Shown here: one piece after another, positions 1 to 64,000 of the stretch
Layout of the letters: the number at the start of each line of letters is the position of its first letter
How positions within the stretch are numbered: position 1 is the first letter of the stretch
Source of the DNA: Stappia indica
Lineage (GTDB): Bacteria > Pseudomonadota > Alphaproteobacteria > Rhizobiales > Stappiaceae
Assembly (NCBI RefSeq): GCF_009789575.1
Contig: NZ_CP046908.1
Span: 2,046,001-2,110,000, forward strand
DNA: 64,000 nt
Direction: 5' to 3'
Program-made: the position numbers and the translations under genes
The notes under the pieces: generated by a model
Told to the model about the DNA's origin: nothing
The model's input: only the letters and a program-made list of their open reading frames with translations
Databases searched by the model: none

Positions 1-28
1 TCCGCGCGAACGGCTCCGCCCGCGCACC

Positions 29-856
29 TCAGCCCGTAAAGGCGATCGCCATGTCGGCAAGCGGCAGCCCGGCGACGCGTGTCTCCCAGGTCTCGCCAGG
101 CGCCACCGGAAAGGCCCGCGTCAGCGTCCCCGTCGTCACCACTTCCCCAGTGGAGACCGTGCTCGCCAGCGCGGTAGCAGGCAGCCCGTCGACCATGGCC
201 TTGAGCGCGCTCAGCGGCCCGCCGAGCACGTTCTCCGCGCGGCCGCTGTCGATGCGCTCGCCATTGCGATGAAGATCCAGCGTGAAGGAGGCGAGCTGTT
301 CCAGCCACTCGGCCCGGTTCACTGCTGTGACCGGCGCGAAGGGGCGGTGGCGCAAAAGGCCGTGCAGGGCGAAGGCGGCGACCGTATCGGCCGCCTGGAA
401 CCGCCAGTCCGGATAGATCGACTGGACGATCTCGAAGCCGAGCGCCACCCCGTCGATCCGCTCGAGCAACTGCGCCTCCGAAAGGCCCGCCTGCAGCGGC
501 GCGGCGATCCGGAAGACGATTTCCGGCTCGATTCTCGGCTCGACGAGATGGCCGATGGATGTTTCGGCCGCCCCTTGCGCGGGGGCTTCGGCCAGCGTCG
601 TGTCGTAGACCGGCCCCCAGATCGGCGCATGCACGTCGTATTCGTCCCAGATGGTCCGGTTGGTGAAGCCGATCTTCCAGCCGCGCGGGGTCTCGCCGCG
701 GGCGATACGGGCCGCGCGGATCTCGGCCGAAACCTGATAGGCGCGCGCAAGGCTGAAAGCTTTATCCCCGTCGGTGATCGGCGCGCACGAGCCCACCTCG
801 CCGGCGATCCTCAACAGCGCTGCCGCGTGGGTCCTGTCGCCATCCGAAATCTGCAA
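29..856 (-). CDS. 2-keto-4-pentenoate hydratase family protein
   Basis: A 275-residue protein of the fumarylacetoacetase/2-oxopent-4-enoate hydratase fold (MhpD-like), which hydrates 2-hydroxy-alkadienoates in meta-cleavage-type catabolism. The family is recognised from GWKIGFTN near residue 60, the E-P-E-I-V-F stretch near 110 and the [11 protein letters not shown] stretch near 135. The first in-frame codon is TTG at 856-854. A GGGAGGAA Shine-Dalgarno sequence stands 9-10 bases before it, and the nearby ATG is out of frame, so TTG is preferred. No pathway partner is adjacent, so the true substrate is unknown. A second protein of this fold, but exported, lies at 34863. Confidence 0.8.
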
Positions 857-1054
857 GGCCGTTCCTCCCGGTTATCCCCGTTGACCGGCCGACACGATGG
901 CCGCGCGCCGCCGCCATGGCAAGTGGCGTGGCAAGTGGCCTCGTCGGTCCGCACAGCGCCCGCCTTTCCGCGTGGCTGTCCCCGCGCTATCCTCGCCGCC
1001 ATCAACGCGTGTTATCCTGAAAGACAACCAGATCCGCTAGCGAAAGGCCCCTTC

Positions 1055-1480
1055 ATGCTGCGACTTCTCCAGGCATTTCTCCTGCTGCTGCCGCTGACCC
1101 TTGCGGCGCATGCGGAAGAACTCCAGATCCGCGACATCGTCACCGGCACCGGCGAGGAAGCCGTGCCCGGCGCCACGGTGACCGTGCACTACACCGGCTG
1201 GCTGATGGACGGCACCAAGTTCGATTCCAGCCTCGACCGCGGCGAGCCCTTCTCCTTCCCGCTCGGCGCGAGCCGCGTCATCCGCGGCTGGGACCAGGGC
1301 GTCGAAGGCATGCGCGTCGGCGGCAAGCGCGAACTCATCATCCCGCCGGAGCTCGGCTATGGCGCGCGCGGGGCCGGCGGCGTCATTCCGCCGAATTCGA
1401 CCCTGCGCTTCGAGGTGGAACTGCTGCGCGTGTCCAAGGCCAATTTCGGCGCGCTCGACACCGAGACCGCCCGCGGCTGA
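1055..1480 (+). CDS. FKBP-type peptidyl-prolyl cis-trans isomerase, exported
   Basis: A 141-residue single-domain FKBP. A hydrophobic N-terminal signal peptide (about residues 1-18, ending near AHA-EE) predicts export to the periplasm, where such enzymes assist folding at X-Pro bonds. The FKBP core is clear: [18 protein letters not shown], then a [12 protein letters not shown] stretch and a GYGARG...[14 protein letters not shown] ending. The ATG at 1055 is chosen because it gives the signal peptide and has GAAAGG upstream. The reading frame is open much further upstream, but that part has no family match and overlaps the opposite gene. Confidence 0.9.
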
Positions 1481-1487
1481 AGACATA

Positions 1488-1515
1488 CGACCGGCATCCG
1501 CAGCGATGCCGGTCG
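1488..1515. terminator. Stem-loop between convergent genes
   Basis: A perfect 11-bp inverted repeat (CGACCGGCATC / GATGCCGGTCG, 6-nt loop) begins 8 bases after the FKBP stop codon and lies before the 3' end of the opposite gene at 1555. It lacks a strong U-tract. Its position suggests a bidirectional 3' end or RNA-stability structure. Confidence 0.6.
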
Positions 1516-1554
1516 ACTTCCTCTGGTCCGACTTTTCCGGATTATCTTTTCAAA

Positions 1555-2184
1555 TCAGTCTTTTGCCGCGCCATCCGCAGCCCGCAACAGGGCAACCGCC
1601 CGCCGCATCCGCTGCACCGACGTCAGATGCGCCAGCAGCGCGTAGATGCCGAGCCCAACGGCAATCGTCGAAGCCGGCGCGATCCCGGCAAGCGACAGCC
1701 CCCCGGCAACCAGGAGCATCGCACTCAGGAAGATGATCCGCTCCAGCCGCTCGAAGAAATCCGGCCACGCCTCGTTGCGGATCGGGATCTCGATGGCCGT
1801 GCGCGCCTTGGCATAGCTGGTCAGCACCCCGCCGGAAAAGGCGAGCAGCGCCAACGCCCAAAGGTCGTTGACCGCGGCAAGGGCAGCCAGAACCGCCAGT
1901 TCCTGGTAGCGGTCCACCATGGCGTCGAAATAACCGCCCGACTTGGTGCACATCGACCGGCGCCGCGCCACCGCCCCGTCCAGCGCATCGAAGGCGAAAG
2001 CAAAGGCCAGCGTCAGTCCGAAGACGGCCGGATTCCCGTGCCACAGATAGAGCGCCGAGGTCAGGCAGATCAGGACGAGACCCGTCGCCGTGACCTGGTT
2101 CGGCGTCATCCCCATGCGCACCAGCGGGGTCGCCATGCTCTCCCAGAGCGGGTCGATATGGCGCTTGAACAAGCCGTCGATCAT
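1555..2184 (-). CDS. CDP-alcohol phosphatidyltransferase family protein (candidate inositol- or AEP-lipid synthase)
   Basis: A 209-residue polytopic membrane enzyme. It carries the full family signature D-x2-D-G-x2-A-R-x8-G-x3-D-x3-D (DALDGAVAR, then GGYFDAMVD), the metal-binding active site that moves a phosphoryl-alcohol group from a CDP-activated donor. About six hydrophobic segments follow the usual layout. The length is like bacterial and archaeal phosphatidylinositol-phosphate synthases. With an inositol-3-phosphate synthase, a CdsA-like and a PgpA-like protein nearby, phosphatidylinositol-phosphate synthesis is a reasonable guess. Transfer of CMP-AEP is the alternative. The acceptor cannot be read from sequence. 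The start of the kinase gene lies on the same strand upstream, 28 bases away. Confidence 0.85.
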   Translation of the reverse strand: MIDGLFKRHIDPLWESMATPLVRMGMTPNQVTATGLVLICLTSALYLWHGNPAVFGLTLAFAFAFDALDGAVARRRSMCTKSGGYFDAMVDRYQELAVLAALAAVNDLWALALLAFSGGVLTSYAKARTAIEIPIRNEAWPDFFERLERIIFLSAMLLVAGGLSLAGIAPASTIAVGLGIYALLAHLTSVQRMRRAVALLRAADGAAKD

Positions 2185-2212
2185 TGGCGCGGTTCCATTT
2201 TCGTCAGGATAA

Positions 2213-3808
2213 TCAGCGATATAGGGAAATCAGCTTCGGCCGGTGCCGGTCGAGCAGCGCGGCCCGCCGGTCGGCCCGCGCCATGCCTTCGCCCTCAGGG
2301 TCGTAAGTCAGCGCCTCGCCCTGGGTGAGGCTTGCGGCGGCCGCCTCGACGCTCGGATACCAGCCGAGACCGGCCGCGGCGATGGCGCCCGCCCCGCGCA
2401 CGCCGGCAAGGCGCGGCTGGCGCACCACGACCTGCAGCTTCAAGGCATCGGCCAGCATCTGCGCGAAATGCGGGTTGACCGCACCGCCGCCGACCAGCGG
2501 CAGCGGCAGGCCGGTCTTCAACCCCTTCTGCCGGGCCACCTTGCTGAGCGCCCAGCGCATGTTGAGCGCAACGCCTTCCAGCACCGAGCGCAGCAGCGCG
2601 TTGCGGTCGTGGCCGACGGAAAGCCCTGTAAAAACAGCGCGCAAGCGGTCGTCGTCAACCGGCACGCGCTCGCCGGAAAGCCAGGGCACGAAGAGCGGAT
2701 CGCTGTCGCGCAAGGGGCCGATGCCGGCATAGAGCGCCTCCAGCGAGGCGTCGTCGTCGCGCGCCGCGCCGCTCTCCCCGCCGCCGAACAGCCGCGCGGC
2801 CCAGGCGAAGGCGGACCCGGCGCTTTCCTGCGTCGCGATCAGCAGCGGCCGATAGTTCACGCTGGAGGATATCGTGGCGTAAGAGTGGAAAATATCGATC
2901 CTTCTGGAGGGGAAAAAGCCGCTGAGCCACGCGCTGGTGCCGGCATAGGCGTGCAGTTCTCCGTCGCCCGTCGCACCCGAACCGATGGCCGTCGCCACCA
3001 CGTCGCCCGCCCCGGCGATCACCGGCAGGCCGGCGGCAAGGCCGAGCTCTGTCCCCGCCTGCGGCAACAGGCCGCCGACGGTATAAGTCCCGTCGACGAT
3101 CTCCGGCAGCCGGTCGAGCGGGATGCCGAGCCGTCCGGCGAGATAGGGCGACCACCCTTCCCGGCCGGGCCGCGTATCCATCATCCAGGTCAGGTTGGCG
3201 CTGTCGGCCGTGGTGACGAAACGCCCCGTCGCCCTGTGCAAAAGCCAGTCCTTGACGTCGAGCAGCCGGGCCGCCGCTTCCCACACGTCCGGCTCGTGCT
3301 GCTTCAGCCAGAGCATCTTGGCCGGCGGGTCCATGCCGTTGTGCGAGGGCGCACCGTTGGCGATGCGCGTCCAGGTGTACAACTTGTCGAGCCGGTAGCC
3401 GGCGAGCGAGGGAAATCCCCCGTTCATCGCGCGCGACAGGGAGCCTGCCCGCTTGTCCAGCCAGACGATGGCCGGGCGCAAGGGGCGCCCCGAGCGCTCG
3501 ACCGGAATGACGCCGCACATCTGTGCGCAAAAGACGAGGGCCGAGGCGCGCGCGGATAAATCGGGGATCTGCGCGGCAAGATCGGCGATCCCTTCGCGCA
3601 GCGCCGACCACCAATCCTCGGGCTCCTGCTCGGCGCGGTCGGGCCCCGGCAGGCTCAAGGGATAGCGGCGCGTTGCCGTCGCAATGGCGGAAAGGCTGCG
3701 ATCGAGCGCCGCGATCTTGACGCCCGAGGTGCCGAAATCGGCGGAAATGATCAGGCCGCGCTCATCCGAGCCCGGACCTTTTTCCCCTGCTGCGCTGTCG
3801 CCGATCAC
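2213..3808 (-). CDS. FGGY-family carbohydrate kinase
   Basis: A 531-residue ATP-dependent sugar or polyol kinase of the FGGY (xylulokinase/glycerol kinase) family. The N-terminal phosphate-binding motif ADFGTSGVKIAALD is near residue 24, and the C-terminal domain contains AGAGDVVATAIGSG and a YAGTSAW stretch. The start is a GTG at 3808-3806 preceded by GAGGCAGGCAG. It is transcribed with the CDP-alcohol transferase downstream (28-bp gap). This suggests it phosphorylates a sugar or polyol used by the neighbouring glycolipid genes, but the substrate is not deducible. Confidence 0.85.
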   Translation of the reverse strand: MIGDSAAGEKGPGSDERGLIISADFGTSGVKIAALDRSLSAIATATRRYPLSLPGPDRAEQEPEDWWSALREGIADLAAQIPDLSARASALVFCAQMCGVIPVERSGRPLRPAIVWLDKRAGSLSRAMNGGFPSLAGYRLDKLYTWTRIANGAPSHNGMDPPAKMLWLKQHEPDVWEAAARLLDVKDWLLHRATGRFVTTADSANLTWMMDTRPGREGWSPYLAGRLGIPLDRLPEIVDGTYTVGGLLPQAGTELGLAAGLPVIAGAGDVVATAIGSGATGDGELHAYAGTSAWLSGFFPSRRIDIFHSYATISSSVNYRPLLIATQESAGSAFAWAARLFGGGESGAARDDDASLEALYAGIGPLRDSDPLFVPWLSGERVPVDDDRLRAVFTGLSVGHDRNALLRSVLEGVALNMRWALSKVARQKGLKTGLPLPLVGGGAVNPHFAQMLADALKLQVVVRQPRLAGVRGAGAIAAAGLGWYPSVEAAAASLTQGEALTYDPEGEGMARADRRAALLDRHRPKLISLYR

Positions 3809-3935
3809 CTGCCTGCCTCAAGCCTGATGCGGGGGAATTGCCCCTTCGCCGGCAACGGGTTTATAGAGTCCGGGACCAAATGAGAACCGGGAAACGCGCG
3901 CGGCGCGCCCCGCAACCGCGTGCCTCGAGGACCGG

Positions 3936-4925
3936 ATGATCGCAGAAACGGGACGGGGACAGGGCGCGGACAAGGGCGAGGCGGTCGACATCGTCTACAC
4001 CTGGGTCGACGACAGTTTCCCCGGTTATCGCGAGCTGCTGTCCGCCCATGCGGGCACCGCGCATGACAGCAATCCCAACCGCACCCGCGACAATCTCGAG
4101 CTTTTGCGCTACTCGCTGCGCTCGCTCGACGCACATGTCCCCTTCGCCCGAAAGATCTATCTGCTGAGCTGCCGGCCGCAGATCCCCGCCTGGCTGGACA
4201 GGGATCATCCCGACCTCGTGGTGGTACATCACGATGACATCATGGCGCCGGAGATCCTGCCGACCTTCAACTCCTTCGCCATCGTCAGCCATCTGGCGAA
4301 GCTGCCGGGCCTGTCGAGGACTTTCCTCTATTTTGAAGACGATATGCTCGCCTTTTCCCCGCTGAAGCTGGCCGATTTCCGCGGATCGGACGGGCGGGCG
4401 AAAGTCTTCCTGACGGGGAAAGCCTCGCCGGTGCTAGCAAGCCTCGACCCGCAGCGCGCAAGCCCCTGGAACCTGGCCATGGCCAATGCCAACCGGTTGC
4501 TGGAACAGCGTTTCGGCCCCGGACGGCGGCGCTATCTCGCCCATGGGCCGCAGCTGATCGACGCCGCGCTTTTCGAGGAAATGTGCGAGGATTTCCGCGA
4601 GGCGATCGAGGCGACGCGGGCAAGCCGCTTCCGCGCCGGCCACAACGTGCCGCCGGAATACCTCTACCCCCACTTTGCCGCGGAAAGCGGCCGCGCGGTT
4701 CCCGTCTCTTCCGCGGAGACCCGGCGCGCGATGGGCTATGCCTCGCTGGAGAATGTCCTGCCCTGGACCTTCGCGCAGCTGCGCTATCTGGAATGGGCGA
4801 AACCGCTGGCGGTGACGCTGAACGACAGTTTCGGCAAGGCACCCAACCCGCGGGTCGTCGCCCATATGCGCGCCGTGCTGGAGCGCTGGTTCCCCGTTCC
4901 CTCGCGCTTCGAGAAGCGGGGATAG
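3936..4925 (+). CDS. Stealth-family sugar-phosphate transferase
   Basis: A 329-residue protein matching the Stealth family (capsule-type hexose-1-phosphate transferases related to GlcNAc-1-phosphotransferase). Conserved region 1 is visible as DIVYTWVD at residues 18-25. Region 2 is RDNLELLRYSLRSL (51-64), followed by PTFNS (109-113) and FEDDM (133-137). Later conserved blocks include YLAHGPQLID and PPEYLYPHFA. The family builds phosphodiester-linked glycans. The gene diverges from the FGGY kinase and converges with a glycosyltransferase only 4 bp away. The role is probably in decorating a surface glycan or glycolipid. No membrane segment is apparent. Confidence 0.85.
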   Translation: MIAETGRGQGADKGEAVDIVYTWVDDSFPGYRELLSAHAGTAHDSNPNRTRDNLELLRYSLRSLDAHVPFARKIYLLSCRPQIPAWLDRDHPDLVVVHHDDIMAPEILPTFNSFAIVSHLAKLPGLSRTFLYFEDDMLAFSPLKLADFRGSDGRAKVFLTGKASPVLASLDPQRASPWNLAMANANRLLEQRFGPGRRRYLAHGPQLIDAALFEEMCEDFREAIEATRASRFRAGHNVPPEYLYPHFAAESGRAVPVSSAETRRAMGYASLENVLPWTFAQLRYLEWAKPLAVTLNDSFGKAPNPRVVAHMRAVLERWFPVPSRFEKRG

Positions 4926-4929
4926 GGGC

Positions 4930-6048
4930 TCACGGGAGGCCGAGCGCCTCGCGGTAAAGCCTTGCAAAGACGGGACCCGTGCCGCGAATGTCGGCATCTT
5001 GCGCGCGGGCATCGGCCCATGCGATGAGCCGCTCGCGGGCGGGCCTGTCCCCGGCAAGGGTGACGATGCGCAGCGCCAGCGCGCCGGCATCGCCCGGAGG
5101 CACCAGCAGCTCCGCGCCTTCCCCGCTCATGACGCTGGCATAGCCGGCATTCGCCGCCGCGACCGGCAGCGCGCCCGCCGCCATCGCCTCGACCAGCACC
5201 AGGCCGAAGCTTTCGCCGTAAGGGGCAGGCGCGGCGAAGATATCCGCACCCCCGACCAGGGCACGGGCGGTGATGTCGTCCGGCCGGTCGACGAGGCGGA
5301 TGCGCGCGCCATGAGGGAGGACAAGGGCCTGCTCGACGAGGGGCCGCAACTCGCCGCCGCCGGCAATGGTGAGGCGCGCATCCGGTAGCGCGGAGGCGAT
5401 CTGCGGCCATGCGGCCAGCAGCACATCGAGCCCCTTACGCGCCTCGAACCGCCCCAGAAAGACGATCTCAAGACTTTGATTCGGCTTCGTCTTTCGCGCC
5501 TGCCGCCAGGGCGCAAGGTCGACCGAGGGCGGCACCACCTCCACCCGCGCATCGCGTGCCGCCTCCCCCAGATGCGGCAGCGGCGTCGGCGAGGGAACGA
5601 CGACGATGCGCGAGTGCGAGAGGAAGTGCCGGGCGGTGATACGCAGCAGCCGCGCGGCAAGTCCGGAGGCATCCGCTGCCGGAAGCGTCGCATGGAAGGT
5701 CGTCACCGTCGGCAGGCGCAGCTCCCGCCAGACCTGCCAGGCGACGAAAGGCGTCCAGGGCGTGTGCAGGTGGACGAGATCGGCGCCCCACTCGCGCAGA
5801 TCGGCAACGAGCCGGCGCCGTTCGGCCCGCGGGGCATAGCTCACCTCGAAGCGGGTGCCAAACATCGACACCATCCGGGATCGACCGCAACACTCTGTTC
5901 CGTCAGCGCAAATTCCGTCGGGCGTTGGCGGCGCGACGATGCGCACCTCGTGCCCCTCGCCCCGCAGCCACTGCGAAAGGTCGCGCACATGCGACTGGAC
6001 GCCGCCGGGCCGGGCCATTGCATAGGGAAGGATCTGAACGATCCTCAT
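4930..6048 (-). CDS. Glycosyltransferase family 4 protein
   Basis: A 372-residue retaining GT-B glycosyltransferase. The N-terminal domain begins MRIVQILPYAMARPGGVQ, where GGVQ is the usual acceptor-side loop. The C-terminal donor domain has FLGRFEARKGLDVLL and GESFGLVLVEAMAAGALPV, the E-x7-E motif of GT4. The start at 6048 overlaps the upstream stop codon (ATGA), which shows translational coupling to the CDP-alcohol transferase. The frame is open 12 codons further upstream, but coupling and the family N terminus favour 6048. It probably glycosylates a lipid or phospholipid head group made by its partner. Confidence 0.88.
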   Translation of the reverse strand: MRIVQILPYAMARPGGVQSHVRDLSQWLRGEGHEVRIVAPPTPDGICADGTECCGRSRMVSMFGTRFEVSYAPRAERRRLVADLREWGADLVHLHTPWTPFVAWQVWRELRLPTVTTFHATLPAADASGLAARLLRITARHFLSHSRIVVVPSPTPLPHLGEAARDARVEVVPPSVDLAPWRQARKTKPNQSLEIVFLGRFEARKGLDVLLAAWPQIASALPDARLTIAGGGELRPLVEQALVLPHGARIRLVDRPDDITARALVGGADIFAAPAPYGESFGLVLVEAMAAGALPVAAANAGYASVMSGEGAELLVPPGDAGALALRIVTLAGDRPARERLIAWADARAQDADIRGTGPVFARLYREALGLP

Positions 6049-6782
6049 GCGCCCTCGCCCGGCCAGTTGCGGAAACTTGTCCACACCGCATCCCCGACAT
6101 CGAGCAGGGCATAGACCAGAACGAAGACCACCATCGCCGGCAGAGCGCCTGCGAGAGCTGCGATTCCAAGAAAAATCGGCAGGGCACCGCTCATCCCCGC
6201 CAGTGCGCGCTCGGCAAGGACGACAAATCCCCCCGGCTGCGCCTCCTGCGGGGGCGGCGCCGCGTCAGCTGCGGGAGAGGCAGGCCGCGCGTCCCGCGCC
6301 ACCCTCGCATAGAGGCGCAGCCACGCCGCAGCGAGCGCCAGAGGCGTCCAGAAAAAGCCGGTACCGTCCGCCGCGACCATCCGGTCGGCGAGGATGCCGA
6401 TGCTGGTGTAGAACAGGCCCCATTGCGCCATGTCGATGACGAAATCGAGCGCCGCGCCTTTCGAGGAACTGCGCCCCGTCGCCCGCGCCAGCCCGCCATC
6501 GGCGCAATCGAGGATCTGGAAGGCGACGGCGAGCAGCACCGTGCCAAGGACGGCAAACCCCGGCGGCAGCAGCAGGGCGGCGAGCGGCATCGCCAGCGCC
6601 ACCGGCAGGGCGGCCAGGGTCACCGCGGTCGGAGAAATCCCCGTCGGCACCAGCCGCGCCACCAGCCACAGGCTCGGCAAGCGGTAGAGCACGGCCACCG
6701 CCCAGTCGCTGGCGAGCTCGCTGCGGAACCTCTCGCGGCGGTACTCCCGCCAGAGGGTACGAAACGTCGGATCCGGCTGCAT
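6045..6782 (-). CDS. CDP-alcohol phosphatidyltransferase family protein, second copy
   Basis: A 245-residue membrane enzyme with the complete CDP-alcohol phosphotransferase signature (DCADGGLAR, 8 residues, then GAALDFVID). It has about six membrane segments after an N-terminal cytosolic stretch rich in basic and aromatic residues (TFRTLWREYRRERF). The ATG at 6782 is chosen; the open frame extends upstream but enters the divergent gene at 6898. The gene is coupled to the GT4 gene and diverges from a nucleotidyltransferase. A cytidylyltransferase beside a CDP-alcohol transferase is the arrangement seen for CDP-inositol and CDP-choline type routes. The actual donor (inositol, AEP or another alcohol) is inferred, not shown. 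Confidence 0.85.
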   Translation of the reverse strand: MQPDPTFRTLWREYRRERFRSELASDWAVAVLYRLPSLWLVARLVPTGISPTAVTLAALPVALAMPLAALLLPPGFAVLGTVLLAVAFQILDCADGGLARATGRSSSKGAALDFVIDMAQWGLFYTSIGILADRMVAADGTGFFWTPLALAAAWLRLYARVARDARPASPAADAAPPPQEAQPGGFVVLAERALAGMSGALPIFLGIAALAGALPAMVVFVLVYALLDVGDAVWTSFRNWPGEGA

Positions 6783-6897
6783 GATGTCGAGATAGTCCCT
6801 GCCTGCCTGCGCCCTCGGCCCTCCAGCCAGCCGGCTATTGCCCGCGGCCCGGCGCTCCCCTATTAGTGGACCGCCTTTATCACATTCCGGTCGATCC

Positions 6898-7653
6898 ATG
6901 CCCACTATCAAAGCAGTTTTCCTGGCCGCCGGTCGCGGCGTGCGAATGGGCGAGCGCGGCCTGCTGACGCCCAAGGGGCTGATCTCGCTCGGCCACCAGA
7001 GCTTCCTGGAAGACGCGGTCGACACGCTGGCCCTCCACGGCATCACGGATATCCGCGTGGTCACCGGCCATCTTGCCGAGCATTACCGCGAATTGGCGGC
7101 GAACCGGCGGCCCTCGCTCGACCTGCGCCACAACGGCACCTTCGCCACCAAGGGCTCGCTGCAGAGCCTGATGGTAGGGCTCGAGGGGCTGGACGGGCCC
7201 TGCCTTGTCCTCGAATCCGATCTGGTGTTCGAGCCGCGTGCGGTCGCTGCCGCCATCGGCGAGCCGGAGACGCCGGCCCTGCTCACCTCCGGCAAGACCG
7301 GGGCGGGCGACGAGGTGCATGTGTGGATCGACGACCGGGAGGGGCGGCCCTGTCTGCGCGACATGTCCAAGCTGGTCGACCGCTGGCACGACGCGCCTTA
7401 TGGCGAGTTGGTCGGCCTGACCTATCTGACCGGCGAAGCGGTGGCGCGGATGCAGGAGATCGGCCCGCAGCTGATCGCGCTCGACCCGATGGCCGACTAC
7501 GAGAGCGGCGTGGTCGAACTGGCGCAGAGCCAGCCCGTCATCGTGCCGCGGATCGACGATCTCGCCTGGGCCGAGGTCGACAACGAGGCAATGCTCGCCC
7601 GTGCCGCGGAGCTGGTTTATCCCCGCATCGAGGCGGCGCGCCGGCAGGGCTGA
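6898..7653 (+). CDS. MobA/LicC-like nucleotidyltransferase (NTP-transferase fold)
   Basis: A 251-residue single-domain nucleotidyltransferase. The NTP-binding loop LAAGRGVRMG occupies residues 9-18, with the conserved PK at 25-26 and the metal-binding VLESDLVFEP near residue 100. Such enzymes couple CTP or another NTP to a phosphorylated alcohol or sugar (phosphocholine, inositol-phosphate, hexose-1-phosphate). The start at 6898 is used because the conserved strand begins at once (MPTIKAVFLAAG). It faces away from the CDP-alcohol transferase, so it is a good candidate to make its CDP-activated donor. CTP:inositol-phosphate cytidylyltransferase is possible given the inositol synthase downstream. 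Substrate not determined. Confidence 0.85.
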   Translation: MPTIKAVFLAAGRGVRMGERGLLTPKGLISLGHQSFLEDAVDTLALHGITDIRVVTGHLAEHYRELAANRRPSLDLRHNGTFATKGSLQSLMVGLEGLDGPCLVLESDLVFEPRAVAAAIGEPETPALLTSGKTGAGDEVHVWIDDREGRPCLRDMSKLVDRWHDAPYGELVGLTYLTGEAVARMQEIGPQLIALDPMADYESGVVELAQSQPVIVPRIDDLAWAEVDNEAMLARAAELVYPRIEAARRQG

Positions 7654-7664
7654 TCCCCGCCCGA

Positions 7665-7720
7665 AATTTTGCGACGGATTTTGCAAAATTCCGTCTCGAA
7701 ATCGCGAAACTTCGAGACGG
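7665..7720. terminator. Two tandem perfect hairpins between convergent genes
   Basis: Two adjacent inverted repeats fill the 81-bp gap between gene ends at 7653 and 7735: AATTTTGC (7665-7672) with GCAAAATT (7683-7690), and CCGTCTCGAA (7691-7700) with TTCGAGACGG (7711-7720). Both loops are 10 nt. They probably end transcription from both sides. Their sequence is not that of the two-hairpin repeat at 10.3 kb. Confidence 0.55.
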
Positions 7721-7734
7721 CCCGCGCAAACCGC

Positions 7735-8958
7735 TCAATGCGGCCGCGACAGCATCCGCTGCGCCACGACCACCCCGATGAGCGCCAGGAAGATCGACAG
7801 CCAGCTGCTGGTGAAGCCGGACAGGACGCCGATCTCCCCCATCGCCCAGGAGACCTTGGTCGCGACCAGCGCGAGATATCCCGCAAGCGCCAGGACGAGG
7901 ATACGCAGGGGCGCGACGACGCGCCCTGCCCCCGCCACCGGAGCAAGGCTCGCCCCCAGCAGCGCGTAGGCGCCGGGAAGGAAGAACGCCGCCCAGCGCC
8001 GCCACAGCGCCGCGTCGACATCCGGCCCCTTCAGCGGGTTGCTGTCGCGCGCCAGCACCTCGAGCGGGGCCTGCGGCAGGTAGAAGGCGGCGATGTCGTA
8101 ATAGGAGAGCGCCTCGGGCACGATATCGAGCCGCAGCTCCAGGCTCGGATACTGGCTGATGAGGTAAAGCGAGGTCTGGGCGTAGGCGGGCGGCGCACCG
8201 TCGCTGCGCGACTGGTCCTCGCCCGGCAGCCGCGCCCACAGGTCGACATCCGTGAAGCGCCAGAAGCCGGGCCGGTCGGCCGGCACGCCGTGGCGGGCGA
8301 CGATCACGTCGCGCAGGTCGCCGGCGACCACGCCGCGATAGAGCTCGACATCGGCGAGCTCGGGCTTGGCGCTGCGGATGACCCGCGCCTTCAGCACCGC
8401 GCCGTTGACGACGAACCAGCTCGGCTCGCCGAGATCGCCGTCGGCAAAGCGCCGGCCGTAGCCGCCGAGCTGCAGCTCGGCCTGGGCGAAGACCGCCGCC
8501 GGCCGCCACCAGCGCTCCAGCGAGAACTGCAGCGCGCCGGTGACCAGCGCGAAGACGCAGACCACCAAGAGCGTCTGGCGCGGCGACCAGCCGGCGGCGG
8601 CGATCACCGTGGTCTCGCGGTTGAACAGGCGCATCAGCTCGGCCGCGAAGACGCCGATGAAGCAGGCGACGGGAAACAGGCGCGTCGCGATGTCTACCGC
8701 GCGGTAGCCGAGATAGGCCGCGACCAGAAGGACGCGGGAGCGCCCCAGCTCGTCGGCCCGCGCCAGCACCCCGTCGAGGCTCTGCGCCAGGTCGATGGCG
8801 AAGGCAACGATCAGGAACATCGTCATGACCAGCGCCGCCGCCTTTAGGTGCGTTGCCAGGATCCGCCGGCCGATCAGGCCGAAGACGGGCGTGCGCCGCC
8901 GGGCGAGCGGCAGACCGCCGGCAGTGAAAAGCGGAAGGGTGGAGCCGGGCGCGCGCAT
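7735..8958 (-). CDS. LptG-like permease (YjgP/YjgQ family)
   Basis: A 407-residue inner-membrane protein of the LptF/LptG family. It has three N-terminal membrane helices (one ends in LMRLFNRETTVIAAAGWSP, the conserved coupling-helix region), a periplasmic beta-jellyroll from about 110 to 300, and three C-terminal helices. LptF and LptG with LptB extract lipopolysaccharide from the inner membrane. This copy follows the LptF-like gene by 3 bp and lies inside a lipid-biosynthesis cluster, not beside lptA/lptC or lptD. A paralogous transporter dedicated to the cluster's product is therefore possible, but it could also be the cell's only pair. Confidence 0.8.
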   Translation of the reverse strand: MRAPGSTLPLFTAGGLPLARRRTPVFGLIGRRILATHLKAAALVMTMFLIVAFAIDLAQSLDGVLARADELGRSRVLLVAAYLGYRAVDIATRLFPVACFIGVFAAELMRLFNRETTVIAAAGWSPRQTLLVVCVFALVTGALQFSLERWWRPAAVFAQAELQLGGYGRRFADGDLGEPSWFVVNGAVLKARVIRSAKPELADVELYRGVVAGDLRDVIVARHGVPADRPGFWRFTDVDLWARLPGEDQSRSDGAPPAYAQTSLYLISQYPSLELRLDIVPEALSYYDIAAFYLPQAPLEVLARDSNPLKGPDVDAALWRRWAAFFLPGAYALLGASLAPVAGAGRVVAPLRILVLALAGYLALVATKVSWAMGEIGVLSGFTSSWLSIFLALIGVVVAQRMLSRPH

Positions 8959-8961
8959 CGA

Positions 8962-10209
8962 TCAGGCCCGCGAACTGACGGGGCGCAGCAGCACGGCGGC
9001 GCGGGCGCGAATGCCGGCGACCGCGACCAGCAGAACCAGCAGGGCGGCGGCAAGGCCGACCATCGCCAGCGCCTGCGGTTGGTCCGCTGCCAACCGGCCG
9101 AGAACGCCGCGCAGCACGATGTCGAAGGCGAGCAGCGCGCCGCAGGCGAGCGGCAGCGACAGGAAGCCGAAGACGCCGCGTCCGGCAAAGACGCAGGCGA
9201 GCAGCGCCAGCAGCGGCGCGACGAAGACGGCAATCGCCCGCGAGACGCGCTCGCCGGCGATCTTCAGCGCCTCCCGCCCGGTCTCGCCGGCACCTTGGCC
9301 CTCGCTCAGGGCCTCGAACACGGTCCACTCTCCGGCAACGTCGGTGCGCAGGGCATGGTTGAGGATGTTGTCGAGGCTGACCGGCAGCGACACGTTCTCG
9401 ACCTTGACCTGGGGGAGCGCGGGAATATTGGCGACGTCCGGCCGGCCGACGGCGAAAAGGTTCGGCCCGCGGCCCTGGCGCAGCATGCCGGCGCCCTCGC
9501 GCGCCTCGACCCGGATGAAGTCGTAGGCGATCACCCGGCCGAGCCCGAGACTGTAATTGCCTTCCCCGTCCGGCCCGGCCAGCTTCCAGTCGGCGGCCTG
9601 GGTGACGCGCCAGCGGCCCGCCTCGCCCGGCTGGTGGACGAAAAGGCTGTCGTGCGGCGGGGTGACGGACGTGTCGGAGAGGGCGGCGAAGGTCCGCCCG
9701 CGAATGGTCTCGACCAGGGTGCCCTCGCTCGGCCCGGTGATGCGGGAAAACAGCAGCTCGCTCTTCAGCTGGAAGATCACCGTGCGGGTGGCGTGGCGGG
9801 CCAGCGGATCGATGACGCCGGAAACCGCAAGGCTGGCGACAAAGGCGAGCGCGCCGAGCGACAGCGCGACGCGCACCGGCAGGCCCCAGGAGACGCCGGC
9901 CGCCGACAGGGCGACGAGCTCGCGCTCCTCGCGCGCGGCGACGAAGGCGAAATAGCCGCCGATGACGCAGGCGAGCGCCAACGCGAAGTCGAAGATCTCC
10001 GGCGAGGTGAGGCCGAGAACCGCGAGCGCGTAGAGAAGGTTGCCGCCATTGCCCAGCACCTCTTCCAGGATGCCGGTCAGCTTCTCGGCGAGGAACACGA
10101 CCTCGATGATGGCGACGACGAGCACCACCCGGCCGAGCACGCGCGCGAACAGGGACCGCGCGGCGAGAGAGGCAAGCGGTCTCACCTTACCCCGCACTCC
10201 GTCCGGCAC
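8962..10209 (-). CDS. LptF-like permease (YjgP/YjgQ family)
   Basis: A 415-residue partner of the LptG-like protein. It shows the same plan: three N-terminal membrane helices with the cytosolic AREERELVALSAAGVSWGLP coupling region near residues 90-110, a periplasmic domain at about 130-310 and three C-terminal helices. The two genes are separated by only 3 bp, as expected for subunits of one heterodimer. The ABC ATPase (LptB) they would need is not in the window. The first codon at 10209 is followed by a basic segment before helix 1. The upstream region carries the two-hairpin repeat at 10260. Confidence 0.8.
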   Translation of the reverse strand: MPDGVRGKVRPLASLAARSLFARVLGRVVLVVAIIEVVFLAEKLTGILEEVLGNGGNLLYALAVLGLTSPEIFDFALALACVIGGYFAFVAAREERELVALSAAGVSWGLPVRVALSLGALAFVASLAVSGVIDPLARHATRTVIFQLKSELLFSRITGPSEGTLVETIRGRTFAALSDTSVTPPHDSLFVHQPGEAGRWRVTQAADWKLAGPDGEGNYSLGLGRVIAYDFIRVEAREGAGMLRQGRGPNLFAVGRPDVANIPALPQVKVENVSLPVSLDNILNHALRTDVAGEWTVFEALSEGQGAGETGREALKIAGERVSRAIAVFVAPLLALLACVFAGRGVFGFLSLPLACGALLAFDIVLRGVLGRLAADQPQALAMVGLAAALLVLLVAVAGIRARAAVLLRPVSSRA

Positions 10210-10259
10210 GTCGCCCCGTTCCGCATCTCGCCCTGCATCGCTCTCCGTCGTGTTTCATG

Positions 10260-10424
10260 CTAGTCACCCGAATCTGAAGTTCGTCACATTTGGCAGCAAG
10301 CTCTGTACGAACTTCAGATTCAAAAGAGTGACTAGTAAGTTTATGTTTCTAGTGTGGTTTTCGAATTTGAAATACGCTCCGACGGTTGCCGCAAAACGAG
10401 GCGTATTTCAAATTCACCACACTA
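10260..10424. repeat. Two-hairpin intergenic repeat, copy A
   Basis: Hairpin 1 (10260-10335) has outer arms CTAGTCAC/GTGACTAG and inner arms GAATCTGAAGTTCGT (10270-10284) / ACGAACTTCAGATTC (10307-10321). Hairpin 2 (10350-10424) has outer arms TAGTGTGGT/ACCACACTA and inner arms GAATTTGAAATACGC (10363-10377) / GCGTATTTCAAATTC (10401-10415). An inverted copy with the same inner arms is at 43210-43377. Both copies lie between divergent genes. It may be a MITE-like or REP-like element or a double regulatory site; the sequence alone does not decide. Confidence 0.85.
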
Positions 10425-10493
10425 TAGCCCGGCCTGCCGCGCGGCATCCCGCCCGGCGGTTCCGATTCCGATCCTCATCATAGGCCGGCCGCA

Positions 10494-10973
10494 ATGTCCC
10501 GTCTTGTCCATAAGCCCAGCCAGCGGCTCGGTCATGTCCTGGCCCTGTCCTTCGGCGCCGGCCTGTCGCCGGTCTGGCCGGGCACGGTGGGTGCCATCGT
10601 CGGCCTCGTCCTGGCCGCCGGGCTGGCGATGCTGTCGGTGCCGCTGCAAATCGCCGGCCTTGCCGCCCTGTTCTTCGTCGGCGTGTGGGCCTCCGGCGTC
10701 GTCGCGACGGCGACCGGGACCGAGGACCCGCAGATCGTGGTGATCGACGAGAGCTTCGGCGCCGCCGCCGTGGTTCTGGCGCTGCCGGCCGAGCCGCTGT
10801 GGTGGATCGCCGGCTTCATCGCCTTCCGCGCCTTCGACATCCTCAAGCCGTTCCCGGTCAACTGGGTCCAGGACCGCGTGAAGGGGGGCACCGGCATCAT
10901 GCTGGACGACGCCGCCGCGGCGCTCTACGCGATCCTGGTCCTTGCGCCCATCGCCTGGGTTCTCGCCGGCTGA
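10494..10973 (+). CDS. pgpA: PgpA-like phosphatidylglycerophosphatase
   Basis: A 159-residue membrane phosphatase of the PgpA family, which removes the terminal phosphate from phosphatidylglycerol-phosphate. Family marks include the N-terminal GLSPVWPGTVGAIVG, VVIDE in the middle, FRAFDILKPFPVNW and the C-terminal DDAAAALYA. Four hydrophobic segments are apparent. PgpA-like proteins are also thought to act on phosphatidylinositol-phosphate in Bacteroidetes inositol-lipid loci (from memory). With an inositol synthase nearby, that alternative deserves weight. The gene converges with the CdsA-like gene, 7 bp away. Confidence 0.88.
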   Translation: MSRLVHKPSQRLGHVLALSFGAGLSPVWPGTVGAIVGLVLAAGLAMLSVPLQIAGLAALFFVGVWASGVVATATGTEDPQIVVIDESFGAAAVVLALPAEPLWWIAGFIAFRAFDILKPFPVNWVQDRVKGGTGIMLDDAAAALYAILVLAPIAWVLAG

Positions 10974-10980
10974 GGCTGCT

Positions 10981-11769
10981 TCACGGGGCAAGGCGCAGCA
11001 GCAGAACCAGCGCGGGACCTGCGATCAGCCAGGCATCGACGATGTCGAGCAGCCCGCCCTGTCGCGGCAGCACCTGCGGGTAGTCCTTGACGCCGGAGGC
11101 GCGCTTCAGCCGCGAGCCGGCAAGGTCGCCCACCACCGCCGCAACCGCAATGACGCCGGCAGCCGCCAGCGACAGGCCGAGCGACCAGCCGAGCAGCAGG
11201 GGCCCGGCAATCGCCGCCGTCAGCGCCAGCATGGCCGCGCCGATGGCAAGGCCCTCGACGGTCTTGCGCGGGCTGAGCCGCGGGAAGGCCGGATGCCGGC
11301 CGAACAGCTTGCCGCCGAACAGGGCGTAGCTGTCGTAGGTCTCGACCAGCAGGAAGGCGAGCACCAGCACGCCGGCATTGGCCGGCTCGACGCCGGCGGC
11401 AACGAACAGCGCCAGCGGCAGGCCGGGGAAGAGCAGCACCTCGGCGACAAGACGCACTGTTCCGGCCGTCCCGCCGGCGCGCAGGTGCCGACGCCAGGCA
11501 ACGGCAACCGCCTCATAGGCGACGCGCGTCGCAAGGGCGGCCAGCGCCAGCGAGAGCACGAGGCCGCCGGCAACGAAGGGGCCGAGCCCGCCGCCGACGA
11601 TCACCAGTTCCGTGCCGTAGACCGGCCAGAGCGGGCGCGCCTGCGCTGCCGTTGCGGGCACGAGGCTGCCCAGCGCCAGCAGCACGGCGCCGATGGCAAG
11701 GCAGACGAGAACGGCGAGCGCCGCAATGTCGAGGGGAACGAGGGCCGGCATCATGGCAGGGGGCATCAT
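10981..11769 (-). CDS. CdsA-like CTP-transferase (phosphatidate cytidylyltransferase family)
   Basis: A 262-residue protein with about seven membrane segments. The C-terminal family signature is SRLKRASGVKDYPQVLPRQGG followed by LLDIVD. This matches the phosphatidate cytidylyltransferase pattern except that Q replaces the usual H and I replaces R in the L-D-R-x-D part. The enzyme would make CDP-diacylglycerol or a related CDP-lipid from CTP. The altered residues could reflect a different lipid substrate, such as a sphingoid or ether lipid. The ATG at 11769 is chosen because it lies just after the preceding gene's stop at 11780; ATGs at 11754 and 11751 are alternatives. Confidence 0.8.
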   Translation of the reverse strand: MMPPAMMPALVPLDIAALAVLVCLAIGAVLLALGSLVPATAAQARPLWPVYGTELVIVGGGLGPFVAGGLVLSLALAALATRVAYEAVAVAWRRHLRAGGTAGTVRLVAEVLLFPGLPLALFVAAGVEPANAGVLVLAFLLVETYDSYALFGGKLFGRHPAFPRLSPRKTVEGLAIGAAMLALTAAIAGPLLLGWSLGLSLAAAGVIAVAAVVGDLAGSRLKRASGVKDYPQVLPRQGGLLDIVDAWLIAGPALVLLLRLAP

Positions 11770-11779
11770 CGCGCCGCGC

Positions 11780-12619
11780 TCAGTCCCGGTGCGAGCGGGC
11801 AACGCGCGCCTGCCACAGCCGGAGTGCGGGCGACAGCAGGCTGTGGCCATGGGCGAGAAGCTGCATCTGCAGGCCGGGCGCCACGGTGAAGCGGCCCTTC
11901 TCGGCAGCGAGGATGATCTTTTCCGCCACCCGCTCCGCCTGCCAGAGGCCGCCGCCGGCGGTGATCGCCCGGGTGGCCGCCGGCTTGGTCGCGTTCTCGG
12001 CGACAAGCTGCGGCGTGTCGGTGTCCGGCGGATAGGCAAGGGTCACCGAGATGTTGCGGTCGGCGAGCTCCACCCGCAGGACCTCGGCAAGGCCGCGCAT
12101 GGCGAATTTCGACGGCGCATAGGCGCCATAGCCGTAGATGCCGAAGAAGGCCGCGCCCGAGGAGACGAAGACCATCCGCCCGCCGCCCGCGCCCGCCATC
12201 TCCGGTGCCAGCGCATGGGCGACATGCAGCGCGCCGAGATAATTGGTGCGCATCTGCATCAGGTGGTCGTCGAGCGGCTGCTCCAGAAAACGGCCCGGAC
12301 GGGCAACGCCGGCATTCATCACCGCCCAGCGCGGCACGCCGAGTTCGGTGGTGATGCCGGCAATGGCCTCGCGCGCCTGATCGGCATCGCCGACATCCGC
12401 AGCGCGCACTGCGATGCGTGCTTGCGGCACGGCGGTGGAGATTTCGGCGCGGGCGCTTTCAAGCCGCTCGGCCCCGCGCGAGACGAGGGCAAGGTCGAAG
12501 CCCTTGCGCGCCAGCGACAGCGCCATGGCGCGGCCGATGCCGCTGCTGCCGCCGGTGATCAGGGCGACGGGGCGCCCGGCGGCGCCGAGCAGCCCTGCGC
12601 CCGTCGCACCGCCGGTCAT
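11780..12619 (-). CDS. Short-chain dehydrogenase resembling 3-ketodihydrosphingosine reductase
   Basis: A 279-residue NAD(P)-dependent SDR. The cofactor loop TGGSSGIG is at residues 22-29, NAG at 102-104, and the catalytic S/Y/K are S153 or S154, Y167 and K171. The segment YPPDTDTP (196-203), followed by EN and KP, is a hallmark of eukaryotic 3-ketodihydrosphingosine reductase (KDSR), where it lies in the substrate loop. With a serine-palmitoyltransferase-like enzyme in the same run of genes, reduction of 3-ketosphinganine to sphinganine is the likely step. The gene starts 2 bp after the inositol-phosphate synthase stop codon, so the two are probably co-translated. Confidence 0.82.
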   Translation of the reverse strand: MTGGATGAGLLGAAGRPVALITGGSSGIGRAMALSLARKGFDLALVSRGAERLESARAEISTAVPQARIAVRAADVGDADQAREAIAGITTELGVPRWAVMNAGVARPGRFLEQPLDDHLMQMRTNYLGALHVAHALAPEMAGAGGGRMVFVSSGAAFFGIYGYGAYAPSKFAMRGLAEVLRVELADRNISVTLAYPPDTDTPQLVAENATKPAATRAITAGGGLWQAERVAEKIILAAEKGRFTVAPGLQMQLLAHGHSLLSPALRLWQARVARSHRD

Positions 12620-12621
12620 GG

Positions 12622-13734
12622 TCAGGCCGCCTCGCCGTTGGCGAAGGCGAGCAGGCGGTCGTAGCCTTCCGCATCCTCGATCTGCAGAGGCGGATGCTTG
12701 AACAGGAACGCGCTCGCATCCTCGATCGGGCCGGCAAGACCGCGGTCGGCGGCGATCTTGGCGCAGCGGATGGCGATCAGCGCCATGGCCGCGGCATTGG
12801 GGGAATCCTCGACTTCCAGCCGCATCTCGACATGGGTGCGCACGCCGCCGAACAGCCGGCCCTCGAGGCGGACATAGGCGACCTTGCGATCGTTGAGCCA
12901 CGGCACGTAGTCCGAGGGGCCGATGCGGATCTCGCTGTCGGAGAGCCGCGCGTTCATCGCGGTCTGCACGGCCTCGGTCTTGGACTCCCGCTTCATCGCG
13001 AGGCGGTCCATGTCCATCATGTTGAGGAAGTCGGTGTTGCCGCCGACATTGAGCTGGTAGGTGCGGTCGACCTTGACGCCGCGCATGTCGGCGAGCCGGG
13101 CCAGCGCCCGGTGGGTGATCGTCGCGCCGAACTGCGCCTTGAAGTCGTCGCCGACGATCGGCACGCCGGCCTCGCGGAAGCGGGCGGCCCAGACCGGATC
13201 GGAGGCGATGAAGACCGGGATGCCGTTGACGAAGGCGCAGCCGGCTTCCAGCGCGCATTCGGCGTAGAACTGCGTCGCCTCGACCGAGCCGACGGGAAGG
13301 AAGTTGATCATCACGTCGGCCTTGGCCTCGCGCAGGGCGGCGACGATGCCGGCCTTGTCGAGCGCCGGCGCGCTGGAGACGACGAAGCTGCGGTCGGGCG
13401 CCTGGTTGCGCATGAAGGCGGAAACGCCGTCGAGATCCGGCCCGCGCAGCACCGGCGCGGTCATGCCGGAAAGATCCTTGTGGAAGATCTCGGTGCAGTT
13501 CGGCAGGGCGACCGCCGCCTCGCCCACCGTGCGTCCGACCTTGCGTGCATCGACCTCGAAGGCGAGCACGATGTCGACGTCTTCCGGCCTGTAGCCGCCG
13601 AGCACCGGGAACGGCACGCCCACCGCCTCGTCGCCCAGCGCCCGGCAATAGGCCACGCCCTGGATCAGCGAGCTTGCGCAATTGCCGGCACCGACAATCG
13701 CGGTACGGATCGTTTTCGCGGAAGAAGCGCTCAT
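12622..13734 (-). CDS. ino1: Inositol-3-phosphate synthase
   Basis: A 370-residue myo-inositol-1(3)-phosphate synthase of the short archaeal/actinobacterial type. It converts glucose-6-phosphate to inositol phosphate with NAD. The Rossmann loop GAGNCASSLIQG occupies residues 15-26. NVGGNTDFLNM and RESKTEAV, carrying the catalytic lysines, lie near 230-260. The enzyme is unusual in alphaproteobacteria, which mostly import and degrade inositol. Its place between sphingoid-base genes and next to CdsA/PgpA-like genes points to inositol-lipid or inositol-phosphate head-group synthesis. Confidence 0.93.
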   Translation of the reverse strand: MSASSAKTIRTAIVGAGNCASSLIQGVAYCRALGDEAVGVPFPVLGGYRPEDVDIVLAFEVDARKVGRTVGEAAVALPNCTEIFHKDLSGMTAPVLRGPDLDGVSAFMRNQAPDRSFVVSSAPALDKAGIVAALREAKADVMINFLPVGSVEATQFYAECALEAGCAFVNGIPVFIASDPVWAARFREAGVPIVGDDFKAQFGATITHRALARLADMRGVKVDRTYQLNVGGNTDFLNMMDMDRLAMKRESKTEAVQTAMNARLSDSEIRIGPSDYVPWLNDRKVAYVRLEGRLFGGVRTHVEMRLEVEDSPNAAAMALIAIRCAKIAADRGLAGPIEDASAFLFKHPPLQIEDAEGYDRLLAFANGEAA

Positions 13735-13740
13735 ACTGTC

Positions 13741-13774
13741 TGGTTACCCCCGAACCCTGCCCGGACGGGGTGAC
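13741..13774. promoter_or_regulatory. Inverted repeat and leader motif before the inositol synthase
   Basis: On the coding (minus) strand, the leader contains GGGTTCGGGGGTAACCA a few bases before the start codon. Together with GGTCACCCC further upstream it forms an inverted repeat with one mismatch. A near-identical stretch, GGGTTTGGGGGTAATCA (15 of 17 bases), stands directly before the serine-palmitoyltransferase-like gene at 15838-15854. The shared leader suggests common transcriptional or translational control, but no regulator is identified. Confidence 0.4.
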
Positions 13775-13855
13775 CGTCCGCTTCTCTGGCTGTTGTCGCG
13801 CGCGGCAGTCCCGCGCGCCTGATGCCTGCCGCCGGCCTCGCCGACGCGGCAAGCG

Positions 13856-14533
13856 TTACTCGATCTCGATCCGTTCGACCAGCGGCTTGCCGGTCTCGGC
13901 GTCATGGCCCATCACCAGCACCTCGCGCACGCTCGGCATCAGCCCGCTCTCGTCCACATCCGCATAGGCAGAGGCCATGCGCATGGTCCGCCCGCCGACG
14001 GGAAGCAGAAGCTCGGCCCGGCCCGGCTCGACCAGGCGCAAGGTCGCCGGCCGCTCGGAATAGGACACGATGTGGATGCGGAAGACATCCGGATCATCGG
14101 TCGCGCGCGCCCTGACGCCGAAGGCGAAACTGTCCTCGATCATCTTCAGCGGCAGCTGCTCGCCGGTGGTGTTGAAGCGCCGCCAATAGGCGACGATCGG
14201 CTCGCGCGGGTCGAGCCTGCCGTCCTGCGTGAAGCGGGCGGCATAGACCACCGTGTTGGAATTGCTGGACCGCTGGAGATAGAAGACCTGGCCCGGGTCG
14301 CTGGGCACCGGAAAATCCGGGCGCACCACCGGCAGGCTCGCGACCTCGGTGACCACGGAGCCTCGCGGCTTCTGCGCGTTGCCCGGCGTGATGCGGGTTC
14401 CCTCGATGGCCATGGCCGCCGGCGCCAGGACGACCAGCGCCGCCAGCACGGCACAAAGGAGGCGAAGCGAACGCCCGGCATGGGTCGTCCGCGAGTGACC
14501 CGGCTTCATGCCGGCCCTTTCGTCAGCTGTCAT
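13856..14533 (-). CDS. DUF4833 protein, exported
   Basis: A 225-residue protein of unknown function. A basic N terminus and a hydrophobic stretch (about residues 24-42, ending AMA-IE) predict a signal peptide; ATG codons at 14533 or 14509 are both possible starts. The mature part has FYLQRSSNSNTVVYAARF and later PIVAYWRRFNTTGEQLPL, which I recognise as DUF4833. From memory, this family travels with inositol-phosphate synthase and CDP-alcohol transferase genes in Bacteroidetes. Its place here, between the inositol synthase and the sphingoid-base gene, fits that association. A periplasmic role in handling or transporting the inositol lipid is conjecture. Confidence 0.7.
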   Translation of the reverse strand: MTADERAGMKPGHSRTTHAGRSLRLLCAVLAALVVLAPAAMAIEGTRITPGNAQKPRGSVVTEVASLPVVRPDFPVPSDPGQVFYLQRSSNSNTVVYAARFTQDGRLDPREPIVAYWRRFNTTGEQLPLKMIEDSFAFGVRARATDDPDVFRIHIVSYSERPATLRLVEPGRAELLLPVGGRTMRMASAYADVDESGLMPSVREVLVMGHDAETGKPLVERIEIE

Positions 14534-14593
14534 GGCGATGCCAACTCCGCTCGGTGCGCGCCCCGTGCCCCGATTGTTCCGGCCCGGCCGGCG

Positions 14594-15835
14594 TCAGGCG
14601 CCGACGACGGCCTGTTGCAGCAGCTCCGCCTGCGCCGAGCCCTCGCCATGCGCCACCGCGGCGGCAATGGCGATGGCCTTGTCCATCTGCTCGTGCGTAT
14701 GCGCGGCCGACAGGAAGAAGCGGATGCGCGGCTGGTCCTTCGGCACGCCGATCTGGACGATGGGCGGGGCATAGACGCCCTGCTCCAGCAGCACCTGGGA
14801 GGCGATCATCGTCTGCATCGGGCTGGAGAACAGGATCGGCACCACGCCGCAACCGATGGCCGGGCCGGTGTTCAGCCCCATGGAGCGGGCGCGATCGCGG
14901 AAATAAAGCGAATTCTCGTGCAGGCGGGTGACGCGCTGCGGCTCGGCCTTCAGCTGCGTCAGCGCGCCATGGGCGCTGCCGAGCGTCGCCGGCGACAGGC
15001 CGACGCTGTAGACGAAGCCGGGCAGGGTGAAGCGCAGCCAGTCGATCACCCCCTGCTCGGCGCAGATGAAGCCGCCGGAGGAGACGAAGGACTTGGACAG
15101 GGTGCCGACCGTCAGCTCGATGCGCCGCGGATCGATGTCGAAATGCTCGCACAGGCCGCGCCCGGTGGCGCCGAGCACCCCGTAGGAATGCGCCTCGTCG
15201 ACGAGCAGCCAGGCGTCATGGGCTTCCTTCATCTCGACCAGCCGCGGCAGGTCGGGAATGTCGCCGTCCATGGAATAGAGGCCTTCGACGACGATGAGCA
15301 CGTTGCGATACTGGCCGCGCACCTCTTCCAGCTGGCGCTCCAGATCGTCGAGATCATTGTGGTTGAAGACCCGGTGATCGTAGCGGCCGTTCTTGGCGCC
15401 GACGAAGATCGAGTTGTGGGCCAGCTCGTCGATCAGAACGAGATCGCGCGGCCCCATCAGGAAGTTGATGAGCGAGACGTTGACCAGATAGCCGCTGACC
15501 AGCGACATCACGTCGCCGACGCCGAGGAAATCCGCCAGCTCGCGCTCGAAAGCGCGGTGGCCGGCACGCTCGCCGCCGACGAGGCGCGAGGCGCCGACGC
15601 CGGTGCCGAGCCGGTGCAGCTCGATGCTCGCCGCCTCGATCACGTCCGGGTGGTTGCTCAGGCCCAGATAGTCGTAATGGGCGAAGCTGACGAAGGGAAT
15701 GCCGTTGCGCTCGCAGGTTTCACGCTGCTGGTCGACGGGGAGAAAATACGGATTGTGCTGCTCGATGATCGCCTTGCCGGCCAGACGAAAGCGGCGCTCA
15801 GCGACAACGGAAAAGCTCGGCCGATCAGGCTTCAT
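14594..15835 (-). CDS. Serine palmitoyltransferase-like alpha-oxoamine synthase
   Basis: A 413-residue PLP enzyme of the alpha-oxoamine synthase family, which condenses an amino acid with an acyl thioester. Visible marks are the substrate-side YDYLGLSNH (54-62), DELAHNS (136-142), VDEAHSYGVLG (212-222) and the PLP-lysine motif GTLSKSF with K248. The family includes serine palmitoyltransferase, 8-amino-7-oxononanoate synthase and 2-amino-3-ketobutyrate ligase. A KDSR-like reductase downstream and the absence of biotin or threonine genes favour serine palmitoyltransferase. No dedicated acyl carrier protein or ceramide synthase is seen in the window. Confidence 0.82.
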   Translation of the reverse strand: MKPDRPSFSVVAERRFRLAGKAIIEQHNPYFLPVDQQRETCERNGIPFVSFAHYDYLGLSNHPDVIEAASIELHRLGTGVGASRLVGGERAGHRAFERELADFLGVGDVMSLVSGYLVNVSLINFLMGPRDLVLIDELAHNSIFVGAKNGRYDHRVFNHNDLDDLERQLEEVRGQYRNVLIVVEGLYSMDGDIPDLPRLVEMKEAHDAWLLVDEAHSYGVLGATGRGLCEHFDIDPRRIELTVGTLSKSFVSSGGFICAEQGVIDWLRFTLPGFVYSVGLSPATLGSAHGALTQLKAEPQRVTRLHENSLYFRDRARSMGLNTGPAIGCGVVPILFSSPMQTMIASQVLLEQGVYAPPIVQIGVPKDQPRIRFFLSAAHTHEQMDKAIAIAAAVAHGEGSAQAELLQQAVVGA

Positions 15836-16453
15836 TCTTGATTACCCCCAAACCCGAACCCGGATCGAAGACCGTTCGAGCTGTCTCAATTTATCAGGAG
15901 CCGACACCTGCAGCACAGTCGGCGCACCCAGAAAGGCGACCTGGACAGGCGACCTGCAGGACATGGCAAGCCCGGCTCCCAAAATTCCGGGCAGTCATCG
16001 AGGTCATCGGCGTTCCGGCACGGGTGGTACAGGGGCGGCGACTGCCCGCTTGTCCTGCAAGCCCCCTTGCAAGGAACAGTCTGCCGCCGAGCCCCCACTC
16101 AGACGGAATTCGCTAAATAGCCGAAAGGTAGGAAACTGTCGAGTAAGCCGACGAAGAGAGAGGGGTGATACGGACGCATGGCCGGTCCTCCCCGCCCAGC
16201 ACGCCCCGCGCAAAGGGCGCGACAGGCCCTCCCCGAGGCATCCGCGCGGGCCGGGAGTTCACCCAGCGGAACATCGCCGGCCCGGCACCGCCGCAAACGA
16301 ACGCAGGGGCGCGCATCTCCACCGGTTTCCCTCGCAAATGCACCGGCCGCGGCCGCAGGCGAGGCATGGCGGGCGGCCGCCGCCTTCGCGCGCTGCGGCA
16401 CCGCCGGAGGTCGATAACCCACGGCAGCACAACCGCTTCGCCCCGCCCCCGGA
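15836..16453. other. 618-bp region without a convincing gene
   Basis: This gap separates the phosphonate genes from the sphingoid/inositol genes; both sets are on the minus strand, so it should hold the promoter of the 15835 gene. It contains the GGGTTTGGGGGTAATCA leader (15838-15854, minus strand), a direct repeat AGGCGACCTG (15934 and 15947) and a weak hairpin around 16050-16078. Open frames here have no family features. Confidence 0.6.
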
Positions 16454-17572
16454 TCAGCGGATCAATTTCTGTTTCAGGTCTGTCACAACTGCCTGCACCG
16501 ACGCGAGGAAGCGCTCGATCACCAGAGAATCGATGGCGCCGATGGTGCCGACCCGGAAGGTGCCGAGCGCCTTCATCTTGCCCGCGTAGATGGCAAAGCC
16601 GCGCGCCTCCAGCGCGTCGTAGAAGGTGGAAAACTCGTACCAAGCCTCGCGCGGCTCCAGGAAGGAGACGATCACCGGCGCCTGCAGCGCGGGGTCGAGC
16701 GCCGGGACGAAGCCGAGCCGGGCCATGCCGGCGATCAGCGTGTCGCGGTTCGCCGTGTAGCGATTGAGCCGGGCGGCCGGGCCGCCCTCCTCGGCAAGCT
16801 CCTGCAAGGCCTCGTGCAGGGCCGCGACCACATGGGTCGGCGGCGTGAAGCGCCACTGGCCGTCGCCGGCAAGCGCCCGCGCCTGGTCCTCCAGATCGAG
16901 CGCCAGCGAGGGCGAGACGCCGGCCCGGGCGGCAAGCTCATCCGACCGGCAGACCACGAAGGCAAGGCCGGGAACGCCCTGCAGGCACTTGTTGGAACTG
17001 GCCGCCAGCGCCGAAATGCCCCAGCCGGAGACATCGACGGCGAGCGCGCCGAAGCTGCTCATCGCATCGACCAGCAGCCGCCGTCCGGCGGCCCTCGCCA
17101 CGGCGGCGATCTCCTCAAGCGGATTGACGAGGCCCGAGGTCGTCTCGCAATGGACGATGGCGACAGCGGCAATGCCGGGGTCCGCGGCGAGCCTGCCAGC
17201 AAGCGCCGCAGGGTCGTGCGCCTGCGTCTCCGCGACCTCGACCACCTCGAACGGGCGGCCGAGCCGGCGGCAGATTTCCGCCATGCGCCGGCCATAGGCG
17301 CCGTTGACCAGCAGCAGCAGGCGCTCGTCCGGGCGGAGCAGGCTGCCGAGCATCGCCTCGACCGCGAAAGTGCCGCTGCCCTGCACGGGCACGCAGACAT
17401 GATCCTCAGGCCTGCCGCCGGCAAGATCGCGGACGCGCTCAAGAACCTCGCCGGCAAGGCGGGTGAAGGCGGGATCGCGCGAGCCCCAGTCGCGCAGCAT
17501 CACGGCCTTGACCCGGTCGCTGGTGGTCAGCGGGCCGGGCGTCAGCAGGACGGGACCAGCAGATGCGCTCAT
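16454..17572 (-). CDS. phnW: 2-aminoethylphosphonate aminotransferase
   Basis: A 372-residue class-V PLP aminotransferase of the PhnW type. It begins with the diagnostic LLTPGPLTTSDRVK (residues 9-22) and DWGSRD (28-33). PLP contacts include VDAMSSFG (D169) and the Schiff-base lysine in SSNKCLQGVPG (K195). PhnW interconverts phosphonoacetaldehyde and AEP. In breakdown loci it pairs with PhnX. Here it follows PEP mutase and phosphonopyruvate decarboxylase, so it should run towards AEP. Its ATG overlaps the decarboxylase stop codon (ATGA), giving tight coupling. Confidence 0.92.
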   Translation of the reverse strand: MSASAGPVLLTPGPLTTSDRVKAVMLRDWGSRDPAFTRLAGEVLERVRDLAGGRPEDHVCVPVQGSGTFAVEAMLGSLLRPDERLLLLVNGAYGRRMAEICRRLGRPFEVVEVAETQAHDPAALAGRLAADPGIAAVAIVHCETTSGLVNPLEEIAAVARAAGRRLLVDAMSSFGALAVDVSGWGISALAASSNKCLQGVPGLAFVVCRSDELAARAGVSPSLALDLEDQARALAGDGQWRFTPPTHVVAALHEALQELAEEGGPAARLNRYTANRDTLIAGMARLGFVPALDPALQAPVIVSFLEPREAWYEFSTFYDALEARGFAIYAGKMKALGTFRVGTIGAIDSLVIERFLASVQAVVTDLKQKLIR

Positions 17573-18711
17573 GCGGCACCGGCGAGATGGGCGCGGAAGC
17601 GGCGGGCGACCTCGCGCGGCGCAATGGTCGGACGGCCGAGGCCGGCGACCTCTTCGGCGGCGACCTTCACATGCACGAAGCGCGGCCCCGGCACGGCGAG
17701 CGCCGCATCGAGCGCAGCTCCCGCCTCCGCAAGACCGCTGGCGCGGGCGGCGAACCGGTAGCCGCAGGCGGCCGCGACCGAGGCAAAGTCCACATGCGCG
17801 GAGACCGTCGCCTGGCCGCCGGTCGACAGGTGCCGGCCGTTGTCGAGCAGGACATGGGTGAAGCGCACCGGCGCCTCGGCGCCGATGGTCGCCATGTTGC
17901 CGAGCTTCATCAATGCCGCGCCGTCGCCGTCGAGCACCGCGATCTCGCGCTCGCAGTTGAGCGCAGCGCCAAGGCCGATGGCGCTGGCCCCGCCCATGGA
18001 GCCGACGCAGTAGAGATGACCGGCATGGTCCTGCAGGGTGAAGAGCTCGCGCCCGGTATGGCCGGTGGTGGCGACAAGGCCGGCGCTTTCGGGCAGCTTG
18101 TCGCGCAGCAGCGCCAGCACGTCCATGCGGCGCGGCAGGCTCGCCCCGCCGCCGAACTCGGCCGGTGCAACGCGCGGTGCCGGCTCGGCCCGCGCCTCAT
18201 CCAGCGGACGCGGCGCGATCGCGCCCTTGGGCTGCACCAAGCCGACCGGCTGGCCGGTCGCCCGCATATGGGCGACGGCCCGCGCCAGCACCGGCTCGAT
18301 GTCGGCGGCTGCAAGCGGGAACGGCTCGCCGTGAACGCCGGCGAGCGCCAGCAGCTGCGAGGTGATCTGGCCCATCAGCTCGTGCTGCGGCTCGTCCTTC
18401 ACCCCCGGCTCGCCGCGCCAGGTGGCGATCACCAGCGTCGGAATGCCGAAGGGATGGTTGAGCGAGGTCAGCGGATTGACCGCGTTGCCGAGCCCGGAAT
18501 TCTGGAACATCACCGCGGTCTCGCGGCCCGCGCACCAGGCGCCGGCGGCAATCGCCACCGCCTCGCCCTCGCTGGTCGCCCCGACATAGCGCGCCGTCCG
18601 GTCGGAGATCACCGCGTTCATCAAGGGCGTCAGGAAGCTGCAGGGCACGCCGGTGAAGAAGTCGATGCCCTGGCGCTTGGCCGCGGAGAGAAAGTCGCCA
18701 GCCTCGATCAT
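17569..18711 (-). CDS. ppd: Phosphonopyruvate decarboxylase
   Basis: A 380-residue thiamine-diphosphate enzyme that decarboxylates phosphonopyruvate to phosphonoacetaldehyde, the step that pulls PEP mutase forward. The N-terminal domain has FFTGVPCSFLTPLMN and ATSEGEAVAIAAGAW (the activating glutamate near residue 48). QNSGLGNAVNPLTSLN (70-85) is characteristic. The TPP-binding motif GDG...GNM is at 262-273. The length is normal for the family. It is preceded by the PEP mutase (24-bp gap) and overlaps the aminotransferase, so the three form one operon. Confidence 0.94.
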   Translation of the reverse strand: MIEAGDFLSAAKRQGIDFFTGVPCSFLTPLMNAVISDRTARYVGATSEGEAVAIAAGAWCAGRETAVMFQNSGLGNAVNPLTSLNHPFGIPTLVIATWRGEPGVKDEPQHELMGQITSQLLALAGVHGEPFPLAAADIEPVLARAVAHMRATGQPVGLVQPKGAIAPRPLDEARAEPAPRVAPAEFGGGASLPRRMDVLALLRDKLPESAGLVATTGHTGRELFTLQDHAGHLYCVGSMGGASAIGLGAALNCEREIAVLDGDGAALMKLGNMATIGAEAPVRFTHVLLDNGRHLSTGGQATVSAHVDFASVAAACGYRFAARASGLAEAGAALDAALAVPGPRFVHVKVAAEEVAGLGRPTIAPREVARRFRAHLAGAA

Positions 18712-18735
18712 CGCCCGTGCCTCCAGGCTCTCCGG

Positions 18736-20355
18736 TCAGACCGCATCGCGCGCCTGCGCCAGGTCCATGAGGTCGTTGACGTTGCGCCAGAAGCCGGTGA
18801 CATAGACGACGCCGATGCGCTCGCCGGCCGCCGCCATGCGGGTCAGCACCGCGCCGAGATCGGCGCTGGCAAGGCTGCCCTCGGCCGCCATCTCGTCCAG
18901 CGTGCGGCGCAGGCGGGCAGCGCCCGCGGCACTCGCCCGCATCAGGCCGACCCACTCGCCGTCGCCGCCCTCGCCAACGAAGCCCTTGAGCAGCGGCGTC
19001 TCGGCGTCCGGGTCGAGATCGTCGGAGAAGGGAAGCGTGCAGGCGACGGCGTCGCGGCCCGCGCGCCCCGAAAGGCGCGGATCGACCGCAAGCACGATGT
19101 CCTCCTCCCGGTCCTCCAGCATCGCCAGGAAGAACGGGCGGTAGAGAATGTCGCCATAGGAGACGATGGTGTCGCCCTCGCCGAGCGCCAGCGACAGGGA
19201 CTGCGCCTCGCCGCTGGTCTGGTACTCCGCGTTCTCGACCAGCGAGATGCCCGGCGCCTCGACCGCATCGGCCTTGTAGCCGACGACGACGCGGATATCG
19301 GCAACGCCGTGGCGCGTGAGCGCCTCGACCTGGCGGCCGAGCAGCGAGGTGCCGCGCACGGGCAGCATGCATTTCGGCCGGTCCAGCGTCAGGTCGCCGA
19401 GCTCCTCGCCGCGGGTGGCGGCGAGAACGATGGCGCGGCGCGGCGCGGTGGCGGCAAGATAGCGCTTCTCCGCCTCTTCCAGTTCCTGCGAGCCGGCGAG
19501 CGAGAACACGTCGCCGAGCGGCGCCACGTCGCTTTCCACCTCCAGGAGGGTCTGGTGCTCGCGCAGGACCGCGCAGGTGTCGCGCATGGCGCGGATCGAG
19601 GCGCGCAGGTTGTGGTTCGCCCAGATGATCATCGAAGCGCCGGCCTCGCGCAGCTTCTCGGTCGGCGTGCGGTAATACTTGGTCGGGATCAGGATCACCG
19701 GCGTCCGGTCGCCGAACTCCCGGCAGAACTCGATGATCTCGTCGGCCGTGCTCTTCTTGGAGTGGATGACGATGGCATCCGCCCCCGCATCCGCATAGGC
19801 ATGGGCGCGCTTGAGCGCCTCCTCCAATCCGCGCCCGGCGATCAGCGCCTCGACCCGCGCGACGATCTGGAAATCCGGATGGCTCTGGGTGTCCTTGCCG
19901 GCCTTGATCTTGCCGCAGAACTCGTCGATGTCGGCGAGCGGCTGGTTCTCGCCCAGGAACGAGTTGGTCTTGGGGAAGATCTTGTCCTCGATGCACACGC
20001 CGGCGATGCCGCGATCGCACAGCTTGGCGACGAAGCGGCGGAAATTGTTGAAGTTGCCGTAGCCGGTGTCGCCGTCGACGAGGATCGGCAGGCTGGAGGC
20101 GTCCGACATGTATTCCAGCATGTCGAGGACCTGGGTCCAGGACAGCTCGTTGTTGTCGCGCACGCCGAGCGCCGCCGACATGGACAGGCCCGAGGCCCAG
20201 ATGCCCTCGAAGCCGGCTTCCTCGACGATCTTGGCGGACAGGCCGCTATGCGCCTCCATCAGGAAGGCGAGATCCGGACGCTGCAACAGCTCGCGCAACC
20301 GGGTGAACCTGGAGACCGGCGCCGATGCGCGGTCGAGTGCGACGTGCTTTTGCAA
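18736..20355 (-). CDS. pepM: Phosphoenolpyruvate mutase fused to a nucleotidyltransferase
   Basis: A 539-residue two-domain enzyme. Residues about 15-295 are PEP mutase, which makes the C-P bond of phosphonopyruvate; the diagnostic motif EDKIFPKTNS (EDK-x5-NS) is at 123-132 and DGDTGYG at 94-100. Residues about 305-535 form an NTP-transferase domain with LAATRGEELG (311-320) and DRPKCMLPV (325-333). By analogy with PntC-type enzymes, the second domain may make CMP-AEP from the end product. Its loop reads LAATRG where LAAGxG is normal. The start is TTG at 20355-20353 with AAAGGAG before it. First gene of the phosphonate operon. Confidence 0.93.
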   Translation of the reverse strand: MQKHVALDRASAPVSRFTRLRELLQRPDLAFLMEAHSGLSAKIVEEAGFEGIWASGLSMSAALGVRDNNELSWTQVLDMLEYMSDASSLPILVDGDTGYGNFNNFRRFVAKLCDRGIAGVCIEDKIFPKTNSFLGENQPLADIDEFCGKIKAGKDTQSHPDFQIVARVEALIAGRGLEEALKRAHAYADAGADAIVIHSKKSTADEIIEFCREFGDRTPVILIPTKYYRTPTEKLREAGASMIIWANHNLRASIRAMRDTCAVLREHQTLLEVESDVAPLGDVFSLAGSQELEEAEKRYLAATAPRRAIVLAATRGEELGDLTLDRPKCMLPVRGTSLLGRQVEALTRHGVADIRVVVGYKADAVEAPGISLVENAEYQTSGEAQSLSLALGEGDTIVSYGDILYRPFFLAMLEDREEDIVLAVDPRLSGRAGRDAVACTLPFSDDLDPDAETPLLKGFVGEGGDGEWVGLMRASAAGAARLRRTLDEMAAEGSLASADLGAVLTRMAAAGERIGVVYVTGFWRNVNDLMDLAQARDAV

Positions 20356-20543
20356 AACAACTCCTTTCGGCCGGCCTGCCGGCGCCCGTTCTTAAGGCGG
20401 CTCATCCCTGAGGCGGCTCATTGGTAACGAAGGCCCGTGGGAAAGGGAAGACGGCCAGAGCGGAGGGAGAACTTCTAATCGCGACGGCAGGATGGTACAC
20501 TGCAACCTTTAGGGGAATTCGCAGATGACGAGGGGACCCGAAA

Positions 20544-20753
20544 ATGAGTTTCGCAAACTGGGGAAAGACCAAAGAGCAGATTGAAGAAGAAAAAGCGGAG
20601 ACCGAGAAATTTCATCGGGAAATCCGCGAAGATCTCAAGGCCCATTCACGCAAGCTGCATGAAGAGAATATGGAACGGATGCGCAAGAGCAGCGAAAAGC
20701 AGCTGAAGCAGTGGCGGCTTGCGCAGAAGGGCATCTATTACGAGGAATTCTAG
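20544..20753 (+). CDS. Small charged hypothetical protein
   Basis: A 69-residue, Lys/Glu-rich protein (MSFANWGKTKEQIEEE at the N terminus), predicted to be one long helix without membrane segments. A GAGGGG Shine-Dalgarno sequence is placed correctly before the ATG. Codon use differs from the GC-rich neighbours (many AAG, GAA and AAA codons). It diverges from the pepM operon, sharing a 188-bp promoter region with it. I do not recognise the family. Confidence 0.6.
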   Translation: MSFANWGKTKEQIEEEKAETEKFHREIREDLKAHSRKLHEENMERMRKSSEKQLKQWRLAQKGIYYEEF

Positions 20754-20872
20754 GGCCGGATTCCGGCGCCGGCACGCAGCGCGATATGGCCTCCAGGGTC
20801 GCGTGCAAGGTCGCAGTCCGAACCGGCCCGGAGCACGTGAGCGCCGGGCTCAGGTCCGTATTGACACCTGCG

Positions 20873-21865
20873 TCAGGCGTTGACGTCGACGACGACGCGC
20901 CCGCGCACCTCGCCGGCAAGGATCGCCTTGCCGAGCTCCGGCAGGTCGGCAAGGCGCGCCGGCACCACCATCCCGGTGAGCTTGTCCATCGGCAGGTCCG
21001 CCGCGATCCGCGACCAGGCCCGCACCCGGTCCTCATAGGGACGCATGACGGAATCGATGCCGAGCAGGTTGACCGCCCGCAGCAGGAAGGGAACGACGGT
21101 TGCAGGCAGGGCAGCCCCGCCGGCCAGACCGACGGCGGCAACCGAAGCGCCGTATTTCATCTGCCCCAGCACCCGCGCCAGCATCGTCCCGCCGACCGCA
21201 TCGACGCATCCCGCCCAGGTCTCGCTCTCCAGCGGCCGCTTGACCGTTTCCGCGATGTCCGCGCGCGCAACGATGCGCGAGGCGCCCAGCCCCTTGAGAT
21301 AGGCTTCCGTCTCCGGCCGGCCCGTCACCGCCACGACCTCGTGGCCGAGTTTTGCAAGGATCGCGGTCGCGACCGAGCCGACGCCGCCGGCCGCCCCCGT
21401 CACCAGCACCGGGCCACCTCCCGGCTTCAGCCCGTGATCCTCCAGCGCCATCACCGCGAGCATGGCGGTGAAGCCGGCGGTGCCGACCGCCATGGCATCG
21501 CGGGTGGTGAGACCCTGCGGCAAGGGGACCAGCCAGTCGGCCATCACCCGCGCCTTCTGCGCATAGCCGCCCCAGCGCACCTCGCCGACGCGCCAGCCGG
21601 TCAGAACCACCTTGTCGCCGGGCGCATAGCGCGGATCGGAGGAGGTCTCGACCGTGCCGGCAAAGTCGATCCCCGGCACATGCGGCCAGGCGCGCACCAG
21701 CCCGCCGCCGGAGCCGAGGCACAGCCCGTCCTTGTAGTTCAGCGTCGAATACTCGACCGCCACGGTGACGTCGCCCTCCGGCAGACGGTCTTCCGTGATC
21801 GCCTCGACCCCGGCCGATACGGCCCCCGCCTCGTCCTTGTCGACGACCAGCGCGTTGAAGCTCAT
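20873..21865 (-). CDS. acuI: Acrylyl-CoA reductase/YhdH-type NADPH oxidoreductase
   Basis: A 330-residue zinc-free medium-chain dehydrogenase of the YhdH/AcuI group. Family marks are VEYSTLNYKDGL near residue 40, PGIDFAGTVE, and the NADPH-binding GAAGGVGSVA near 156-165 with VTGRPE after it. AcuI reduces acryloyl-CoA to propionyl-CoA and protects against acrylate formed, for example, from DMSP, which would suit a marine bacterium. No DMSP lyase gene is seen here. It is a single-gene unit followed by no coupled partner. Confidence 0.85.
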   Translation of the reverse strand: MSFNALVVDKDEAGAVSAGVEAITEDRLPEGDVTVAVEYSTLNYKDGLCLGSGGGLVRAWPHVPGIDFAGTVETSSDPRYAPGDKVVLTGWRVGEVRWGGYAQKARVMADWLVPLPQGLTTRDAMAVGTAGFTAMLAVMALEDHGLKPGGGPVLVTGAAGGVGSVATAILAKLGHEVVAVTGRPETEAYLKGLGASRIVARADIAETVKRPLESETWAGCVDAVGGTMLARVLGQMKYGASVAAVGLAGGAALPATVVPFLLRAVNLLGIDSVMRPYEDRVRAWSRIAADLPMDKLTGMVVPARLADLPELGKAILAGEVRGRVVVDVNA

Positions 21866-21878
21866 GGCTTTCCTCCCC

Positions 21879-21922
21879 TTGAACCTGTCCTGAACCTGTT
21901 CTGGACCTGTCCTGGGACCTGC
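21879..21922. repeat. Short tandem repeat, about four 11-bp units
   Basis: Four degenerate copies of CTGAACCTGTC stand directly upstream of the acuI start (TTGAACCTGTC, CTGAACCTGTT, CTGGACCTGTC, then CTGGGACCTGCC). They fall in the 5' leader of the minus-strand gene. Slippage there could change leader length. No function is known. Confidence 0.65.
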
Positions 21923-22060
21923 CCTTCATCTCTCCGCCCATTGGTACCGGCCAACAGCGGGGATGAAAAGCGGCGCAGCGATGGGGCAAGCCTCTACCTG
22001 CCGGCTTGCGCGACGGGGCGGGCCGGGTAAAACGGTAAGGACAGGGAGAGGCGAGCACGC

Positions 22061-22312
22061 ATGCAATCCACGGTCGAGGCGTTCATCGCGAAATGGCAAG
22101 GCGTCGAAGGCGGCCAGGAACGGGCCAACTACGCCCTGTTCCTGACCGAACTGTGCGACGTGCTGGGCGAACCGCATCCGGACGGCGCCAGCGCGACCCA
22201 TTCGGGCAACGACTACGTGTTCGAGCGCGTGGTCCGCGAGGAGACGCGCGACGGCCGCGTCTCGGACAAGCGCAGCTGTTTCGCGATCATGCAAGTTAAG
22301 CGTGATGCCTAA
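22061..22312 (+). pseudogene. N-terminal fragment of a class I DNA methyltransferase
   Basis: An 83-codon frame with a good ribosome-binding site (AGGGAGAGG). It begins STVEAFIAKWQGVEGGQERANYALF, continues LTELCDVLGEP, and then has NDYVFERVV. This is the start of large (about 900-residue) MmeI/type IIG-like DNA methyltransferases. It loses similarity after the CFAIM segment and stops. The missing part should carry the nuclease and methylase domains. The truncation point coincides with the 3' end of the low-GC gene on the opposite strand (22309), so the gene was probably cut by insertion or deletion. Confidence 0.65.
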
Positions 22313-23292
22313 ACGGACCTTGAGATCGGAGCAAGAAACATATCTGTCTGGGCGCTCCCCCTGATTGCCCCCATGTCTGCCTGCCTGTCTTCAGTGTGCA
22401 ATAGTTCTGGTTGACCAAATTTCTTGATAGCTTCGATAACATCCAAGACACCAAACTCACGACGCTCGACGAGAATACGAACAACTTCCCGGTGAACTGG
22501 CGAAGGCAAATCAACTTCTTTTGGCATCTTCGCATCCGCATCAATAAATGCCTGTATGGCGCGCCACCCCTCATAGAATACTTGCATAAAATCGCCATCA
22601 TGATGAAGAGGGCACAGGACCAGATTTTTAGAATCATCTTTACGAACTGCGTCTGATCGCCCTTGACGTGTAGGTATTATGCCAATCCTAAGCCCTGCCG
22701 CACCTTCAAGCTGAGAAGGATTGATCTTTACGCTCGTTCCAACCCAACGATCAGTATCATCATATCCAACGAACAAGTCTGCTTTCCATAAGCCTCTTAT
22801 GGAGTACGGCAAGGCAAGTCTGGTGCGTCGATTTCGAAAAGCTCCAGCCAGAAAGTTTATATGACGCCGTAATTTTGCTGGCTGACCTCGAGTTCCATAA
22901 AGAACTCTCGAGTCTTCTGTGAGAATTTCCTCGGCAGTAGCAATCAACTGCTGAGCACCGGTCTTCTCCAACCCAAATAAGAGCGACTTTAAATTAGCGC
23001 CAGGGACATTGCATAGCCGAGCAGCGTCATTGATACGCTCCAAAACCCTGGGGTCACCAGAGTTTAATGCCTCGTGGACTGCATACTCAAAGCAAATGCC
23101 GCAATCGCCGTCCCCTGCGCGGTACAGCCTAGGAAGCATTTTAAGCAGAACGTTTTCGTACCCACCCGCCTCACCTACGATGTCAGATTTGAGCGCATAT
23201 AGAAGGCCGCGCAAAATCGGGCGGATAACAGCTGTAAGGGCGAGCACCTCATCGCTGACGGCGTTGAGTTGTCTCTCTTCTTGAACTCTCAT
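22309..23292 (-). CDS. Hypothetical protein with a possible PD-(D/E)XK-like nuclease core
   Basis: A 327-residue soluble protein I do not recognise by family. Base composition is clearly lower in GC than its neighbours, and codon use differs, which suggests recent transfer. Between residues 64 and 189 there is a pattern like the restriction-endonuclease fold: a helix with E69 (CGICFEYAVHEAL), then KADLFVG (D172) and VGTSVKIN (K189). The usual E/Q before x-K is a serine here, so the active site is uncertain. A GGAGGGGG site supports the ATG at 23292. It sits against a broken DNA-methyltransferase gene, a typical place for restriction or defence genes. Confidence 0.6.
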   Translation of the reverse strand: MRVQEERQLNAVSDEVLALTAVIRPILRGLLYALKSDIVGEAGGYENVLLKMLPRLYRAGDGDCGICFEYAVHEALNSGDPRVLERINDAARLCNVPGANLKSLLFGLEKTGAQQLIATAEEILTEDSRVLYGTRGQPAKLRRHINFLAGAFRNRRTRLALPYSIRGLWKADLFVGYDDTDRWVGTSVKINPSQLEGAAGLRIGIIPTRQGRSDAVRKDDSKNLVLCPLHHDGDFMQVFYEGWRAIQAFIDADAKMPKEVDLPSPVHREVVRILVERREFGVLDVIEAIKKFGQPELLHTEDRQADMGAIRGSAQTDMFLAPISRSV

Positions 23293-23564
23293 TAGCCCCC
23301 TCCAAAAATTGCGTTAATCATTATGTCCGTAGCACCATCCAAGCGCGAGTCCCCACCTGAAATTTTCACCCGAGGCACTGCCGATCGAACTGCTCTTTTT
23401 CGCAAACGAGGAGCCTAACGCGGGTCCCCACCCGCCGGAATGACGTTCTCACGCCAAGTCATTGGACGCATGGCGATGCCGGGGCTATGACCGGGGGAAG
23501 CCTGCTGCTCTTCGTGATGAAGGAAAGCAGGACAGACGTTCAGGAAAGAAGGCGTTTCCCGATC

Positions 23565-24800
23565 ATGACCGCCCCGCTGTCGCATCTGCGCGTGCTCGAT
23601 CTCTCCCGCGTCCTGGCCGGCCCCTGGTCGACGCAGGCGCTGGCCGACATGGGCGCCGACGTCATCAAGATCGAGCGGCCCGGCAGCGGCGACGATACGC
23701 GCGGCTGGGGCCCGCCCTTCGTCGCGGACGGGGCGGCGGCCGGCGAGAGCGCCTATTTCATGGCCGCCAACCGGGGCAAGAAGTCGGTCGCCGTCGACAT
23801 CGCCAGCGAGAGGGGGCGCGCGCTCATCATTGAGCTGGCGAAGAAGTCCGATATCCTGGTGGAGAACTACAAGGTCGGCGGCCTGAAGAAATACGGCCTC
23901 GACTACGACAGCCTGTCGCAGATCAATCCGGGCCTGATCTACTGTTCGATCACCGGCTTCGGCCAGACCGGGCCTTACGCCCAGCGCGCCGGCTACGACT
24001 TCATGATCCAGGGCATGGGCGGGCTGATGTCGGTGACCGGCGAGCGCGACGCGCTGCCGGGCGGCGGGCCGCAGAAGGCGGGCGTGGCGCTTGCCGACAT
24101 CCTGACCGGGCTGAACGCCACCATCGCCATTCTCGGCGCCCTCGCCCACCGCGAGCGCACCGGCGAGGGCCAGCATCTCGACATCGCGCTGTTCGACGTG
24201 CAGGTCGCCTCGCTCGCCAACCAGGCGCTGAGCTATCTGGTCTCCGGCACCTCGCCCGTGCGCATGGGCAATGCGCACACCGCCATCGTGCCTTACGAGG
24301 TCTTCGCCAGCTCCGACGGCCACCTGATCCTCGCCGTCGGCAACGACGGCCAGTTCGTCCGCTTCTGCGAGGTCGCCGGCCGGCCGGAGCTGGCCGCCGA
24401 TCCGCGCTTTGCCGTCAACCGCGACCGGGTCGCCCACCGGGAGATCCTGGCGCCGATGGTCGCGGAGATCATCGCGGCGCGCACGACCCGCGAGTGGATC
24501 GCCGATCTGGAGGCCGCCGCCGTGCCCTGCGGCCCGATCAACACCATCGCCGAAGTGTTCGAGGAACCGCAGGCCAAGGCGCGCGGGCTGATGAACCCGG
24601 CCCTGCCGCATGGCAGCGGCGGCACCGTGCCGGGGGTCGCCAGCCCCTTGCGGTTTTCCAGGACGCCGGTGAACGACAAGGTCGCCCCGCCGATGCTGGG
24701 CGAGCACACCCGCGAGGTGCTGGCCCGCGTTCTCGGCCTGGACGAGGCCGAGCTCGACGCGCTGGAGGCGGGCGGGGCCGTGCAGTCGCGCAAGGGCTGA
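23565..24800 (+). CDS. CaiB/BaiF-type (family III) CoA transferase
   Basis: A 411-residue CoA transferase of the formyl-CoA:oxalate/CaiB family. It opens with LRVLDLSRVLAGPWSTQALADMGADVIKIE, and the catalytic aspartate is D178 in KAGVALADILTG (171-182). Later there is a GEHTREVL C-terminal motif. These enzymes pass CoA between organic acids. No acyl-CoA dehydrogenase or similar partner is adjacent, so the substrate is open. The ATG at 23565 matches the family N terminus; the frame is open 26 codons upstream without similarity. Confidence 0.9.
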   Translation: MTAPLSHLRVLDLSRVLAGPWSTQALADMGADVIKIERPGSGDDTRGWGPPFVADGAAAGESAYFMAANRGKKSVAVDIASERGRALIIELAKKSDILVENYKVGGLKKYGLDYDSLSQINPGLIYCSITGFGQTGPYAQRAGYDFMIQGMGGLMSVTGERDALPGGGPQKAGVALADILTGLNATIAILGALAHRERTGEGQHLDIALFDVQVASLANQALSYLVSGTSPVRMGNAHTAIVPYEVFASSDGHLILAVGNDGQFVRFCEVAGRPELAADPRFAVNRDRVAHREILAPMVAEIIAARTTREWIADLEAAAVPCGPINTIAEVFEEPQAKARGLMNPALPHGSGGTVPGVASPLRFSRTPVNDKVAPPMLGEHTREVLARVLGLDEAELDALEAGGAVQSRKG

Positions 24801-24847
24801 CGGGCGGGCCTCTCCCTGAACAAATTTTGAGCACATTTTTGCCGCGA

Positions 24848-24861
24848 TGCACAATTGTGCA
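24848..24861. promoter_or_regulatory. Palindrome upstream of urtA, possible activator site
   Basis: A perfect 14-bp palindrome, TGCACAATTGTGCA, stands about 112 bp upstream of the sigma-54-like element. It resembles the half sites of NtrC boxes (TGCAC/GTGCA), but the spacing is shorter than the usual 17-bp NtrC site. It may be an enhancer for nitrogen control of urea uptake. Confidence 0.4.
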
Positions 24862-24972
24862 ATTTCATTGTGCGCTGCGAAATCGGCCAGCGCGCGGGGC
24901 GGCTGACGCTGCGTTCCCCGCAAGTCGCGGCGTTTCCGGCATTTTTGCGCCGCAAGCGGCGCCCGCGCCAAA

Positions 24973-24989
24973 CTGGCACGCATCTTGAT
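24973..24989 (+). promoter_or_regulatory. Sigma-54-type promoter of the urt operon
   Basis: CTGGCACGCATCTTGAT matches the -24/-12 consensus (TGGCACG-N4-TTGC) except for A in place of C in the final TTGC. It lies 51 bp before the urtA start codon. Urea transporters are commonly under NtrC/sigma-54 control, which agrees. Confidence 0.65.
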
Positions 24990-25040
24990 CTTCCTTGTCG
25001 TGGCTCTTCCTCCCGGGGAGACGCGACAGAGGGGAAACAG

Positions 25041-26339
25041 ATGACAATGTTCAGCAAGAAATTCTTCGCCGGAATGGCGCTTTCGGGCCTGATGGCCTCC
25101 ACCGCCGTCACCGGCGCCTTCGCCCAGGAGGAGACCATCAAGGTCGGCATCCTCCACTCGCTGTCCGGCACCATGGCGATTTCCGAGACGACCCTCAAGG
25201 ACGTCATGCTGATGCTCATCGACGAGCAGAACAAGAAGGGCGGCCTGCTCGGCAAGAAGCTCGAGGCGGTCGTCGTCGACCCGGCCTCCGACTGGCCGCT
25301 GTTCGCCGAAAAGGCCCGCGAGCTGATCCAGGTGAACGGCGTGTCGGCCGTATTCGGCTGCTGGACCTCGGTGTCGCGCAAGTCCGTGCTGCCGGTCTTC
25401 GAGGAGCTGAACTCGCTGCTGTTCTACCCCGTCCAGTACGAGGGCGAGGAGAGCCAGCGCAACGTCTTCTACACCGGCGCCGCGCCGAACCAGCAGGCCA
25501 TTCCCGCCGTCGACTACCTGATGAACGAGGAAGGCGTCGAGCGCTGGGTGCTGGCCGGCACCGACTATGTCTACCCGCGCACGACCAACAAGATCCTCGA
25601 GGCCTACCTCAAGGCGAAGGGCGTCGCCGAGGAAGACATCATGATCAACTACACGCCGTTCGGCCATTCCGACTGGCAGACGATCGTGTCCGACATCAAG
25701 GCCTTCGGCTCGGCCGGCAAGAAGACCGCCGTTGTCTCCACCATCAACGGCGATGCCAACGTTCCCTTCTACAAGGAACTGGGCAATGCCGGCATCAAGG
25801 CCGAGGACATCCCGGTCGTCGCCTTCTCGGTCGGCGAGGAGGAACTGGCCGGCCTCGACACCGGACCGCTGGTCGGGCACCTGGCCGCCTGGAACTATTT
25901 CCAGTCCGTCGACACGCCGGTCAACGGCGAGTTCATCGAGGCGTGGAAGGCCTATATCGGCGACGACAAGCGCGTCACCAACGACCCGATGGAGGCCCAC
26001 TACATCGGCTTCAACATGTGGGTGAAGGCGGTCGAGAAGGCCGGCACCACCGATCCGGATGCGGTGATCGACGCCATTGTCGGCGTTTCCGTGCCGAACC
26101 TGACCGGCGGCTATTCGGCGATGATGCCGAACCACCACATCACCAAGCCGGTGCTGATCGGCGAGATCCAGGAAGACGGCCAGTTCGAGACCGTGTGGGA
26201 GACCTCCGGCCTCGTCGTCGGCGACGCCTGGTCCGACTTCCTCGACGGCTCCAAGGACCTGATTGCCGACTGGCGCAAGCCCTTGAACTGCGGAAACTTC
26301 AACACGGCCACGGGCAAGTGCGGCGGGTCGGGAAGCTAA
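25041..26339 (+). CDS. urtA: Urea ABC transporter substrate-binding protein
   Basis: A 432-residue periplasmic binding protein of the branched-chain amino-acid/amide family. It has a Sec signal peptide (residues 1-29, ending AFA-QEE). The mature part begins IKVGILHSLSGTMAISE and contains GCWTSVSRKSVLPVFE and FYPVQYEGEE, a combination typical of UrtA. Cysteines near the C terminus (NCGNF, KCGG) are also usual. GAGGGGAAACAG precedes the ATG at 25041. First gene of urtABCDE, and the most highly expressed subunit by design, since a stable hairpin follows the gene. Confidence 0.95.
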   Translation: MTMFSKKFFAGMALSGLMASTAVTGAFAQEETIKVGILHSLSGTMAISETTLKDVMLMLIDEQNKKGGLLGKKLEAVVVDPASDWPLFAEKARELIQVNGVSAVFGCWTSVSRKSVLPVFEELNSLLFYPVQYEGEESQRNVFYTGAAPNQQAIPAVDYLMNEEGVERWVLAGTDYVYPRTTNKILEAYLKAKGVAEEDIMINYTPFGHSDWQTIVSDIKAFGSAGKKTAVVSTINGDANVPFYKELGNAGIKAEDIPVVAFSVGEEELAGLDTGPLVGHLAAWNYFQSVDTPVNGEFIEAWKAYIGDDKRVTNDPMEAHYIGFNMWVKAVEKAGTTDPDAVIDAIVGVSVPNLTGGYSAMMPNHHITKPVLIGEIQEDGQFETVWETSGLVVGDAWSDFLDGSKDLIADWRKPLNCGNFNTATGKCGGSGS

Positions 26340-26368
26340 GCTCCCGTCCGTCGCAACCAGAGGGGGAG

Positions 26369-26392
26369 GGAGGCGGGCGCAGATCCGCCTCC
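26369..26392 (+). other. Stem-loop between urtA and urtB
   Basis: GGAGGCGG (26369-26376) pairs with CCGCCTCC (26385-26392) around an 8-nt loop; further purine/pyrimidine complementarity extends the stem. There is no U-tract. Such structures after a binding-protein gene protect the 3' end and limit read-through to the permease genes. Confidence 0.6.
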
Positions 26393-26445
26393 TCCTTACC
26401 CCTCCTCTCCTACCGCATTCCGCACCCCAGCCCGGACGGTCCCCA

Positions 26446-28125
26446 GTGAAAGCATCGGCGAACGCATACGCTCCGCGCCCTCTCCCGGCCCCGCGACTGG
26501 CCCCGCGACTGCCCCTGTGGCTGGCGCTGTTGCTGGCCCTGCTGCCGCTGGCGCTGCTGTCCTCGGCAGCGGGCGCGCAGGACCATGCAGCCCTGCGCCC
26601 GCTCATTGATGCGCTCGGGAAAGGCTCGTTCGGCGACACGGAAGAGCAGATCGCCGCGCTCGCCGCCACCGGCGCTCCGGCCGTGGTGCCGGCGCTGGAA
26701 GCGCTGACCAACGGCGATCTCTATGTGCGCAAGGCCGACAAGGCCGTGGTCATCGGCAAGCGGGCGGGCGGAAGCCTTGCGCTCACCGACCCGCTGACCG
26801 GCGAAGCGCTGGAAAGCACCGCTTCCAGCGCGCTCGACAAGATCCGCGTCAACAACCGCCTGCGCCGAACGATCCGCGCAGCGCTCGGCGGGCTGACCCT
26901 GCGCGCCGCGGATGCGACCACCCGCCGACAGGCGGCCGAGGCGATCTTCAAGGCGCAGGACGCCGAGGGCATCGAGGCGCTGGACGCGGCGATTGCCGCC
27001 GAGACGGATACCGGCGTCGCCAAGCTGATGCGCGAGGCGCGCGCCGCCGCCGTGCTCGCCTCCGACCGCCCGACCGAGGACAAGATCGCCGCCATCGACA
27101 CGCTGGCCGAACGCGGCGACCGCGACGCCCTGTCGATGATCACGGCGGTGCAGAACAGCGACGCGAGCGAGCTGCACGAGGCGGCAGGTGCCGCCCTTGC
27201 CCGGATCCAGAAGCTGCAGGCGGCCTGGGACACGGCCCGCAACGTCTGGTTCGGCCTGTCGCTCGGCTCGGTGCTGCTGCTCGCCGCCATCGGCCTTGCC
27301 ATCACCTTCGGCGTGATGGGCGTCATCAACATGGCGCATGGCGAGATGGTGATGCTGGGCGCCTACACCACCTTCGTGGTGCAGAACCTGTTCCGCACCC
27401 ACGCGCCCGACTTCTTCGACTATTCGCTGCTGGTGGCGCTGCCGGCCGCCTTCCTCGTCGCCGGCCTCGTCGGCATCGGCATCGAGCGCGGCATCATCCG
27501 CTTCCTGCACAACCGCCCGCTGGAGACGCTGCTCGCCACCTGGGGCGTGTCGCTGATCCTGCAGCAGGCGGTGCGCTCGATCTTCGGCCCCACCAACCAG
27601 GAGGTCGGCAACCCGGCCTTCATGTCCGGCGCCTTCGAGATCGGCCAGCTGACCATCACCTACAACCGGCTGTGGATCCTGGTCTTCGCGCTGACGGTCT
27701 TCGCCGCGCTGCTGATCGCGATGAAATTCACCCGCTTCGGGCTGAACGTGCGCGCCGTCACCCAGAACCGGCGCATGGCCGCCTCCATGGGCATCCGCAC
27801 GCCGCTGGTCGACGCGCTGACCTTCGGCCTCGGCTCGGGCATCGCCGGCATCGCCGGGGTGGCGCTGTCGCAGATCGACAACGTCTCGCCCAATCTCGGC
27901 CAGTCCTACATCATCGACAGCTTCATGGTCGTGGTGTTCGGCGGCGTCGGCAACCTGTGGGGCACGCTGGTCGCGGCGATGAGCCTCGGCGTTGCCAACA
28001 AGTTCCTGGAGCCCTTCGCCGGCGCGGTGCTGGCCAAGATCCTGGTGCTCGTCTTCATCATCCTGTTCATCCAGAAGCGTCCGCGCGGCCTGTTCGCGCT
28101 GAAGGGCCGGGCGGTGGAGGCATGA
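26446..28125 (+). CDS. urtB: Urea ABC transporter permease UrtB
   Basis: A 559-residue inner-membrane permease. Residues 1-45 form a signal-like hydrophobic segment, and about 45-270 an Ala-rich helical periplasmic domain typical of long UrtB proteins. From about 275 the LivH-type permease begins (GLAITFGVMGVINMAHGEMVMLGAYT) and runs through about eight membrane helices to KRPRGLFALKGR. The start codon is GTG at 26446. The extra domain distinguishes UrtB from ordinary LivH. It pairs with UrtC, whose gene follows after 37 bp. Confidence 0.93.
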   Translation: MKASANAYAPRPLPAPRLAPRLPLWLALLLALLPLALLSSAAGAQDHAALRPLIDALGKGSFGDTEEQIAALAATGAPAVVPALEALTNGDLYVRKADKAVVIGKRAGGSLALTDPLTGEALESTASSALDKIRVNNRLRRTIRAALGGLTLRAADATTRRQAAEAIFKAQDAEGIEALDAAIAAETDTGVAKLMREARAAAVLASDRPTEDKIAAIDTLAERGDRDALSMITAVQNSDASELHEAAGAALARIQKLQAAWDTARNVWFGLSLGSVLLLAAIGLAITFGVMGVINMAHGEMVMLGAYTTFVVQNLFRTHAPDFFDYSLLVALPAAFLVAGLVGIGIERGIIRFLHNRPLETLLATWGVSLILQQAVRSIFGPTNQEVGNPAFMSGAFEIGQLTITYNRLWILVFALTVFAALLIAMKFTRFGLNVRAVTQNRRMAASMGIRTPLVDALTFGLGSGIAGIAGVALSQIDNVSPNLGQSYIIDSFMVVVFGGVGNLWGTLVAAMSLGVANKFLEPFAGAVLAKILVLVFIILFIQKRPRGLFALKGRAVEA

Positions 28126-28162
28126 GCCCCCGTCCCGCCCGCATCCCGCGGAGCCGCCCGTC

Positions 28163-29347
28163 ATGATGGTCCGTTTCCTCGCCGGCGGGTTGACCGGCAC
28201 CCGCCTCGCCATGCTGGTACTGCTTGTCGGCGCGGCCGTGCTGGTGCCCGTCCTCAATCTTGCCCTGCCGGCCGATCACCCGCTGCACGTGCCCACCTAT
28301 GCGGTGACGCTGATGGGCAAGTACCTCACCTATGCCCTGCTGGCGCTGGCGCTCGACCTGGTGTGGGGCTATTGCGGCATCCTCTCGCTCGGCCATGCGG
28401 CGTTCTTCGCCCTCGGCGGCTATGCCATGGGCATGTACCTGATGCGGCAGATCGGCACGCGCGGCGTCTATGGCGACCCGCTGCTGCCCGACTTCATGGT
28501 GTTCCTCAACTGGAAGGAACTGCCCTGGTACTGGACCGGCTTCGACGCCTTCCCCTTCGCAATGGTGATGGCGCTGGCCGTGCCGGGGCTGCTGGCCTTC
28601 GTCTTCGGCTGGTTCGCCTTCCGCTCGCGCGTCACCGGCGTCTATCTGTCGATCATCACCCAGGCGATGACCTATGCGCTGCTGCTCGCCTTCTTCCGCA
28701 ACGACATGGGCTTCGGCGGCAACAACGGCCTGACCGACTTCAAGGACATCCTCGGCTATTCGGTGCAGTCCGACACGACCCGCGCGGGCCTCTTCGCCGC
28801 CTCCGCGCTGGCGCTCGCCGCAAGCCTGGTGCTCGCCATCGCCATCACCGGCTCGAAGCTCGGCAAGGTGCTGGTCGCGGTGCGCGACGCGGAAAGCCGC
28901 ACCCGCTTCCTCGGTTACCGGGTGGAGCACTACAAGCTGTTCGTGTGGACCGTCTCGGCGATGATGGCCGGGCTTGCCGGCGCGCTCTACGTGCCGCAGG
29001 TCGGCATCATCAATCCGGGCGAATTCGCTCCGGCCAACTCCATCGAGGCGGTGATCTGGGTGGCGGTCGGCGGCCGCGGCACCCTTGTCGGCCCGATCAT
29101 CGGCGCGGTGCTGGTCAACTTCGCCAAGAGCTGGTTCACCGCCGCCCTGCCCGAGATCTGGCTGTTCGCGCTCGGCGCGCTGTTCGTCGCGGTGACGCTG
29201 TTCCTGCCCAAGGGCATTCTCGGCCTCGCCGCGACGCTCCGCGCCCGCCTGCCGAAGCGCAAGGACAAGACCTCACCGGCGGACGTGTCGGCGGGTGCGC
29301 CCATCGCCCCCGCCCCTGCTCTCGCCCGCAACCAGGCCGCGGAGTGA
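28163..29347 (+). CDS. urtC: Urea ABC transporter permease UrtC
   Basis: A 394-residue LivM-type permease with about nine membrane segments. It includes LALDLVWGYCGILSLGHAAFFALGGYAMG near residue 70 and the EAA-like VLVAVRDAESRTRFLGYRVEHYK loop near 240. YGDPLLPDFMVFLNW and WTGFDAFPFA, in the extended periplasmic loop, are typical of UrtC. The C-terminal tail (RLPKRKDK then an Ala/Pro-rich end) is cytosolic. It is followed after 4 bp by urtD. Confidence 0.93.
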   Translation: MMVRFLAGGLTGTRLAMLVLLVGAAVLVPVLNLALPADHPLHVPTYAVTLMGKYLTYALLALALDLVWGYCGILSLGHAAFFALGGYAMGMYLMRQIGTRGVYGDPLLPDFMVFLNWKELPWYWTGFDAFPFAMVMALAVPGLLAFVFGWFAFRSRVTGVYLSIITQAMTYALLLAFFRNDMGFGGNNGLTDFKDILGYSVQSDTTRAGLFAASALALAASLVLAIAITGSKLGKVLVAVRDAESRTRFLGYRVEHYKLFVWTVSAMMAGLAGALYVPQVGIINPGEFAPANSIEAVIWVAVGGRGTLVGPIIGAVLVNFAKSWFTAALPEIWLFALGALFVAVTLFLPKGILGLAATLRARLPKRKDKTSPADVSAGAPIAPAPALARNQAAE

Positions 29348-29351
29348 CACG

Positions 29352-30098
29352 ATGACCGCCACGGGCTCCCTGCTCTATCTCGACGGCGTCAGCGTCTCCT
29401 TCGACGGCTTCAAGGCGCTGAACAACCTGTCCTTCCTGATCGGGCGCAACGAGATGCGCGCGATCATCGGCCCGAACGGCGCCGGCAAGACGACGATGAT
29501 GGACGTCATCACCGGCAAGACCCGGCCGGACACCGGCACGCTGCTGTTCGGCGAGAAGCTGGACCTCACCCGCCACGACGAGGCGGAGATCGCCGGCTTC
29601 GGCATCGGCCGCAAGTTCCAGAAGCCGACGGTCTTCGAAAGCCACACGGTGGAGGACAATATCGCGCTGGCGCTGAAAGCCCCGCGCGGGCCCTTCGCCA
29701 CCCTGTTCCACCGGCGCGAGCGCGAGGAGAGCGCCCGCATCGACGCGCTGCTGGAGCTGGTGCGGCTCGACAGCCGCCGCGAGGATCTTGCCGGCGATCT
29801 CAGCCACGGCCAGAAGCAGTGGCTGGAGATCGGCATGCTGCTGGCGCAGGACCCGCAGCTGCTGCTGATCGACGAGCCCGCCGCCGGCATGACCGATGCG
29901 GAGACGGCGGCGACCGCCGACCTCCTGCGCGATATCGCCCGGAGCCACTCCGTCGTCGTCGTCGAGCACGACATGACCTTCGTGCGGGCGCTCGACGTCA
30001 AGGTCACGGTGCTGCACGAAGGCTCGGTGCTGGCGGAAGGCTCGCTCGACCACGTCTCGTCCGACCAGAAGGTCATCGACGTCTATCTGGGCCGGTAA
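29352..30098 (+). CDS. urtD: Urea ABC transporter ATPase UrtD
   Basis: A 248-residue ABC ATPase of the LivG type. The Walker A motif is GPNGAGKTT (about residues 40-48), the ABC signature LSHGQKQWLEIG, and Walker B LLLIDEPAAGM, with VVVEHDM as the switch histidine. LSHGQKQWLEI in place of LSGGQ is the usual UrtD form. The ATG at 29352 is used because the conserved first strand begins soon after it. It couples ATP hydrolysis to UrtBC. Confidence 0.94.
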   Translation: MTATGSLLYLDGVSVSFDGFKALNNLSFLIGRNEMRAIIGPNGAGKTTMMDVITGKTRPDTGTLLFGEKLDLTRHDEAEIAGFGIGRKFQKPTVFESHTVEDNIALALKAPRGPFATLFHRREREESARIDALLELVRLDSRREDLAGDLSHGQKQWLEIGMLLAQDPQLLLIDEPAAGMTDAETAATADLLRDIARSHSVVVVEHDMTFVRALDVKVTVLHEGSVLAEGSLDHVSSDQKVIDVYLGR

Positions 30099-30182
30099 TC
30101 GTGGAACGCGCAATGAACTGTGGCACTGCAACCGTCTTGCCGTTTATGTATCCCTCGGTCGAGGGAACCGGACAGGAGACGG

Positions 30183-30704
30183 ATGATGCCTCTATTGGGC
30201 CTTCTCGCAACGATCGCCGTGGGTGTGGCGGTCTGGTACTGGCGACTGAAAATGCTCCGCGAGGCGGGGAGCGAAGTGATCGATTCCGTCGAGCGGATGC
30301 GCGGCGCCTACAAGCGCAAGCAGTTCCGCAAGAAGGTCGAGGACGCGCCGCTGGCCTCCATCGAGGACCCGGTGATCGCCGCGGTGACCTTCTACTTCTG
30401 CCTGGCCAAGGAAAAGCCCGCCTACAAGGACGAGGCGAAGGCCGTCATCCGCGAAGGGATGCAGGGGATCGTCCCGCCCGGCGATATGGACGAGCTGCTG
30501 ATCTTCTGCGACTGGATCGCCCAGAACGTCATCAATGCCGACGACCCGGTCCAGCGGTTCCACAAGCTCTGGAGAAGCCGTCTCGACCAGGGCGAGCTGC
30601 ACCAGCTGATTACCATCGCCCGGGCGGTCTGCGACGTGGGCGGGGGACCGGACGAGGAACAGGCGCGGGTGCTGCAGCTGCTGAACCGCAAGCTGCTGAA
30701 CTGA
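30183..30704 (+). CDS. Membrane-anchored hypothetical protein inside the urt operon
   Basis: A 173-residue protein with one N-terminal membrane helix (about residues 3-20) followed by a basic segment (MRGAYKRKQFRKKVED) and an all-helical cytosolic domain. The last part (LITIARAVCDVGGGPDEEQARVLQLLNR) vaguely recalls TerB-like domains, but I cannot assign it. ACAGGAGACGG precedes the ATG at 30183. It lies between urtD and urtE in the same direction, with short gaps (84 and 25 bp), where urt operons normally have nothing. Confidence 0.75.
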   Translation: MMPLLGLLATIAVGVAVWYWRLKMLREAGSEVIDSVERMRGAYKRKQFRKKVEDAPLASIEDPVIAAVTFYFCLAKEKPAYKDEAKAVIREGMQGIVPPGDMDELLIFCDWIAQNVINADDPVQRFHKLWRSRLDQGELHQLITIARAVCDVGGGPDEEQARVLQLLNRKLLN

Positions 30705-30729
30705 CGCGCAAGACCGTAATGGAGGTTGC

Positions 30730-31425
30730 ATGCTGACCGTTGAGAACATCGACCTCCATTACGGCGCCGCGCAGGCGCTCAAAGATGTCAGCCTGAGTGC
30801 GGAGGTCGGCAAGGTCACCTGCGTGATGGGCCGCAACGGCGTCGGCAAGACCTCGACCCTGCGGGCCATCGCCGGCCAGCAGCCGATCTCCGCCGGCAGC
30901 GTGCGCTGGGAAGGCGAGGACATTTCCCGCATGACGCCCTATCAGCGCGCCCGCAAGGGCATCGCCCTGGTGCCGCAGGGGCGCGACGTGTTTCCGCTGC
31001 TCAGCGTGCGTGAGAACCTGGAGACGGGCTTTGCCGTGCTGCCGCACGGCCAGCGGCGGGTGCCCGACACGGTGTTCGAGCTGTTTCCCGTGCTCAAGGA
31101 CATGCTGTCGCGGCGCGGCGGCGACCTGTCGGGCGGCCAACAGCAGCAGCTCGCCATCGGCCGGGCCATCGTCATGCGCCCGCGCCTTCTGATCCTCGAC
31201 GAGCCGACGGAGGGCATCCAGCCCTCGATCATCAAGGATATCGGCCGCGCGATCTCGTTCCTGCGCGACACCGGCGAGATGGCCATCGTGCTGGTGGAAC
31301 AGTATTTCGAGTTCGCCCGGGACCTGGCCGACCGCTTCGCCGTGATGGACCGCGGCGAAGTGGTGCTCGCCGGCACCCGGGACGAACTGGAGGAGAGCGC
31401 GGTCCGCGCCCACCTCACCGTCTGA
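30730..31425 (+). CDS. urtE: Urea ABC transporter ATPase UrtE
   Basis: A 231-residue ABC ATPase of the LivF type and the second nucleotide-binding subunit of the urea transporter. The Walker A motif is GRNGVGKTS (about 36-44), the signature LSGGQQQQLAIGRA and Walker B LLILDEPTEGIQPS; the last sequence is typical of UrtE. GGAGGTTGC precedes the ATG. It ends the operon. The next gene is on the other strand. No urease genes are in the window. Confidence 0.95.
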   Translation: MLTVENIDLHYGAAQALKDVSLSAEVGKVTCVMGRNGVGKTSTLRAIAGQQPISAGSVRWEGEDISRMTPYQRARKGIALVPQGRDVFPLLSVRENLETGFAVLPHGQRRVPDTVFELFPVLKDMLSRRGGDLSGGQQQQLAIGRAIVMRPRLLILDEPTEGIQPSIIKDIGRAISFLRDTGEMAIVLVEQYFEFARDLADRFAVMDRGEVVLAGTRDELEESAVRAHLTV

Positions 31426-31437
31426 CCAGAGCTCTGC

Positions 31438-32208
31438 TCAGCCGCGGCCGATATAGGGCATGGTCGTTGCCATCACCGTCATGAACTGCACATTGGCATC
31501 GAGCGGAAGGCTCGCCATGTGCAGGACGGAGCTCGCGACATTCTCGGCCGCCATCACCGGCTCGGCCCGCACGCTGCCGTCCGGCTGGGCAACGCCCTCC
31601 TGCATGCGCACCGTCATGTCGGTCGCCGCATTGCCGATATCGATCTGGCCGCAGGCGATGTTGAACGGGCGCCCGTCCAGCGAGATGGAGCGGGTGAGGC
31701 CGGTCATCGCGTGCTTGGACGCCGTATAGGCGGCCGAGCCGGGACGCGGCACATGGGCGGAAATCGAGCCGTTGTTGATGATCCGCCCGCCCTGCGGGTC
31801 CTGCGCGCGCATCATGTTGAAGGCGCCGCGCGCGATCAGGAAGGCGCCGTCCAGATTGACGGACATCAGCTTGCGCCATTCCTCGAAGGAAAGATCGCCG
31901 ATGGGCTTGCCCAGCACGGTGGTGCCGGCATTGTTAAAGACAACGTCGAGCCGCCCGAACGCATCGTGCAGGGCGCCGAACAGGTCGTCCACCGCCGCCG
32001 GCTCGCTGACATCACAGGGAACGCAGAGGGCACCAGCCGGGTCGACGCCGGACATGGCCACGGTCTCTTCCAGCTTGTCGCCCCGGCGCCCGGTCAGCAC
32101 AGTGCGATAGCCCGCCTTGAGAAAGGCGATGGCGCAGGCACGCCCGACGCCCGCGCTCGCCCCCGTCACCAGCGCCACGTTCCCCGTCCGATCTCCCGTC
32201 ATGGCCAT
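31438..32208 (-). CDS. SDR family oxidoreductase
   Basis: A 256-residue classical short-chain dehydrogenase/reductase. The cofactor motif TGASAGVG is near residue 14, NNAG near 90, and the catalytic S...Y-x3-K as [19 protein letters not shown]. The TGxxxGxG and downstream basic residues (TGRRGDK) suggest NADP. The start at 32208 (MAMTGDRTG) is preferred; it has AGCGGAGGAACGGC upstream. It converges with urtE, 12 bp away, and is a single-gene unit. Substrate unknown. Confidence 0.88.
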
Positions 32209-32317
32209 GCCGTTCCTCCGCTGCAAGCCGTTCCATCATTGTGGCAACAATGGCCGGGTCGGGACGGAAAAGGCAAGCCGCAAGGGCACTTGGTCAAAAG
32301 ATCGAGCCGGAAGGTCT

Positions 32318-32716
32318 CTAGACGAAATTGCGGGCGACGATGTAGCCGACGGTTGCGGAAAAGCCGGTGACGAAGGTGCCCCAGGCGACGTCGACCACCG
32401 TCACCACCACCGGCCAGTCGCGCAAGGTGGCAAGGTTGGTGAAATCGTAGGTCGCATACGCGAAGAAGCCGAAGAGACAGCCGTAAAGCGCCGCGTCCTG
32501 CCAGTTGCCCGAGCGCAGCGCCGGGGCGACGGCGAAGATGACGATGCCGACCACGTAGACCAGATAGAAGACGCCGGCGACCGTGAAATTCACCTGCTCG
32601 GCCATCAGCCCGGCAAGGCGCTCGCGGTAGAACGAGCCCGCCACATGCGCCAGCCAGATGTAATCCAGCGCCAAGAAGATCAGCGCCGTGGCGCCATAGG
32701 CGATCGCATGCGACAT
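32318..32716 (-). CDS. DUF2177 family membrane protein
   Basis: A 132-residue protein with four predicted membrane helices and the DUF2177 marks DYIWL (about residue 18) and YATYDFTNLATLRDWP near 86. Function unknown. The ATG at 32716 (MSHAIAYG) places the first helix correctly; an upstream in-frame ATG at 32740 is possible. Its promoter region is shared with the divergent bfr gene. Confidence 0.82.
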   Translation of the reverse strand: MSHAIAYGATALIFLALDYIWLAHVAGSFYRERLAGLMAEQVNFTVAGVFYLVYVVGIVIFAVAPALRSGNWQDAALYGCLFGFFAYATYDFTNLATLRDWPVVVTVVDVAWGTFVTGFSATVGYIVARNFV

Positions 32717-32847
32717 ATCCGGGGCCTTCCTGTTTTCCACACGTCGTTAAACGCAGGATCGGCGCGAGCGGTTCACCTTGCCGCCACAATGCGCGGGCTC
32801 AATCGCAAGATCCTTGCGCAAACCCGCTGTTCCCCTCTTCACACAGG

Positions 32848-32864
32848 ATTGGAATTATTCTAAA
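32848..32864 (+). promoter_or_regulatory. Irr box (ICE motif) before bacterioferritin
   Basis: ATTGGAATTATTCTAAA matches the rhizobial iron-control element TTTAGAA-N3-TTCTAAA: the right half is perfect and the left half is 5 of 7. It lies 88 bp upstream of bfr. In Rhizobiales, Irr represses bfr when iron is scarce. Confidence 0.65.
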
Positions 32865-32951
32865 CTGCGTGCAACTGATCGCTTCGCAAAGCCGAAGCGA
32901 CCGTGGTGGTGCGGCCGGAACGGCGCACACAGAATACAAGGAGAGCATCGA

Positions 32952-33437
32952 ATGAAAGGCAGCGCAAAGGTTATCGAACGGCTCAACGAGGCGCTGTTCC
33001 TCGAGCTCGGCGCGGTGAACCAGTACTGGCTGCACTACCGCATGCTTGACGACTGGGGCCTTACCAAGCTCGCCAAGAAGGAGCGTGCCGAGTCCATCGA
33101 GGAGATGCAGCACGCCGACAAGATCATCGCGCGCATCCTGTTCCTGGAGGGTCACCCGAACCTGCAGAAGGTCGCGCCGCTGCGCATCGGCCAGGACGTC
33201 AAGGAAGTGCTGGAAGCCGATCTTGCCGGCGAGCACGAGGCCCGCACCTCCTACTCCAAGTCGCGCGACATCTGCCACGACGAGGGCGACTACGTTTCCA
33301 TGAAGCTCTTCGAGGAGCTGCTGGCGGACGAGGAAGGTCACATCGACTTCCTCGAGACCCAGCTCGAGCTGCTCGAGAAGATCGGTGTCGAGCGCTACTC
33401 GCTGCTGAATTCCGGCTCGGCCGACGAAGCCGAATAA
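32952..33437 (+). CDS. bfr: Bacterioferritin
   Basis: A 161-residue haem-containing ferritin that stores iron in a 24-mer. All ferroxidase ligands are present: E18, E51, H54, E94, E127 and H130. The haem ligand M52 is also present, so this is true bacterioferritin and not ferritin. CAAGGAGAGCATCGA precedes the ATG at 32952. Control by iron is indicated by the Irr box upstream. A strong terminator follows. Confidence 0.96.
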
Positions 33438-33464
33438 GCTCCCTGCTTCGCACCACTGCACAGC

Positions 33465-33496
33465 CGCCGCGCCTCCCCGGCGCGGCGGCTTTTTCA
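33465..33496 (+). terminator. Rho-independent terminator of bfr
   Basis: An 11-bp GC stem (GCCGCCGCGCC / GGCGCGGCGGC, loop TCCCC) is followed directly by five T residues, 27 bp after the bfr stop codon. Confidence 0.9.
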
Positions 33497-33602
33497 TGCC
33501 CGCCCGGCCCGGCGTGCGATGCGGCGGGCACGGACGCGATTTTACAACCCAAGATTGGATATCCGGACTATCCTGCTCTTCTCGGCAGATCGGGAGGATG
33601 GC

Positions 33603-34763
33603 ATGGCTTTCACCGCAGGCTTCGATTTCACCGAGGCGGAGGCCGCGCTCGCGCTCTCCCAGTCGATCTATGGCGCGCCCGCCATTCCGGTGCCGACGCC
33701 CGATCCGGTCGCGCTCGGCTGGTCGAAGGTCGACGGCCTGTCGCCGTCCGGCCCGACGCTGCTCGACAATCTCTGGCAGATCTGGCGAAGCGATGCCGCC
33801 CCGAACCGCTATGCGCTCGTCGTGCGCGGTACGGTCGACACGGACGCCAGCATCCTGGCCGACCTGCTGTTTCCGCTGATCGATGCAAGGCTCGACCTGG
33901 AACTCGATATCGGCGGCACGACGCTCGACATTCCCTTTCATCTCGCCCGCGACGAAACGGGCAGCGCCGTCGTCGCCGGCACCCATCTCGGCTTCACGCT
34001 CGGCCTGCTTTTGATGCTGCTGACCACCGACCGGCCGCTGCTGGCGAGCCTTGCCCGCCTGTCGCTGCTGCCGGACACGGAGCTGCTGGTCACCGGACAC
34101 AGCCAGGGCGCCTCCATCGCAACGCTCGCCACCTCGTTCCTGCGCCACGCATCCGGGCCGTTCGCGCCCTTCCGCACGCTCTCTGCCAAGACCTATGTGC
34201 TGGCGCCGGCAAAGCCCGGCAACGACCACTATGCCGCCGACTACGCGGGCATCGCCGGCATGGCCGGGTTCGGCTGGACCATCGCCAGCACGCAAGGATG
34301 GGTGCCGCAGGTGCCCTTCACGCTGCAGGGACCGGGCGATCTCAACACGCCCAACCCCTTGCGCGCCTATGCCGGCGAGACGATGCCGGACAGCGATCCG
34401 CGGGTCGCGGCGATGGCACTGACGGCCGCGACGGCGGCCGAGGCCGCGCATGTCCAGGCGCTCGCGCATGCGCAGGCGAGCATCGCCGCGCTGAAGGCGG
34501 GCCTTGCCTCCATCCGCCTTGCCCCCGACGCGCTGCCGGGCGGCGGCGGCGGCGCGACGCCGGTTCCCGGCACGGCCCTCTCGCCGGTGCTCGACACGCT
34601 GCTGTCGCGGGTGCAGCTGTCGCTGAACTATGCCCCGGCAGGCGCCCTGGTGCCGCTCTTCGCCCGGCCCGGCGGCAACCCGCAGGACCCGAAGGACTAT
34701 TTCTGGCAGCACCATCTCGGCAATTACTGGATCTACCTGCAGGAGCAGTACGGCGGCATGTGA
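33603..34763 (+). CDS. Lipase-like alpha/beta-hydrolase
   Basis: A 386-residue protein with a class-3-lipase-type nucleophile elbow, LLVTGHSQGA, in which S167 is the likely catalytic serine. RYALVVRGT (69-77) resembles the strand-and-oxyanion region of such lipases. No signal peptide is apparent, and the C-terminal third is Ala-rich, with a Gly/Pro linker (GGGGGATPVPG near 320). CGGGAGGATGGC supports the ATG at 33603. The substrate is unknown; phospholipid or ester cleavage is possible. The C terminus YFWQHHLGNYWIYLQEQYG is unusually aromatic. Confidence 0.7.
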   Translation: MAFTAGFDFTEAEAALALSQSIYGAPAIPVPTPDPVALGWSKVDGLSPSGPTLLDNLWQIWRSDAAPNRYALVVRGTVDTDASILADLLFPLIDARLDLELDIGGTTLDIPFHLARDETGSAVVAGTHLGFTLGLLLMLLTTDRPLLASLARLSLLPDTELLVTGHSQGASIATLATSFLRHASGPFAPFRTLSAKTYVLAPAKPGNDHYAADYAGIAGMAGFGWTIASTQGWVPQVPFTLQGPGDLNTPNPLRAYAGETMPDSDPRVAAMALTAATAAEAAHVQALAHAQASIAALKAGLASIRLAPDALPGGGGGATPVPGTALSPVLDTLLSRVQLSLNYAPAGALVPLFARPGGNPQDPKDYFWQHHLGNYWIYLQEQYGGM

Positions 34764-34862
34764 ACGGCCCCTGCCCCGGCGCGGGCTGGCGCTTGCAAGG
34801 CGTGCCGTGCCCCGGCACTCTTGCGCCCGGCGCAGTTGCGCCTTTCGGGAGGAGTTTCATAA

Positions 34863-35744
34863 ATGCATTCCAATCGCTCGGCACTTGCCCTTGGTGCCTC
34901 GCTTCTCGTCTCGCTGCTTCTGGTACCGGGCGCGGCCCAAGCCGCCTGTCCGGACGATGCCGCCATCGACGCCTTCCTGGCCGCACGCGCCAGCGCGGCC
35001 CCGACGCCGCCGCCGGTCGCCGCCGGCGGATCGATGGCGGATGCCCTGTGCGCGCAAGGCAAGATCCTCGCCCGCCTGGAAACCGATCTCGGCCCGGTCG
35101 TCGGCTACAAGGCCGGCCTGACCTCGCCCAAGTCGCAGGAAGCCTTCGGCGTCACCGAGCCGGTCTTCGGCACGCTGCTTCAGGGCATGATCGTCAGGGG
35201 GAACGCCACCGCCCGCCCGGCGGAGGCGGTGCGCGCGCTGTTCGAGGCGGACCTGGTGGTCGAGATCGCCGATGCCGCCGTCAACGAGGCGGCGACGCCG
35301 GAAGAGGTGCTGGCCCATATCGCCGGCGTACGCCCGTTCCTGGAGCTGCCCGCGCTCGTCGTCGGCAAGGACGACAAGCTCGACGGTCCTGCCATCACCT
35401 CGATCAATGTCGGCGCCTGGAAAGGCGCGATGGGCGAGCTGATCGAGATCCCGCAAGGGGCCGAGGGCGTTGCCATGCTCGCCGATTTCACCGCGAAACT
35501 GACGGATGATGCGAGCGGCGAGACCCTGTCGGCAGCGCCCGGCAAGGCCGTGCTCGGCCACCCGCTCAACGCGGTCGCCTGGATCGCCGGCGTGCTGAAG
35601 GCGCAGGGCAAGGCCTTGAAGCCCGGCGACCTTGTTTCCGTCGGCTCCATCGGCCCGCTGCATCCGATGAAGCCGGGCCTGAGCGTCACGCTCACCTACG
35701 AGGGACTGCCCGGCACGCCGAAGATCGGCGCCCGGTTCGAATAG
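34863..35744 (+). CDS. Exported hydratase-fold protein (2-keto-4-pentenoate hydratase-like)
   Basis: A 293-residue protein with a clear Sec signal peptide (residues 1-27, LLVSLLLVPGAAQA-A) followed by a domain of the fumarylacetoacetase/MhpD fold: VVGYKAGLT near 80, FEADLVVEIADAAVNEA near 125 and ALKPGDLVSVGSIGP near 265. Known members act in the cytoplasm on catabolic intermediates, so export is odd. The metal-site residues could not be confirmed by eye. GGGAGGAGTTTCATAA precedes the ATG. The lipase-like gene upstream may be co-transcribed (99-bp gap). Confidence 0.78.
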   Translation: MHSNRSALALGASLLVSLLLVPGAAQAACPDDAAIDAFLAARASAAPTPPPVAAGGSMADALCAQGKILARLETDLGPVVGYKAGLTSPKSQEAFGVTEPVFGTLLQGMIVRGNATARPAEAVRALFEADLVVEIADAAVNEAATPEEVLAHIAGVRPFLELPALVVGKDDKLDGPAITSINVGAWKGAMGELIEIPQGAEGVAMLADFTAKLTDDASGETLSAAPGKAVLGHPLNAVAWIAGVLKAQGKALKPGDLVSVGSIGPLHPMKPGLSVTLTYEGLPGTPKIGARFE

Positions 35745-35775
35745 AAGCGGCGCGCCGGCCCCACAGCCCGCTCCG

Positions 35776-35930
35776 CTGTCGTCCCGGTTCCGGCGAAGCC
35801 GGAGACCGGGAACCAGTAACCCCAGGTCGTGCGGTTGGCGCCTCGACGCGGCCAAGATGGGAGGGCTTCACCGGAGCGTCGCCACGTGCCCCGGCGGATA
35901 CTGGATGCCTGCCTGACGCAGGCATGACAA
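35776..35930. repeat. Intergenic palindromic repeat
   Basis: This segment begins with GTCGTCCCGGTTCCGG, whose arms fold as CCCGGTTCCGGC / GCCGGAGACCGGG, runs through AACCAGTAACCCC, and ends with ATACTGGATGCC and a hairpin ATGCCTGC / GCAGGCAT (35905-35925) followed by GACAA. The layout resembles the abundant 'GTCATCCCGG...CCAGTAACC...GATGACAA' intergenic repeats of alphaproteobacteria. A partial relative (GCCGGAATGACG) is near 23435. Nothing else is seen between the genes. Confidence 0.6.
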
Positions 35931-35989
35931 CCGAGGAGCGGAACGACCGCCCTCACGTCTCGGTGCCTTTTTGCACCGCCCCTCCCCGA

Positions 35990-38470
<2,481 letters not shown>

Positions 38471-38636
38471 CTTGCGGGCCTGTCGACAAATCGGGCCGCC
38501 GGGCGGGGCCGGTCGGCGGGCCGCGAACATTACGCGCGCTGCGCGCGCCGCGCCAGTGCGGGACGCGAAGACGGACGGCCGGAAGTGGAAAACCGCGCGA
38601 ACGGGGCGGGACCGGGGCCCAGGCTGAGGCTCGGGC

Positions 38637-39749
38637 TCAGCGCACCACGGTGATGCGCTGCGCGGCGCGGGTCACCGCCGTATAGAGCCAGCGGTCGCGA
38701 TATTCGCGGAAGGCCCAGCTCTCGTCGAACAGGACGATATCGTCCCACTGCGAGCCCTGCGCCTTGTGGACGGTGAGCGCATAGCCGTAGTCGAACTCGT
38801 CGGAGCGGCGCTTGAGGGCGTAGGGGATCTGGTCCGCGCCCTCCTCGAACAGGCCCGGCAGCACCTTGACCTGCACCCGGCCCTTGCCGGCGGCCTCGTC
38901 CTCCGGGCGCACGTCGAAGCGCAGCGTGTTGCCCTTGGACGGGCGCAGCCGCTCGACGGTCCACAGCCCGCCGTTGAGCAGGCCCTTGGCCTTGTCGTTG
39001 CGCAGGCACACCAGCTTGTCGCCGACCGCCGGCATCTGCGTGGTGTAGCCCTTCAGCTCGCGGATGCGGCCGTTATAGAGCCGCCGCGTGCGGTTGGTGC
39101 CGACCAGCACCTGGTCGCTGGCGAGGATCGAGGCGGCGTCGATCTCGCGGCGCGAGATGATGCGGCTGTCGCCGTAGCGGCCTGCCTCAAGCTCGCCGCC
39201 CTCGCGGATCAGCATCGACATGTGGACGATCGGATTGTCGCGCGCCTGGCGGTGCACCTCCGACAGCATCACGTCCGGCTCGGCCTCGGTGAAGAAGCCG
39301 CCGCCCTTGACCGGCGGCAGCTGCGCCGGATCGCCGAGCACCAGCACGGGCGTGCCGAAGGACAGGAGATCGCGGCCGAGATCCTCGTCGACCATCGAGC
39401 ATTCGTCGATGACGATCAGCTTGGCCTTGGAGGCGATGCTGTCGCGGTTGATCGAGAAGCTGAGGCTTGCCTCATCGTCCTCGGTCTCGTCCTTGCGCCC
39501 GCGCGGCCGGTAGATCATCGCATGGATGGTGGTGGCGTCGTCGCAGCCCTTCTGGCGCAGCACATGGGCCGCCTTGCCGGTGAAGGCGCCGAAGGCGACA
39601 TCGCCGTTGATGCCCTCCGCCAGATGGCGGGCGAGCGTCGTCTTGCCCGTGCCGGCGAAGCCGAACAGGCGGAAGACCTGCTTGTCTTTCGATTTCAGCC
39701 AGCGCGCCGTCTCGTCGAGCGCGTGCTGCTGCTGGGGCGACCAGTCCAT
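38637..39749 (-). CDS. RecD/Dda-like DNA helicase
   Basis: A 370-residue superfamily-1B helicase of the small, Dda/RecD2-like kind. The Walker A motif is GFAGTGKTT (30-38), Walker [10 protein letters not shown], motif [15 protein letters not shown], and the C-terminal UvrD-like part has [18 protein letters not shown] and [10 protein letters not shown]. It is complete for the short form. Phage and bacterial homologues unwind DNA with 5'-3' polarity. The ATG begins directly with the family motif [11 protein letters not shown] single-gene unit. Confidence 0.88.
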
Positions 39750-39827
39750 GAAGCGAATCGGATCCCGAGTTGGTTCGTTCCCTTCCTACAGGCTTCGCGC
39801 CCGCCTGTGCACCCGCTTAAGCCGGGC

Positions 39828-40859
39828 TCACGGGCGCGGGTAGAGCTTCACCCCCGTGCCGGTGACCGAAAAGCCCGTCATGTAGGGGTCGCGCTCGTCC
39901 AGCGTGATGGTGGAGGTGCCGGTCTTCACCGCCCAGCCCTCGATGGTGGGCACGATGGCCGGCCGGCCGCCGACGGTGGTCTCGCTCTTCACCCCGCCGG
40001 TAAACAGCGAGCCGATGACGCTCTCGTGCACGAAACGGTCGCCGACCGTCAGCCGGCCGCGCGCATGCAGCTGGGCAAGGCGGGCGGAGGTGCCGGTGCC
40101 GCAGGGGCTGCGGTCGATGGCCTTGTCGCCGTAGAAGACCGCGTTGCGCGCATCCGCCCCCGGCTGGGTCGCCGGGCCCGACCACTGGATGTGGGTGATG
40201 CCGCGGATGCGCCCGTCCTCCGGGTGCACCATCTCGTACGCCTCGTTGAGCGCGATCCGAAGCGCCGGGCTGATCGCCACCAGCCGGTCGACGTCGATGG
40301 CGCCGACGCCCGCGAAATTCTCCTGGGGCTCGATGATCGCGTAGAAATTGCCGCCATAGGCGACGTCGAAGGTCAGCCGGCCGAACTCCGGGCAGTCGAT
40401 CTCAAGATCCTGCGCCGCAAGGAAGGAGGGCACGTTGGTCAGCCGCACGGAGGCGACGTGCTCGCCCTCCATCTCGTAATCGGCAAGCACCAGACCTGCC
40501 GGCGTTTCCAGCCGCGCCTGGCCCGGCGTGCGGGGCACGAGAAGCCCCTCCTCGATCGCCATGGTGACGGTGCCGATGGTGCCGTGGCCGCACATGGGCA
40601 GGCAGCCGGAGGTCTCGATATAGAGGACGCCGATGTCGCAATCCTCGCGCGTCGGCGGATAGAGGATCGAGCCGGACATCATGTCGTGGCCGCGCGGCTC
40701 GAACATCAACCCGGTGCGGATCCAGTCGTAGCGCTCAAGGAAATCCGCCCGCCGCGCCAGCATGCTGTCGCCGGCAAGGTTGGGTCCCCCGCCCGCGACG
40801 AGCCGCACCGGATTGCCGCAGGTATGTCCGTCGATGCAGAAGAACGTATGCCGCGCCAC
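39828..40859 (-). CDS. hypRE: 4-hydroxyproline 2-epimerase
   Basis: A 343-residue proline-racemase-family enzyme that converts trans-4-hydroxy-L-proline to cis-4-hydroxy-D-proline. Both catalytic cysteines are present: C90 in MCGHGTIG and C253 in DRSPCGTGTSAR. A Cys/Cys pair is right for an epimerase and excludes the Thr-containing dehydratase group. The start is a GTG at 40859-40857 with AAGGAGG 5 bases before it; longer open frames upstream lack similarity. It follows the D-hydroxyproline dehydrogenase gene in the same operon (46-bp gap). Confidence 0.92.
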   Translation of the reverse strand: MARHTFFCIDGHTCGNPVRLVAGGGPNLAGDSMLARRADFLERYDWIRTGLMFEPRGHDMMSGSILYPPTREDCDIGVLYIETSGCLPMCGHGTIGTVTMAIEEGLLVPRTPGQARLETPAGLVLADYEMEGEHVASVRLTNVPSFLAAQDLEIDCPEFGRLTFDVAYGGNFYAIIEPQENFAGVGAIDVDRLVAISPALRIALNEAYEMVHPEDGRIRGITHIQWSGPATQPGADARNAVFYGDKAIDRSPCGTGTSARLAQLHARGRLTVGDRFVHESVIGSLFTGGVKSETTVGGRPAIVPTIEGWAVKTGTSTITLDERDPYMTGFSVTGTGVKLYPRP

Positions 40860-40905
40860 GGCTGCCTCCTTAAGAAAGAACCCAGACTTCAAAAAACCCA
40901 GACTG

Positions 40906-42150
40906 TCAGAACCTGTCGACCGCGTAAGGGGCAAGGTCGATGGAGGGCTGCTCGCCGGCAACGAGCGCCGCGACGAGTTCGCCCGTCGCCGCCGCCTGGG
41001 TCAAGCCGTGATGGGCATGGCCGAAGGCGTGGATCAGGCCCGGAACGCGGCGGCTTGGCGAGATCACCGGCAGGCTGTCGGGCAGCGAGGGACGGAAACC
41101 CATCCAGCGCTCGCCGGTCTCGGCCCTGAGGTTCGGCACCACCTTGCCGGCGCGCGCCACCAGCGCATCGACACGCCGCCAGTCGGGCGCGGCCGCAAGC
41201 CCGCCGAACTCCACCGCCCCGCCGATGCGCAGGCCCTTCGCCAGCGGCGACAGCACGAAGCCGTAGCCGGCCAGCATGATGAAGCGGCGGAAGGAGACGC
41301 CGGGTTCCGGCACCGTGATGTTGTAGCCGCGCTCTGTGTCGAGCGGCACGTTCTCGCCGATGCCGGCGGCAAGCCGGCGCGACCAGGCCCCGCAGGCCAG
41401 CACCACATGCGGCGCACGGCGCACCGGCCCCTCGCGCATGCGCAGCACGACACCCTGGCTGCAACGGGCGATCGCCGCCACCTCGCCGCGCTCGATGGTG
41501 CCGCCGCGGGCGCGCACATGGGCGGCAAGGTCGAGGCACAGCCCGTGCGGGTCGTCGACCTGCACCCAGCCGGGAAGGAAGGCGCCGCCGGCCACCGTCG
41601 ACCCGAGATCGGGCTCCATGTCGCGCAGCTCGGGGCCGCCCAGCTCGCGCACCTCGATGCCGTGGTCGCGCTGCAGCTGCCAGCCGGCCCGTGCCCGCGC
41701 GATTTCCGCCGGCTTGTCGAAGACGTCGAGACAGCCCTCGCGCTTCACCCGGTGCAGCGTGCCGCTGTCCTGCCACAGCCGCTCCCAGGCAGGCAGCGCG
41801 GCGGCATTGAGCGCGGCGATGGCCGAGATCGAGCGGCGCCAGGCGGCTGGCCGCGAGGCCTGCACGAAGCGCAGCATCCAGGGCAGGATGGACAGGGCAT
41901 AGGAGGGGCGGATGGCGAGCGGCCCGAGCGGGTCGAGCAGCCAGCCCGGCGCCTTGCGCCAGATGCCGGGCGAGGCGAGCGGGGCGACATCCGTCCAGGC
42001 GATGCCGGCGGCATTGCCCCGCGAGGTGCCGCTGCCCGGCTCGTCCCGGTCGATCACCGTCACCGCATGGCCGCGCGCAAGCAGCGCCGCCGCCGTGGCA
42101 AGGCCGACGATGCCGGCCCCGATGATGGTCACTTCGGACCTGTCGTCCAT
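40906..42150 (-). CDS. hypO: FAD-dependent D-hydroxyproline dehydrogenase (DadA-like)
   Basis: A 414-residue amino-acid oxidase/dehydrogenase of the DAO/DadA family. FAD binding is shown by IIGAGIVGLATA (GAGIVG at 11-16) and the C-terminal GHAHHGLTQAAATGELV. In this operon it should oxidise cis-4-hydroxy-D-proline to pyrroline-4-hydroxy-2-carboxylate, passing electrons to the respiratory chain. The ATG at 42150 (MDDRSEVTII) is used. A general D-amino-acid dehydrogenase would look the same; the context decides. Confidence 0.88.
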   Translation of the reverse strand: MDDRSEVTIIGAGIVGLATAAALLARGHAVTVIDRDEPGSGTSRGNAAGIAWTDVAPLASPGIWRKAPGWLLDPLGPLAIRPSYALSILPWMLRFVQASRPAAWRRSISAIAALNAAALPAWERLWQDSGTLHRVKREGCLDVFDKPAEIARARAGWQLQRDHGIEVRELGGPELRDMEPDLGSTVAGGAFLPGWVQVDDPHGLCLDLAAHVRARGGTIERGEVAAIARCSQGVVLRMREGPVRRAPHVVLACGAWSRRLAAGIGENVPLDTERGYNITVPEPGVSFRRFIMLAGYGFVLSPLAKGLRIGGAVEFGGLAAAPDWRRVDALVARAGKVVPNLRAETGERWMGFRPSLPDSLPVISPSRRVPGLIHAFGHAHHGLTQAAATGELVAALVAGEQPSIDLAPYAVDRF

Positions 42151-42219
42151 CCGTCCTTCACGCCCCAATAGATCCTGTCGCCGAACCTTGGCCGGACCCG
42201 GCCGGCGCCGCTCGCCGCA

Positions 42220-43113
42220 TCAGAGCGCCGGCAGTTGCGGCCGCGTGTCCAGCGCAGCGCGGATGATGCCGTCGACCCGCTCGGCCTCGGCACCCGACAA
42301 CGCCATGCGCGGTGCGCGGCAGCGGTCGTTGGAGCCGATGGCATGCACTTCGGCGCGCTTGATGTTCTGCACCAGATTGGTCGAGACATCGAGATCCAGC
42401 AAGGGGCGGAACCAGCGGTAGATCGCCCGCGCTTCCTCGATGCGGCCGGCCTGCGCCAGCTTCCAGATCGCCACCGTCTCCTTCGGGAAGGCGACGACGA
42501 GACCGGCGACCCAGCCGGTGGCACCCATGACGAGGCTTTCCAGCGCCAGATTGTCGACGCCGGTGAAGACGTCGAACCGATCGCCGAAGCGCGAGATCAC
42601 CTCGCTGACGCGGCGGATGTCGTCGGTAGACTCCTTCATCGCCACGACGAGCGGCTCGCCGGCCAGTTCCTCGAACATCTCCAGCGTCACGTCGACGCCG
42701 TAGGCGACCGGGTTGTTGTAGATCATCGACGGCAGGCCGGACCCGCGGATGACCGCGAAGAGATGCGCCAGCGTCTCGTGCGGGGCCGAGCGATAGGGTA
42801 CGCCCGGCAGCACCATCAGGCCGTCCGCCCCGGCCTTCGCCGCGGCCTGCGCGGCAGCAACCGCGCGGCGGGTGGAGCTTTCGCACACGGTCATCAGGAC
42901 GGGTCGGCTGCCTGCGACGGACTTGGCCAGCTTGAGGATCTCGAGCTTTTCTTCTGCCTCCAGCGCCATCGCCTCACCGAGCGAGCCGCAGACGATCAGC
43001 CCGTCGACACCCGCCTCGACCTGAAGCGCGAAGCAGCGCTCCATCTCGGCCATGTCCAGCCGGTCGTCGCTGGTGAACTTGGTCGTTACCGCCGGAAACA
43101 CACCGCGCCACAT
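42220..43113 (-). CDS. hypD: DapA-family pyrroline-4-hydroxy-2-carboxylate deaminase
   Basis: A 297-residue protein of the dihydrodipicolinate-synthase family (TIM barrel with a Schiff-base lysine). The lysine is K160 in VVAMKEST, and Y132 lies in IYNNP. The first residues, MWRGVFPAVTTKF, are typical of the hydroxyproline-pathway members. The reaction would give alpha-ketoglutarate semialdehyde. First gene of the operon; its promoter region carries two TGATATATCA operators. The frame is open across the upstream repeat, but only 43113 gives the family N terminus, with GGGAGTTTCG before it. Confidence 0.88.
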   Translation of the reverse strand: MWRGVFPAVTTKFTSDDRLDMAEMERCFALQVEAGVDGLIVCGSLGEAMALEAEEKLEILKLAKSVAGSRPVLMTVCESSTRRAVAAAQAAAKAGADGLMVLPGVPYRSAPHETLAHLFAVIRGSGLPSMIYNNPVAYGVDVTLEMFEELAGEPLVVAMKESTDDIRRVSEVISRFGDRFDVFTGVDNLALESLVMGATGWVAGLVVAFPKETVAIWKLAQAGRIEEARAIYRWFRPLLDLDVSTNLVQNIKRAEVHAIGSNDRCRAPRMALSGAEAERVDGIIRAALDTRPQLPAL

Positions 43114-43137
43114 GATCGAAACTCCCTTGCCGCCATC

Positions 43138-43202
43138 TGATATATCAGTTGTCGAGCGCACAGTCCCACGCGGCTTTCCTTCTGTCAACGACTGATATAT
43201 CA
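43138..43202. promoter_or_regulatory. Two TGATATATCA operators of the hydroxyproline operon
   Basis: Palindromes TGATATATCA lie at 43138-43147 and 43193-43202. The first is followed by GTTGTCGAG and the second, in inverted order, is preceded by CAACGAC, so the two extended sites face each other, centres 55 bp apart. The same extended site stands before the aldehyde dehydrogenase at 52449. The adjacent GntR protein is the likely binder. Confidence 0.75.
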
Positions 43203-43209
43203 ATAGAGG

Positions 43210-43377
43210 CCAGTGTGGTGAATTTGAAATACGCCTCATGTTGGCAGCACCCTCCAGGGCGTATTTCAAATTCGAAAACCACACTGGAAATATAAGCCTG
43301 CCAGTCACCCTCTTGAATCTGAAGTTCGCTCAACGCATGCCGCGAGATGTGACGAACTTCAGATTCAGGTGACTGGC
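43210..43377. repeat. Two-hairpin intergenic repeat, copy B (inverted)
   Basis: Reverse-oriented copy of the element at 10260. The first hairpin (43210-43287) has outer arms CCAGTGTGGT/ACCACACTGG and inner arms GAATTTGAAATACGC (43220-43234) / GCGTATTTCAAATTC (43259-43273). The second (43300-43377) has outer arms GCCAGTCAC/GTGACTGGC and inner arms GAATCTGAAGTTCG (43315-43328) / CGAACTTCAGATTC (43353-43366). Inner arms are identical to copy A; outer bases vary in a compensated way, which shows that pairing is conserved. Confidence 0.85.
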
Positions 43378-43391
43378 GAGAGGAGACCACC

Positions 43392-44102
43392 ATGACCGCC
43401 AGCCCCGCCGGAGGCGAACGCGCCGGACCTGCCGAGCTCGGACCCGCCAGCCAGGAGGGCGAGGAAAGCCGGGCGGCCCGCGCCTATCGCGCGCTGGAGG
43501 AGCAGATCGTCACCCTGCGGCTGGCGCCGGGCACGGCGATGACGGAAAGCCGCATCGCGGCGCTGCTGGACATGGGCCGCACGCCGATCCGCGAGGCGAT
43601 CCAGCGCCTCGCCTGGGAAGGGCTGGTAACGATCCGCCCGCGCCTCGGCATTCTCGTCGCCGACATCAACCCGGCCGACTTCGCCCGGGTGCTGGAAACC
43701 CGCCATGCGCTGGAGATCCTGCTGACCGGCTCGGCCGCGCATCTGGCGAGCCGCGACGAGCGCGACCGGCTGGGCGAATGCGCCCGCGCCATGCGGGACG
43801 CCGCCGCCGCCGGCGATGTCGACGGGTTTCTGCGCGAGGACAAGACCTTCGACGAGATCGTCGCGGTGGCCGCGTGCAACCCCTTCGCCGCCCGGGTGGT
43901 GGCGCCGCTGCAGACCCATTCGCGGCGGTTCTGGTTCCGCTATTTCGGCGAGAGCGACCTCAACTCCGCCGCCTGGCACCACATGGAACTGATGCAGGCC
44001 ATCGCCTCCGGCGACGTCGCCCTCGCCCGCGCCCGCGCCGACGACCTGATGCACTACCTCCGCCGCCAGGCGATGACGCTGACGAGTGGGTTGGAGCGGT
44101 AG
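43392..44102 (+). CDS. GntR/FCD-family regulator, probable hydroxyproline repressor
   Basis: A 236-residue transcription factor. The N-terminal winged helix-turn-helix includes TESRIAALLDMGRTPIREAIQRLAWEGLV (about 45-75). The C-terminal FCD ligand domain has the D/H/H metal-site pattern (D in LREDKTFDEIV, H in LQTHSRRFW and WHHMEL). It diverges from the hydroxyproline operon and is likely HypR-like, releasing the TGATATATCA operators when hydroxyproline is present. Its last 12 codons (QAMTLTSGLER) are repeated imperfectly at 45259, beyond the CHAT gene. Confidence 0.88.
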   Translation: MTASPAGGERAGPAELGPASQEGEESRAARAYRALEEQIVTLRLAPGTAMTESRIAALLDMGRTPIREAIQRLAWEGLVTIRPRLGILVADINPADFARVLETRHALEILLTGSAAHLASRDERDRLGECARAMRDAAAAGDVDGFLREDKTFDEIVAVAACNPFAARVVAPLQTHSRRFWFRYFGESDLNSAAWHHMELMQAIASGDVALARARADDLMHYLRRQAMTLTSGLER

Positions 44103-44105
44103 GGG
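44067..44105 (+). repeat. Direct repeat left copy (end of gntR)
   Basis: This 39-bp stretch from the gntR 3' end matches 45259-45297 at 33 of 39 positions, and the first 17 bases (CAGGCGATGACGCTGAC) are identical. The two copies flank the CHAT gene segment. Confidence 0.75.
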
Positions 44106-44370
44106 GGGGCACACCGAACTGCACAGCATGAGTAGGTGCAGGCGACCCGTGAATGGAGGGCACTGAAGGACCCGGCGGCCGATTCTCTTTTGGCGCACTC
44201 TCAACTGTTGAGCGAGGGCCACCTCGGCGGTAACGTCCGTGCCGCGCTAGAGTAAGCCATTGATCTATTAAAAGATTTTTTAGAAGAAGCCTAACTAGCG
44301 CTATCTGCAAAGAGAAACATTCCGCCTCAGTTTGGCATTCTATTTTCACGGCAACCGAAAGAGAGGGGAC

Positions 44371-44964
44371 ATGAGGGATAAAACCAAACCGCAATTATTT
44401 ATCATCGAGACATTGACCCTGGCGGACGAACGAGCGCAGCGCCAGGAAGGAGAGCTTATATCACGCATGCTTCATCTCGCCGGCAAGAGTGAGACTGTAT
44501 ACTATTATATTCGCACACGGCGCGAGCTTGGGGAAATTGTCGATATCTTTGGCCAGTCGCAATATCGCTATCTTCATATTTCCTGTCACGCCGACAAGCG
44601 GGGGATGGCGACAACGTTCGACGACATTGGTTATGCGGATTTAGGGGGTATGCTTTCCCCACACCTAAAAGGCCGACGCGTATTCGTTTCGGCCTGCCAA
44701 ATGGCTACCTTCGGCCTAGCTAAGCAAATACTGCCCGATACGGGATGCTACTCCCTGATCGGCCCGAAGCGCAGCATCAGGTTCGATGACGCAGCTGCGT
44801 TCTGGATCTCGTTCTATCACCTGATGTTCAAGCTCAATGACCGGAGCATGAAAAGGGAGGGACTGCGCCAGCGCATCAAGCAGCTATCTCGACTCTATGA
44901 AGAGCCGATCAACTATTTCGCGTCATCAAAGAACGAAGAGCGCGGTTATGTTCGCGTTATTTGA
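44371..44964 (+). CDS. CHAT-domain (caspase-like) protein
   Basis: A 197-residue protein, lower in GC than its neighbours. The pattern YLHISCHADKRG (H73) followed by a segment ending VFVSACQMA (C109) matches the His-Cys dyad of CHAT peptidases (caspase relatives); YADLGGMLSPHLKG lies between. Known CHAT proteins are usually fused to TPR or sensor domains, or act as proteases in defence. This one is a single domain, so a partner may be missing or encoded elsewhere. GAGAGGGGAC precedes the ATG at 44371. It is flanked by copies of the gntR 3' end, indicating insertion. No obvious partner gene is adjacent. Confidence 0.65.
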   Translation: MRDKTKPQLFIIETLTLADERAQRQEGELISRMLHLAGKSETVYYYIRTRRELGEIVDIFGQSQYRYLHISCHADKRGMATTFDDIGYADLGGMLSPHLKGRRVFVSACQMATFGLAKQILPDTGCYSLIGPKRSIRFDDAAAFWISFYHLMFKLNDRSMKREGLRQRIKQLSRLYEEPINYFASSKNEERGYVRVI

Positions 44965-45307
44965 GAACAGCATGTACAGCAACGTTATTTACCTGACAGC
45001 TCCGTGTTTCGGAGCCGATGAGGCGGCGCGGGTTTCTTGGGTTATTGAACCCTGCTTCGGGTCGATTGTCAGCCTGTTCCTTTCGGTTTCCGCCGTGGTG
45101 GCGACAACCTGCCGGGCAGGCCGGCGATGAAGCATCGCCGCGGCATTCGCCCTTTCATGCGGCGGCCCTGGTACGCGTTGGTATTGTCTGTAACCAACAA
45201 GGCATCGCGGATATTCTGCGTCTCGTCGATAATCTCGAACCAATTCATTCGGTCTCATCAGGCGATGACGCTGACCGGCGGATTGGAAAGGTAGGGGCAC
45301 CGCCCCC
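44965..45307. other. 343-bp region after the CHAT gene
   Basis: No convincing gene. A short minus-strand frame (45069-45248, 59 codons) has no recognised similarity or ribosome-binding site. A small GGGTT/AACCC inverted repeat is near 45040. The region ends with the right copy of the gntR 3'-end repeat (45259-45297), directly before the next gene's stop codon. Confidence 0.55.
45259..45297 (+). repeat. Direct repeat right copy (gntR 3'-end remnant)
   Basis: Translated in frame this reads QAMTLTGGLER-stop, against QAMTLTSGLER-stop at the true gntR end. It is probably the original or a paralogous gntR tail left when the CHAT segment arrived. Confidence 0.7.
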
Positions 45308-45988
45308 CTACCCCGGCAACGCCGCAAGCAAGGCCTTGCCGGCTTCCTCGATATGGGTGCGCAGGATCACTTCCGCGGCCACAGCATCGCGGCGGCGGCA
45401 GGCGGCGAGGAGTTCGCGGTGCTCGCGGTCGGAGCGCACCGCGTAGTCGAGCTGGCGGATGGCGATGCGCAGGTAGCGGTCCGCCGCATCGTGCAGCAAT
45501 GAGATATGCGCGAGCAGGCGCGGGCGGGCACAGGCCTCGTAAAGCGTCATGTGGAAGCGCTTGTTGAGCGCGCCGAACGCCTCGATGGGCGCGGTTTCCA
45601 ATTCGCCCTGGATGCTTTCCGCCCGGTCGATCCGGCTTTCGGTCAGTTCGGGGATCGCATGGCGCAGGGCAAGGCACTCGGCCAGCACCCGCATCTCGTG
45701 GATCTCGGCGAGATCGCGCGCGTCGATGGCGGCGACGCTGGCGCCGCGATTGCGGACCATCTCCACGAAGCCTTCCGCCTGCAGCAGGCGCAGCGCCTCG
45801 CGCACCGGCATGCGGCTGACGCCGTAGGCCTCGGCAATCGTCTCCTGGCGCAGCGGCTGGCCGGCGGCAAGCTCCCCGGAAATGATCCGCGCGCGCAGCC
45901 GGTCGGCGACGGACTGCGTCTGGTCGCGGCCCCTGGCGCCCGTTGCCTGCATCCCCTGCCCGCTGTCGCCCGATCCGCTCGCCGTCAT
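45308..45988 (-). CDS. GntR/FCD-family regulator
   Basis: A 226-residue regulator with an N-terminal winged helix (LRQETIAEAYGVSRMPVREALRLLQAEGFVE, about 42-72) and an FCD domain with ligands in EIHEMR, FHMTLYEAC and the DREHRELL segment. The ATG at 45988 is chosen; the frame is open further upstream without similarity. It diverges from the aminotransferase gene, whose leader contains an ATTGGATCCAAT palindrome of the FCD-operator type. It is therefore likely to control that gene. Confidence 0.87.
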   Translation of the reverse strand: MTASGSGDSGQGMQATGARGRDQTQSVADRLRARIISGELAAGQPLRQETIAEAYGVSRMPVREALRLLQAEGFVEMVRNRGASVAAIDARDLAEIHEMRVLAECLALRHAIPELTESRIDRAESIQGELETAPIEAFGALNKRFHMTLYEACARPRLLAHISLLHDAADRYLRIAIRQLDYAVRSDREHRELLAACRRRDAVAAEVILRTHIEEAGKALLAALPG

Positions 45989-46126
45989 GACCCGCCTGCC
46001 TGTCTTGCTGCCCGTCTTGCCTGTTGGCAGCAAGGGCGAAACGCGCGCCTTGCCGCGACCCGCCCCGATTCCCTTTCGCCTTCGACAATTGACATAGCCC
46101 GCCGGGTTCTGCATTCAATATCTTAA

Positions 46127-46138
46127 ATTGGATCCAAT
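46127..46138. promoter_or_regulatory. Palindromic operator before the aminotransferase gene
   Basis: ATTGGATCCAAT is a perfect 12-bp palindrome that ends where the AAGGAG ribosome-binding site begins. FCD-type GntR proteins commonly bind short palindromes of the TTG-N4-CAA kind. Binding here would block transcription or translation initiation. Confidence 0.55.
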
Positions 46139-46150
46139 AAGGAGAATCGT

Positions 46151-47314
46151 ATGACAGTTTCTCGCTTGCGCCACATCCCCGGCATCAATGTCGACAAGAT
46201 GGGCAATGCTGCCGACGCGCTCGGTGATCCGGACATGCTGCGGCTGGAGAACCTCGACACGGATATCGCCCCGCCGCGCGCTGCGCTGGAGGCGACCCGC
46301 GCCGCGGTCGATGCGGACGCGGCCAACAGCTACCTGCCGTTTCTCGGCATCCACGCCTTGCGCGAGGCGGCCGTCGCCCGGATCAAGGCCGACACGGGCG
46401 TCGCGTATGATCCGGAAGGAGAATGCATCGTCTCGGCCGGCGGCCTCTCCGGTATTCTCAACGTGCTGCTGGCGATCCTGGAGCCGGGCGACGAGGTGAT
46501 CATCACCGATCCGGCCTATGCCGGCCTGCTCAACCGCATCCGCCTTGCCGGCGGTGTGCCGCGCCTGGTGCCCTTGAAGGTGACGGAGGGCGGCTGGCGG
46601 CTGGACCTCGACGCGCTGGCTGCCGCCCGCTCGCACAAGACGCGCGCGGTGCTGACCATGAGCCCGTCGATGCCGTCGGGTATCGTCCATGACCTTGAGG
46701 AATGGCAGGCGATCTGCGATCTGGTGCGGCAGACGGGCGCCTGGCTGCTGCATGATGCGGCAATGGAGCGGATCCTCTATACCGAAGCGCCGCTGCTGCA
46801 TCCGCTGCAATGTCCGGACATGCGCGAACGCACCGTCACCGTCGGCAGCGTCTCCAAGGAATACCGGATGATCGGCTGGCGCGTCGGCTGGATCGTCGGC
46901 CCGCGCTCCTTGATGAACGATGTCGGCCTCGTCAGCCTGTCCAATGTGGTCTGCCAGGTCGGCATCGGCATGCCGGGCGCGGCCGCCGCCCTGACGACCA
47001 ATGACGACGGGGTGGCGCAGGCGACCGCCCGCTGGCGCGCGCGGCGCGACCTGATCCTTGCCGAGCTTGCCGACCTTCCTTGCGTCAGGCCCGACGGCGG
47101 CTGGTCGCTGCTGATCGACACGGCCGCGCTCGACCTGCCGCCGGAGCGGGCCTCGGCGCTGCTGCTGGACAAGGGACGGATCGCCGCCACCGCGATGACC
47201 GGTTGGGGCGCGCCGGACCAGGCCGGGCGCTACCTGCGCCTCGTCTTCGCCAACGAGCCGCGCGCCCGCCTTGCCGGCATCCGCGAGCGCTTCCGCGCCG
47301 CCTGGGGGATGTGA
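46151..47314 (+). CDS. Class I/II PLP-dependent aminotransferase
   Basis: A 387-residue aminotransferase of the aspartate-aminotransferase fold. It has the substrate-side YLPFLGIHALREAA (near 60), DPAYAGLLNRI (near 120), SPSMPSGIV where most members have NPxNPTG, and the PLP lysine in GSVSKEYRMIGWRVGW. The C-terminal arginine lies in RYLRLVFAN. SPSMPSG is an uncommon variant of the NPNNPTG motif. The natural amino acid is unknown. TAAGGAGAATCGT precedes the ATG. Probably controlled by the divergent GntR protein. Confidence 0.88.
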   Translation: MTVSRLRHIPGINVDKMGNAADALGDPDMLRLENLDTDIAPPRAALEATRAAVDADAANSYLPFLGIHALREAAVARIKADTGVAYDPEGECIVSAGGLSGILNVLLAILEPGDEVIITDPAYAGLLNRIRLAGGVPRLVPLKVTEGGWRLDLDALAAARSHKTRAVLTMSPSMPSGIVHDLEEWQAICDLVRQTGAWLLHDAAMERILYTEAPLLHPLQCPDMRERTVTVGSVSKEYRMIGWRVGWIVGPRSLMNDVGLVSLSNVVCQVGIGMPGAAAALTTNDDGVAQATARWRARRDLILAELADLPCVRPDGGWSLLIDTAALDLPPERASALLLDKGRIAATAMTGWGAPDQAGRYLRLVFANEPRARLAGIRERFRAAWGM

Positions 47315-47346
47315 GGCACGGCGCAAAACGACACAGCCAGAAACGA

Positions 47347-47376
47347 CGAAGGCCCCGCCGGATGGCGGAGCCTTCG
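47347..47376. terminator. Bidirectional terminator between aminotransferase and ctrA
   Basis: CGAAGGC-C-CCGCC / GGCGG-A-GCCTTCG forms a 12-bp stem with an internal C/A mismatch and a GGAT loop between the two convergent genes. Confidence 0.75.
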
Positions 47377-47413
47377 ATCGGATCTCAAGATCTCAGTCGC
47401 AGGGAAGGCCGGC

Positions 47414-48103
47414 TCAGGCCGCCTTCTCTTCCGGCTCGCGCAGCACGTAGCCGCGACCCCAGACGGTCTCGATGTAGTTCTTGCCCGACGTGGCGGCTGC
47501 CAGCTTCTTGCGCAGCTTGCAGATGAACACGTCGATGATCTTCAGCTCCGGCTCGTCCATGCCGCCATAGAGATGGTTCAGGAACATCTCCTTGGTGAGC
47601 GTCGTTCCCTTGCGCAGGGAAAGCAGCTCCAGCATCTGGTATTCCTTGCCGGTCAGATGCACGCGCTGTCCGGAAACCTCGACCGTCTTGGTGTCGAGAT
47701 TGACCACCAGGTCGCCCGTGGTGATGACCGACTGGGCATGACCCTTCGAGCGGCGCACGATCGCATGGATGCGGGCGACGAGCTCGTCCTTGTGGAACGG
47801 CTTGGTCATGTAGTCGTCGGCGCCGAAGCCGAGGCCGCGAACCTTGTCCTCGATGCCGGCAAGGCCGGACAGGATCAGGATCGGGGTCTTCACCTTGGAC
47901 ACGCGCAGCGTCCGCAGGACCTCGTAGCCCGACATGTCGGGCAAATTGAGATCCAGCATGATGATGTCGTAATCGTATAGCTTGCCGAGGTCGATGCCTT
48001 CCTCGCCAAGATCCGTCGTGTAGACGTTGAAATTCTCGGACTTGAGCATCAGCTCGATGCTTTGCGCCGTTGCGCTGTCATCCTCGATCAACAGGACACG
48101 CAT
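47414..48103 (-). CDS. ctrA: Cell-cycle response regulator CtrA
   Basis: A 229-residue OmpR-class response regulator. The receiver domain (1-120) has the phosphorylation site D51 in [15 protein letters not shown]; the C-terminal winged helix contains [14 protein letters not shown] and [11 protein letters not shown]. The sequence is close to alphaproteobacterial CtrA over its whole length, including the C-terminal AA that serves as a ClpXP degradation tag. CtrA controls cell division, replication initiation (in some) and flagellar genes. Methylation-dependent control is suggested by GANTC sites upstream. Confidence 0.97.
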
Positions 48104-48486
48104 GCCAATCCCCTATGTCTGCCTATCCTGGGCAAGCCGCGCCGGCCAGTACGCTCCCGGTGCTAAGGACTGCGGTTAACCTCGACTCACTGTGTGAGAC
48201 AATGGTTAACAAATTCTGATTCACACCTGCAAGCGCCGATGAGGCGAGTTTGGAAAACTTTTCCAAATGCTTGAAAATTCAATGGAAATCCTTTCCATAA
48301 AATCTTCAAGCGTCACATTAACAAGCCGCTATAAACGACTCAGGTGACTCAACCTCTACGCCGAACGCGGGACCCAGGATGGCTCGCCATCCAGAACCCT
48401 CGACATTAAGATTAACCAAACTTGTAAACGATAGGTTACCGTACCCTCGCTTTCTGGGACCTTCTTTACCGAGCCTTGAGGATCAG
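48104..48486. promoter_or_regulatory. Divergent ctrA-fliI control region with four GANTC sites
   Basis: The 383-bp region is AT-richer than its surroundings. GANTC (CcrM methylation) sites occur at 48184, 48218, 48337 and 48346. GTTAAC occurs at 48175 and 48205, the second within ATGGTTAAC, the inverse of a TTAACCAT CtrA half site. A full TTAA-N7-TTAA box was searched for and not found. GcrA/CcrM-dependent timing of ctrA is known in Caulobacter and likely here. Confidence 0.6.
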
Positions 48487-49812
48487 ATGGACCCGCTCTT
48501 TGCCGAACTCGAAGCCCTGATGCCCGCGGAGATCTACGGCCGGGTGGTCGCCGTGCAGGGCCTCCTGGTCGAGGTGGCCGGCCCCGTGCACGAGATGAGC
48601 GTCGGTGCCGTGCTCGCCGTGGAGAGCGGGGAAAACGGTCCGGCCGTGCCGGCCGAGGTGGTCGGCTTCCGCGACGAACGCGCGCTGTGCATGCCCTTTG
48701 CCGGGCTGGAAGGCGTGCGGCTCGGCTGCCGCGCCGTGCTGATGGCACGCGAGAGCCTGGCCCACCCTTGCGACGCCTGGCTCGGGCGCGTGGTCAACGC
48801 CATGGGCGAGCCGATCGACGGTCTCGGCCCCCTGCCCGCCGGCGGCGAACCGCGGCGGCTGCGCACCAACCCGCCGGCGGCCGGCGAGCGCGGCCGCGTC
48901 GGCCCGCCGCTCGATCTCGGCGTGCGCGCGCTCAACACCTTCGTCACCTGCTGCGAGGGCCAGCGCATGGGCATCTTCGCCGGCTCGGGCGTCGGCAAGT
49001 CGGTGCTGATGTCGATGATCGCCCGCAACATGGCCGCCGATGTCGCGGTGATCGGCCTGATCGGCGAGCGCGGCCGCGAGGTGCAGGAATTCATCGAGGA
49101 CGACCTGGGACCGGAAGGCCTTGCCCGCTCGGTCGTCGTCGTCGCCACCTCCGACGAAAGCGTGCTGATGCGGCGTCAGGCCGCCTATCTCACCATGACG
49201 GTCGCAGAGCATTTCCGCGATGCCGGGCGCAACGTCATGTGCATGATGGACTCGGTCACCCGCTTCGCCATGGCCCAGCGCGAGATCGGCCTGTCCATCG
49301 GCGAGCCGCCAACCTCCAAGGGCTATACGCCGACCGTCTTCACCGAGCTGCCCAAGCTGCTGGAGCGCGCCGGGCCGGGCCGTCCGGGATCGGGCTCGAT
49401 CACCGGCCTCTTCACCGTGCTGGTGGAGGGCGACAACCACAACGAGCCGGTCGCCGACGCGGTACGCGGCATTCTCGATGGCCATATCGTCATGGAACGG
49501 GCCATCGCCGAGCGCGGCCGCTATCCGGCGATCAACGTGCTGAAGTCGGTCTCGCGCACCATGCCGCGCTGCGTGCCGGACGAGATGCAGCCCATCCTGC
49601 GCAAGGCGCGGGCGCTGATGGCGACCTATTCGGACATGGAGGAGCTGATCCGCCTCGGCGCCTATCGCCGCGGATCGGACCCGGTGGTGGACGAGGCCAT
49701 CGCCCGCCACGACCGGCTGGAAACCTTTCTCGGCCAGTCGAAGGGCGATGCAAGCACGATCAACGCGGGCTATAATGAACTTGCCAACCTTTTGGAAATG
49801 ACTCTCGCTTAA
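48487..49812 (+). CDS. fliI: Flagellar export ATPase FliI
   Basis: A 441-residue ATPase of the flagellar type III export apparatus, related to F1-beta. The Walker A motif is AGSGVGKS (165-172), and [19 protein letters not shown] and the [26 protein letters not shown] stretch are family-specific. It unfolds and delivers export substrates with FliJ and FliH. The ATG at 48487 with TTGAGGATCAG upstream is preferred to an open frame from 48379. fliJ follows after 29 bp. The gene diverges from ctrA. Confidence 0.95.
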
Positions 49813-49841
49813 GTTGGCGTGCGCAACGGGAGTACTGAGTA

Positions 49842-50252
49842 ATGAAGTCGCGTGAGAGTCTCATTCGCCTGAAGCAGTTTCAGGTCGACGAGCGCCGTCG
49901 CCAGCTGGCGCAGATCGAGTCGATGGTCGACGAGTTCAAGCGCATGGCCCGCGAGCTGGACGACCAGATCCTGGCGGAGCAGGAGCGAGTCGGCATCACC
50001 GATGTCGGACATTTCGCCTATCCGACCTTCGCCAAGGCCGCGGCCCAGCGCCGCGACAACCTGCTGAACTCCGCAGAGGAACTGAACGGCCAGCTGGAGG
50101 CCGCGCGCGAGGACCTGCGCGAGGCGCTGGAAGAGCTGAAGAAATTCGAGCTGCTGGAAGAGCGCGACCAGATCCGCGAACGCCAGGAGCGCGATGCGGC
50201 CGAGCAGGAGGACCTCGACGAGGTCGCCTCCCGCCGCAAGACCCGGATCTGA
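49842..50252 (+). CDS. fliJ: Flagellar export protein FliJ
   Basis: A 136-residue, almost entirely helical coiled-coil protein (MKSRESLIRLKQFQVDERRRQLAQIE). FliJ links the FliI hexamer to the export gate and escorts chaperones. Identification rests on size, coiled-coil character, the RLKxFQVDERRRQL start and position directly after fliI. Other flagellar genes are not in the window. Confidence 0.9.
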   Translation: MKSRESLIRLKQFQVDERRRQLAQIESMVDEFKRMARELDDQILAEQERVGITDVGHFAYPTFAKAAAQRRDNLLNSAEELNGQLEAAREDLREALEELKKFELLEERDQIRERQERDAAEQEDLDEVASRRKTRI

Positions 50253-50296
50253 CTGCCGGACGGCACATCGCAGAGCCAGGTTTCGAGACCTCTTTC

Positions 50297-50322
50297 AAGG
50301 GGCCCGCAGCGCGGGCCCTTTT
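50297..50322 (+). terminator. Rho-independent terminator after fliJ
   Basis: GGGCCCGC / GCGGGCCC with loop AGC, preceded by AAG and followed by TTTT, 45 bp beyond the fliJ stop codon. Confidence 0.85.
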
Positions 50323-50361
50323 GCATTTGCGCTCCCCCGCCTTGCGTGGGATAGCAGCGCC

Positions 50362-50835
50362 ATGTGGACGATACGAAACGCAGGCGCGAACGAAAGCGCA
50401 ACGGCCATCGCGATCTGGCGCCGCGCCGTCGCGGCCACCCACGACTTTCTCTCGCCCGAGGATTTCGCCGAGATCGAGGAGATGGTGCAAGGCTTCCTGC
50501 CCGAGGTGCCGCTGACCCTCGCCGTCGGCCCGGACGGCACGGTGGCCGGCTTCATGGTGCTGAGCGAGGGGCATCTCGACGCGCTGTTCATCGATCCTGC
50601 CGCCCATGGCAAGGGCGCAGGACGCGCGCTCGTCGCCCATGCGCTGGCGCAGTTCCCGCGCCTCGTCACCGACGTCAACGAGCAGAATGCGGGTGCCGCC
50701 GCCTTCTATGCGCGCCTCGGGTTCACCGTCGCCGGCCGCTCCGAGCGCGACGACCAGGGACGCCCCTATCCGCTGCTGCACCTGGTGCACGAGGCGGCCG
50801 AGGCCGCCGCGGATGCGGCCCTGCAGGACGGCTGA
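50362..50835 (+). CDS. GNAT acetyltransferase (YjaB-like)
   Basis: A 157-residue GCN5-related N-acetyltransferase. The acetyl-CoA loop appears as LFIDPAAHGKGAGRALVAHAL (R/Q-x-x-G-x-G/A variant) near residue 75, followed by DVNEQNAGAAAFYARLGF. It resembles YjaB. The target is unknown. It is followed after 3 bp by the PqiA gene, so the two are co-transcribed. Confidence 0.87.
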   Translation: MWTIRNAGANESATAIAIWRRAVAATHDFLSPEDFAEIEEMVQGFLPEVPLTLAVGPDGTVAGFMVLSEGHLDALFIDPAAHGKGAGRALVAHALAQFPRLVTDVNEQNAGAAAFYARLGFTVAGRSERDDQGRPYPLLHLVHEAAEAAADAALQDG

Positions 50836-50838
50836 CCC

Positions 50839-51276
50839 ATGCGCGTGCTTCTTGCCCTGCTGCTGCCGGCCGCCACCACCTGCTTCATCCTCGGCCTGAC
50901 GCTGCCGCTGCTCGAGCTGGAGCGGCTCTACTTCCTCACCGACCGGCCGGCGCTGCTGGCGCTCGTCGCCGGCCTGTGGCGCGAGCAGGAAACCTTGCTG
51001 GCCGTGGTGGTGGGCCTCTTTTCCATCGCCTTCCCGGCCGCCAAGATCCTCGCCCTGCATGTGGCGGCCATCGCCGGCCGCTCGGGGATCGGCCACGCCC
51101 TGATGCACGCGCTCGGCAAGTGGTCGATGATGGACGTGATGCTGGTGGCGCTGGTCGTCTTCGCCGCCAAGACCAGCGGACTTGCCTCGGCGACCAGCCT
51201 GCCGGGCCTGTGGTTCTATGCCTCGGCCACGGTGATGACCGCGCTCGCGGCCGCCATCGTCTCGCGCGGCCGCTGA
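50839..51276 (+). CDS. PqiA-family (paraquat-inducible protein A) membrane protein
   Basis: A 145-residue protein with four membrane helices and the PqiA marks LPLLELERLYFLTD near the N terminus, FPAAKILALH in the middle and GKWSMMDVMLVALVV. It corresponds to one half of Escherichia coli PqiA. PqiA proteins work with MCE proteins in lipid transport across the envelope, but no MCE gene is nearby. The ATG lies 3 bp after the acetyltransferase stop. Confidence 0.86.
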   Translation: MRVLLALLLPAATTCFILGLTLPLLELERLYFLTDRPALLALVAGLWREQETLLAVVVGLFSIAFPAAKILALHVAAIAGRSGIGHALMHALGKWSMMDVMLVALVVFAAKTSGLASATSLPGLWFYASATVMTALAAAIVSRGR

Positions 51277-51284
51277 ACGGACGC

Positions 51285-52358
51285 TCAGGACAGCGGCGCG
51301 CCGTTCGGACGGTGGCTGCGCGGCTGGCTCGGCCCGCCGCCGGTGGTTGTCGCGCGGGTGCGGCGGTAGGCATCGAGCCAGCGCATCGCCTGGGTCTCGG
51401 GAATGCCCAGATGCTTGCAGCGCAGATGCGCCAGCGCCAGGAACACCTGGTCGGACGTGCCGGAGACCCGGCACAGGCCGATCAGCTCGTCGATGCCGGA
51501 CTGGTACACGGCCCGCTGGACGGCGGCCACGCTCTCGCCGGTCTTGCGCGCCAGCAGCTCGAACGCATCTCCGTTGCGCCCCTCGGCCAGCAGCACCAAG
51601 AGGATCGAGCCGAAGCCGTACTTGCCCTCCTGCACCAGGCGCCAGGCCTCGTCCACGTCGCAGGACTCCATGAACAGGTTGTACCTCGCCCGCAGCTCTT
51701 CGCTGTCCGCCTCGGGCGTCGTCAGGTCGCCCGGATCCGCGCCGCTGAGGATCGCCTCCAGCCGGACACGGGTCGCGGCGTTCACATGCGGGATCAGCCA
51801 CTCGCAGATCAGCGGCGTCAGGTCGCCGCGCGCCGCCATGCTGGAGCGCAGGCGCGTATCGGAGAACGAGCGCTTGGCCAACGTCCTCAGCGCCCAGTCG
51901 GACAAGCCGCTGCGCCTGTTCTCCGCCACCGCCCGCCAGACCTTGGTCGGGCCCCGCTCCACCAGGGCATCCGACACCCGGCCCGGCAAGGCCTCGCGCC
52001 GGGCGACGACCAGGAGATGGGTCTCCGGCATGCGCCGGGCGATCTTGACGAGGTCGGCTTCCGTCAGCGCGGGGCTCAGCTCCAGCATCGGCGTTGCCAC
52101 GACGATCTCGTCGGTGGCGAGGCGATAGGCGATCTGGTGCGGCGTCTGGCTCCACGGCGCCATGCGCTGGGACAGGTGCGCGCGCACCTTCAGCTCCGCC
52201 CCGTCGAGCAGTTTCATGATGATCTCGCAGAACAGCCGCAGCTCCTCGTCGCTGTGCTCTCCGACGCGATCCAGAAAAAGATCGGCGACGCGCTGCAGCA
52301 ACCTGCTGCGCGCCTCGCGATTCGGGTTGCGAGCGAGCTTCAACAGTTCGTTGAGCAT
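51285..52358 (-). CDS. DUF2336 protein
   Basis: A 357-residue, all-helical, repeat-like protein of the alphaproteobacterial DUF2336 family (MLNELLKLARNPNREARSRLLQRVADLFL). It looks like a HEAT-type solenoid of about 300 residues followed by a disordered Thr/Ser/Pro-rich tail. No catalytic motif is visible. The start at 52358 is preferred; the frame is open to 52421. Function unknown, though such proteins often sit near cell-cycle or flagellar genes, as here. Confidence 0.8.
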   Translation of the reverse strand: MLNELLKLARNPNREARSRLLQRVADLFLDRVGEHSDEELRLFCEIIMKLLDGAELKVRAHLSQRMAPWSQTPHQIAYRLATDEIVVATPMLELSPALTEADLVKIARRMPETHLLVVARREALPGRVSDALVERGPTKVWRAVAENRRSGLSDWALRTLAKRSFSDTRLRSSMAARGDLTPLICEWLIPHVNAATRVRLEAILSGADPGDLTTPEADSEELRARYNLFMESCDVDEAWRLVQEGKYGFGSILLVLLAEGRNGDAFELLARKTGESVAAVQRAVYQSGIDELIGLCRVSGTSDQVFLALAHLRCKHLGIPETQAMRWLDAYRRTRATTTGGGPSQPRSHRPNGAPLS

Positions 52359-52448
52359 CCGGTGTCCTTTTGCGGCTCTTTGAACCTGACACGTTGAGGT
52401 TACCAATCCCTTGCCGGACACGGCTGGAGCGCAGGCTTGATTCCAGGC

Positions 52449-52458
52449 TGATATATCA
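52449..52458. promoter_or_regulatory. TGATATATCA operator before the aldehyde dehydrogenase gene
   Basis: CTGATATATCAGTAGTCGAG here matches CTGATATATCAGTTGTCGAG at 43137 in 19 of 20 bases. It lies 71 bp upstream of the start codon of the dehydrogenase. This ties the gene to the hydroxyproline regulator 10 kb away. Confidence 0.8.
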
Positions 52459-52528
52459 GTAGTCGAGTAGATGGGCAGCTACGCTGGCCTGCCCCATGCC
52501 TTTCGTTCCTGACGCGCTGGAGACTCCC

Positions 52529-54109
52529 ATGCCGAACGGTCATCACCTCGTCGCCGGCGACTGGATCGCCGGTCACGGTGCCTTCCACGCGCTCGATCCG
52601 GTCACCGGCGAGCAGCTCGCCCCCGGCTTCGCCGAAGCCGACGCGGCGCTGGTCGACAAGGCCGCACGTGCGGCGGAGGCCGCCTTCCCCGACTATGCCG
52701 CCCGTCCTGTCGGCGAGCGCGCCGCCTTCCTGCGCCGCATCGCGCGGGAGATGGAGATCGACGGCGAGGCCATCGTCGCCCGCGCCATGCGCGAGAGCGG
52801 ATTGCCCGAGGCGCGCCTGACCGGCGAGCTCGGCCGCACCACCGGCCAGCTGCGCTTCTTCGCCGACTGGATCGAGACCGGCCACTGCTTCGACGCCCGC
52901 ATCGACACCGCGCAGCCGGACCGCAAGCCGCTGCCGCGTCCCGACATCCGCTCGATCCTGCGCCCGCTCGGGCCGGTCGCCGTGTTCGGCGCCTCGAACT
53001 TCCCTCTCGCCTTTTCCACCACCGGCGGCGACACCGCCTCGGCCCTGGCCGCCGGCTGCCCGGTCGTGGTCAAGGGGCACCCCGCCCATCCCGGCACGGC
53101 CGAGCTGGTCGCGCGCGCCGTCGCCGCCGCGATCCGCGCCTGCAACATGCCGGCCGGCACCTTCTCGCTGCTGCAGGGTGCGGGCCACGCCTCGGGCGCG
53201 GCGCTCGTCGCCCATCCGCTGATTGCCGCCGTCGGCTTCACCGGCTCGCTGCGCGGCGGCCGTGCGCTCTTCGACGTCGCGGTCTCGCGGCCGCAGCCGA
53301 TCCCGTTCTACGGCGAACTCGGCTCGATCAACCCGGTCTTCGCCCTGCCGGCCGCCCTTGCGGCGCGCGCGGCAACGCTCGGCGCCGACTGGGCCCGCTC
53401 GCTGACGCTGGGCACCGGCCAGTTCTGCACCAATCCCGGCGTCGTGGTGGCGCTGGAAGGCGAAGCACTGGAGGCCTTCCTGGATGCGGCCGACGAGGTG
53501 CTCGCGGGCGTTCCCGCGCAGGCCATGCTGACCCCCGGCATCGCCGGCGCCTATCGCCGCGCCGTCGACGCACGCACCGGGGAAGCGGCGCTTTCGAAGC
53601 GCGCATCTGCAGCGTCTGCGAGCGAGACGCCTGGCGCCTGCCACGTCACGCCGGCGGTCTTCGAGACGACGGCAGCCGCCTTCCTCGCCTCGCACGCCCT
53701 GCAGGAGGAGGTCTTCGGGCCCGCCGCCGTGGTCGTGCGCTGCCGCAGCGAGGACGAGCGGCTGGCAGTCGCCGCCGCGCTGGAGGGCCAGCTGACCGCG
53801 ACGCTGCTGATGGAGCCGGGCGATGCCGGCGACATGGCAACCGCCCGCAAACTCGTTCCGGTGCTGGAGCGCAAGGCCGGCCGGCTGCTGGTCAACGGCT
53901 TTTCCACCGGCGTCGAGGTCTGTCATGCGATGATGCATGGAGGCCCGTATCCTGCTTCCACCGACACCCGCTCCACCTCGGTCGGGTCGCGTGCCATCCT
54001 GCGGTTCCTGCGGCCGGTCGCCTACCAGAACCTGCCGACGGAGCTGCTTCCCGAGGGCCTCGGCGACGATACCGAAGGCCCGCGTCTGGTTGACGGCACG
54101 CCTCGATAG
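52529..54109 (+). CDS. Alpha-ketoglutarate semialdehyde dehydrogenase (aldehyde dehydrogenase, NADP)
   Basis: A 526-residue aldehyde dehydrogenase of the 2,5-dioxovalerate type. The nucleophile is C300 in GQFCTNPG, the general base E263 in YGELGS, and the cofactor lysine is K182 in VVVKGHPAH. The FGASNFPLAFSTTGGDTASALAAG stretch is typical. It would oxidise the semialdehyde made by the hydroxyproline deaminase to alpha-ketoglutarate. The ATG at 52529 has GGAG before it; an upstream ATG at 52496 is possible. The shared operator supports this role. Confidence 0.9.
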   Translation: MPNGHHLVAGDWIAGHGAFHALDPVTGEQLAPGFAEADAALVDKAARAAEAAFPDYAARPVGERAAFLRRIAREMEIDGEAIVARAMRESGLPEARLTGELGRTTGQLRFFADWIETGHCFDARIDTAQPDRKPLPRPDIRSILRPLGPVAVFGASNFPLAFSTTGGDTASALAAGCPVVVKGHPAHPGTAELVARAVAAAIRACNMPAGTFSLLQGAGHASGAALVAHPLIAAVGFTGSLRGGRALFDVAVSRPQPIPFYGELGSINPVFALPAALAARAATLGADWARSLTLGTGQFCTNPGVVVALEGEALEAFLDAADEVLAGVPAQAMLTPGIAGAYRRAVDARTGEAALSKRASAASASETPGACHVTPAVFETTAAAFLASHALQEEVFGPAAVVVRCRSEDERLAVAAALEGQLTATLLMEPGDAGDMATARKLVPVLERKAGRLLVNGFSTGVEVCHAMMHGGPYPASTDTRSTSVGSRAILRFLRPVAYQNLPTELLPEGLGDDTEGPRLVDGTPR

Positions 54110-54238
54110 GGTAGGTAGGAGGGGAAACCTCCGGGAAACGGCCGACATGCCGGCCGTTTCCCAGACCGCTGTCTGGCGTCCTGCCTGCCCGCTTGCAGGC
54201 GGCACGGGCTGCCGACGCGGCAAAAAGAAGGACGCCGC

Positions 54239-56719
54239 ATGCCCTGCAACGGACGCTTCGCCCGTCTCCTCCCCCTCCTGCTTGCCGCCCTCCTGCTGCT
54301 GCCTCCGAGCCTGGCAGGACCGGTTTTCGCGCAATCCGGCCAGCCGGCAACGCAGCAAACAGGCGAACAGGCGTCGGGCAGTCCGGCGGGAGCCGCGCAA
54401 GCCGTTGCACAGACAAGGCAGGACGCGGAAGCGCTGATCCGCCTGCTGCAGGATCCCGGCGCGCGCGGCGCGCTCATCGACTATCTGCAGCGCGATCCCG
54501 CGGCCGCTCCAGCCGCAGGGGCGCCCTCCGGCGCACCGGCAAGCCCGCCCGCCGGAACCGCGCCATCCGAAGCCTCGCCCGCCGCAGCGGAAGGGGAAGT
54601 GGCGCCGGCCGAGGTCGAGCGCCAACCGACGCATATCGCCCTGCGCATCGCCAATGCGACGCAGAACGTGCTCGCCGAGGGCATGGTCTATGTGGAGCGG
54701 ATCGCCCGCTCCTTCACCTCGCTGCCGACCGCACTGTCCTACAGCGCGGGGGCCAACTGGGAGCGGGTCCAGAGCATCCTGCTGCAGTTGGCGATCATCG
54801 CCCTTGCGGTCTTCGCCATCGTCTCGCTGCTGCACCGCCTTGCCGACCGGCTGTTCGCGCGGCTGATCGGCCATGACCAGTCGATGACCGTGGTGAAGCG
54901 CGTCACGCTGCTGGTCCTGCACCTCGTCGCGGAAGCTGCGGTCGTGGCCGTCGCGCTCGGCGCCGGCTATGCGATTGCGCTCTATACGGGCGAGAACCCG
55001 CGCCATGTCGAGCTGGTGGAATCGCTGTTCCTCAACGCCTTCTTCTTCATCCAGGCGGCGAAGGTGCTGACGCGGTTCGCGCTGAGCCCGGAATTCGCCG
55101 CCCTGCGCCTGGTGCCGCTCGACGACGAGCAGGCGCTCTACTGGCGCCGCTGGCTGTTCACCATCTACAACGTGCTGGGCTACGGCACGATGGTGGTGGT
55201 GCCCCTGATCGCCAACAACATCTCCTTCCTGCTCGCCGACTCGGTGCGCATGATGATCGTGCTGGCCAGCGTCGCGATCGCCATTTCCGCGATCATGCGC
55301 AACCGCCTGGCGACCCGCGAGCGCATCCTCGGCTATGGCGAGCGCCAGTCGAACCTCGTCACCACCGGCCTCGTCGAGATCGTCGCACGCACCTGGCACA
55401 TCGTCGCCATCATCTACGTTCTGCTGCTGCTCGGCGTCTGGCTGTCGCGCCCCTTCGACGCGGTCACCTTCATGGTCCGCGCCACCGCCATGTCGGTGCT
55501 GACGGTGATGGTCGGCACCATCGTCTCGCTGGCGCTGACCCGCACCATCTCCGGCGGCGTGCGCCTGCCGCAGAACGTGCACGAGCGCCTGCCGATGCTG
55601 GAACGGCGGCTCAACACCTTCGTGCCGCGGGTGCTCTCGCTGGTGCGGCTTGCCGTCTTCGTCGGCGTCATCCTCGGCATCCTGCATGCCTGGGGCATGA
55701 TCGATGCGCTGTCGTGGTTCAGCACGACGGACGGCCAGGACTGGACCAGCCGTATGGCCTCCGCCGGCATCATCCTCGGCGTCGGCTTCCTGATCTGGCT
55801 TGCCGTGATGAGCTGGGTGGACCTGCGCCTCAATCCGCGCGGACGCCTGCCGACCTCGCGCGAGAAGACGCTGTTCAACCTGTTCCGCAACGCCTTCTCG
55901 ATCCTGCTCGTGGTGATGATCACGCTGCTCGCCCTGTCCGAGATCGGCGTCAACATCGGCCCGCTGATCGCCGGTGCCGGTGTCTTCGGCCTCGCCATCT
56001 CCTTCGGTTCGCAGAAGCTGGTGCAGGACATCATCACCGGCGCCTTCATCCAGTTCGAGAACGCCATGAACGAGGGCGACGTCGTCACGCTGGGCGGCGT
56101 CACCGGCACGGTGGAAAAGCTGACGATCCGCTCGGTGCGCCTGCGCGACATCGACGGCACCGCCCACATGATCCCCTTCTCCACCGTCGACCGGGTCGCC
56201 AACTTCATGCGCGGCTGGGCCTATCACGTGGCGGCGATCGGCGTTGCCTACGACAGCGACCTGACCGAGGTGAAGCTGGCCATGCATGCCGCCTTCGACC
56301 GGCTCATGCAGACCGACTACAAGTCGGAGATCCTGGAACCGCTGGAGATGCACGGCATCACCATGTTCGGCGACAGCGCCATCACGGTGCGCGCCCGCAT
56401 CAAGACGCGCCCGGGATCGCAGTGGGCGGTCGGCCGCGCCTATAACGAGTACATCAAGGCCGTGTTCGACGAGCGCGGAATAGAGATCCCGTTCCCGCAG
56501 GTCACCTATCACATGCCGCCGAAGGCCATGACCGGCGAGGAGGACGAGAAGGTGATCGAGGCGACGGCCAAGCCGGTGCGCGGCAAGGGGGCAGCCGGCG
56601 AAGACGAGGCTCAGGCCGCCCTGCCCGATGCCGCCTCGCCCGATGCTGCCGGCTCCAAGGCCCCGCGCCGCCGGCGCAAGAAGAAGCCGCAGGACATCCC
56701 CTCGGAAGACGAGGTCTGA
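54239..56719 (+). CDS. MscS-family mechanosensitive channel, large type
   Basis: An 826-residue channel. It has a signal peptide (1-34), an Ala/Pro/Glu-rich periplasmic linker (about 35-130), about eight membrane helices to 560, and the MscS core from about 560: LIAGAGVFGLAISFGSQKLVQDIITGAFIQFE (pore-lining helix and start of the beta domain), then a cytosolic domain and a Lys/Arg-rich C-terminal tail (PRRRRKKKP). Such proteins release solutes on osmotic downshock. The promoter is in the 129-bp gap upstream, and a terminator follows. The gene is monocistronic. Confidence 0.92.
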   Translation: MPCNGRFARLLPLLLAALLLLPPSLAGPVFAQSGQPATQQTGEQASGSPAGAAQAVAQTRQDAEALIRLLQDPGARGALIDYLQRDPAAAPAAGAPSGAPASPPAGTAPSEASPAAAEGEVAPAEVERQPTHIALRIANATQNVLAEGMVYVERIARSFTSLPTALSYSAGANWERVQSILLQLAIIALAVFAIVSLLHRLADRLFARLIGHDQSMTVVKRVTLLVLHLVAEAAVVAVALGAGYAIALYTGENPRHVELVESLFLNAFFFIQAAKVLTRFALSPEFAALRLVPLDDEQALYWRRWLFTIYNVLGYGTMVVVPLIANNISFLLADSVRMMIVLASVAIAISAIMRNRLATRERILGYGERQSNLVTTGLVEIVARTWHIVAIIYVLLLLGVWLSRPFDAVTFMVRATAMSVLTVMVGTIVSLALTRTISGGVRLPQNVHERLPMLERRLNTFVPRVLSLVRLAVFVGVILGILHAWGMIDALSWFSTTDGQDWTSRMASAGIILGVGFLIWLAVMSWVDLRLNPRGRLPTSREKTLFNLFRNAFSILLVVMITLLALSEIGVNIGPLIAGAGVFGLAISFGSQKLVQDIITGAFIQFENAMNEGDVVTLGGVTGTVEKLTIRSVRLRDIDGTAHMIPFSTVDRVANFMRGWAYHVAAIGVAYDSDLTEVKLAMHAAFDRLMQTDYKSEILEPLEMHGITMFGDSAITVRARIKTRPGSQWAVGRAYNEYIKAVFDERGIEIPFPQVTYHMPPKAMTGEEDEKVIEATAKPVRGKGAAGEDEAQAALPDAASPDAAGSKAPRRRRKKKPQDIPSEDEV

Positions 56720-56750
56720 TCCCTCCGCGATCTCCCTGCCGACCACGTGC

Positions 56751-56783
56751 AGCCGGGCGCCATGCGCCCGGCTGTCGCATTTT
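56751..56783 (+). terminator. Rho-independent terminator after the MscS gene
   Basis: AGCCGGGCGC / GCGCCCGGCT with a CAT loop, followed by GTCGCATTTT. The T-run is short and begins 6 bases after the stem. Confidence 0.7.
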
Positions 56784-57082
56784 GGGGAAGCCCGGAAAGG
56801 CGCGACGTATTGCAGGAAACGCACAACCGGATCATCATGCCGGGGCATGAAGTTCGGTTGAAACCAAGTATCCGGAACACCTGCCAATTGTGACGAGCAA
56901 ATTCCTCCGCCATCGGCTCGGCAGGTTTTTTATCCCAAAACACCGCGAAAATAGAAAGCGCCATCCTGTTGTAACCCGTTTCGGGCGCGACTAATGTGCC
57001 CTCAAGGCCGCTTGCGGAAAAACAACCTTCCCAAAGGGAAGCACGGGCCGCGGCGCGCCGAATCTTCAACGGGAGAGTATCA
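56784..57082. other. Leader region of the dipeptide-type ABC operon
   Basis: With the terminator it forms the 363-bp gap between the channel gene and the binding-protein gene. It is AT-richer than the genes and must hold the operon promoter. No clear operator or riboswitch was recognised. GGGAGAG stands 8-9 bases before the ATG at 57083. Confidence 0.5.
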
Positions 57083-58687
57083 ATGATCATTCGCCGCAGC
57101 ATGAAGGCCGCCCTTCTGGGCGTCAGCCTTGCCCTGTTCGCGACAGGCGCGGCCTCGGCCAAGAACCTCGTCTATTGCTCGGAAGGTTCGCCGGAAGGCT
57201 TCGATTCGGCGCTCTACACCGCCGGCACCACCTTCGACGCCTCGTCCAAGCCGGTGTTCAACCGTCTCGTCGAGTTCAAGCGCGGTACCACCGAGGTCCT
57301 GCCGGGCCTGGCCGAGAGCTGGTCGGTCTCCGAGGACGGGCTGGAATACACCTTCAACCTGCGCAAGGGCGTCAAGTTCCACACCACGTCCTTCTTCACG
57401 CCGACCCGCGACTTCAACGCCGACGACGTGATCTTCTCCTTCGAGCGCCAGCGCGACCCGAACCACCCGTGGCACGCCTACACCGCCGGCGCGTCCTGGG
57501 AGTATTTCAACGGCATGTCGATGCCCGATCTCATCAAGGAGATCGTCAAGGTCGACGACCACACGGTGAAGTTCGTGCTGAACCGGCCGGAAGCGCCGAT
57601 GATCGCCAACCTCGCCATGGACTTCGCCTCGATCCTGTCGGCCGAATATGCCGACAAGCTCGCCGCCGACGGCAAGATGGAGATGATGAACCAGGAGCCG
57701 GTCGGCACCGGTCCCTTCTCCTTCGTCGGCTACCAGAAGGACGCGGTCATCCGCTATCAGGCCTTCGCCGACTACTGGGGCGGCAAGCAGCCGATCGACA
57801 ACCTGATCTTCGCGATCACGACGGACGCCTCGGTGCGCCTGCAGAAGCTGAAGGCCGGCGAGTGCCACGTGATGCCCTATCCGGCACCGGCCGACATCGC
57901 CGACATCAAGGCCGATTCCAACCTGAACCTGATGGAGCAGGAAGGCCTCAACGTCGGTTACCTCGCCTACAACACCCAGATGGCCCCCTTCGACAACCCG
58001 AAGGTCCGCAAGGCCCTCAACATGGCCATCAACAAGCAGGCGATCCTCGACGCGGTGTTCCAGGGCGCCGGCCAGGCGGCCAAGAACCCGATCCCGCCGA
58101 CCATGTGGTCCTATAACGACCAGATCGTCGACGATCCGTACGATCCGGATGCGGCCAAGAAGATGCTGGACGAGGCCGGCGTCTCGGGCCTGAAGATGAA
58201 GGTCTGGGCGATGCCGGTGCAGCGCCCGTACAACCCGAACGCCCGCCGCATGGCCGAGCTGATCCAGGCGGACTTCGCCAAGGTCGGCGTCGAGGTCGAG
58301 ATCGTCTCCTACGAGTGGGGCGAGTACCTCAAGCGTTCGAGCGAGAAGGACCGCGACGGTGCCATCCTGCTCGGCTGGACCGGCGACAACGGCGATCCGG
58401 ACAACTTCCTCGCCGTGCTGCTCGGCTGCGACGGCGTCGGCGGCGCCAACCGCGCCCAGTGGTGCCACCAGCCCTTCGACGACCTGATCCAGAAGGCCAA
58501 GACCATCTCGGACAAGGCCGAGCGCACCAAGCTCTACGAGGAGGCCCAGGTGGTCTTCAAGGAGCAGGCGCCGTGGGCCACCATCGCCCATTCGGTCGTG
58601 TTCATGCCGATGTCGGCCAAGGTGTCCGGCTATGTCATGGATCCGCTCGGCGGCCACTGGTTTGACGGCGTCGACATCGCCGAGTAA
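57083..58687 (+). CDS. Dipeptide/oligopeptide-type ABC transporter substrate-binding protein
   Basis: A 534-residue periplasmic binding protein of family 5 (DppA-like). The signal peptide is residues 1-27 (ending ASA-KN). The mature part starts LVYCSEGSPEGFDSALYTAGT and includes FNLRKGVKFHTTSFF and the C-terminal WTGDNGDPDNFLAVLLGC with WCHQPFDDL, which are very close to DppA. Dipeptides are the likely ligands; haem or other small molecules cannot be excluded. It is followed after 123 bp by the permease genes. Confidence 0.92.
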   Translation: MIIRRSMKAALLGVSLALFATGAASAKNLVYCSEGSPEGFDSALYTAGTTFDASSKPVFNRLVEFKRGTTEVLPGLAESWSVSEDGLEYTFNLRKGVKFHTTSFFTPTRDFNADDVIFSFERQRDPNHPWHAYTAGASWEYFNGMSMPDLIKEIVKVDDHTVKFVLNRPEAPMIANLAMDFASILSAEYADKLAADGKMEMMNQEPVGTGPFSFVGYQKDAVIRYQAFADYWGGKQPIDNLIFAITTDASVRLQKLKAGECHVMPYPAPADIADIKADSNLNLMEQEGLNVGYLAYNTQMAPFDNPKVRKALNMAINKQAILDAVFQGAGQAAKNPIPPTMWSYNDQIVDDPYDPDAAKKMLDEAGVSGLKMKVWAMPVQRPYNPNARRMAELIQADFAKVGVEVEIVSYEWGEYLKRSSEKDRDGAILLGWTGDNGDPDNFLAVLLGCDGVGGANRAQWCHQPFDDLIQKAKTISDKAERTKLYEEAQVVFKEQAPWATIAHSVVFMPMSAKVSGYVMDPLGGHWFDGVDIAE

Positions 58688-58810
58688 ACCGCGCGCCGCC
58701 GCGGCTTGAGCGCTCCGGAGACGACCCCGGGGCGCACAGGCCCGGCCAACGCCATCCCGCACCGGCCCGGATCCAGTCCGGGGCCGGTGCGGTCGTTTTG
58801 GACGCATCCG

Positions 58811-59818
58811 ATGATCCGTTTCCTGTTCGCCCGTCTGGCGCTGCTCGTCCCGACCTTCATCGGCGTGACGATCGTCGCCTTCGGCTTCATCCGCCTGCTG
58901 CCGGGCGATCCCGTCCTGCTGCTGGCCGGCGAGCGCGGCCTCAGTCCCGAGCGCTACAACCAGCTGATGGAGCAATTCGGCTTCTCCGAGCCCATCTGGC
59001 GGCAATATCTCGACTATATCGCCGGCGTTCTCACTGGCGATCTCGGCAACTCCATCGTCACCAAGAAACCGGTCTTCGACGAATTCATGGCGCTGTTCCC
59101 GGCGACCGTCGAGCTGGCCTTATGCGCGATCGTGATCGCGGTGGCGCTCGGCATCCCCACCGGCATCCTCGCCGCCGTCCGCCGCGGTTCGGTCGCCGAC
59201 CAGGCGATCATGGGCACCGCGCTGATCGGCTATTCGATGCCGATCTTCTGGTGGGGCCTGCTGCTGATCATCCTCTTCTCCGGCATCCTGCAATGGACGC
59301 CGGTCTCGGGCCGCATCTCCCTGATGTACTTCTTCCCGCAGGTCACCGGCTTCATGCTGATCGACAGCCTCCTGTCGGGACAGAAGGGCGCCTTCCAGTC
59401 AGCCCTCAGCCACCTGATCCTGCCCTCGATCGTGCTGGCGACGATCCCGCTGGCGGTCATCGCCCGCCAGACCCGCTCGGCCATGCTGGAAGTGCTGGGC
59501 GAGGACTATGTGCGCACCGCAAGGGCCAAGGGCCTCGCGCCGCTGCGCGTCGTCGGCCTGCATGCCCTGCGCAACGCGATGATCCCGGTGCTGACCACCA
59601 TCGGCCTGCAGGTCGGCGTGCTGCTGGCCGGCGCCATCCTCACCGAGACGATCTTCTCCTGGCCGGGCATCGGCAAGTGGATGATCGACAGCATCGCCCG
59701 CCGCGACTACCCCGTCGTCCAGGGCGGCCTGCTGATGATCGCCCTCATCGTGATGATCGTGAACCTGACGGTCGACATGCTCTACGGGCTTGTCAATCCG
59801 CGCATCCGCCACACCTGA
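58811..59818 (+). CDS. Dipeptide-type ABC transporter permease (DppB-like)
   Basis: A 335-residue permease with six membrane helices. It begins MIRFLFARLALLVPTFIGVTI with the family RLLPGDPV, and the EAA coupling loop is EDYVRTARAKGLAPLRVVGLHALRNA. It forms the membrane channel with the DppC-like protein. The next gene starts 14 bp downstream. Confidence 0.93.
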   Translation: MIRFLFARLALLVPTFIGVTIVAFGFIRLLPGDPVLLLAGERGLSPERYNQLMEQFGFSEPIWRQYLDYIAGVLTGDLGNSIVTKKPVFDEFMALFPATVELALCAIVIAVALGIPTGILAAVRRGSVADQAIMGTALIGYSMPIFWWGLLLIILFSGILQWTPVSGRISLMYFFPQVTGFMLIDSLLSGQKGAFQSALSHLILPSIVLATIPLAVIARQTRSAMLEVLGEDYVRTARAKGLAPLRVVGLHALRNAMIPVLTTIGLQVGVLLAGAILTETIFSWPGIGKWMIDSIARRDYPVVQGGLLMIALIVMIVNLTVDMLYGLVNPRIRHT

Positions 59819-59832
59819 GCCGGAGCCGAAGC

Positions 59833-60750
59833 ATGACCGACACACCCACTCCCGCCGTCTCCGTCGAAGCCGAAAGCCGCAATGCCACGCGGCAGATGCT
59901 CGCCGAGTTCTGGTTCTACTTCTCCCGCAACCGCGGCGCCGTCGTCGGCCTCGTGGTCTTCGTCACCCTGGTGCTCGTCGCACTCGCCGCACCGATCGTC
60001 GCGCCGCACGATCCCGACATGCAGTATCGCGACAGCTTCCTCACCCCGCCTTTCTGGTCGGAAGGCGGCAAGACGGCCTTCCTGCTCGGCACCGATGCGG
60101 TCGGCCGCGACATCCTCTCGCGGCTGATCTACGGCGCGCGCTTCTCGCTGTTCATCGGCCTCGTCGTGGTGACCATCGCCCTGACCGGCGGCATCGTGCT
60201 CGGCCTCGTCGCCGGCTATTTCCGCGGCTGGGTCGACACCGTGATCATGCGGGTGATGGACGTGGTGCTCGCCTTCCCCTCGCTGCTGCTGGCGCTGGTG
60301 CTGGTCGCCGTGCTGGGACCGGGCCTCGTCAACGCGATGATCGCCATCGCCCTGGTACTGCAGCCGCATTTCGTCCGCCTGACCCGCGCCGCGGTGCTGG
60401 CCGAGCGCAGCCGCGACTATGTGGTGGCGGCACGGCTCGCCGGCGCCGGCAACCTGCGCCTGATGTTCAAGACGATCCTGCCGAACTGCCTGGCGCCCTT
60501 GATCGTGCAGGCAACCCTGTCCTTCTCCAACGCGATCCTGGACGCGGCCGCCCTCGGCTTCCTCGGCATGGGCGCACAGCCGCCCACCCCCGAATGGGGA
60601 ACGATGCTGGCCGAGGCGCGCGAGTTCATCCTGCGCGCCTGGTGGGTGGTGACCTTCCCCGGTCTTGCAATCCTGATCACCGTGCTCGCCATCAACCTGG
60701 TCGGCGACGGGCTGCGCGATGCCCTCGACCCCAAGCTGAAGCGGAGCTGA
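59833..60750 (+). CDS. Dipeptide-type ABC transporter permease (DppC-like)
   Basis: A 305-residue permease. It has a cytosolic N terminus, a first helix at about 35-55, the family segment APHDPDMQYRDSFLTPP in the periplasmic loop and FLLGTDAVGRDILSRLIYGAR, followed by five helices. The EAA loop is RDYVVAARLAGAGNLRLMFKTILPN. It pairs with the DppB-like subunit. Three bases separate it from the next gene. Confidence 0.93.
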   Translation: MTDTPTPAVSVEAESRNATRQMLAEFWFYFSRNRGAVVGLVVFVTLVLVALAAPIVAPHDPDMQYRDSFLTPPFWSEGGKTAFLLGTDAVGRDILSRLIYGARFSLFIGLVVVTIALTGGIVLGLVAGYFRGWVDTVIMRVMDVVLAFPSLLLALVLVAVLGPGLVNAMIAIALVLQPHFVRLTRAAVLAERSRDYVVAARLAGAGNLRLMFKTILPNCLAPLIVQATLSFSNAILDAAALGFLGMGAQPPTPEWGTMLAEAREFILRAWWVVTFPGLAILITVLAINLVGDGLRDALDPKLKRS

Positions 60751-60753
60751 CCG

Positions 60754-61620
60754 ATGAGCCTGCTCGAAATCCGCAATCTCAGCGTCGAGTTCGACACCGC
60801 CAACGGCCCGTTCCGCGCCCTTGCCGGCGTCGACTACACGGTCGAGGCGGGAGAGGTGCTCGCCATCGTCGGCGAGAGCGGCTCCGGCAAGTCGGTCGCC
60901 ATGCTGGCGCTGATGGGCTTGCTGCCCGACACCGCGACGGTCACCGCCGACAAGATGACCTTCGAGGACATCGACATTCGGTCCCTGTCGGCGGCGCGCC
61001 GCAGAAAGGTCATCGGCAAGGACATCGCGATGATCTTCCAGGAGCCGATCGCCAGCCTCAATCCGTGCTTCACCGTCGGCTTCCAGCTCGACGAGGCGCT
61101 GAAGACCCACACGAGCCTCGACCGCCGGCAGCGGCGCGACCGGGTGATCGAACTGCTCACCGCCGTCGGCATTCCCGAGCCGGAGCGCCGGGTCGGCGCC
61201 TTCCCGCACCAGATGTCGGGCGGCCAGTGCCAGCGGGTGATGATCGCCATCGCCACGGCCTGCAATCCGAAACTGCTGATCGCCGACGAGCCGACCACGG
61301 CGCTCGACGTCACGATCCAGAAGCAGATCCTCGACCTGTTGACCGGCCTGCAGCGCGACCACGGCATGGGCCTCATCATGATCACCCACGACATGGGCGT
61401 CGTCGCCGAGACCGCCGACCGGGTGGTCGTCCAGTATCAGGGCCGCCAGATGGAAACCGCCGACGTGCTCACCCTGTTCGAGAACCCGAGCAGCCCCTAC
61501 ACCAGGGCGCTGCTGTCGGCGCTGCCGGAAAACGCCACCGGCGACCGGCTGCCGACGGTGGCGGACTTCGCCAGGGACTACGCCAAGGAAACCCAGGCCG
61601 GCACGGGGGCTCGTCCATGA
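60754..61620 (+). CDS. Dipeptide-type ABC transporter ATPase (DppD-like)
   Basis: A 288-residue ATPase. The Walker A motif is GESGSGKSV, the signature MSGGQCQRVMIAIA and Walker B LLIADEPTTALDVT. The cysteine in GGQCQR is the form common to DppD. It ends with the oligopeptide-transporter C-terminal motif NPSSPYTRALLSALP. The gene overlaps the next by 4 bp (ATGA). Confidence 0.93.
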   Translation: MSLLEIRNLSVEFDTANGPFRALAGVDYTVEAGEVLAIVGESGSGKSVAMLALMGLLPDTATVTADKMTFEDIDIRSLSAARRRKVIGKDIAMIFQEPIASLNPCFTVGFQLDEALKTHTSLDRRQRRDRVIELLTAVGIPEPERRVGAFPHQMSGGQCQRVMIAIATACNPKLLIADEPTTALDVTIQKQILDLLTGLQRDHGMGLIMITHDMGVVAETADRVVVQYQGRQMETADVLTLFENPSSPYTRALLSALPENATGDRLPTVADFARDYAKETQAGTGARP

Positions 61621-62453
61621 GCGATGCGATCCTGAAGGTCCGCGACCTCAAGCGCGACTACGAGATCGGCGGCGGCCTGTTTTCCGCCTCGCGCCTGCTG
61701 CATGCCGTCAAGGGCGTCAGCTTCGACGTGGAACGCGGCACGACGCTGGCCGTGGTCGGCGAAAGCGGCTGCGGCAAGTCGACCCTTGCCCGCATGCTGA
61801 CGATGATCGACAGGCCGACCTCCGGCTCCATCGAGATCGACGGAAAGCCGATCGACATCGCCCGCCGCGGCGTCACCCGCGAGATGCGCCAGGCGGTACA
61901 GATCGTCTTCCAGAACCCCTACGGCTCGCTCAATCCGCGCCAGAAGATCGGCGCTGTACTGGAAGAGCCCCTGCTGCTCAACACGTCGATGAGCGCGGCC
62001 GAGCGGCGCGATGCGGCGCTCGCCATGCTGGAAAAGGTCGGGCTCAAGCCGGAGCATTACGGGCGCTACCCGCACATGTTCTCCGGCGGCCAGCGCCAGC
62101 GCGTGGCGATTGCCCGCGCGATCATGCTGCGCCCGCGCCTGCTGGTGCTGGACGAGCCGGTTTCCGCGCTGGATCTCTCCGTGCAGGCGCAGATCCTCAA
62201 CCTGCTTGCCGACCTGCAGGACGAGTTCGGCCTCACCTATGTCTTCATCAGCCACGACCTGTCGGTCGTGCGCTACATCGCCGACAAGGTGATGGTGATG
62301 TATTTCGGCGAGGCGGTCGAATACGGCACGCGCGACGAGGTCTTCGAGAACCCGCAGCACGACTACACGCGCACGCTGTTCGCGGCGACGCCCAAGGCCG
62401 ATGTCGCCAGCATCCGTGCCCGTCTGGAAAATAAGAAGGCCGCCGCCGGCTGA
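61617..62453 (+). CDS. Dipeptide-type ABC transporter ATPase (DppF-like)
   Basis: A 278-residue ATPase. The Walker A motif is GESGCGKST, the signature FSGGQRQRVAIARA and Walker B LLVLDEPVSALDLS; the Q-loop region IVFQNPYGSLNPRQKIG is typical of DppF. The C terminus has NPQHDYTRTLFAATP. It completes a five-gene transporter. The following gene is on the opposite strand. Confidence 0.93.
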   Translation: MSDAILKVRDLKRDYEIGGGLFSASRLLHAVKGVSFDVERGTTLAVVGESGCGKSTLARMLTMIDRPTSGSIEIDGKPIDIARRGVTREMRQAVQIVFQNPYGSLNPRQKIGAVLEEPLLLNTSMSAAERRDAALAMLEKVGLKPEHYGRYPHMFSGGQRQRVAIARAIMLRPRLLVLDEPVSALDLSVQAQILNLLADLQDEFGLTYVFISHDLSVVRYIADKVMVMYFGEAVEYGTRDEVFENPQHDYTRTLFAATPKADVASIRARLENKKAAAG

Positions 62454-62492
62454 ATGCCGGGGCGGCCGTTGCACCTGGTTGCGGCGGTCGGA

Positions 62493-63692
62493 TCAGCCGC
62501 CGGCCTTGGCCTTGCCGCGGGTTGCCCGCTCGGGGGCCTTGGGCGGAGGCGGCGCGCCGTCCCCGGCCTGCGACTTGCGCTCGCGCACCGCACGGATGCG
62601 CGCGGCAAGCGACTGGGTGACCGCGCTGCCGGACGCCCTGTCGTCGTCGGCGGAGGCGGCCTCGGCCCCGGCAAGCACGGGCGCCAGATCCTCGTCCGTT
62701 CCCAGCGATGCGGCGACGGAGGCGGCAAGACCAGCAAGCTCCGAGCGCAGGGCGACAAAATCGTCATTGCCGCGCAGTTCCGCCCGCAGCCGTTCGTTCT
62801 CGGCGCGCAGCCGCGCCGCCTCGCCGGCCAGCGTCTCGTCGCCCTGGGCGCCCTCGGCCAGTACCGACAGGCGGGTGATTTCCGCCTGGGCGGCGATCAG
62901 GCGCGACTCCGCCTCGAAAAGCCGGTTGTCCCTGGCCCGCAATTCCTGCCGGCTGAGACCTGCGCTGCGGGCCGCCTGCGCACCGTCGGCGGCGGCCTCG
63001 GCCGTGTCGACGGGGCGGGCGGCGCGCTCCTCGGCGCGCTTCAGCTTGCGCTTGAGGGAGGCGATCTCGACCTCCAGCGCGGTCACCTTGGCAAACTCCG
63101 ACGCGCGGCCCAGCGGATCCTCGCCGGCCTCGTCCGTCTGCGCGGCAAGCCGCTCGCCCGCCCGGTCCGCCGGCTGAGGGGCGACCACCAGCAGCGGCGT
63201 CCCGCCGTCCGCAAGCGCCTCGTCGCCCTCCGCCCTGTCCGCCGTCTCCGCCGCCGCCATCAGCCGCTTGACGCTGCGCTCCAGCTCGCGGATGCGGGCT
63301 TTTGCCCGCGCCAGCGCCTCGCCGCCGTCATGGATCTCGCGGCGCAGCTCTTCCTCCTGCGCCATGGCATCGCCCAGCGCCTGGTCCTTGGCCCGGAATT
63401 CGGCGCGCAGGTCGTTGGCCAGCGCCTCGGCACGGTCGCGCGCGATGCGGTTTTCCGTCGCCTGCTGCTGCAGCCGCTCCAGCCCCGCCTCGAGTTTCCG
63501 GTACTCGACCGCGTGCCGGGCGCGCAGGCCGGCGATCTCGCCGCGCACATCCGCGTGGGTCATCGGCGTGGTCGCCTCGACCGCGGCACGGGTGAGCCGC
63601 ACCGCCCGGCGCCAGACGGTCGGCATGAGCGCCACCGACAGCAGGCCGGCCAGGCAGAAGCCGAGGGCCACATACATTGCCGCTTCAATCAA
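62493..63692 (-). CDS. Membrane-anchored coiled-coil protein
   Basis: A 399-residue protein with one N-terminal membrane helix (about residues 4-26) followed by a long coiled coil (about 50-330, rich in E-x3-L/R repeats such as RELERSVKRL and LEVEIASLKRKLKRAEER), then a lower-complexity tail ending in a Lys/Pro-rich segment. I recognise no enzyme domain. It looks like proteins of Rhizobiales that organise the envelope, but this is only resemblance. It converges with the ABC transporter operon. Confidence 0.75.
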   Translation of the reverse strand: MIEAAMYVALGFCLAGLLSVALMPTVWRRAVRLTRAAVEATTPMTHADVRGEIAGLRARHAVEYRKLEAGLERLQQQATENRIARDRAEALANDLRAEFRAKDQALGDAMAQEEELRREIHDGGEALARAKARIRELERSVKRLMAAAETADRAEGDEALADGGTPLLVVAPQPADRAGERLAAQTDEAGEDPLGRASEFAKVTALEVEIASLKRKLKRAEERAARPVDTAEAAADGAQAARSAGLSRQELRARDNRLFEAESRLIAAQAEITRLSVLAEGAQGDETLAGEAARLRAENERLRAELRGNDDFVALRSELAGLAASVAASLGTDEDLAPVLAGAEAASADDDRASGSAVTQSLAARIRAVRERKSQAGDGAPPPPKAPERATRGKAKAGG

Positions 63693-63851
63693 GACCGCTC
63701 ACCACCGTCTGGTCCCCTGCCGCCACGAACCCGCATGCGCGCTCCGGACCCGCGTGCCGCAAGGGCTTCGCCCCGGCACGCCTGCATGTTTTACCATGCA
63801 TCCTGATACAAGACGCCGGGTCATGCGCCAAGCATCTCGCAGGGGAAGCGA

Positions 63852-64000
63852 TCAAAAAGGATTCCAGGTCGGCTGGTCGGTGAACTTGAGATAGCCGATA
63901 TTGACGCCGAGACGCGCACCGACGCCCGCCCGCACCGGAACCACATAGATGTCGTGGTTGGACAGCACCGTCATGCCGAAGCCGCCGATCAGGTAGGCTG
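63852..64000 (-). CDS. EipA/DUF1134-like periplasmic protein, partial
   Basis: Only the last 49 codons are inside the window. They read YLIGGFGMTVLSNHDIYVVPV, then RAGVGARLGVNIGYLKFTDQ and PTWNPF-stop. This closely resembles the C terminus of DUF1134 proteins such as Brucella EipA, which protects envelope integrity. The start and the signal peptide lie beyond the right edge. Confidence 0.65.
   Translation of the reverse strand, partial: AYLIGGFGMTVLSNHDIYVVPVRAGVGARLGVNIGYLKFTDQPTWNPF

Follow-up and report, generated by a model that had tools for sequence, protein, structure and literature searches.

The 17-gene cluster at positions 1555-20355 of the window, a stretch of 64,000 nucleotides of the Stappia indica genome, probably serves to make and export a surface lipid of an unusual kind, similar to those known from eukaryotes. 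We put at about even the chance that the product is one lipid, made and exported by the cluster: a glycosyl-inositol-phospho-sphingolipid that would bear 2-aminoethylphosphonate (AEP) in Stappia and in some relatives. The gene classes were called by Pfam and NCBIfam scans and are, with the main score for each:

18736..20355, minus strand: PepM, phosphoenolpyruvate mutase, with a fused NTP_transf_3 domain (TIGR02320, 388.7 bits, cut-off 319.55)
17569..18711, minus strand: Ppd, phosphonopyruvate decarboxylase (TIGR03297, 394.7 bits, above cut-off)
16454..17572, minus strand: PhnW/AepZ, AEP transaminase (NF010006, 463.1 bits, and TIGR03301, 435.1 bits, above cut-offs)
14594..15835, minus strand: serine palmitoyltransferase-like alpha-oxoamine synthase of the SPT/BioF family (six-sequence profile, SPT top in PDB)
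13856..14533, minus strand: DUF4833 protein with a hydrophobic N-terminal segment (PF16117, 105.4 bits)
12622..13734, minus strand: Ino1, myo-inositol-1(3)-phosphate synthase of actinobacterial type (PF01658, 115.8 bits; 1gr0, 363.5 bits)
11780..12619, minus strand: KDSR, 3-ketosphinganine reductase-like SDR (nine-sequence profile, TSC10 152.7 bits)
10981..11769, minus strand: CdsA-like CDP-lipid synthase, CTP_transf_1 (PF01148, 107.4 bits)
10494..10973, plus strand: PgpA-family lipid phosphatase (PF04608, 130.3 bits)
8962..10209, minus strand: second LptF-like permease (PF03739, 59.7 bits)
7735..8958, minus strand: second LptG-like permease (PF03739, 80.6 bits)
6898..7653, plus strand: PntC-like CTP:AEP cytidylyltransferase, NTP_transf_3 (6pd1, 119.6 bits)
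6045..6782, minus strand: CAP1, CDP-alcohol phosphotransferase, candidate AEP transferase (Pfam, 21.8 bits, cut-off 22)
4930..6048, minus strand: PimA-like GT4 glycosyltransferase, its start taken as the ATG that overlaps the CAP1 stop (PimA 4n9w, 151.5 bits; 2gej, 149.8 bits)
3936..4925, plus strand: Stealth-family protein (PF11380, 99.9 bits; PF17102, 36.9 bits)
2213..3808, minus strand: FGGY-family kinase (PF00370, 134.1 bits; PF02782, 84.6 bits)
1555..2184, minus strand: CAP2, PIP-synthase-type CDP-alcohol phosphotransferase (6h53, 43.3 bits over 17-195)

All the gene classes named in a preliminary description of this stretch were recovered by these scans, CAP1 as a marginal call. The positions given there were broadly right but have to be corrected for the KDSR-like, CdsA-like and PgpA genes, the last of which lies on the plus strand, as do the free nucleotidyltransferase (the PntC-like gene) and the Stealth gene. 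The FGGY kinase and the DUF4833 protein did not figure in that description.

In the pathway that we propose, Ino1 would form inositol phosphate and the SPT-like enzyme, together with KDSR, would provide the sphingoid base. The CdsA-like enzyme would generate a CDP-lipid, CAP2 would join it to inositol phosphate, PgpA would take off the extra phosphate, and the PimA-like GT4 would put a sugar on the inositol; the Stealth protein may in addition contribute a sugar phosphate. AEP would come from PepM, Ppd and PhnW, be converted to CMP-AEP by the PntC-like enzyme and be placed on the lipid or its glycan by CAP1. Transport of the product towards the outer membrane would be the task of the LptF/G-like pair, as a second copy dedicated to it. 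That the inositol lipid has a sphingoid anchor is inferred, as are the attachment point of AEP, N-acylation, the order of the steps and export; the enzyme families, the inositol-phosphate pocket of CAP2 and the co-conservation of the genes are shown by the sequences themselves.

Judged from the gene content of relatives, the cluster is a co-conserved unit and not a chance neighbourhood. The order and orientation of all 17 genes are kept in five genomes of the family (two of the same genus and three of another genus, identity to the latter being 41-79 %), and the core is found again in Rhodobacterales and other alphaproteobacteria. Among 80 fetched loci with a KDSR-like reductase, a count in which truncation of a locus at a contig or flank end scores as a miss, 55 carry ino1, and these 55 also hold the SPT-like gene (51), CdsA (54), LptF (53), LptG (53), GT4 (47), FGGY (47) and CAP2 (44). 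The four in which SPT was not seen include short contigs. The preliminary description would have been contradicted by modules occurring separately in relatives, with no co-conservation, an outcome against which the 51 of 55 loci that unite SPT with ino1 and KDSR speak. In Ancylobacter and some cyanobacteria, SPT and KDSR are present but ino1 is not. On the KDSR tree, linkage to ino1 takes 3 changes against 21.5 after shuffling, a low count that near-copies in the set favour. PgpA may be a housekeeping enzyme, since it is present in only 17 of the 55 loci and is the sole copy in the genome.

For the inositol part of the pathway, the best PDB match of Ino1 is 1gr0 (363.5 bits), an inositol-3-phosphate synthase that we take to be the M. 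tuberculosis enzyme. In CAP2, the positions aligned to the inositol-phosphate pocket of mycobacterial PIP synthase (R94, S132, K135, R137, R152, R155 and R195; PMC6506517, PMC4634129) are invariant columns in 8 sequences, the numbering being counted by hand on the 6h53 alignment. In a larger set of 44 CAP2 sequences, some of them cut at locus ends, the CDP-AP signature is present in 41 and SYxKAR in 39. CAP2 is thus predicted to be of the PIP-synthase type, with the pocket residues retained. It reaches 118.6 bits with the model of archaetidylinositol phosphate synthase (cut-off 180) and a lower 75.1 bits with that of bacterial PIP synthase (cut-off 170). GT4 matches PimA with 151.5 bits over residues 9-378, the next non-PimA match having 64.4 bits, and in NCBIfam its best model is MshA (59.5 bits, cut-off 462.5). 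It is predicted to be a PimA-type phosphatidylinositol glycosyltransferase; the PimA structures 2gej and 4n9w are presumably mycobacterial or close to it, and the Stealth family presumably consists of sugar-phosphate transferases. The presence of the PimA-like GT4 and of the Stealth protein favours a glycosylated inositol lipid over the plain inositol phosphorylceramide that the preliminary description gave as an example.

Concerning the sphingoid base, a profile of six SPT-like locus sequences has an SPT as its best PDB match (279.5 bits), 19 bits above KBL (260.4 bits), followed by other SPTs (at most 242 bits), an AONS/KBL-type enzyme (240.5 bits) and AONS (at most 227.7 bits). A single SPT-like sequence in NCBIfam is closest to bioF (319.9 bits, below the cut-off of 426.45) and reaches 284.5, 276.6 and 192.7 bits with the SPT models (cut-offs 500, 640 and 670). 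The motif GT[LF][SG]K is present in 48 of 48 sequences. The nine-sequence KDSR profile gives TSC10 as the best PDB match (runner-up 128.3 bits), and all 25 NCBIfam models listed stay below their cut-offs. Among 54 sequences, Y[AST]xxK is found in 53, a PPDTxTPQ-type motif in 45 and KPAxTxxI in 25; with TSC10 as best match and the catalytic YxxxK, this SDR is a putative 3-ketosphinganine reductase. A second SPT-like gene of the genome was rejected as a partner of the cluster and assigned to a separate system, because it directly follows a type I polyketide synthase, as in SgaAB of Pseudomonas fluorescens (PMC12134224).

Among the locus proteins we identified no ceramide synthase, N-acyltransferase, sphingoid kinase or AUR1-like enzyme, and FGGY was the one kinase family recognised there. 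An acyl carrier protein and a ceramide synthase had been expected elsewhere in the genome. A candidate for the former lies about 1.35 Mb away, near 696 kb of the genome, in a satellite locus that also encodes a ketosynthase and a Frag1-like protein, but the N-acylating enzyme has no counterpart among the locus proteins. In relatives, the genes for the acyl carrier protein, ketosynthase and Frag1-like protein are inside or adjoining the cluster. At the Siculibacillus locus, SPT, FGGY and CAP2 follow each other on the same strand and adjoin an acyl carrier protein and a ketosynthase; no match was detectable between this carrier protein and that of the satellite locus.

For the AEP module, the motif EDKx5NS is found in all 17 locus PepM sequences, including that of Stappia, whose PepM passes its family cut-off; the fused NTP_transf_3 domain has weak PDB matches (best 30.1 bits). 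The PntC-like enzyme matches 6pd1, the Treponema PntC (Tde1415, Tde-PntC; PMC6697681), over residues 5-245 (E 1.6e-33), the next match being LicC with 28.8 bits. We disfavour a role of this free nucleotidyltransferase in making CDP-inositol or di-myo-inositol-phosphate, because PntC leads its 11 PDB matches by a wide margin and none of them is an inositol cytidylyltransferase or another inositol-phosphate enzyme. CAP1 carries the full CDP-alcohol signature despite its 21.8 bits, and the CAP1 of one relative (L066) reaches 37.5 bits. DxxDGxxARx8GxxxDxxxD is present in 29 of 30 CAP1 matches; one of the 30 (L127) is a CAP2, and with it left out CAP1 occurs in 29 loci. A recognisable CAP1 is absent from 5 of the 30 complete loci with a PntC-like gene.

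The core product would be an inositol lipid and AEP a decoration of it, since pepM is present in only 20 of the 50 core-bearing genomes searched. The earlier proposal of a surface sphingolipid or glycolipid with inositol phosphate and/or AEP agrees with the sequences, with the correction that the AEP module is dispensable. Its absence from more than half of these genomes is also an argument for two separate products, AEP being transferred by CAP1 to another acceptor (diacylglycerol, ceramide or a polysaccharide) and the inositol glycolipid being made independently. In agreement with that reading, the 13 complete loci lacking the PntC-like gene keep CAP2 (13), LptG (13) and SPT (12), and AEP is described as a cell-surface tailoring group in most bacterial phosphonate pathways (PMC6697681). 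However, the PntC-like gene, CAP1 and Stealth sit between LptG, GT4 and FGGY, inside the core and not at its edge, and the CAP1 stop overlaps the GT4 start, so that we consider two products rather unlikely. The proposal that a different phospho-alcohol (such as phosphoethanolamine, phosphocholine or inositol phosphate) is the substrate of the PntC-like enzyme and CAP1, the AEP of Stappia going elsewhere, draws on the 13 of the 30 complete PntC-bearing loci whose genomes have no pepM at all, and on the alignment of PntC-like enzymes, in which no column separates the pepM-positive (19 rows) from the pepM-negative (14 rows) at the thresholds used. A weak match to the NCBIfam inositol-phosphate cytidylyltransferase model (34.6 bits, cut-off 580) points the same way, as does the CDP-inositol route via an NTP transferase proposed for other Bacteroidetes clusters by Heaver et al. 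(PMC9246714). We judge it unlikely, given the gap between the scores of the enzyme with PntC and with LicC in the PDB comparison and the distribution of pepM, found in 17 of the 30 complete loci with a PntC-like gene and in 0 of the 13 without. Over the 50 genomes, 18 have both genes, 14 the PntC-like gene alone, 2 pepM alone (L092 and L109, where the PntC-like gene was not seen in the fetched stretch of an incomplete locus) and 16 neither. The association has a Fisher p of 0.0004 when relatedness is ignored; once it is corrected for, the comparison of pepM with the PntC-like enzyme, CAP1 or Stealth comes down to a mere 2-3 independent pairs on branches with support. Furthermore, AEP import could serve the relatives without pepM, AepX orthologues being reported in Shimia marina and Thalassobius aestuarii DSM 15283 (PMC8316502).

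A diacylglycerol-anchored, PIM-like inositol glycolipid, with SPT and KDSR feeding an unrelated ceramide or long-chain amine, would agree with CDP-diacylglycerol being the substrate of bacterial PIP synthases (PMC4634129), with the PIP-DAG and PI-DAG intermediates of the Bacteroides pathway (PMC9246714) and with the CdsA-like and PgpA-like enzymes of the locus. It is nevertheless improbable in our view. SPT is kept with ino1 and KDSR, the preference of CAP2 for the archaetidylinositol phosphate synthase model, although both scores are below cut-off, concerns an enzyme whose donor is not diacylglycerol-based, and the divergent CdsA-like enzyme of the cluster, the weakest match of three in the genome, would be redundant for such a product because of the two others. 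The single AEP-bearing glycosyl-inositol-phospho-sphingolipid remains our preferred reading. A more specific version, which we regard as rather doubtful, is an alphaproteobacterial counterpart of the eukaryotic glycosyl inositol phosphorylceramides: a sphingoid base phosphorylated by FGGY would be converted by the CdsA-like enzyme to a CDP-sphingolipid used by CAP2, with no AUR1-type transfer from PI, then glycosylated by the PimA-like enzyme, decorated with AEP and brought to the surface by a second export line of the LPS type, which includes a Frag1-family protein.

In bacteria, inositol lipids are said to be relatively rare; the inositol-sphingolipid cluster that has been characterised comes from gut Bacteroidetes (PMC9246714). 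In Bacteroides thetaiotaomicron, a sphingolipid producer, BT_1522-BT_1526 likewise bring together a MIP synthase, a PIP synthase and a PgpA-family PIP phosphatase; they differ by the AUR1-like PI-ceramide synthase BT_1522, a Pfam family absent from the 17 Stappia locus proteins scanned, and by an SPT (BT_0870) outside the cluster, whereas Stappia has SPT and KDSR inside it and adds the PimA-like GT4, CdsA-like, FGGY, LptF/G-like and AEP genes (PMC9246714). The alphaproteobacterial SPT region of Caulobacter (CC_1152-CC_1168), with the ceramide genes aasR, cerR, acpR, spt and cerS, also has a second LptF/LptG (LptF2/G2), proposed for sphingolipid transport, but its headgroups are phosphoglycerate, and the part of that report considered here mentions no inositol or phosphonate (PMC11324152). 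The Pnt phosphonate tailoring systems share PepM fused to PF12804, a class V aminotransferase and the PntC cytidylyltransferase, whereas in Stappia the candidate terminal transferase is a CDP-alcohol phosphotransferase within an inositol-sphingolipid cluster; words starting with inositol, sphingo or CDP-alcohol are absent from the main text of PMC6697681. The likeness to mycobacterial PI/PIM synthesis lies in the best PDB matches of Ino1, CAP2 and GT4 (inositol-3-phosphate synthase, PIP synthase and PimA), and the differences are the Gram-negative host, the sphingoid genes, the Lpt-like export pair and the AEP module. To the GPI lipids of Trypanosoma cruzi, which are eukaryotic and made by other enzymes (PMC8591177), only the predicted product bears a resemblance. 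The cluster was not recognised in any description in the literature searched, a scope that leaves out most subscription papers.

The cluster combines genes for inositol, sphingoid, glycosyl and phosphonate chemistry with a second LptF/G-like pair, and its hosts are marine Alphaproteobacteria, among them many Shimia and further Rhodobacterales. If our reading is correct, a new class of surface lipid is predicted in common marine bacteria, with candidate enzymes for most steps; it might contribute bound AEP to the sea, and a sphingolipid-specific Lpt line could be tested in a second lineage besides Caulobacter. If the more specific version holds, bacteria would have a route to inositol sphingolipids in which the sphingolipid is CDP-activated, and its product would share the architecture of the inositol glycolipids of T. 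cruzi that bear AEP and have a ceramide anchor.

As to export, another LptF/G pair is present elsewhere in the genome (213 and 212 bits, PF03739), and the pair of the cluster is a divergent second one. The AlphaFold model of the DUF4833 protein has a beta-rich fold (pLDDT 85.9, pTM 0.74), and none of its 1310 PDB matches at E <= 10 reaches E <= 0.001; a role as an LptC-like periplasmic bridge was dropped, the predicted fold having no PDB match at that threshold. The same literature, again short of most subscription papers, yielded no mention of DUF4833. An ABC exporter is present in 22 loci by direct comparison.

Pfam and NCBIfam scans of the window confirmed the presence of the gene types named in the preliminary description, with two gene starts revised; CAP1, one of two CDP-alcohol phosphotransferases, was the sole marginal Pfam call (21.8 bits for a cut-off of 22). 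The 17 genes form a cluster (window 1555-20355) organised as follows.

FGGY-CAP2 block, minus strand (CAP2, the other CDP-alcohol phosphotransferase, 1555..2184)
CAP1-GT4 block, minus strand (CAP1, 6045..6782)
LptF-LptG block, minus strand
SPT-DUF4833-ino1-KDSR-CdsA block, minus strand (DUF4833, 13856-14533)
pepM-ppd-phnW block, minus strand (nucleotidyltransferase domain fused to PepM, 18736-19545)
PgpA, free nucleotidyltransferase (6898..7653) and Stealth gene, plus strand

The data show that this cluster is real, conserved and modular. Its single parts are of known kinds; their combination, and the product predicted from it, are new within the reach of a literature search that covered few subscription journals and returned no description of the combination.

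SPT was matched in 51 of 199 genomes of the order (E <= 1e-60), and 20 regions were fetched: one is the own-genome paralogue (L033), and the remaining 19, made up of 17 best hits plus 2 second copies, come from other genomes. All 17 genes occur in the same order and orientation in five of them. In a sixth, L042, the runs ino1-KDSR-CdsA-PgpA-LptF-LptG and CAP2-FGGY-SPT are retained, GT4 standing further along; genes for pepM, ppd, phnW, the free nucleotidyltransferase, CAP1 and Stealth were not seen in this stretch, and DUF4833 lies just beyond it, visible in the same contig as L127. The remaining 14 hold SPT plus at most one or two weak second hits. The ino1 gene was matched in 30 of 385 genomes of the class, own genome counted, and the core is present in two of 20 fetched ino1 regions (L053, L066), the other 18, some of them short contigs, showing ino1 plus at most scattered weaker hits. 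Scanning a KDSR alignment against GTDB contigs yielded 340 confirmed relatives, and the 80 best were retained. Among these, Stappia sp. WLB 29 and S. indica SBBC 49 are the nearest named ones as judged from the KDSR-like gene (95 % identity), and 55 of the 80 loci carry ino1.

Genes seen in the 55 loci with ino1 and KDSR (loci ending at a contig end or at the 10 kb flank scored as misses)
Sphingoid and lipid genes: SPT 51, CdsA 54, PgpA 17
LptF 53, LptG 53, DUF4833 54
GT4 47, FGGY 47, CAP2 44
Nucleotidyltransferase 34, CAP1 29, Stealth 27, pepM within the fetched stretch 16

The co-occurrence of modules raised in the preliminary description holds for the sphingoid and inositol genes. The AEP module (pepM, ppd, phnW) is less constant, pepM being above cut-off in 20 of the 50 core genomes searched (five of the 55 were left out); AEP is therefore an optional decoration. 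The other 25 loci, from cyanobacteria (16), one Opitutaceae MAG, Ancylobacter (four) and other alphaproteobacteria (four), lack ino1 and indicate that KDSR, sometimes with SPT, also exists independently of inositol genes. When the ino1-linked label is mapped on the KDSR tree, 3 changes are required against 21.5 with shuffled labels, a clustering that near-copies favour. An SPT-like gene lies nearby in 5 of the 16 cyanobacterial loci (L132, L135, L136, L138, L139, L141-L149, L151, L152), with 41-44 % identity, and the Ancylobacter loci L117, L128, L131 and L134 hold KDSR-like and SPT-like genes together, with no inositol genes in the fetched stretch. DUF4833 gave a confident beta-rich predicted model with no significant PDB match, and no mention of the family name was found in the literature searched.

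The family assignments and the inositol-phosphate pocket of CAP2 are supported by sequence comparison. In the PDB, Ino1 matches 1gr0, which we take to be the M. tuberculosis enzyme (363.5 bits), GT4 matches PimA (151.5 and 149.8 bits, next match 64.4), and TSC10 is the top match of the KDSR profile (152.7 bits against 128.3 for the next). The SPT-like profile finds SPT first (279.5 bits); since KBL follows closely (260.4 bits) and the top NCBIfam score is bioF, under its cut-off, this assignment leans partly on the KDSR partner. FGGY is the sole kinase family among the 17 proteins, and its role as sphingoid kinase is a guess. CAP2 is alignable to 6h53 across 17-195 and keeps the pocket residues named for PIP synthase in PMC6506517 and PMC4634129, in columns invariant among eight aligned CAP2 sequences. 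CAP1 bears the CDP-alcohol signature, but 29 of 30 hits, including that of the window, lack both the Arg that follows the last Asp and the SYxKAR block; the one exception is taken to be L127, where the hit is the CAP2 gene hit a second time. CAP1 therefore does not belong with the PIP synthases of the CAP2 type.

Along its full length the free nucleotidyltransferase can be aligned to Treponema PntC (6pd1, E 1.6e-33, 119.6 bits), the AEP cytidylyltransferase according to PMC6697681, and its match to LicC is weak (28.8 bits). The PepM-fused domain is divergent (best PDB match 30.1 bits), its glycine-rich loop reading AATRG or AASRG in the six sequences inspected versus AAGxG in the free enzyme. 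Among the 50 genomes, 18 hold pepM and nucleotidyltransferase, 14 the nucleotidyltransferase alone, 2 pepM alone (L092 and L109, both with an incomplete fetched locus) and 16 neither. In the 43 complete loci, where GT4 and FGGY were both seen, pepM is present for 17 of the 30 that have the nucleotidyltransferase and for none of the 13 that lack it (Fisher p 0.0004, relatedness ignored), and a tree holding 42 of the 43 gives only two to three independent pairs on supported branches. The 13 loci with nucleotidyltransferase and without pepM weaken a strict AEP reading; a possible explanation is that AEP is imported in these relatives, AepX being reported in Stappia stellulata, Shimia marina and Thalassobius aestuarii DSM 15283 (PMC8316502). 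A recognisable CAP1 is missing in 5 of the 30.

The genome, a single contig of 5.12 Mb with the window at G000:C1:2046001-2110000, holds four LptF/LptG matches. Two of them, at 650-652 kb and scoring 213 and 212 bits, are regarded as the housekeeping pair; the other two form the divergent pair of the locus, with 77 and 56 bits in the genome search. The locus copy is the weakest of three CTP_transf_1 genes. PgpA is single-copy and therefore may serve phosphatidylglycerol synthesis as well. One Frag1 gene, at 695 kb, belongs to a satellite group.

Satellite, L162:7302-10688 (G000:C1, the same genome, about 695-699 kb): Frag1-family membrane protein, ACP (PF00550), ketosynthase, 134-aa protein without Pfam match, MaoC-like protein

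The acyl carrier protein that the preliminary description placed outside the window is most likely encoded here. The satellite ketosynthase is 44 % identical to one in a Siculibacillus MAG, where SPT has genes for an ACP and a FabF-like ketosynthase as neighbours; the two ACPs gave no detectable match at E 1e-3, so that the link to the cluster is by position only.

Accessory families were surveyed in the 105 loci where genes could be called. In some relatives the main cluster contains, or is flanked by, genes of the Frag1, ACP and ketosynthase kinds. The Frag1/DRAM/Sfk1-like family occurs in 28 loci (27 distinct) and adjoins CAP2, or FGGY where CAP2 is uncalled; one member, in L127, matches Pfam Frag1 under the cut-off, and a Frag1 gene of L066 that adjoins the ABC gene and CAP2 is above it. 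Frag1 is related to PGAP2. PGAP2/CWH43 is listed as lyso-GPI acyltransferase in PMC8591177. ABC-exporter-like genes occur in 22 of the 105 loci (Pfam run on two), and in the relative G337 ACP, ketosynthase, Frag1 and ABC genes run on into CAP2 and FGGY. Eight loci (L085-L090, L100, L113; Pfam run on two) have a gene of the fatty-acid desaturase family inserted between GT4 and Stealth, and its N-terminus may resemble that of sphingolipid desaturases.

As the most likely scheme, we propose that Ino1 would provide inositol phosphate and that SPT and KDSR would form a sphingoid base, probably supplied by the satellite ACP and ketosynthase. A phosphorylation step followed by the CdsA-like enzyme could give a CDP-lipid, from which CAP2 and then PgpA would yield an inositol phospholipid, extended by the PimA-like GT4 and the Stealth protein. 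AEP would be added by PepM, Ppd, PhnW, the PntC-like enzyme and CAP1, and the product exported by the second LptF/G pair. In this scheme we infer the lipid anchor, the kinase, N-acylation, the AEP site and export.

Bacteroides BT_1522-1526 shares MIP synthase, PIP synthase and a PgpA-type phosphatase with the cluster but employs an AUR1-like enzyme (PMC9246714); that paper nowhere uses the word "phosphonate". The Caulobacter region likewise has SPT and a second LptF/G, whereas its products are ceramide phosphoglycerate lipids (PMC11324152). A phosphonate-headed sphingolipid is known in Bacteriovorax stolpii (PMC6148460), and AEP on a glycosylated inositol lipid in T. cruzi, some anchors having ceramide (PMC8591177).

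A second SPT-like gene of the genome (G000:C1:4863236-4864375, within L033:9362-18459) stands immediately after a type I polyketide synthase, an arrangement like that of the SgaAB sphinganine system in Pseudomonas fluorescens. A ketosynthase also lies near the SPT-like gene in five further fetched regions (L047, L048, L049, L051, L052).
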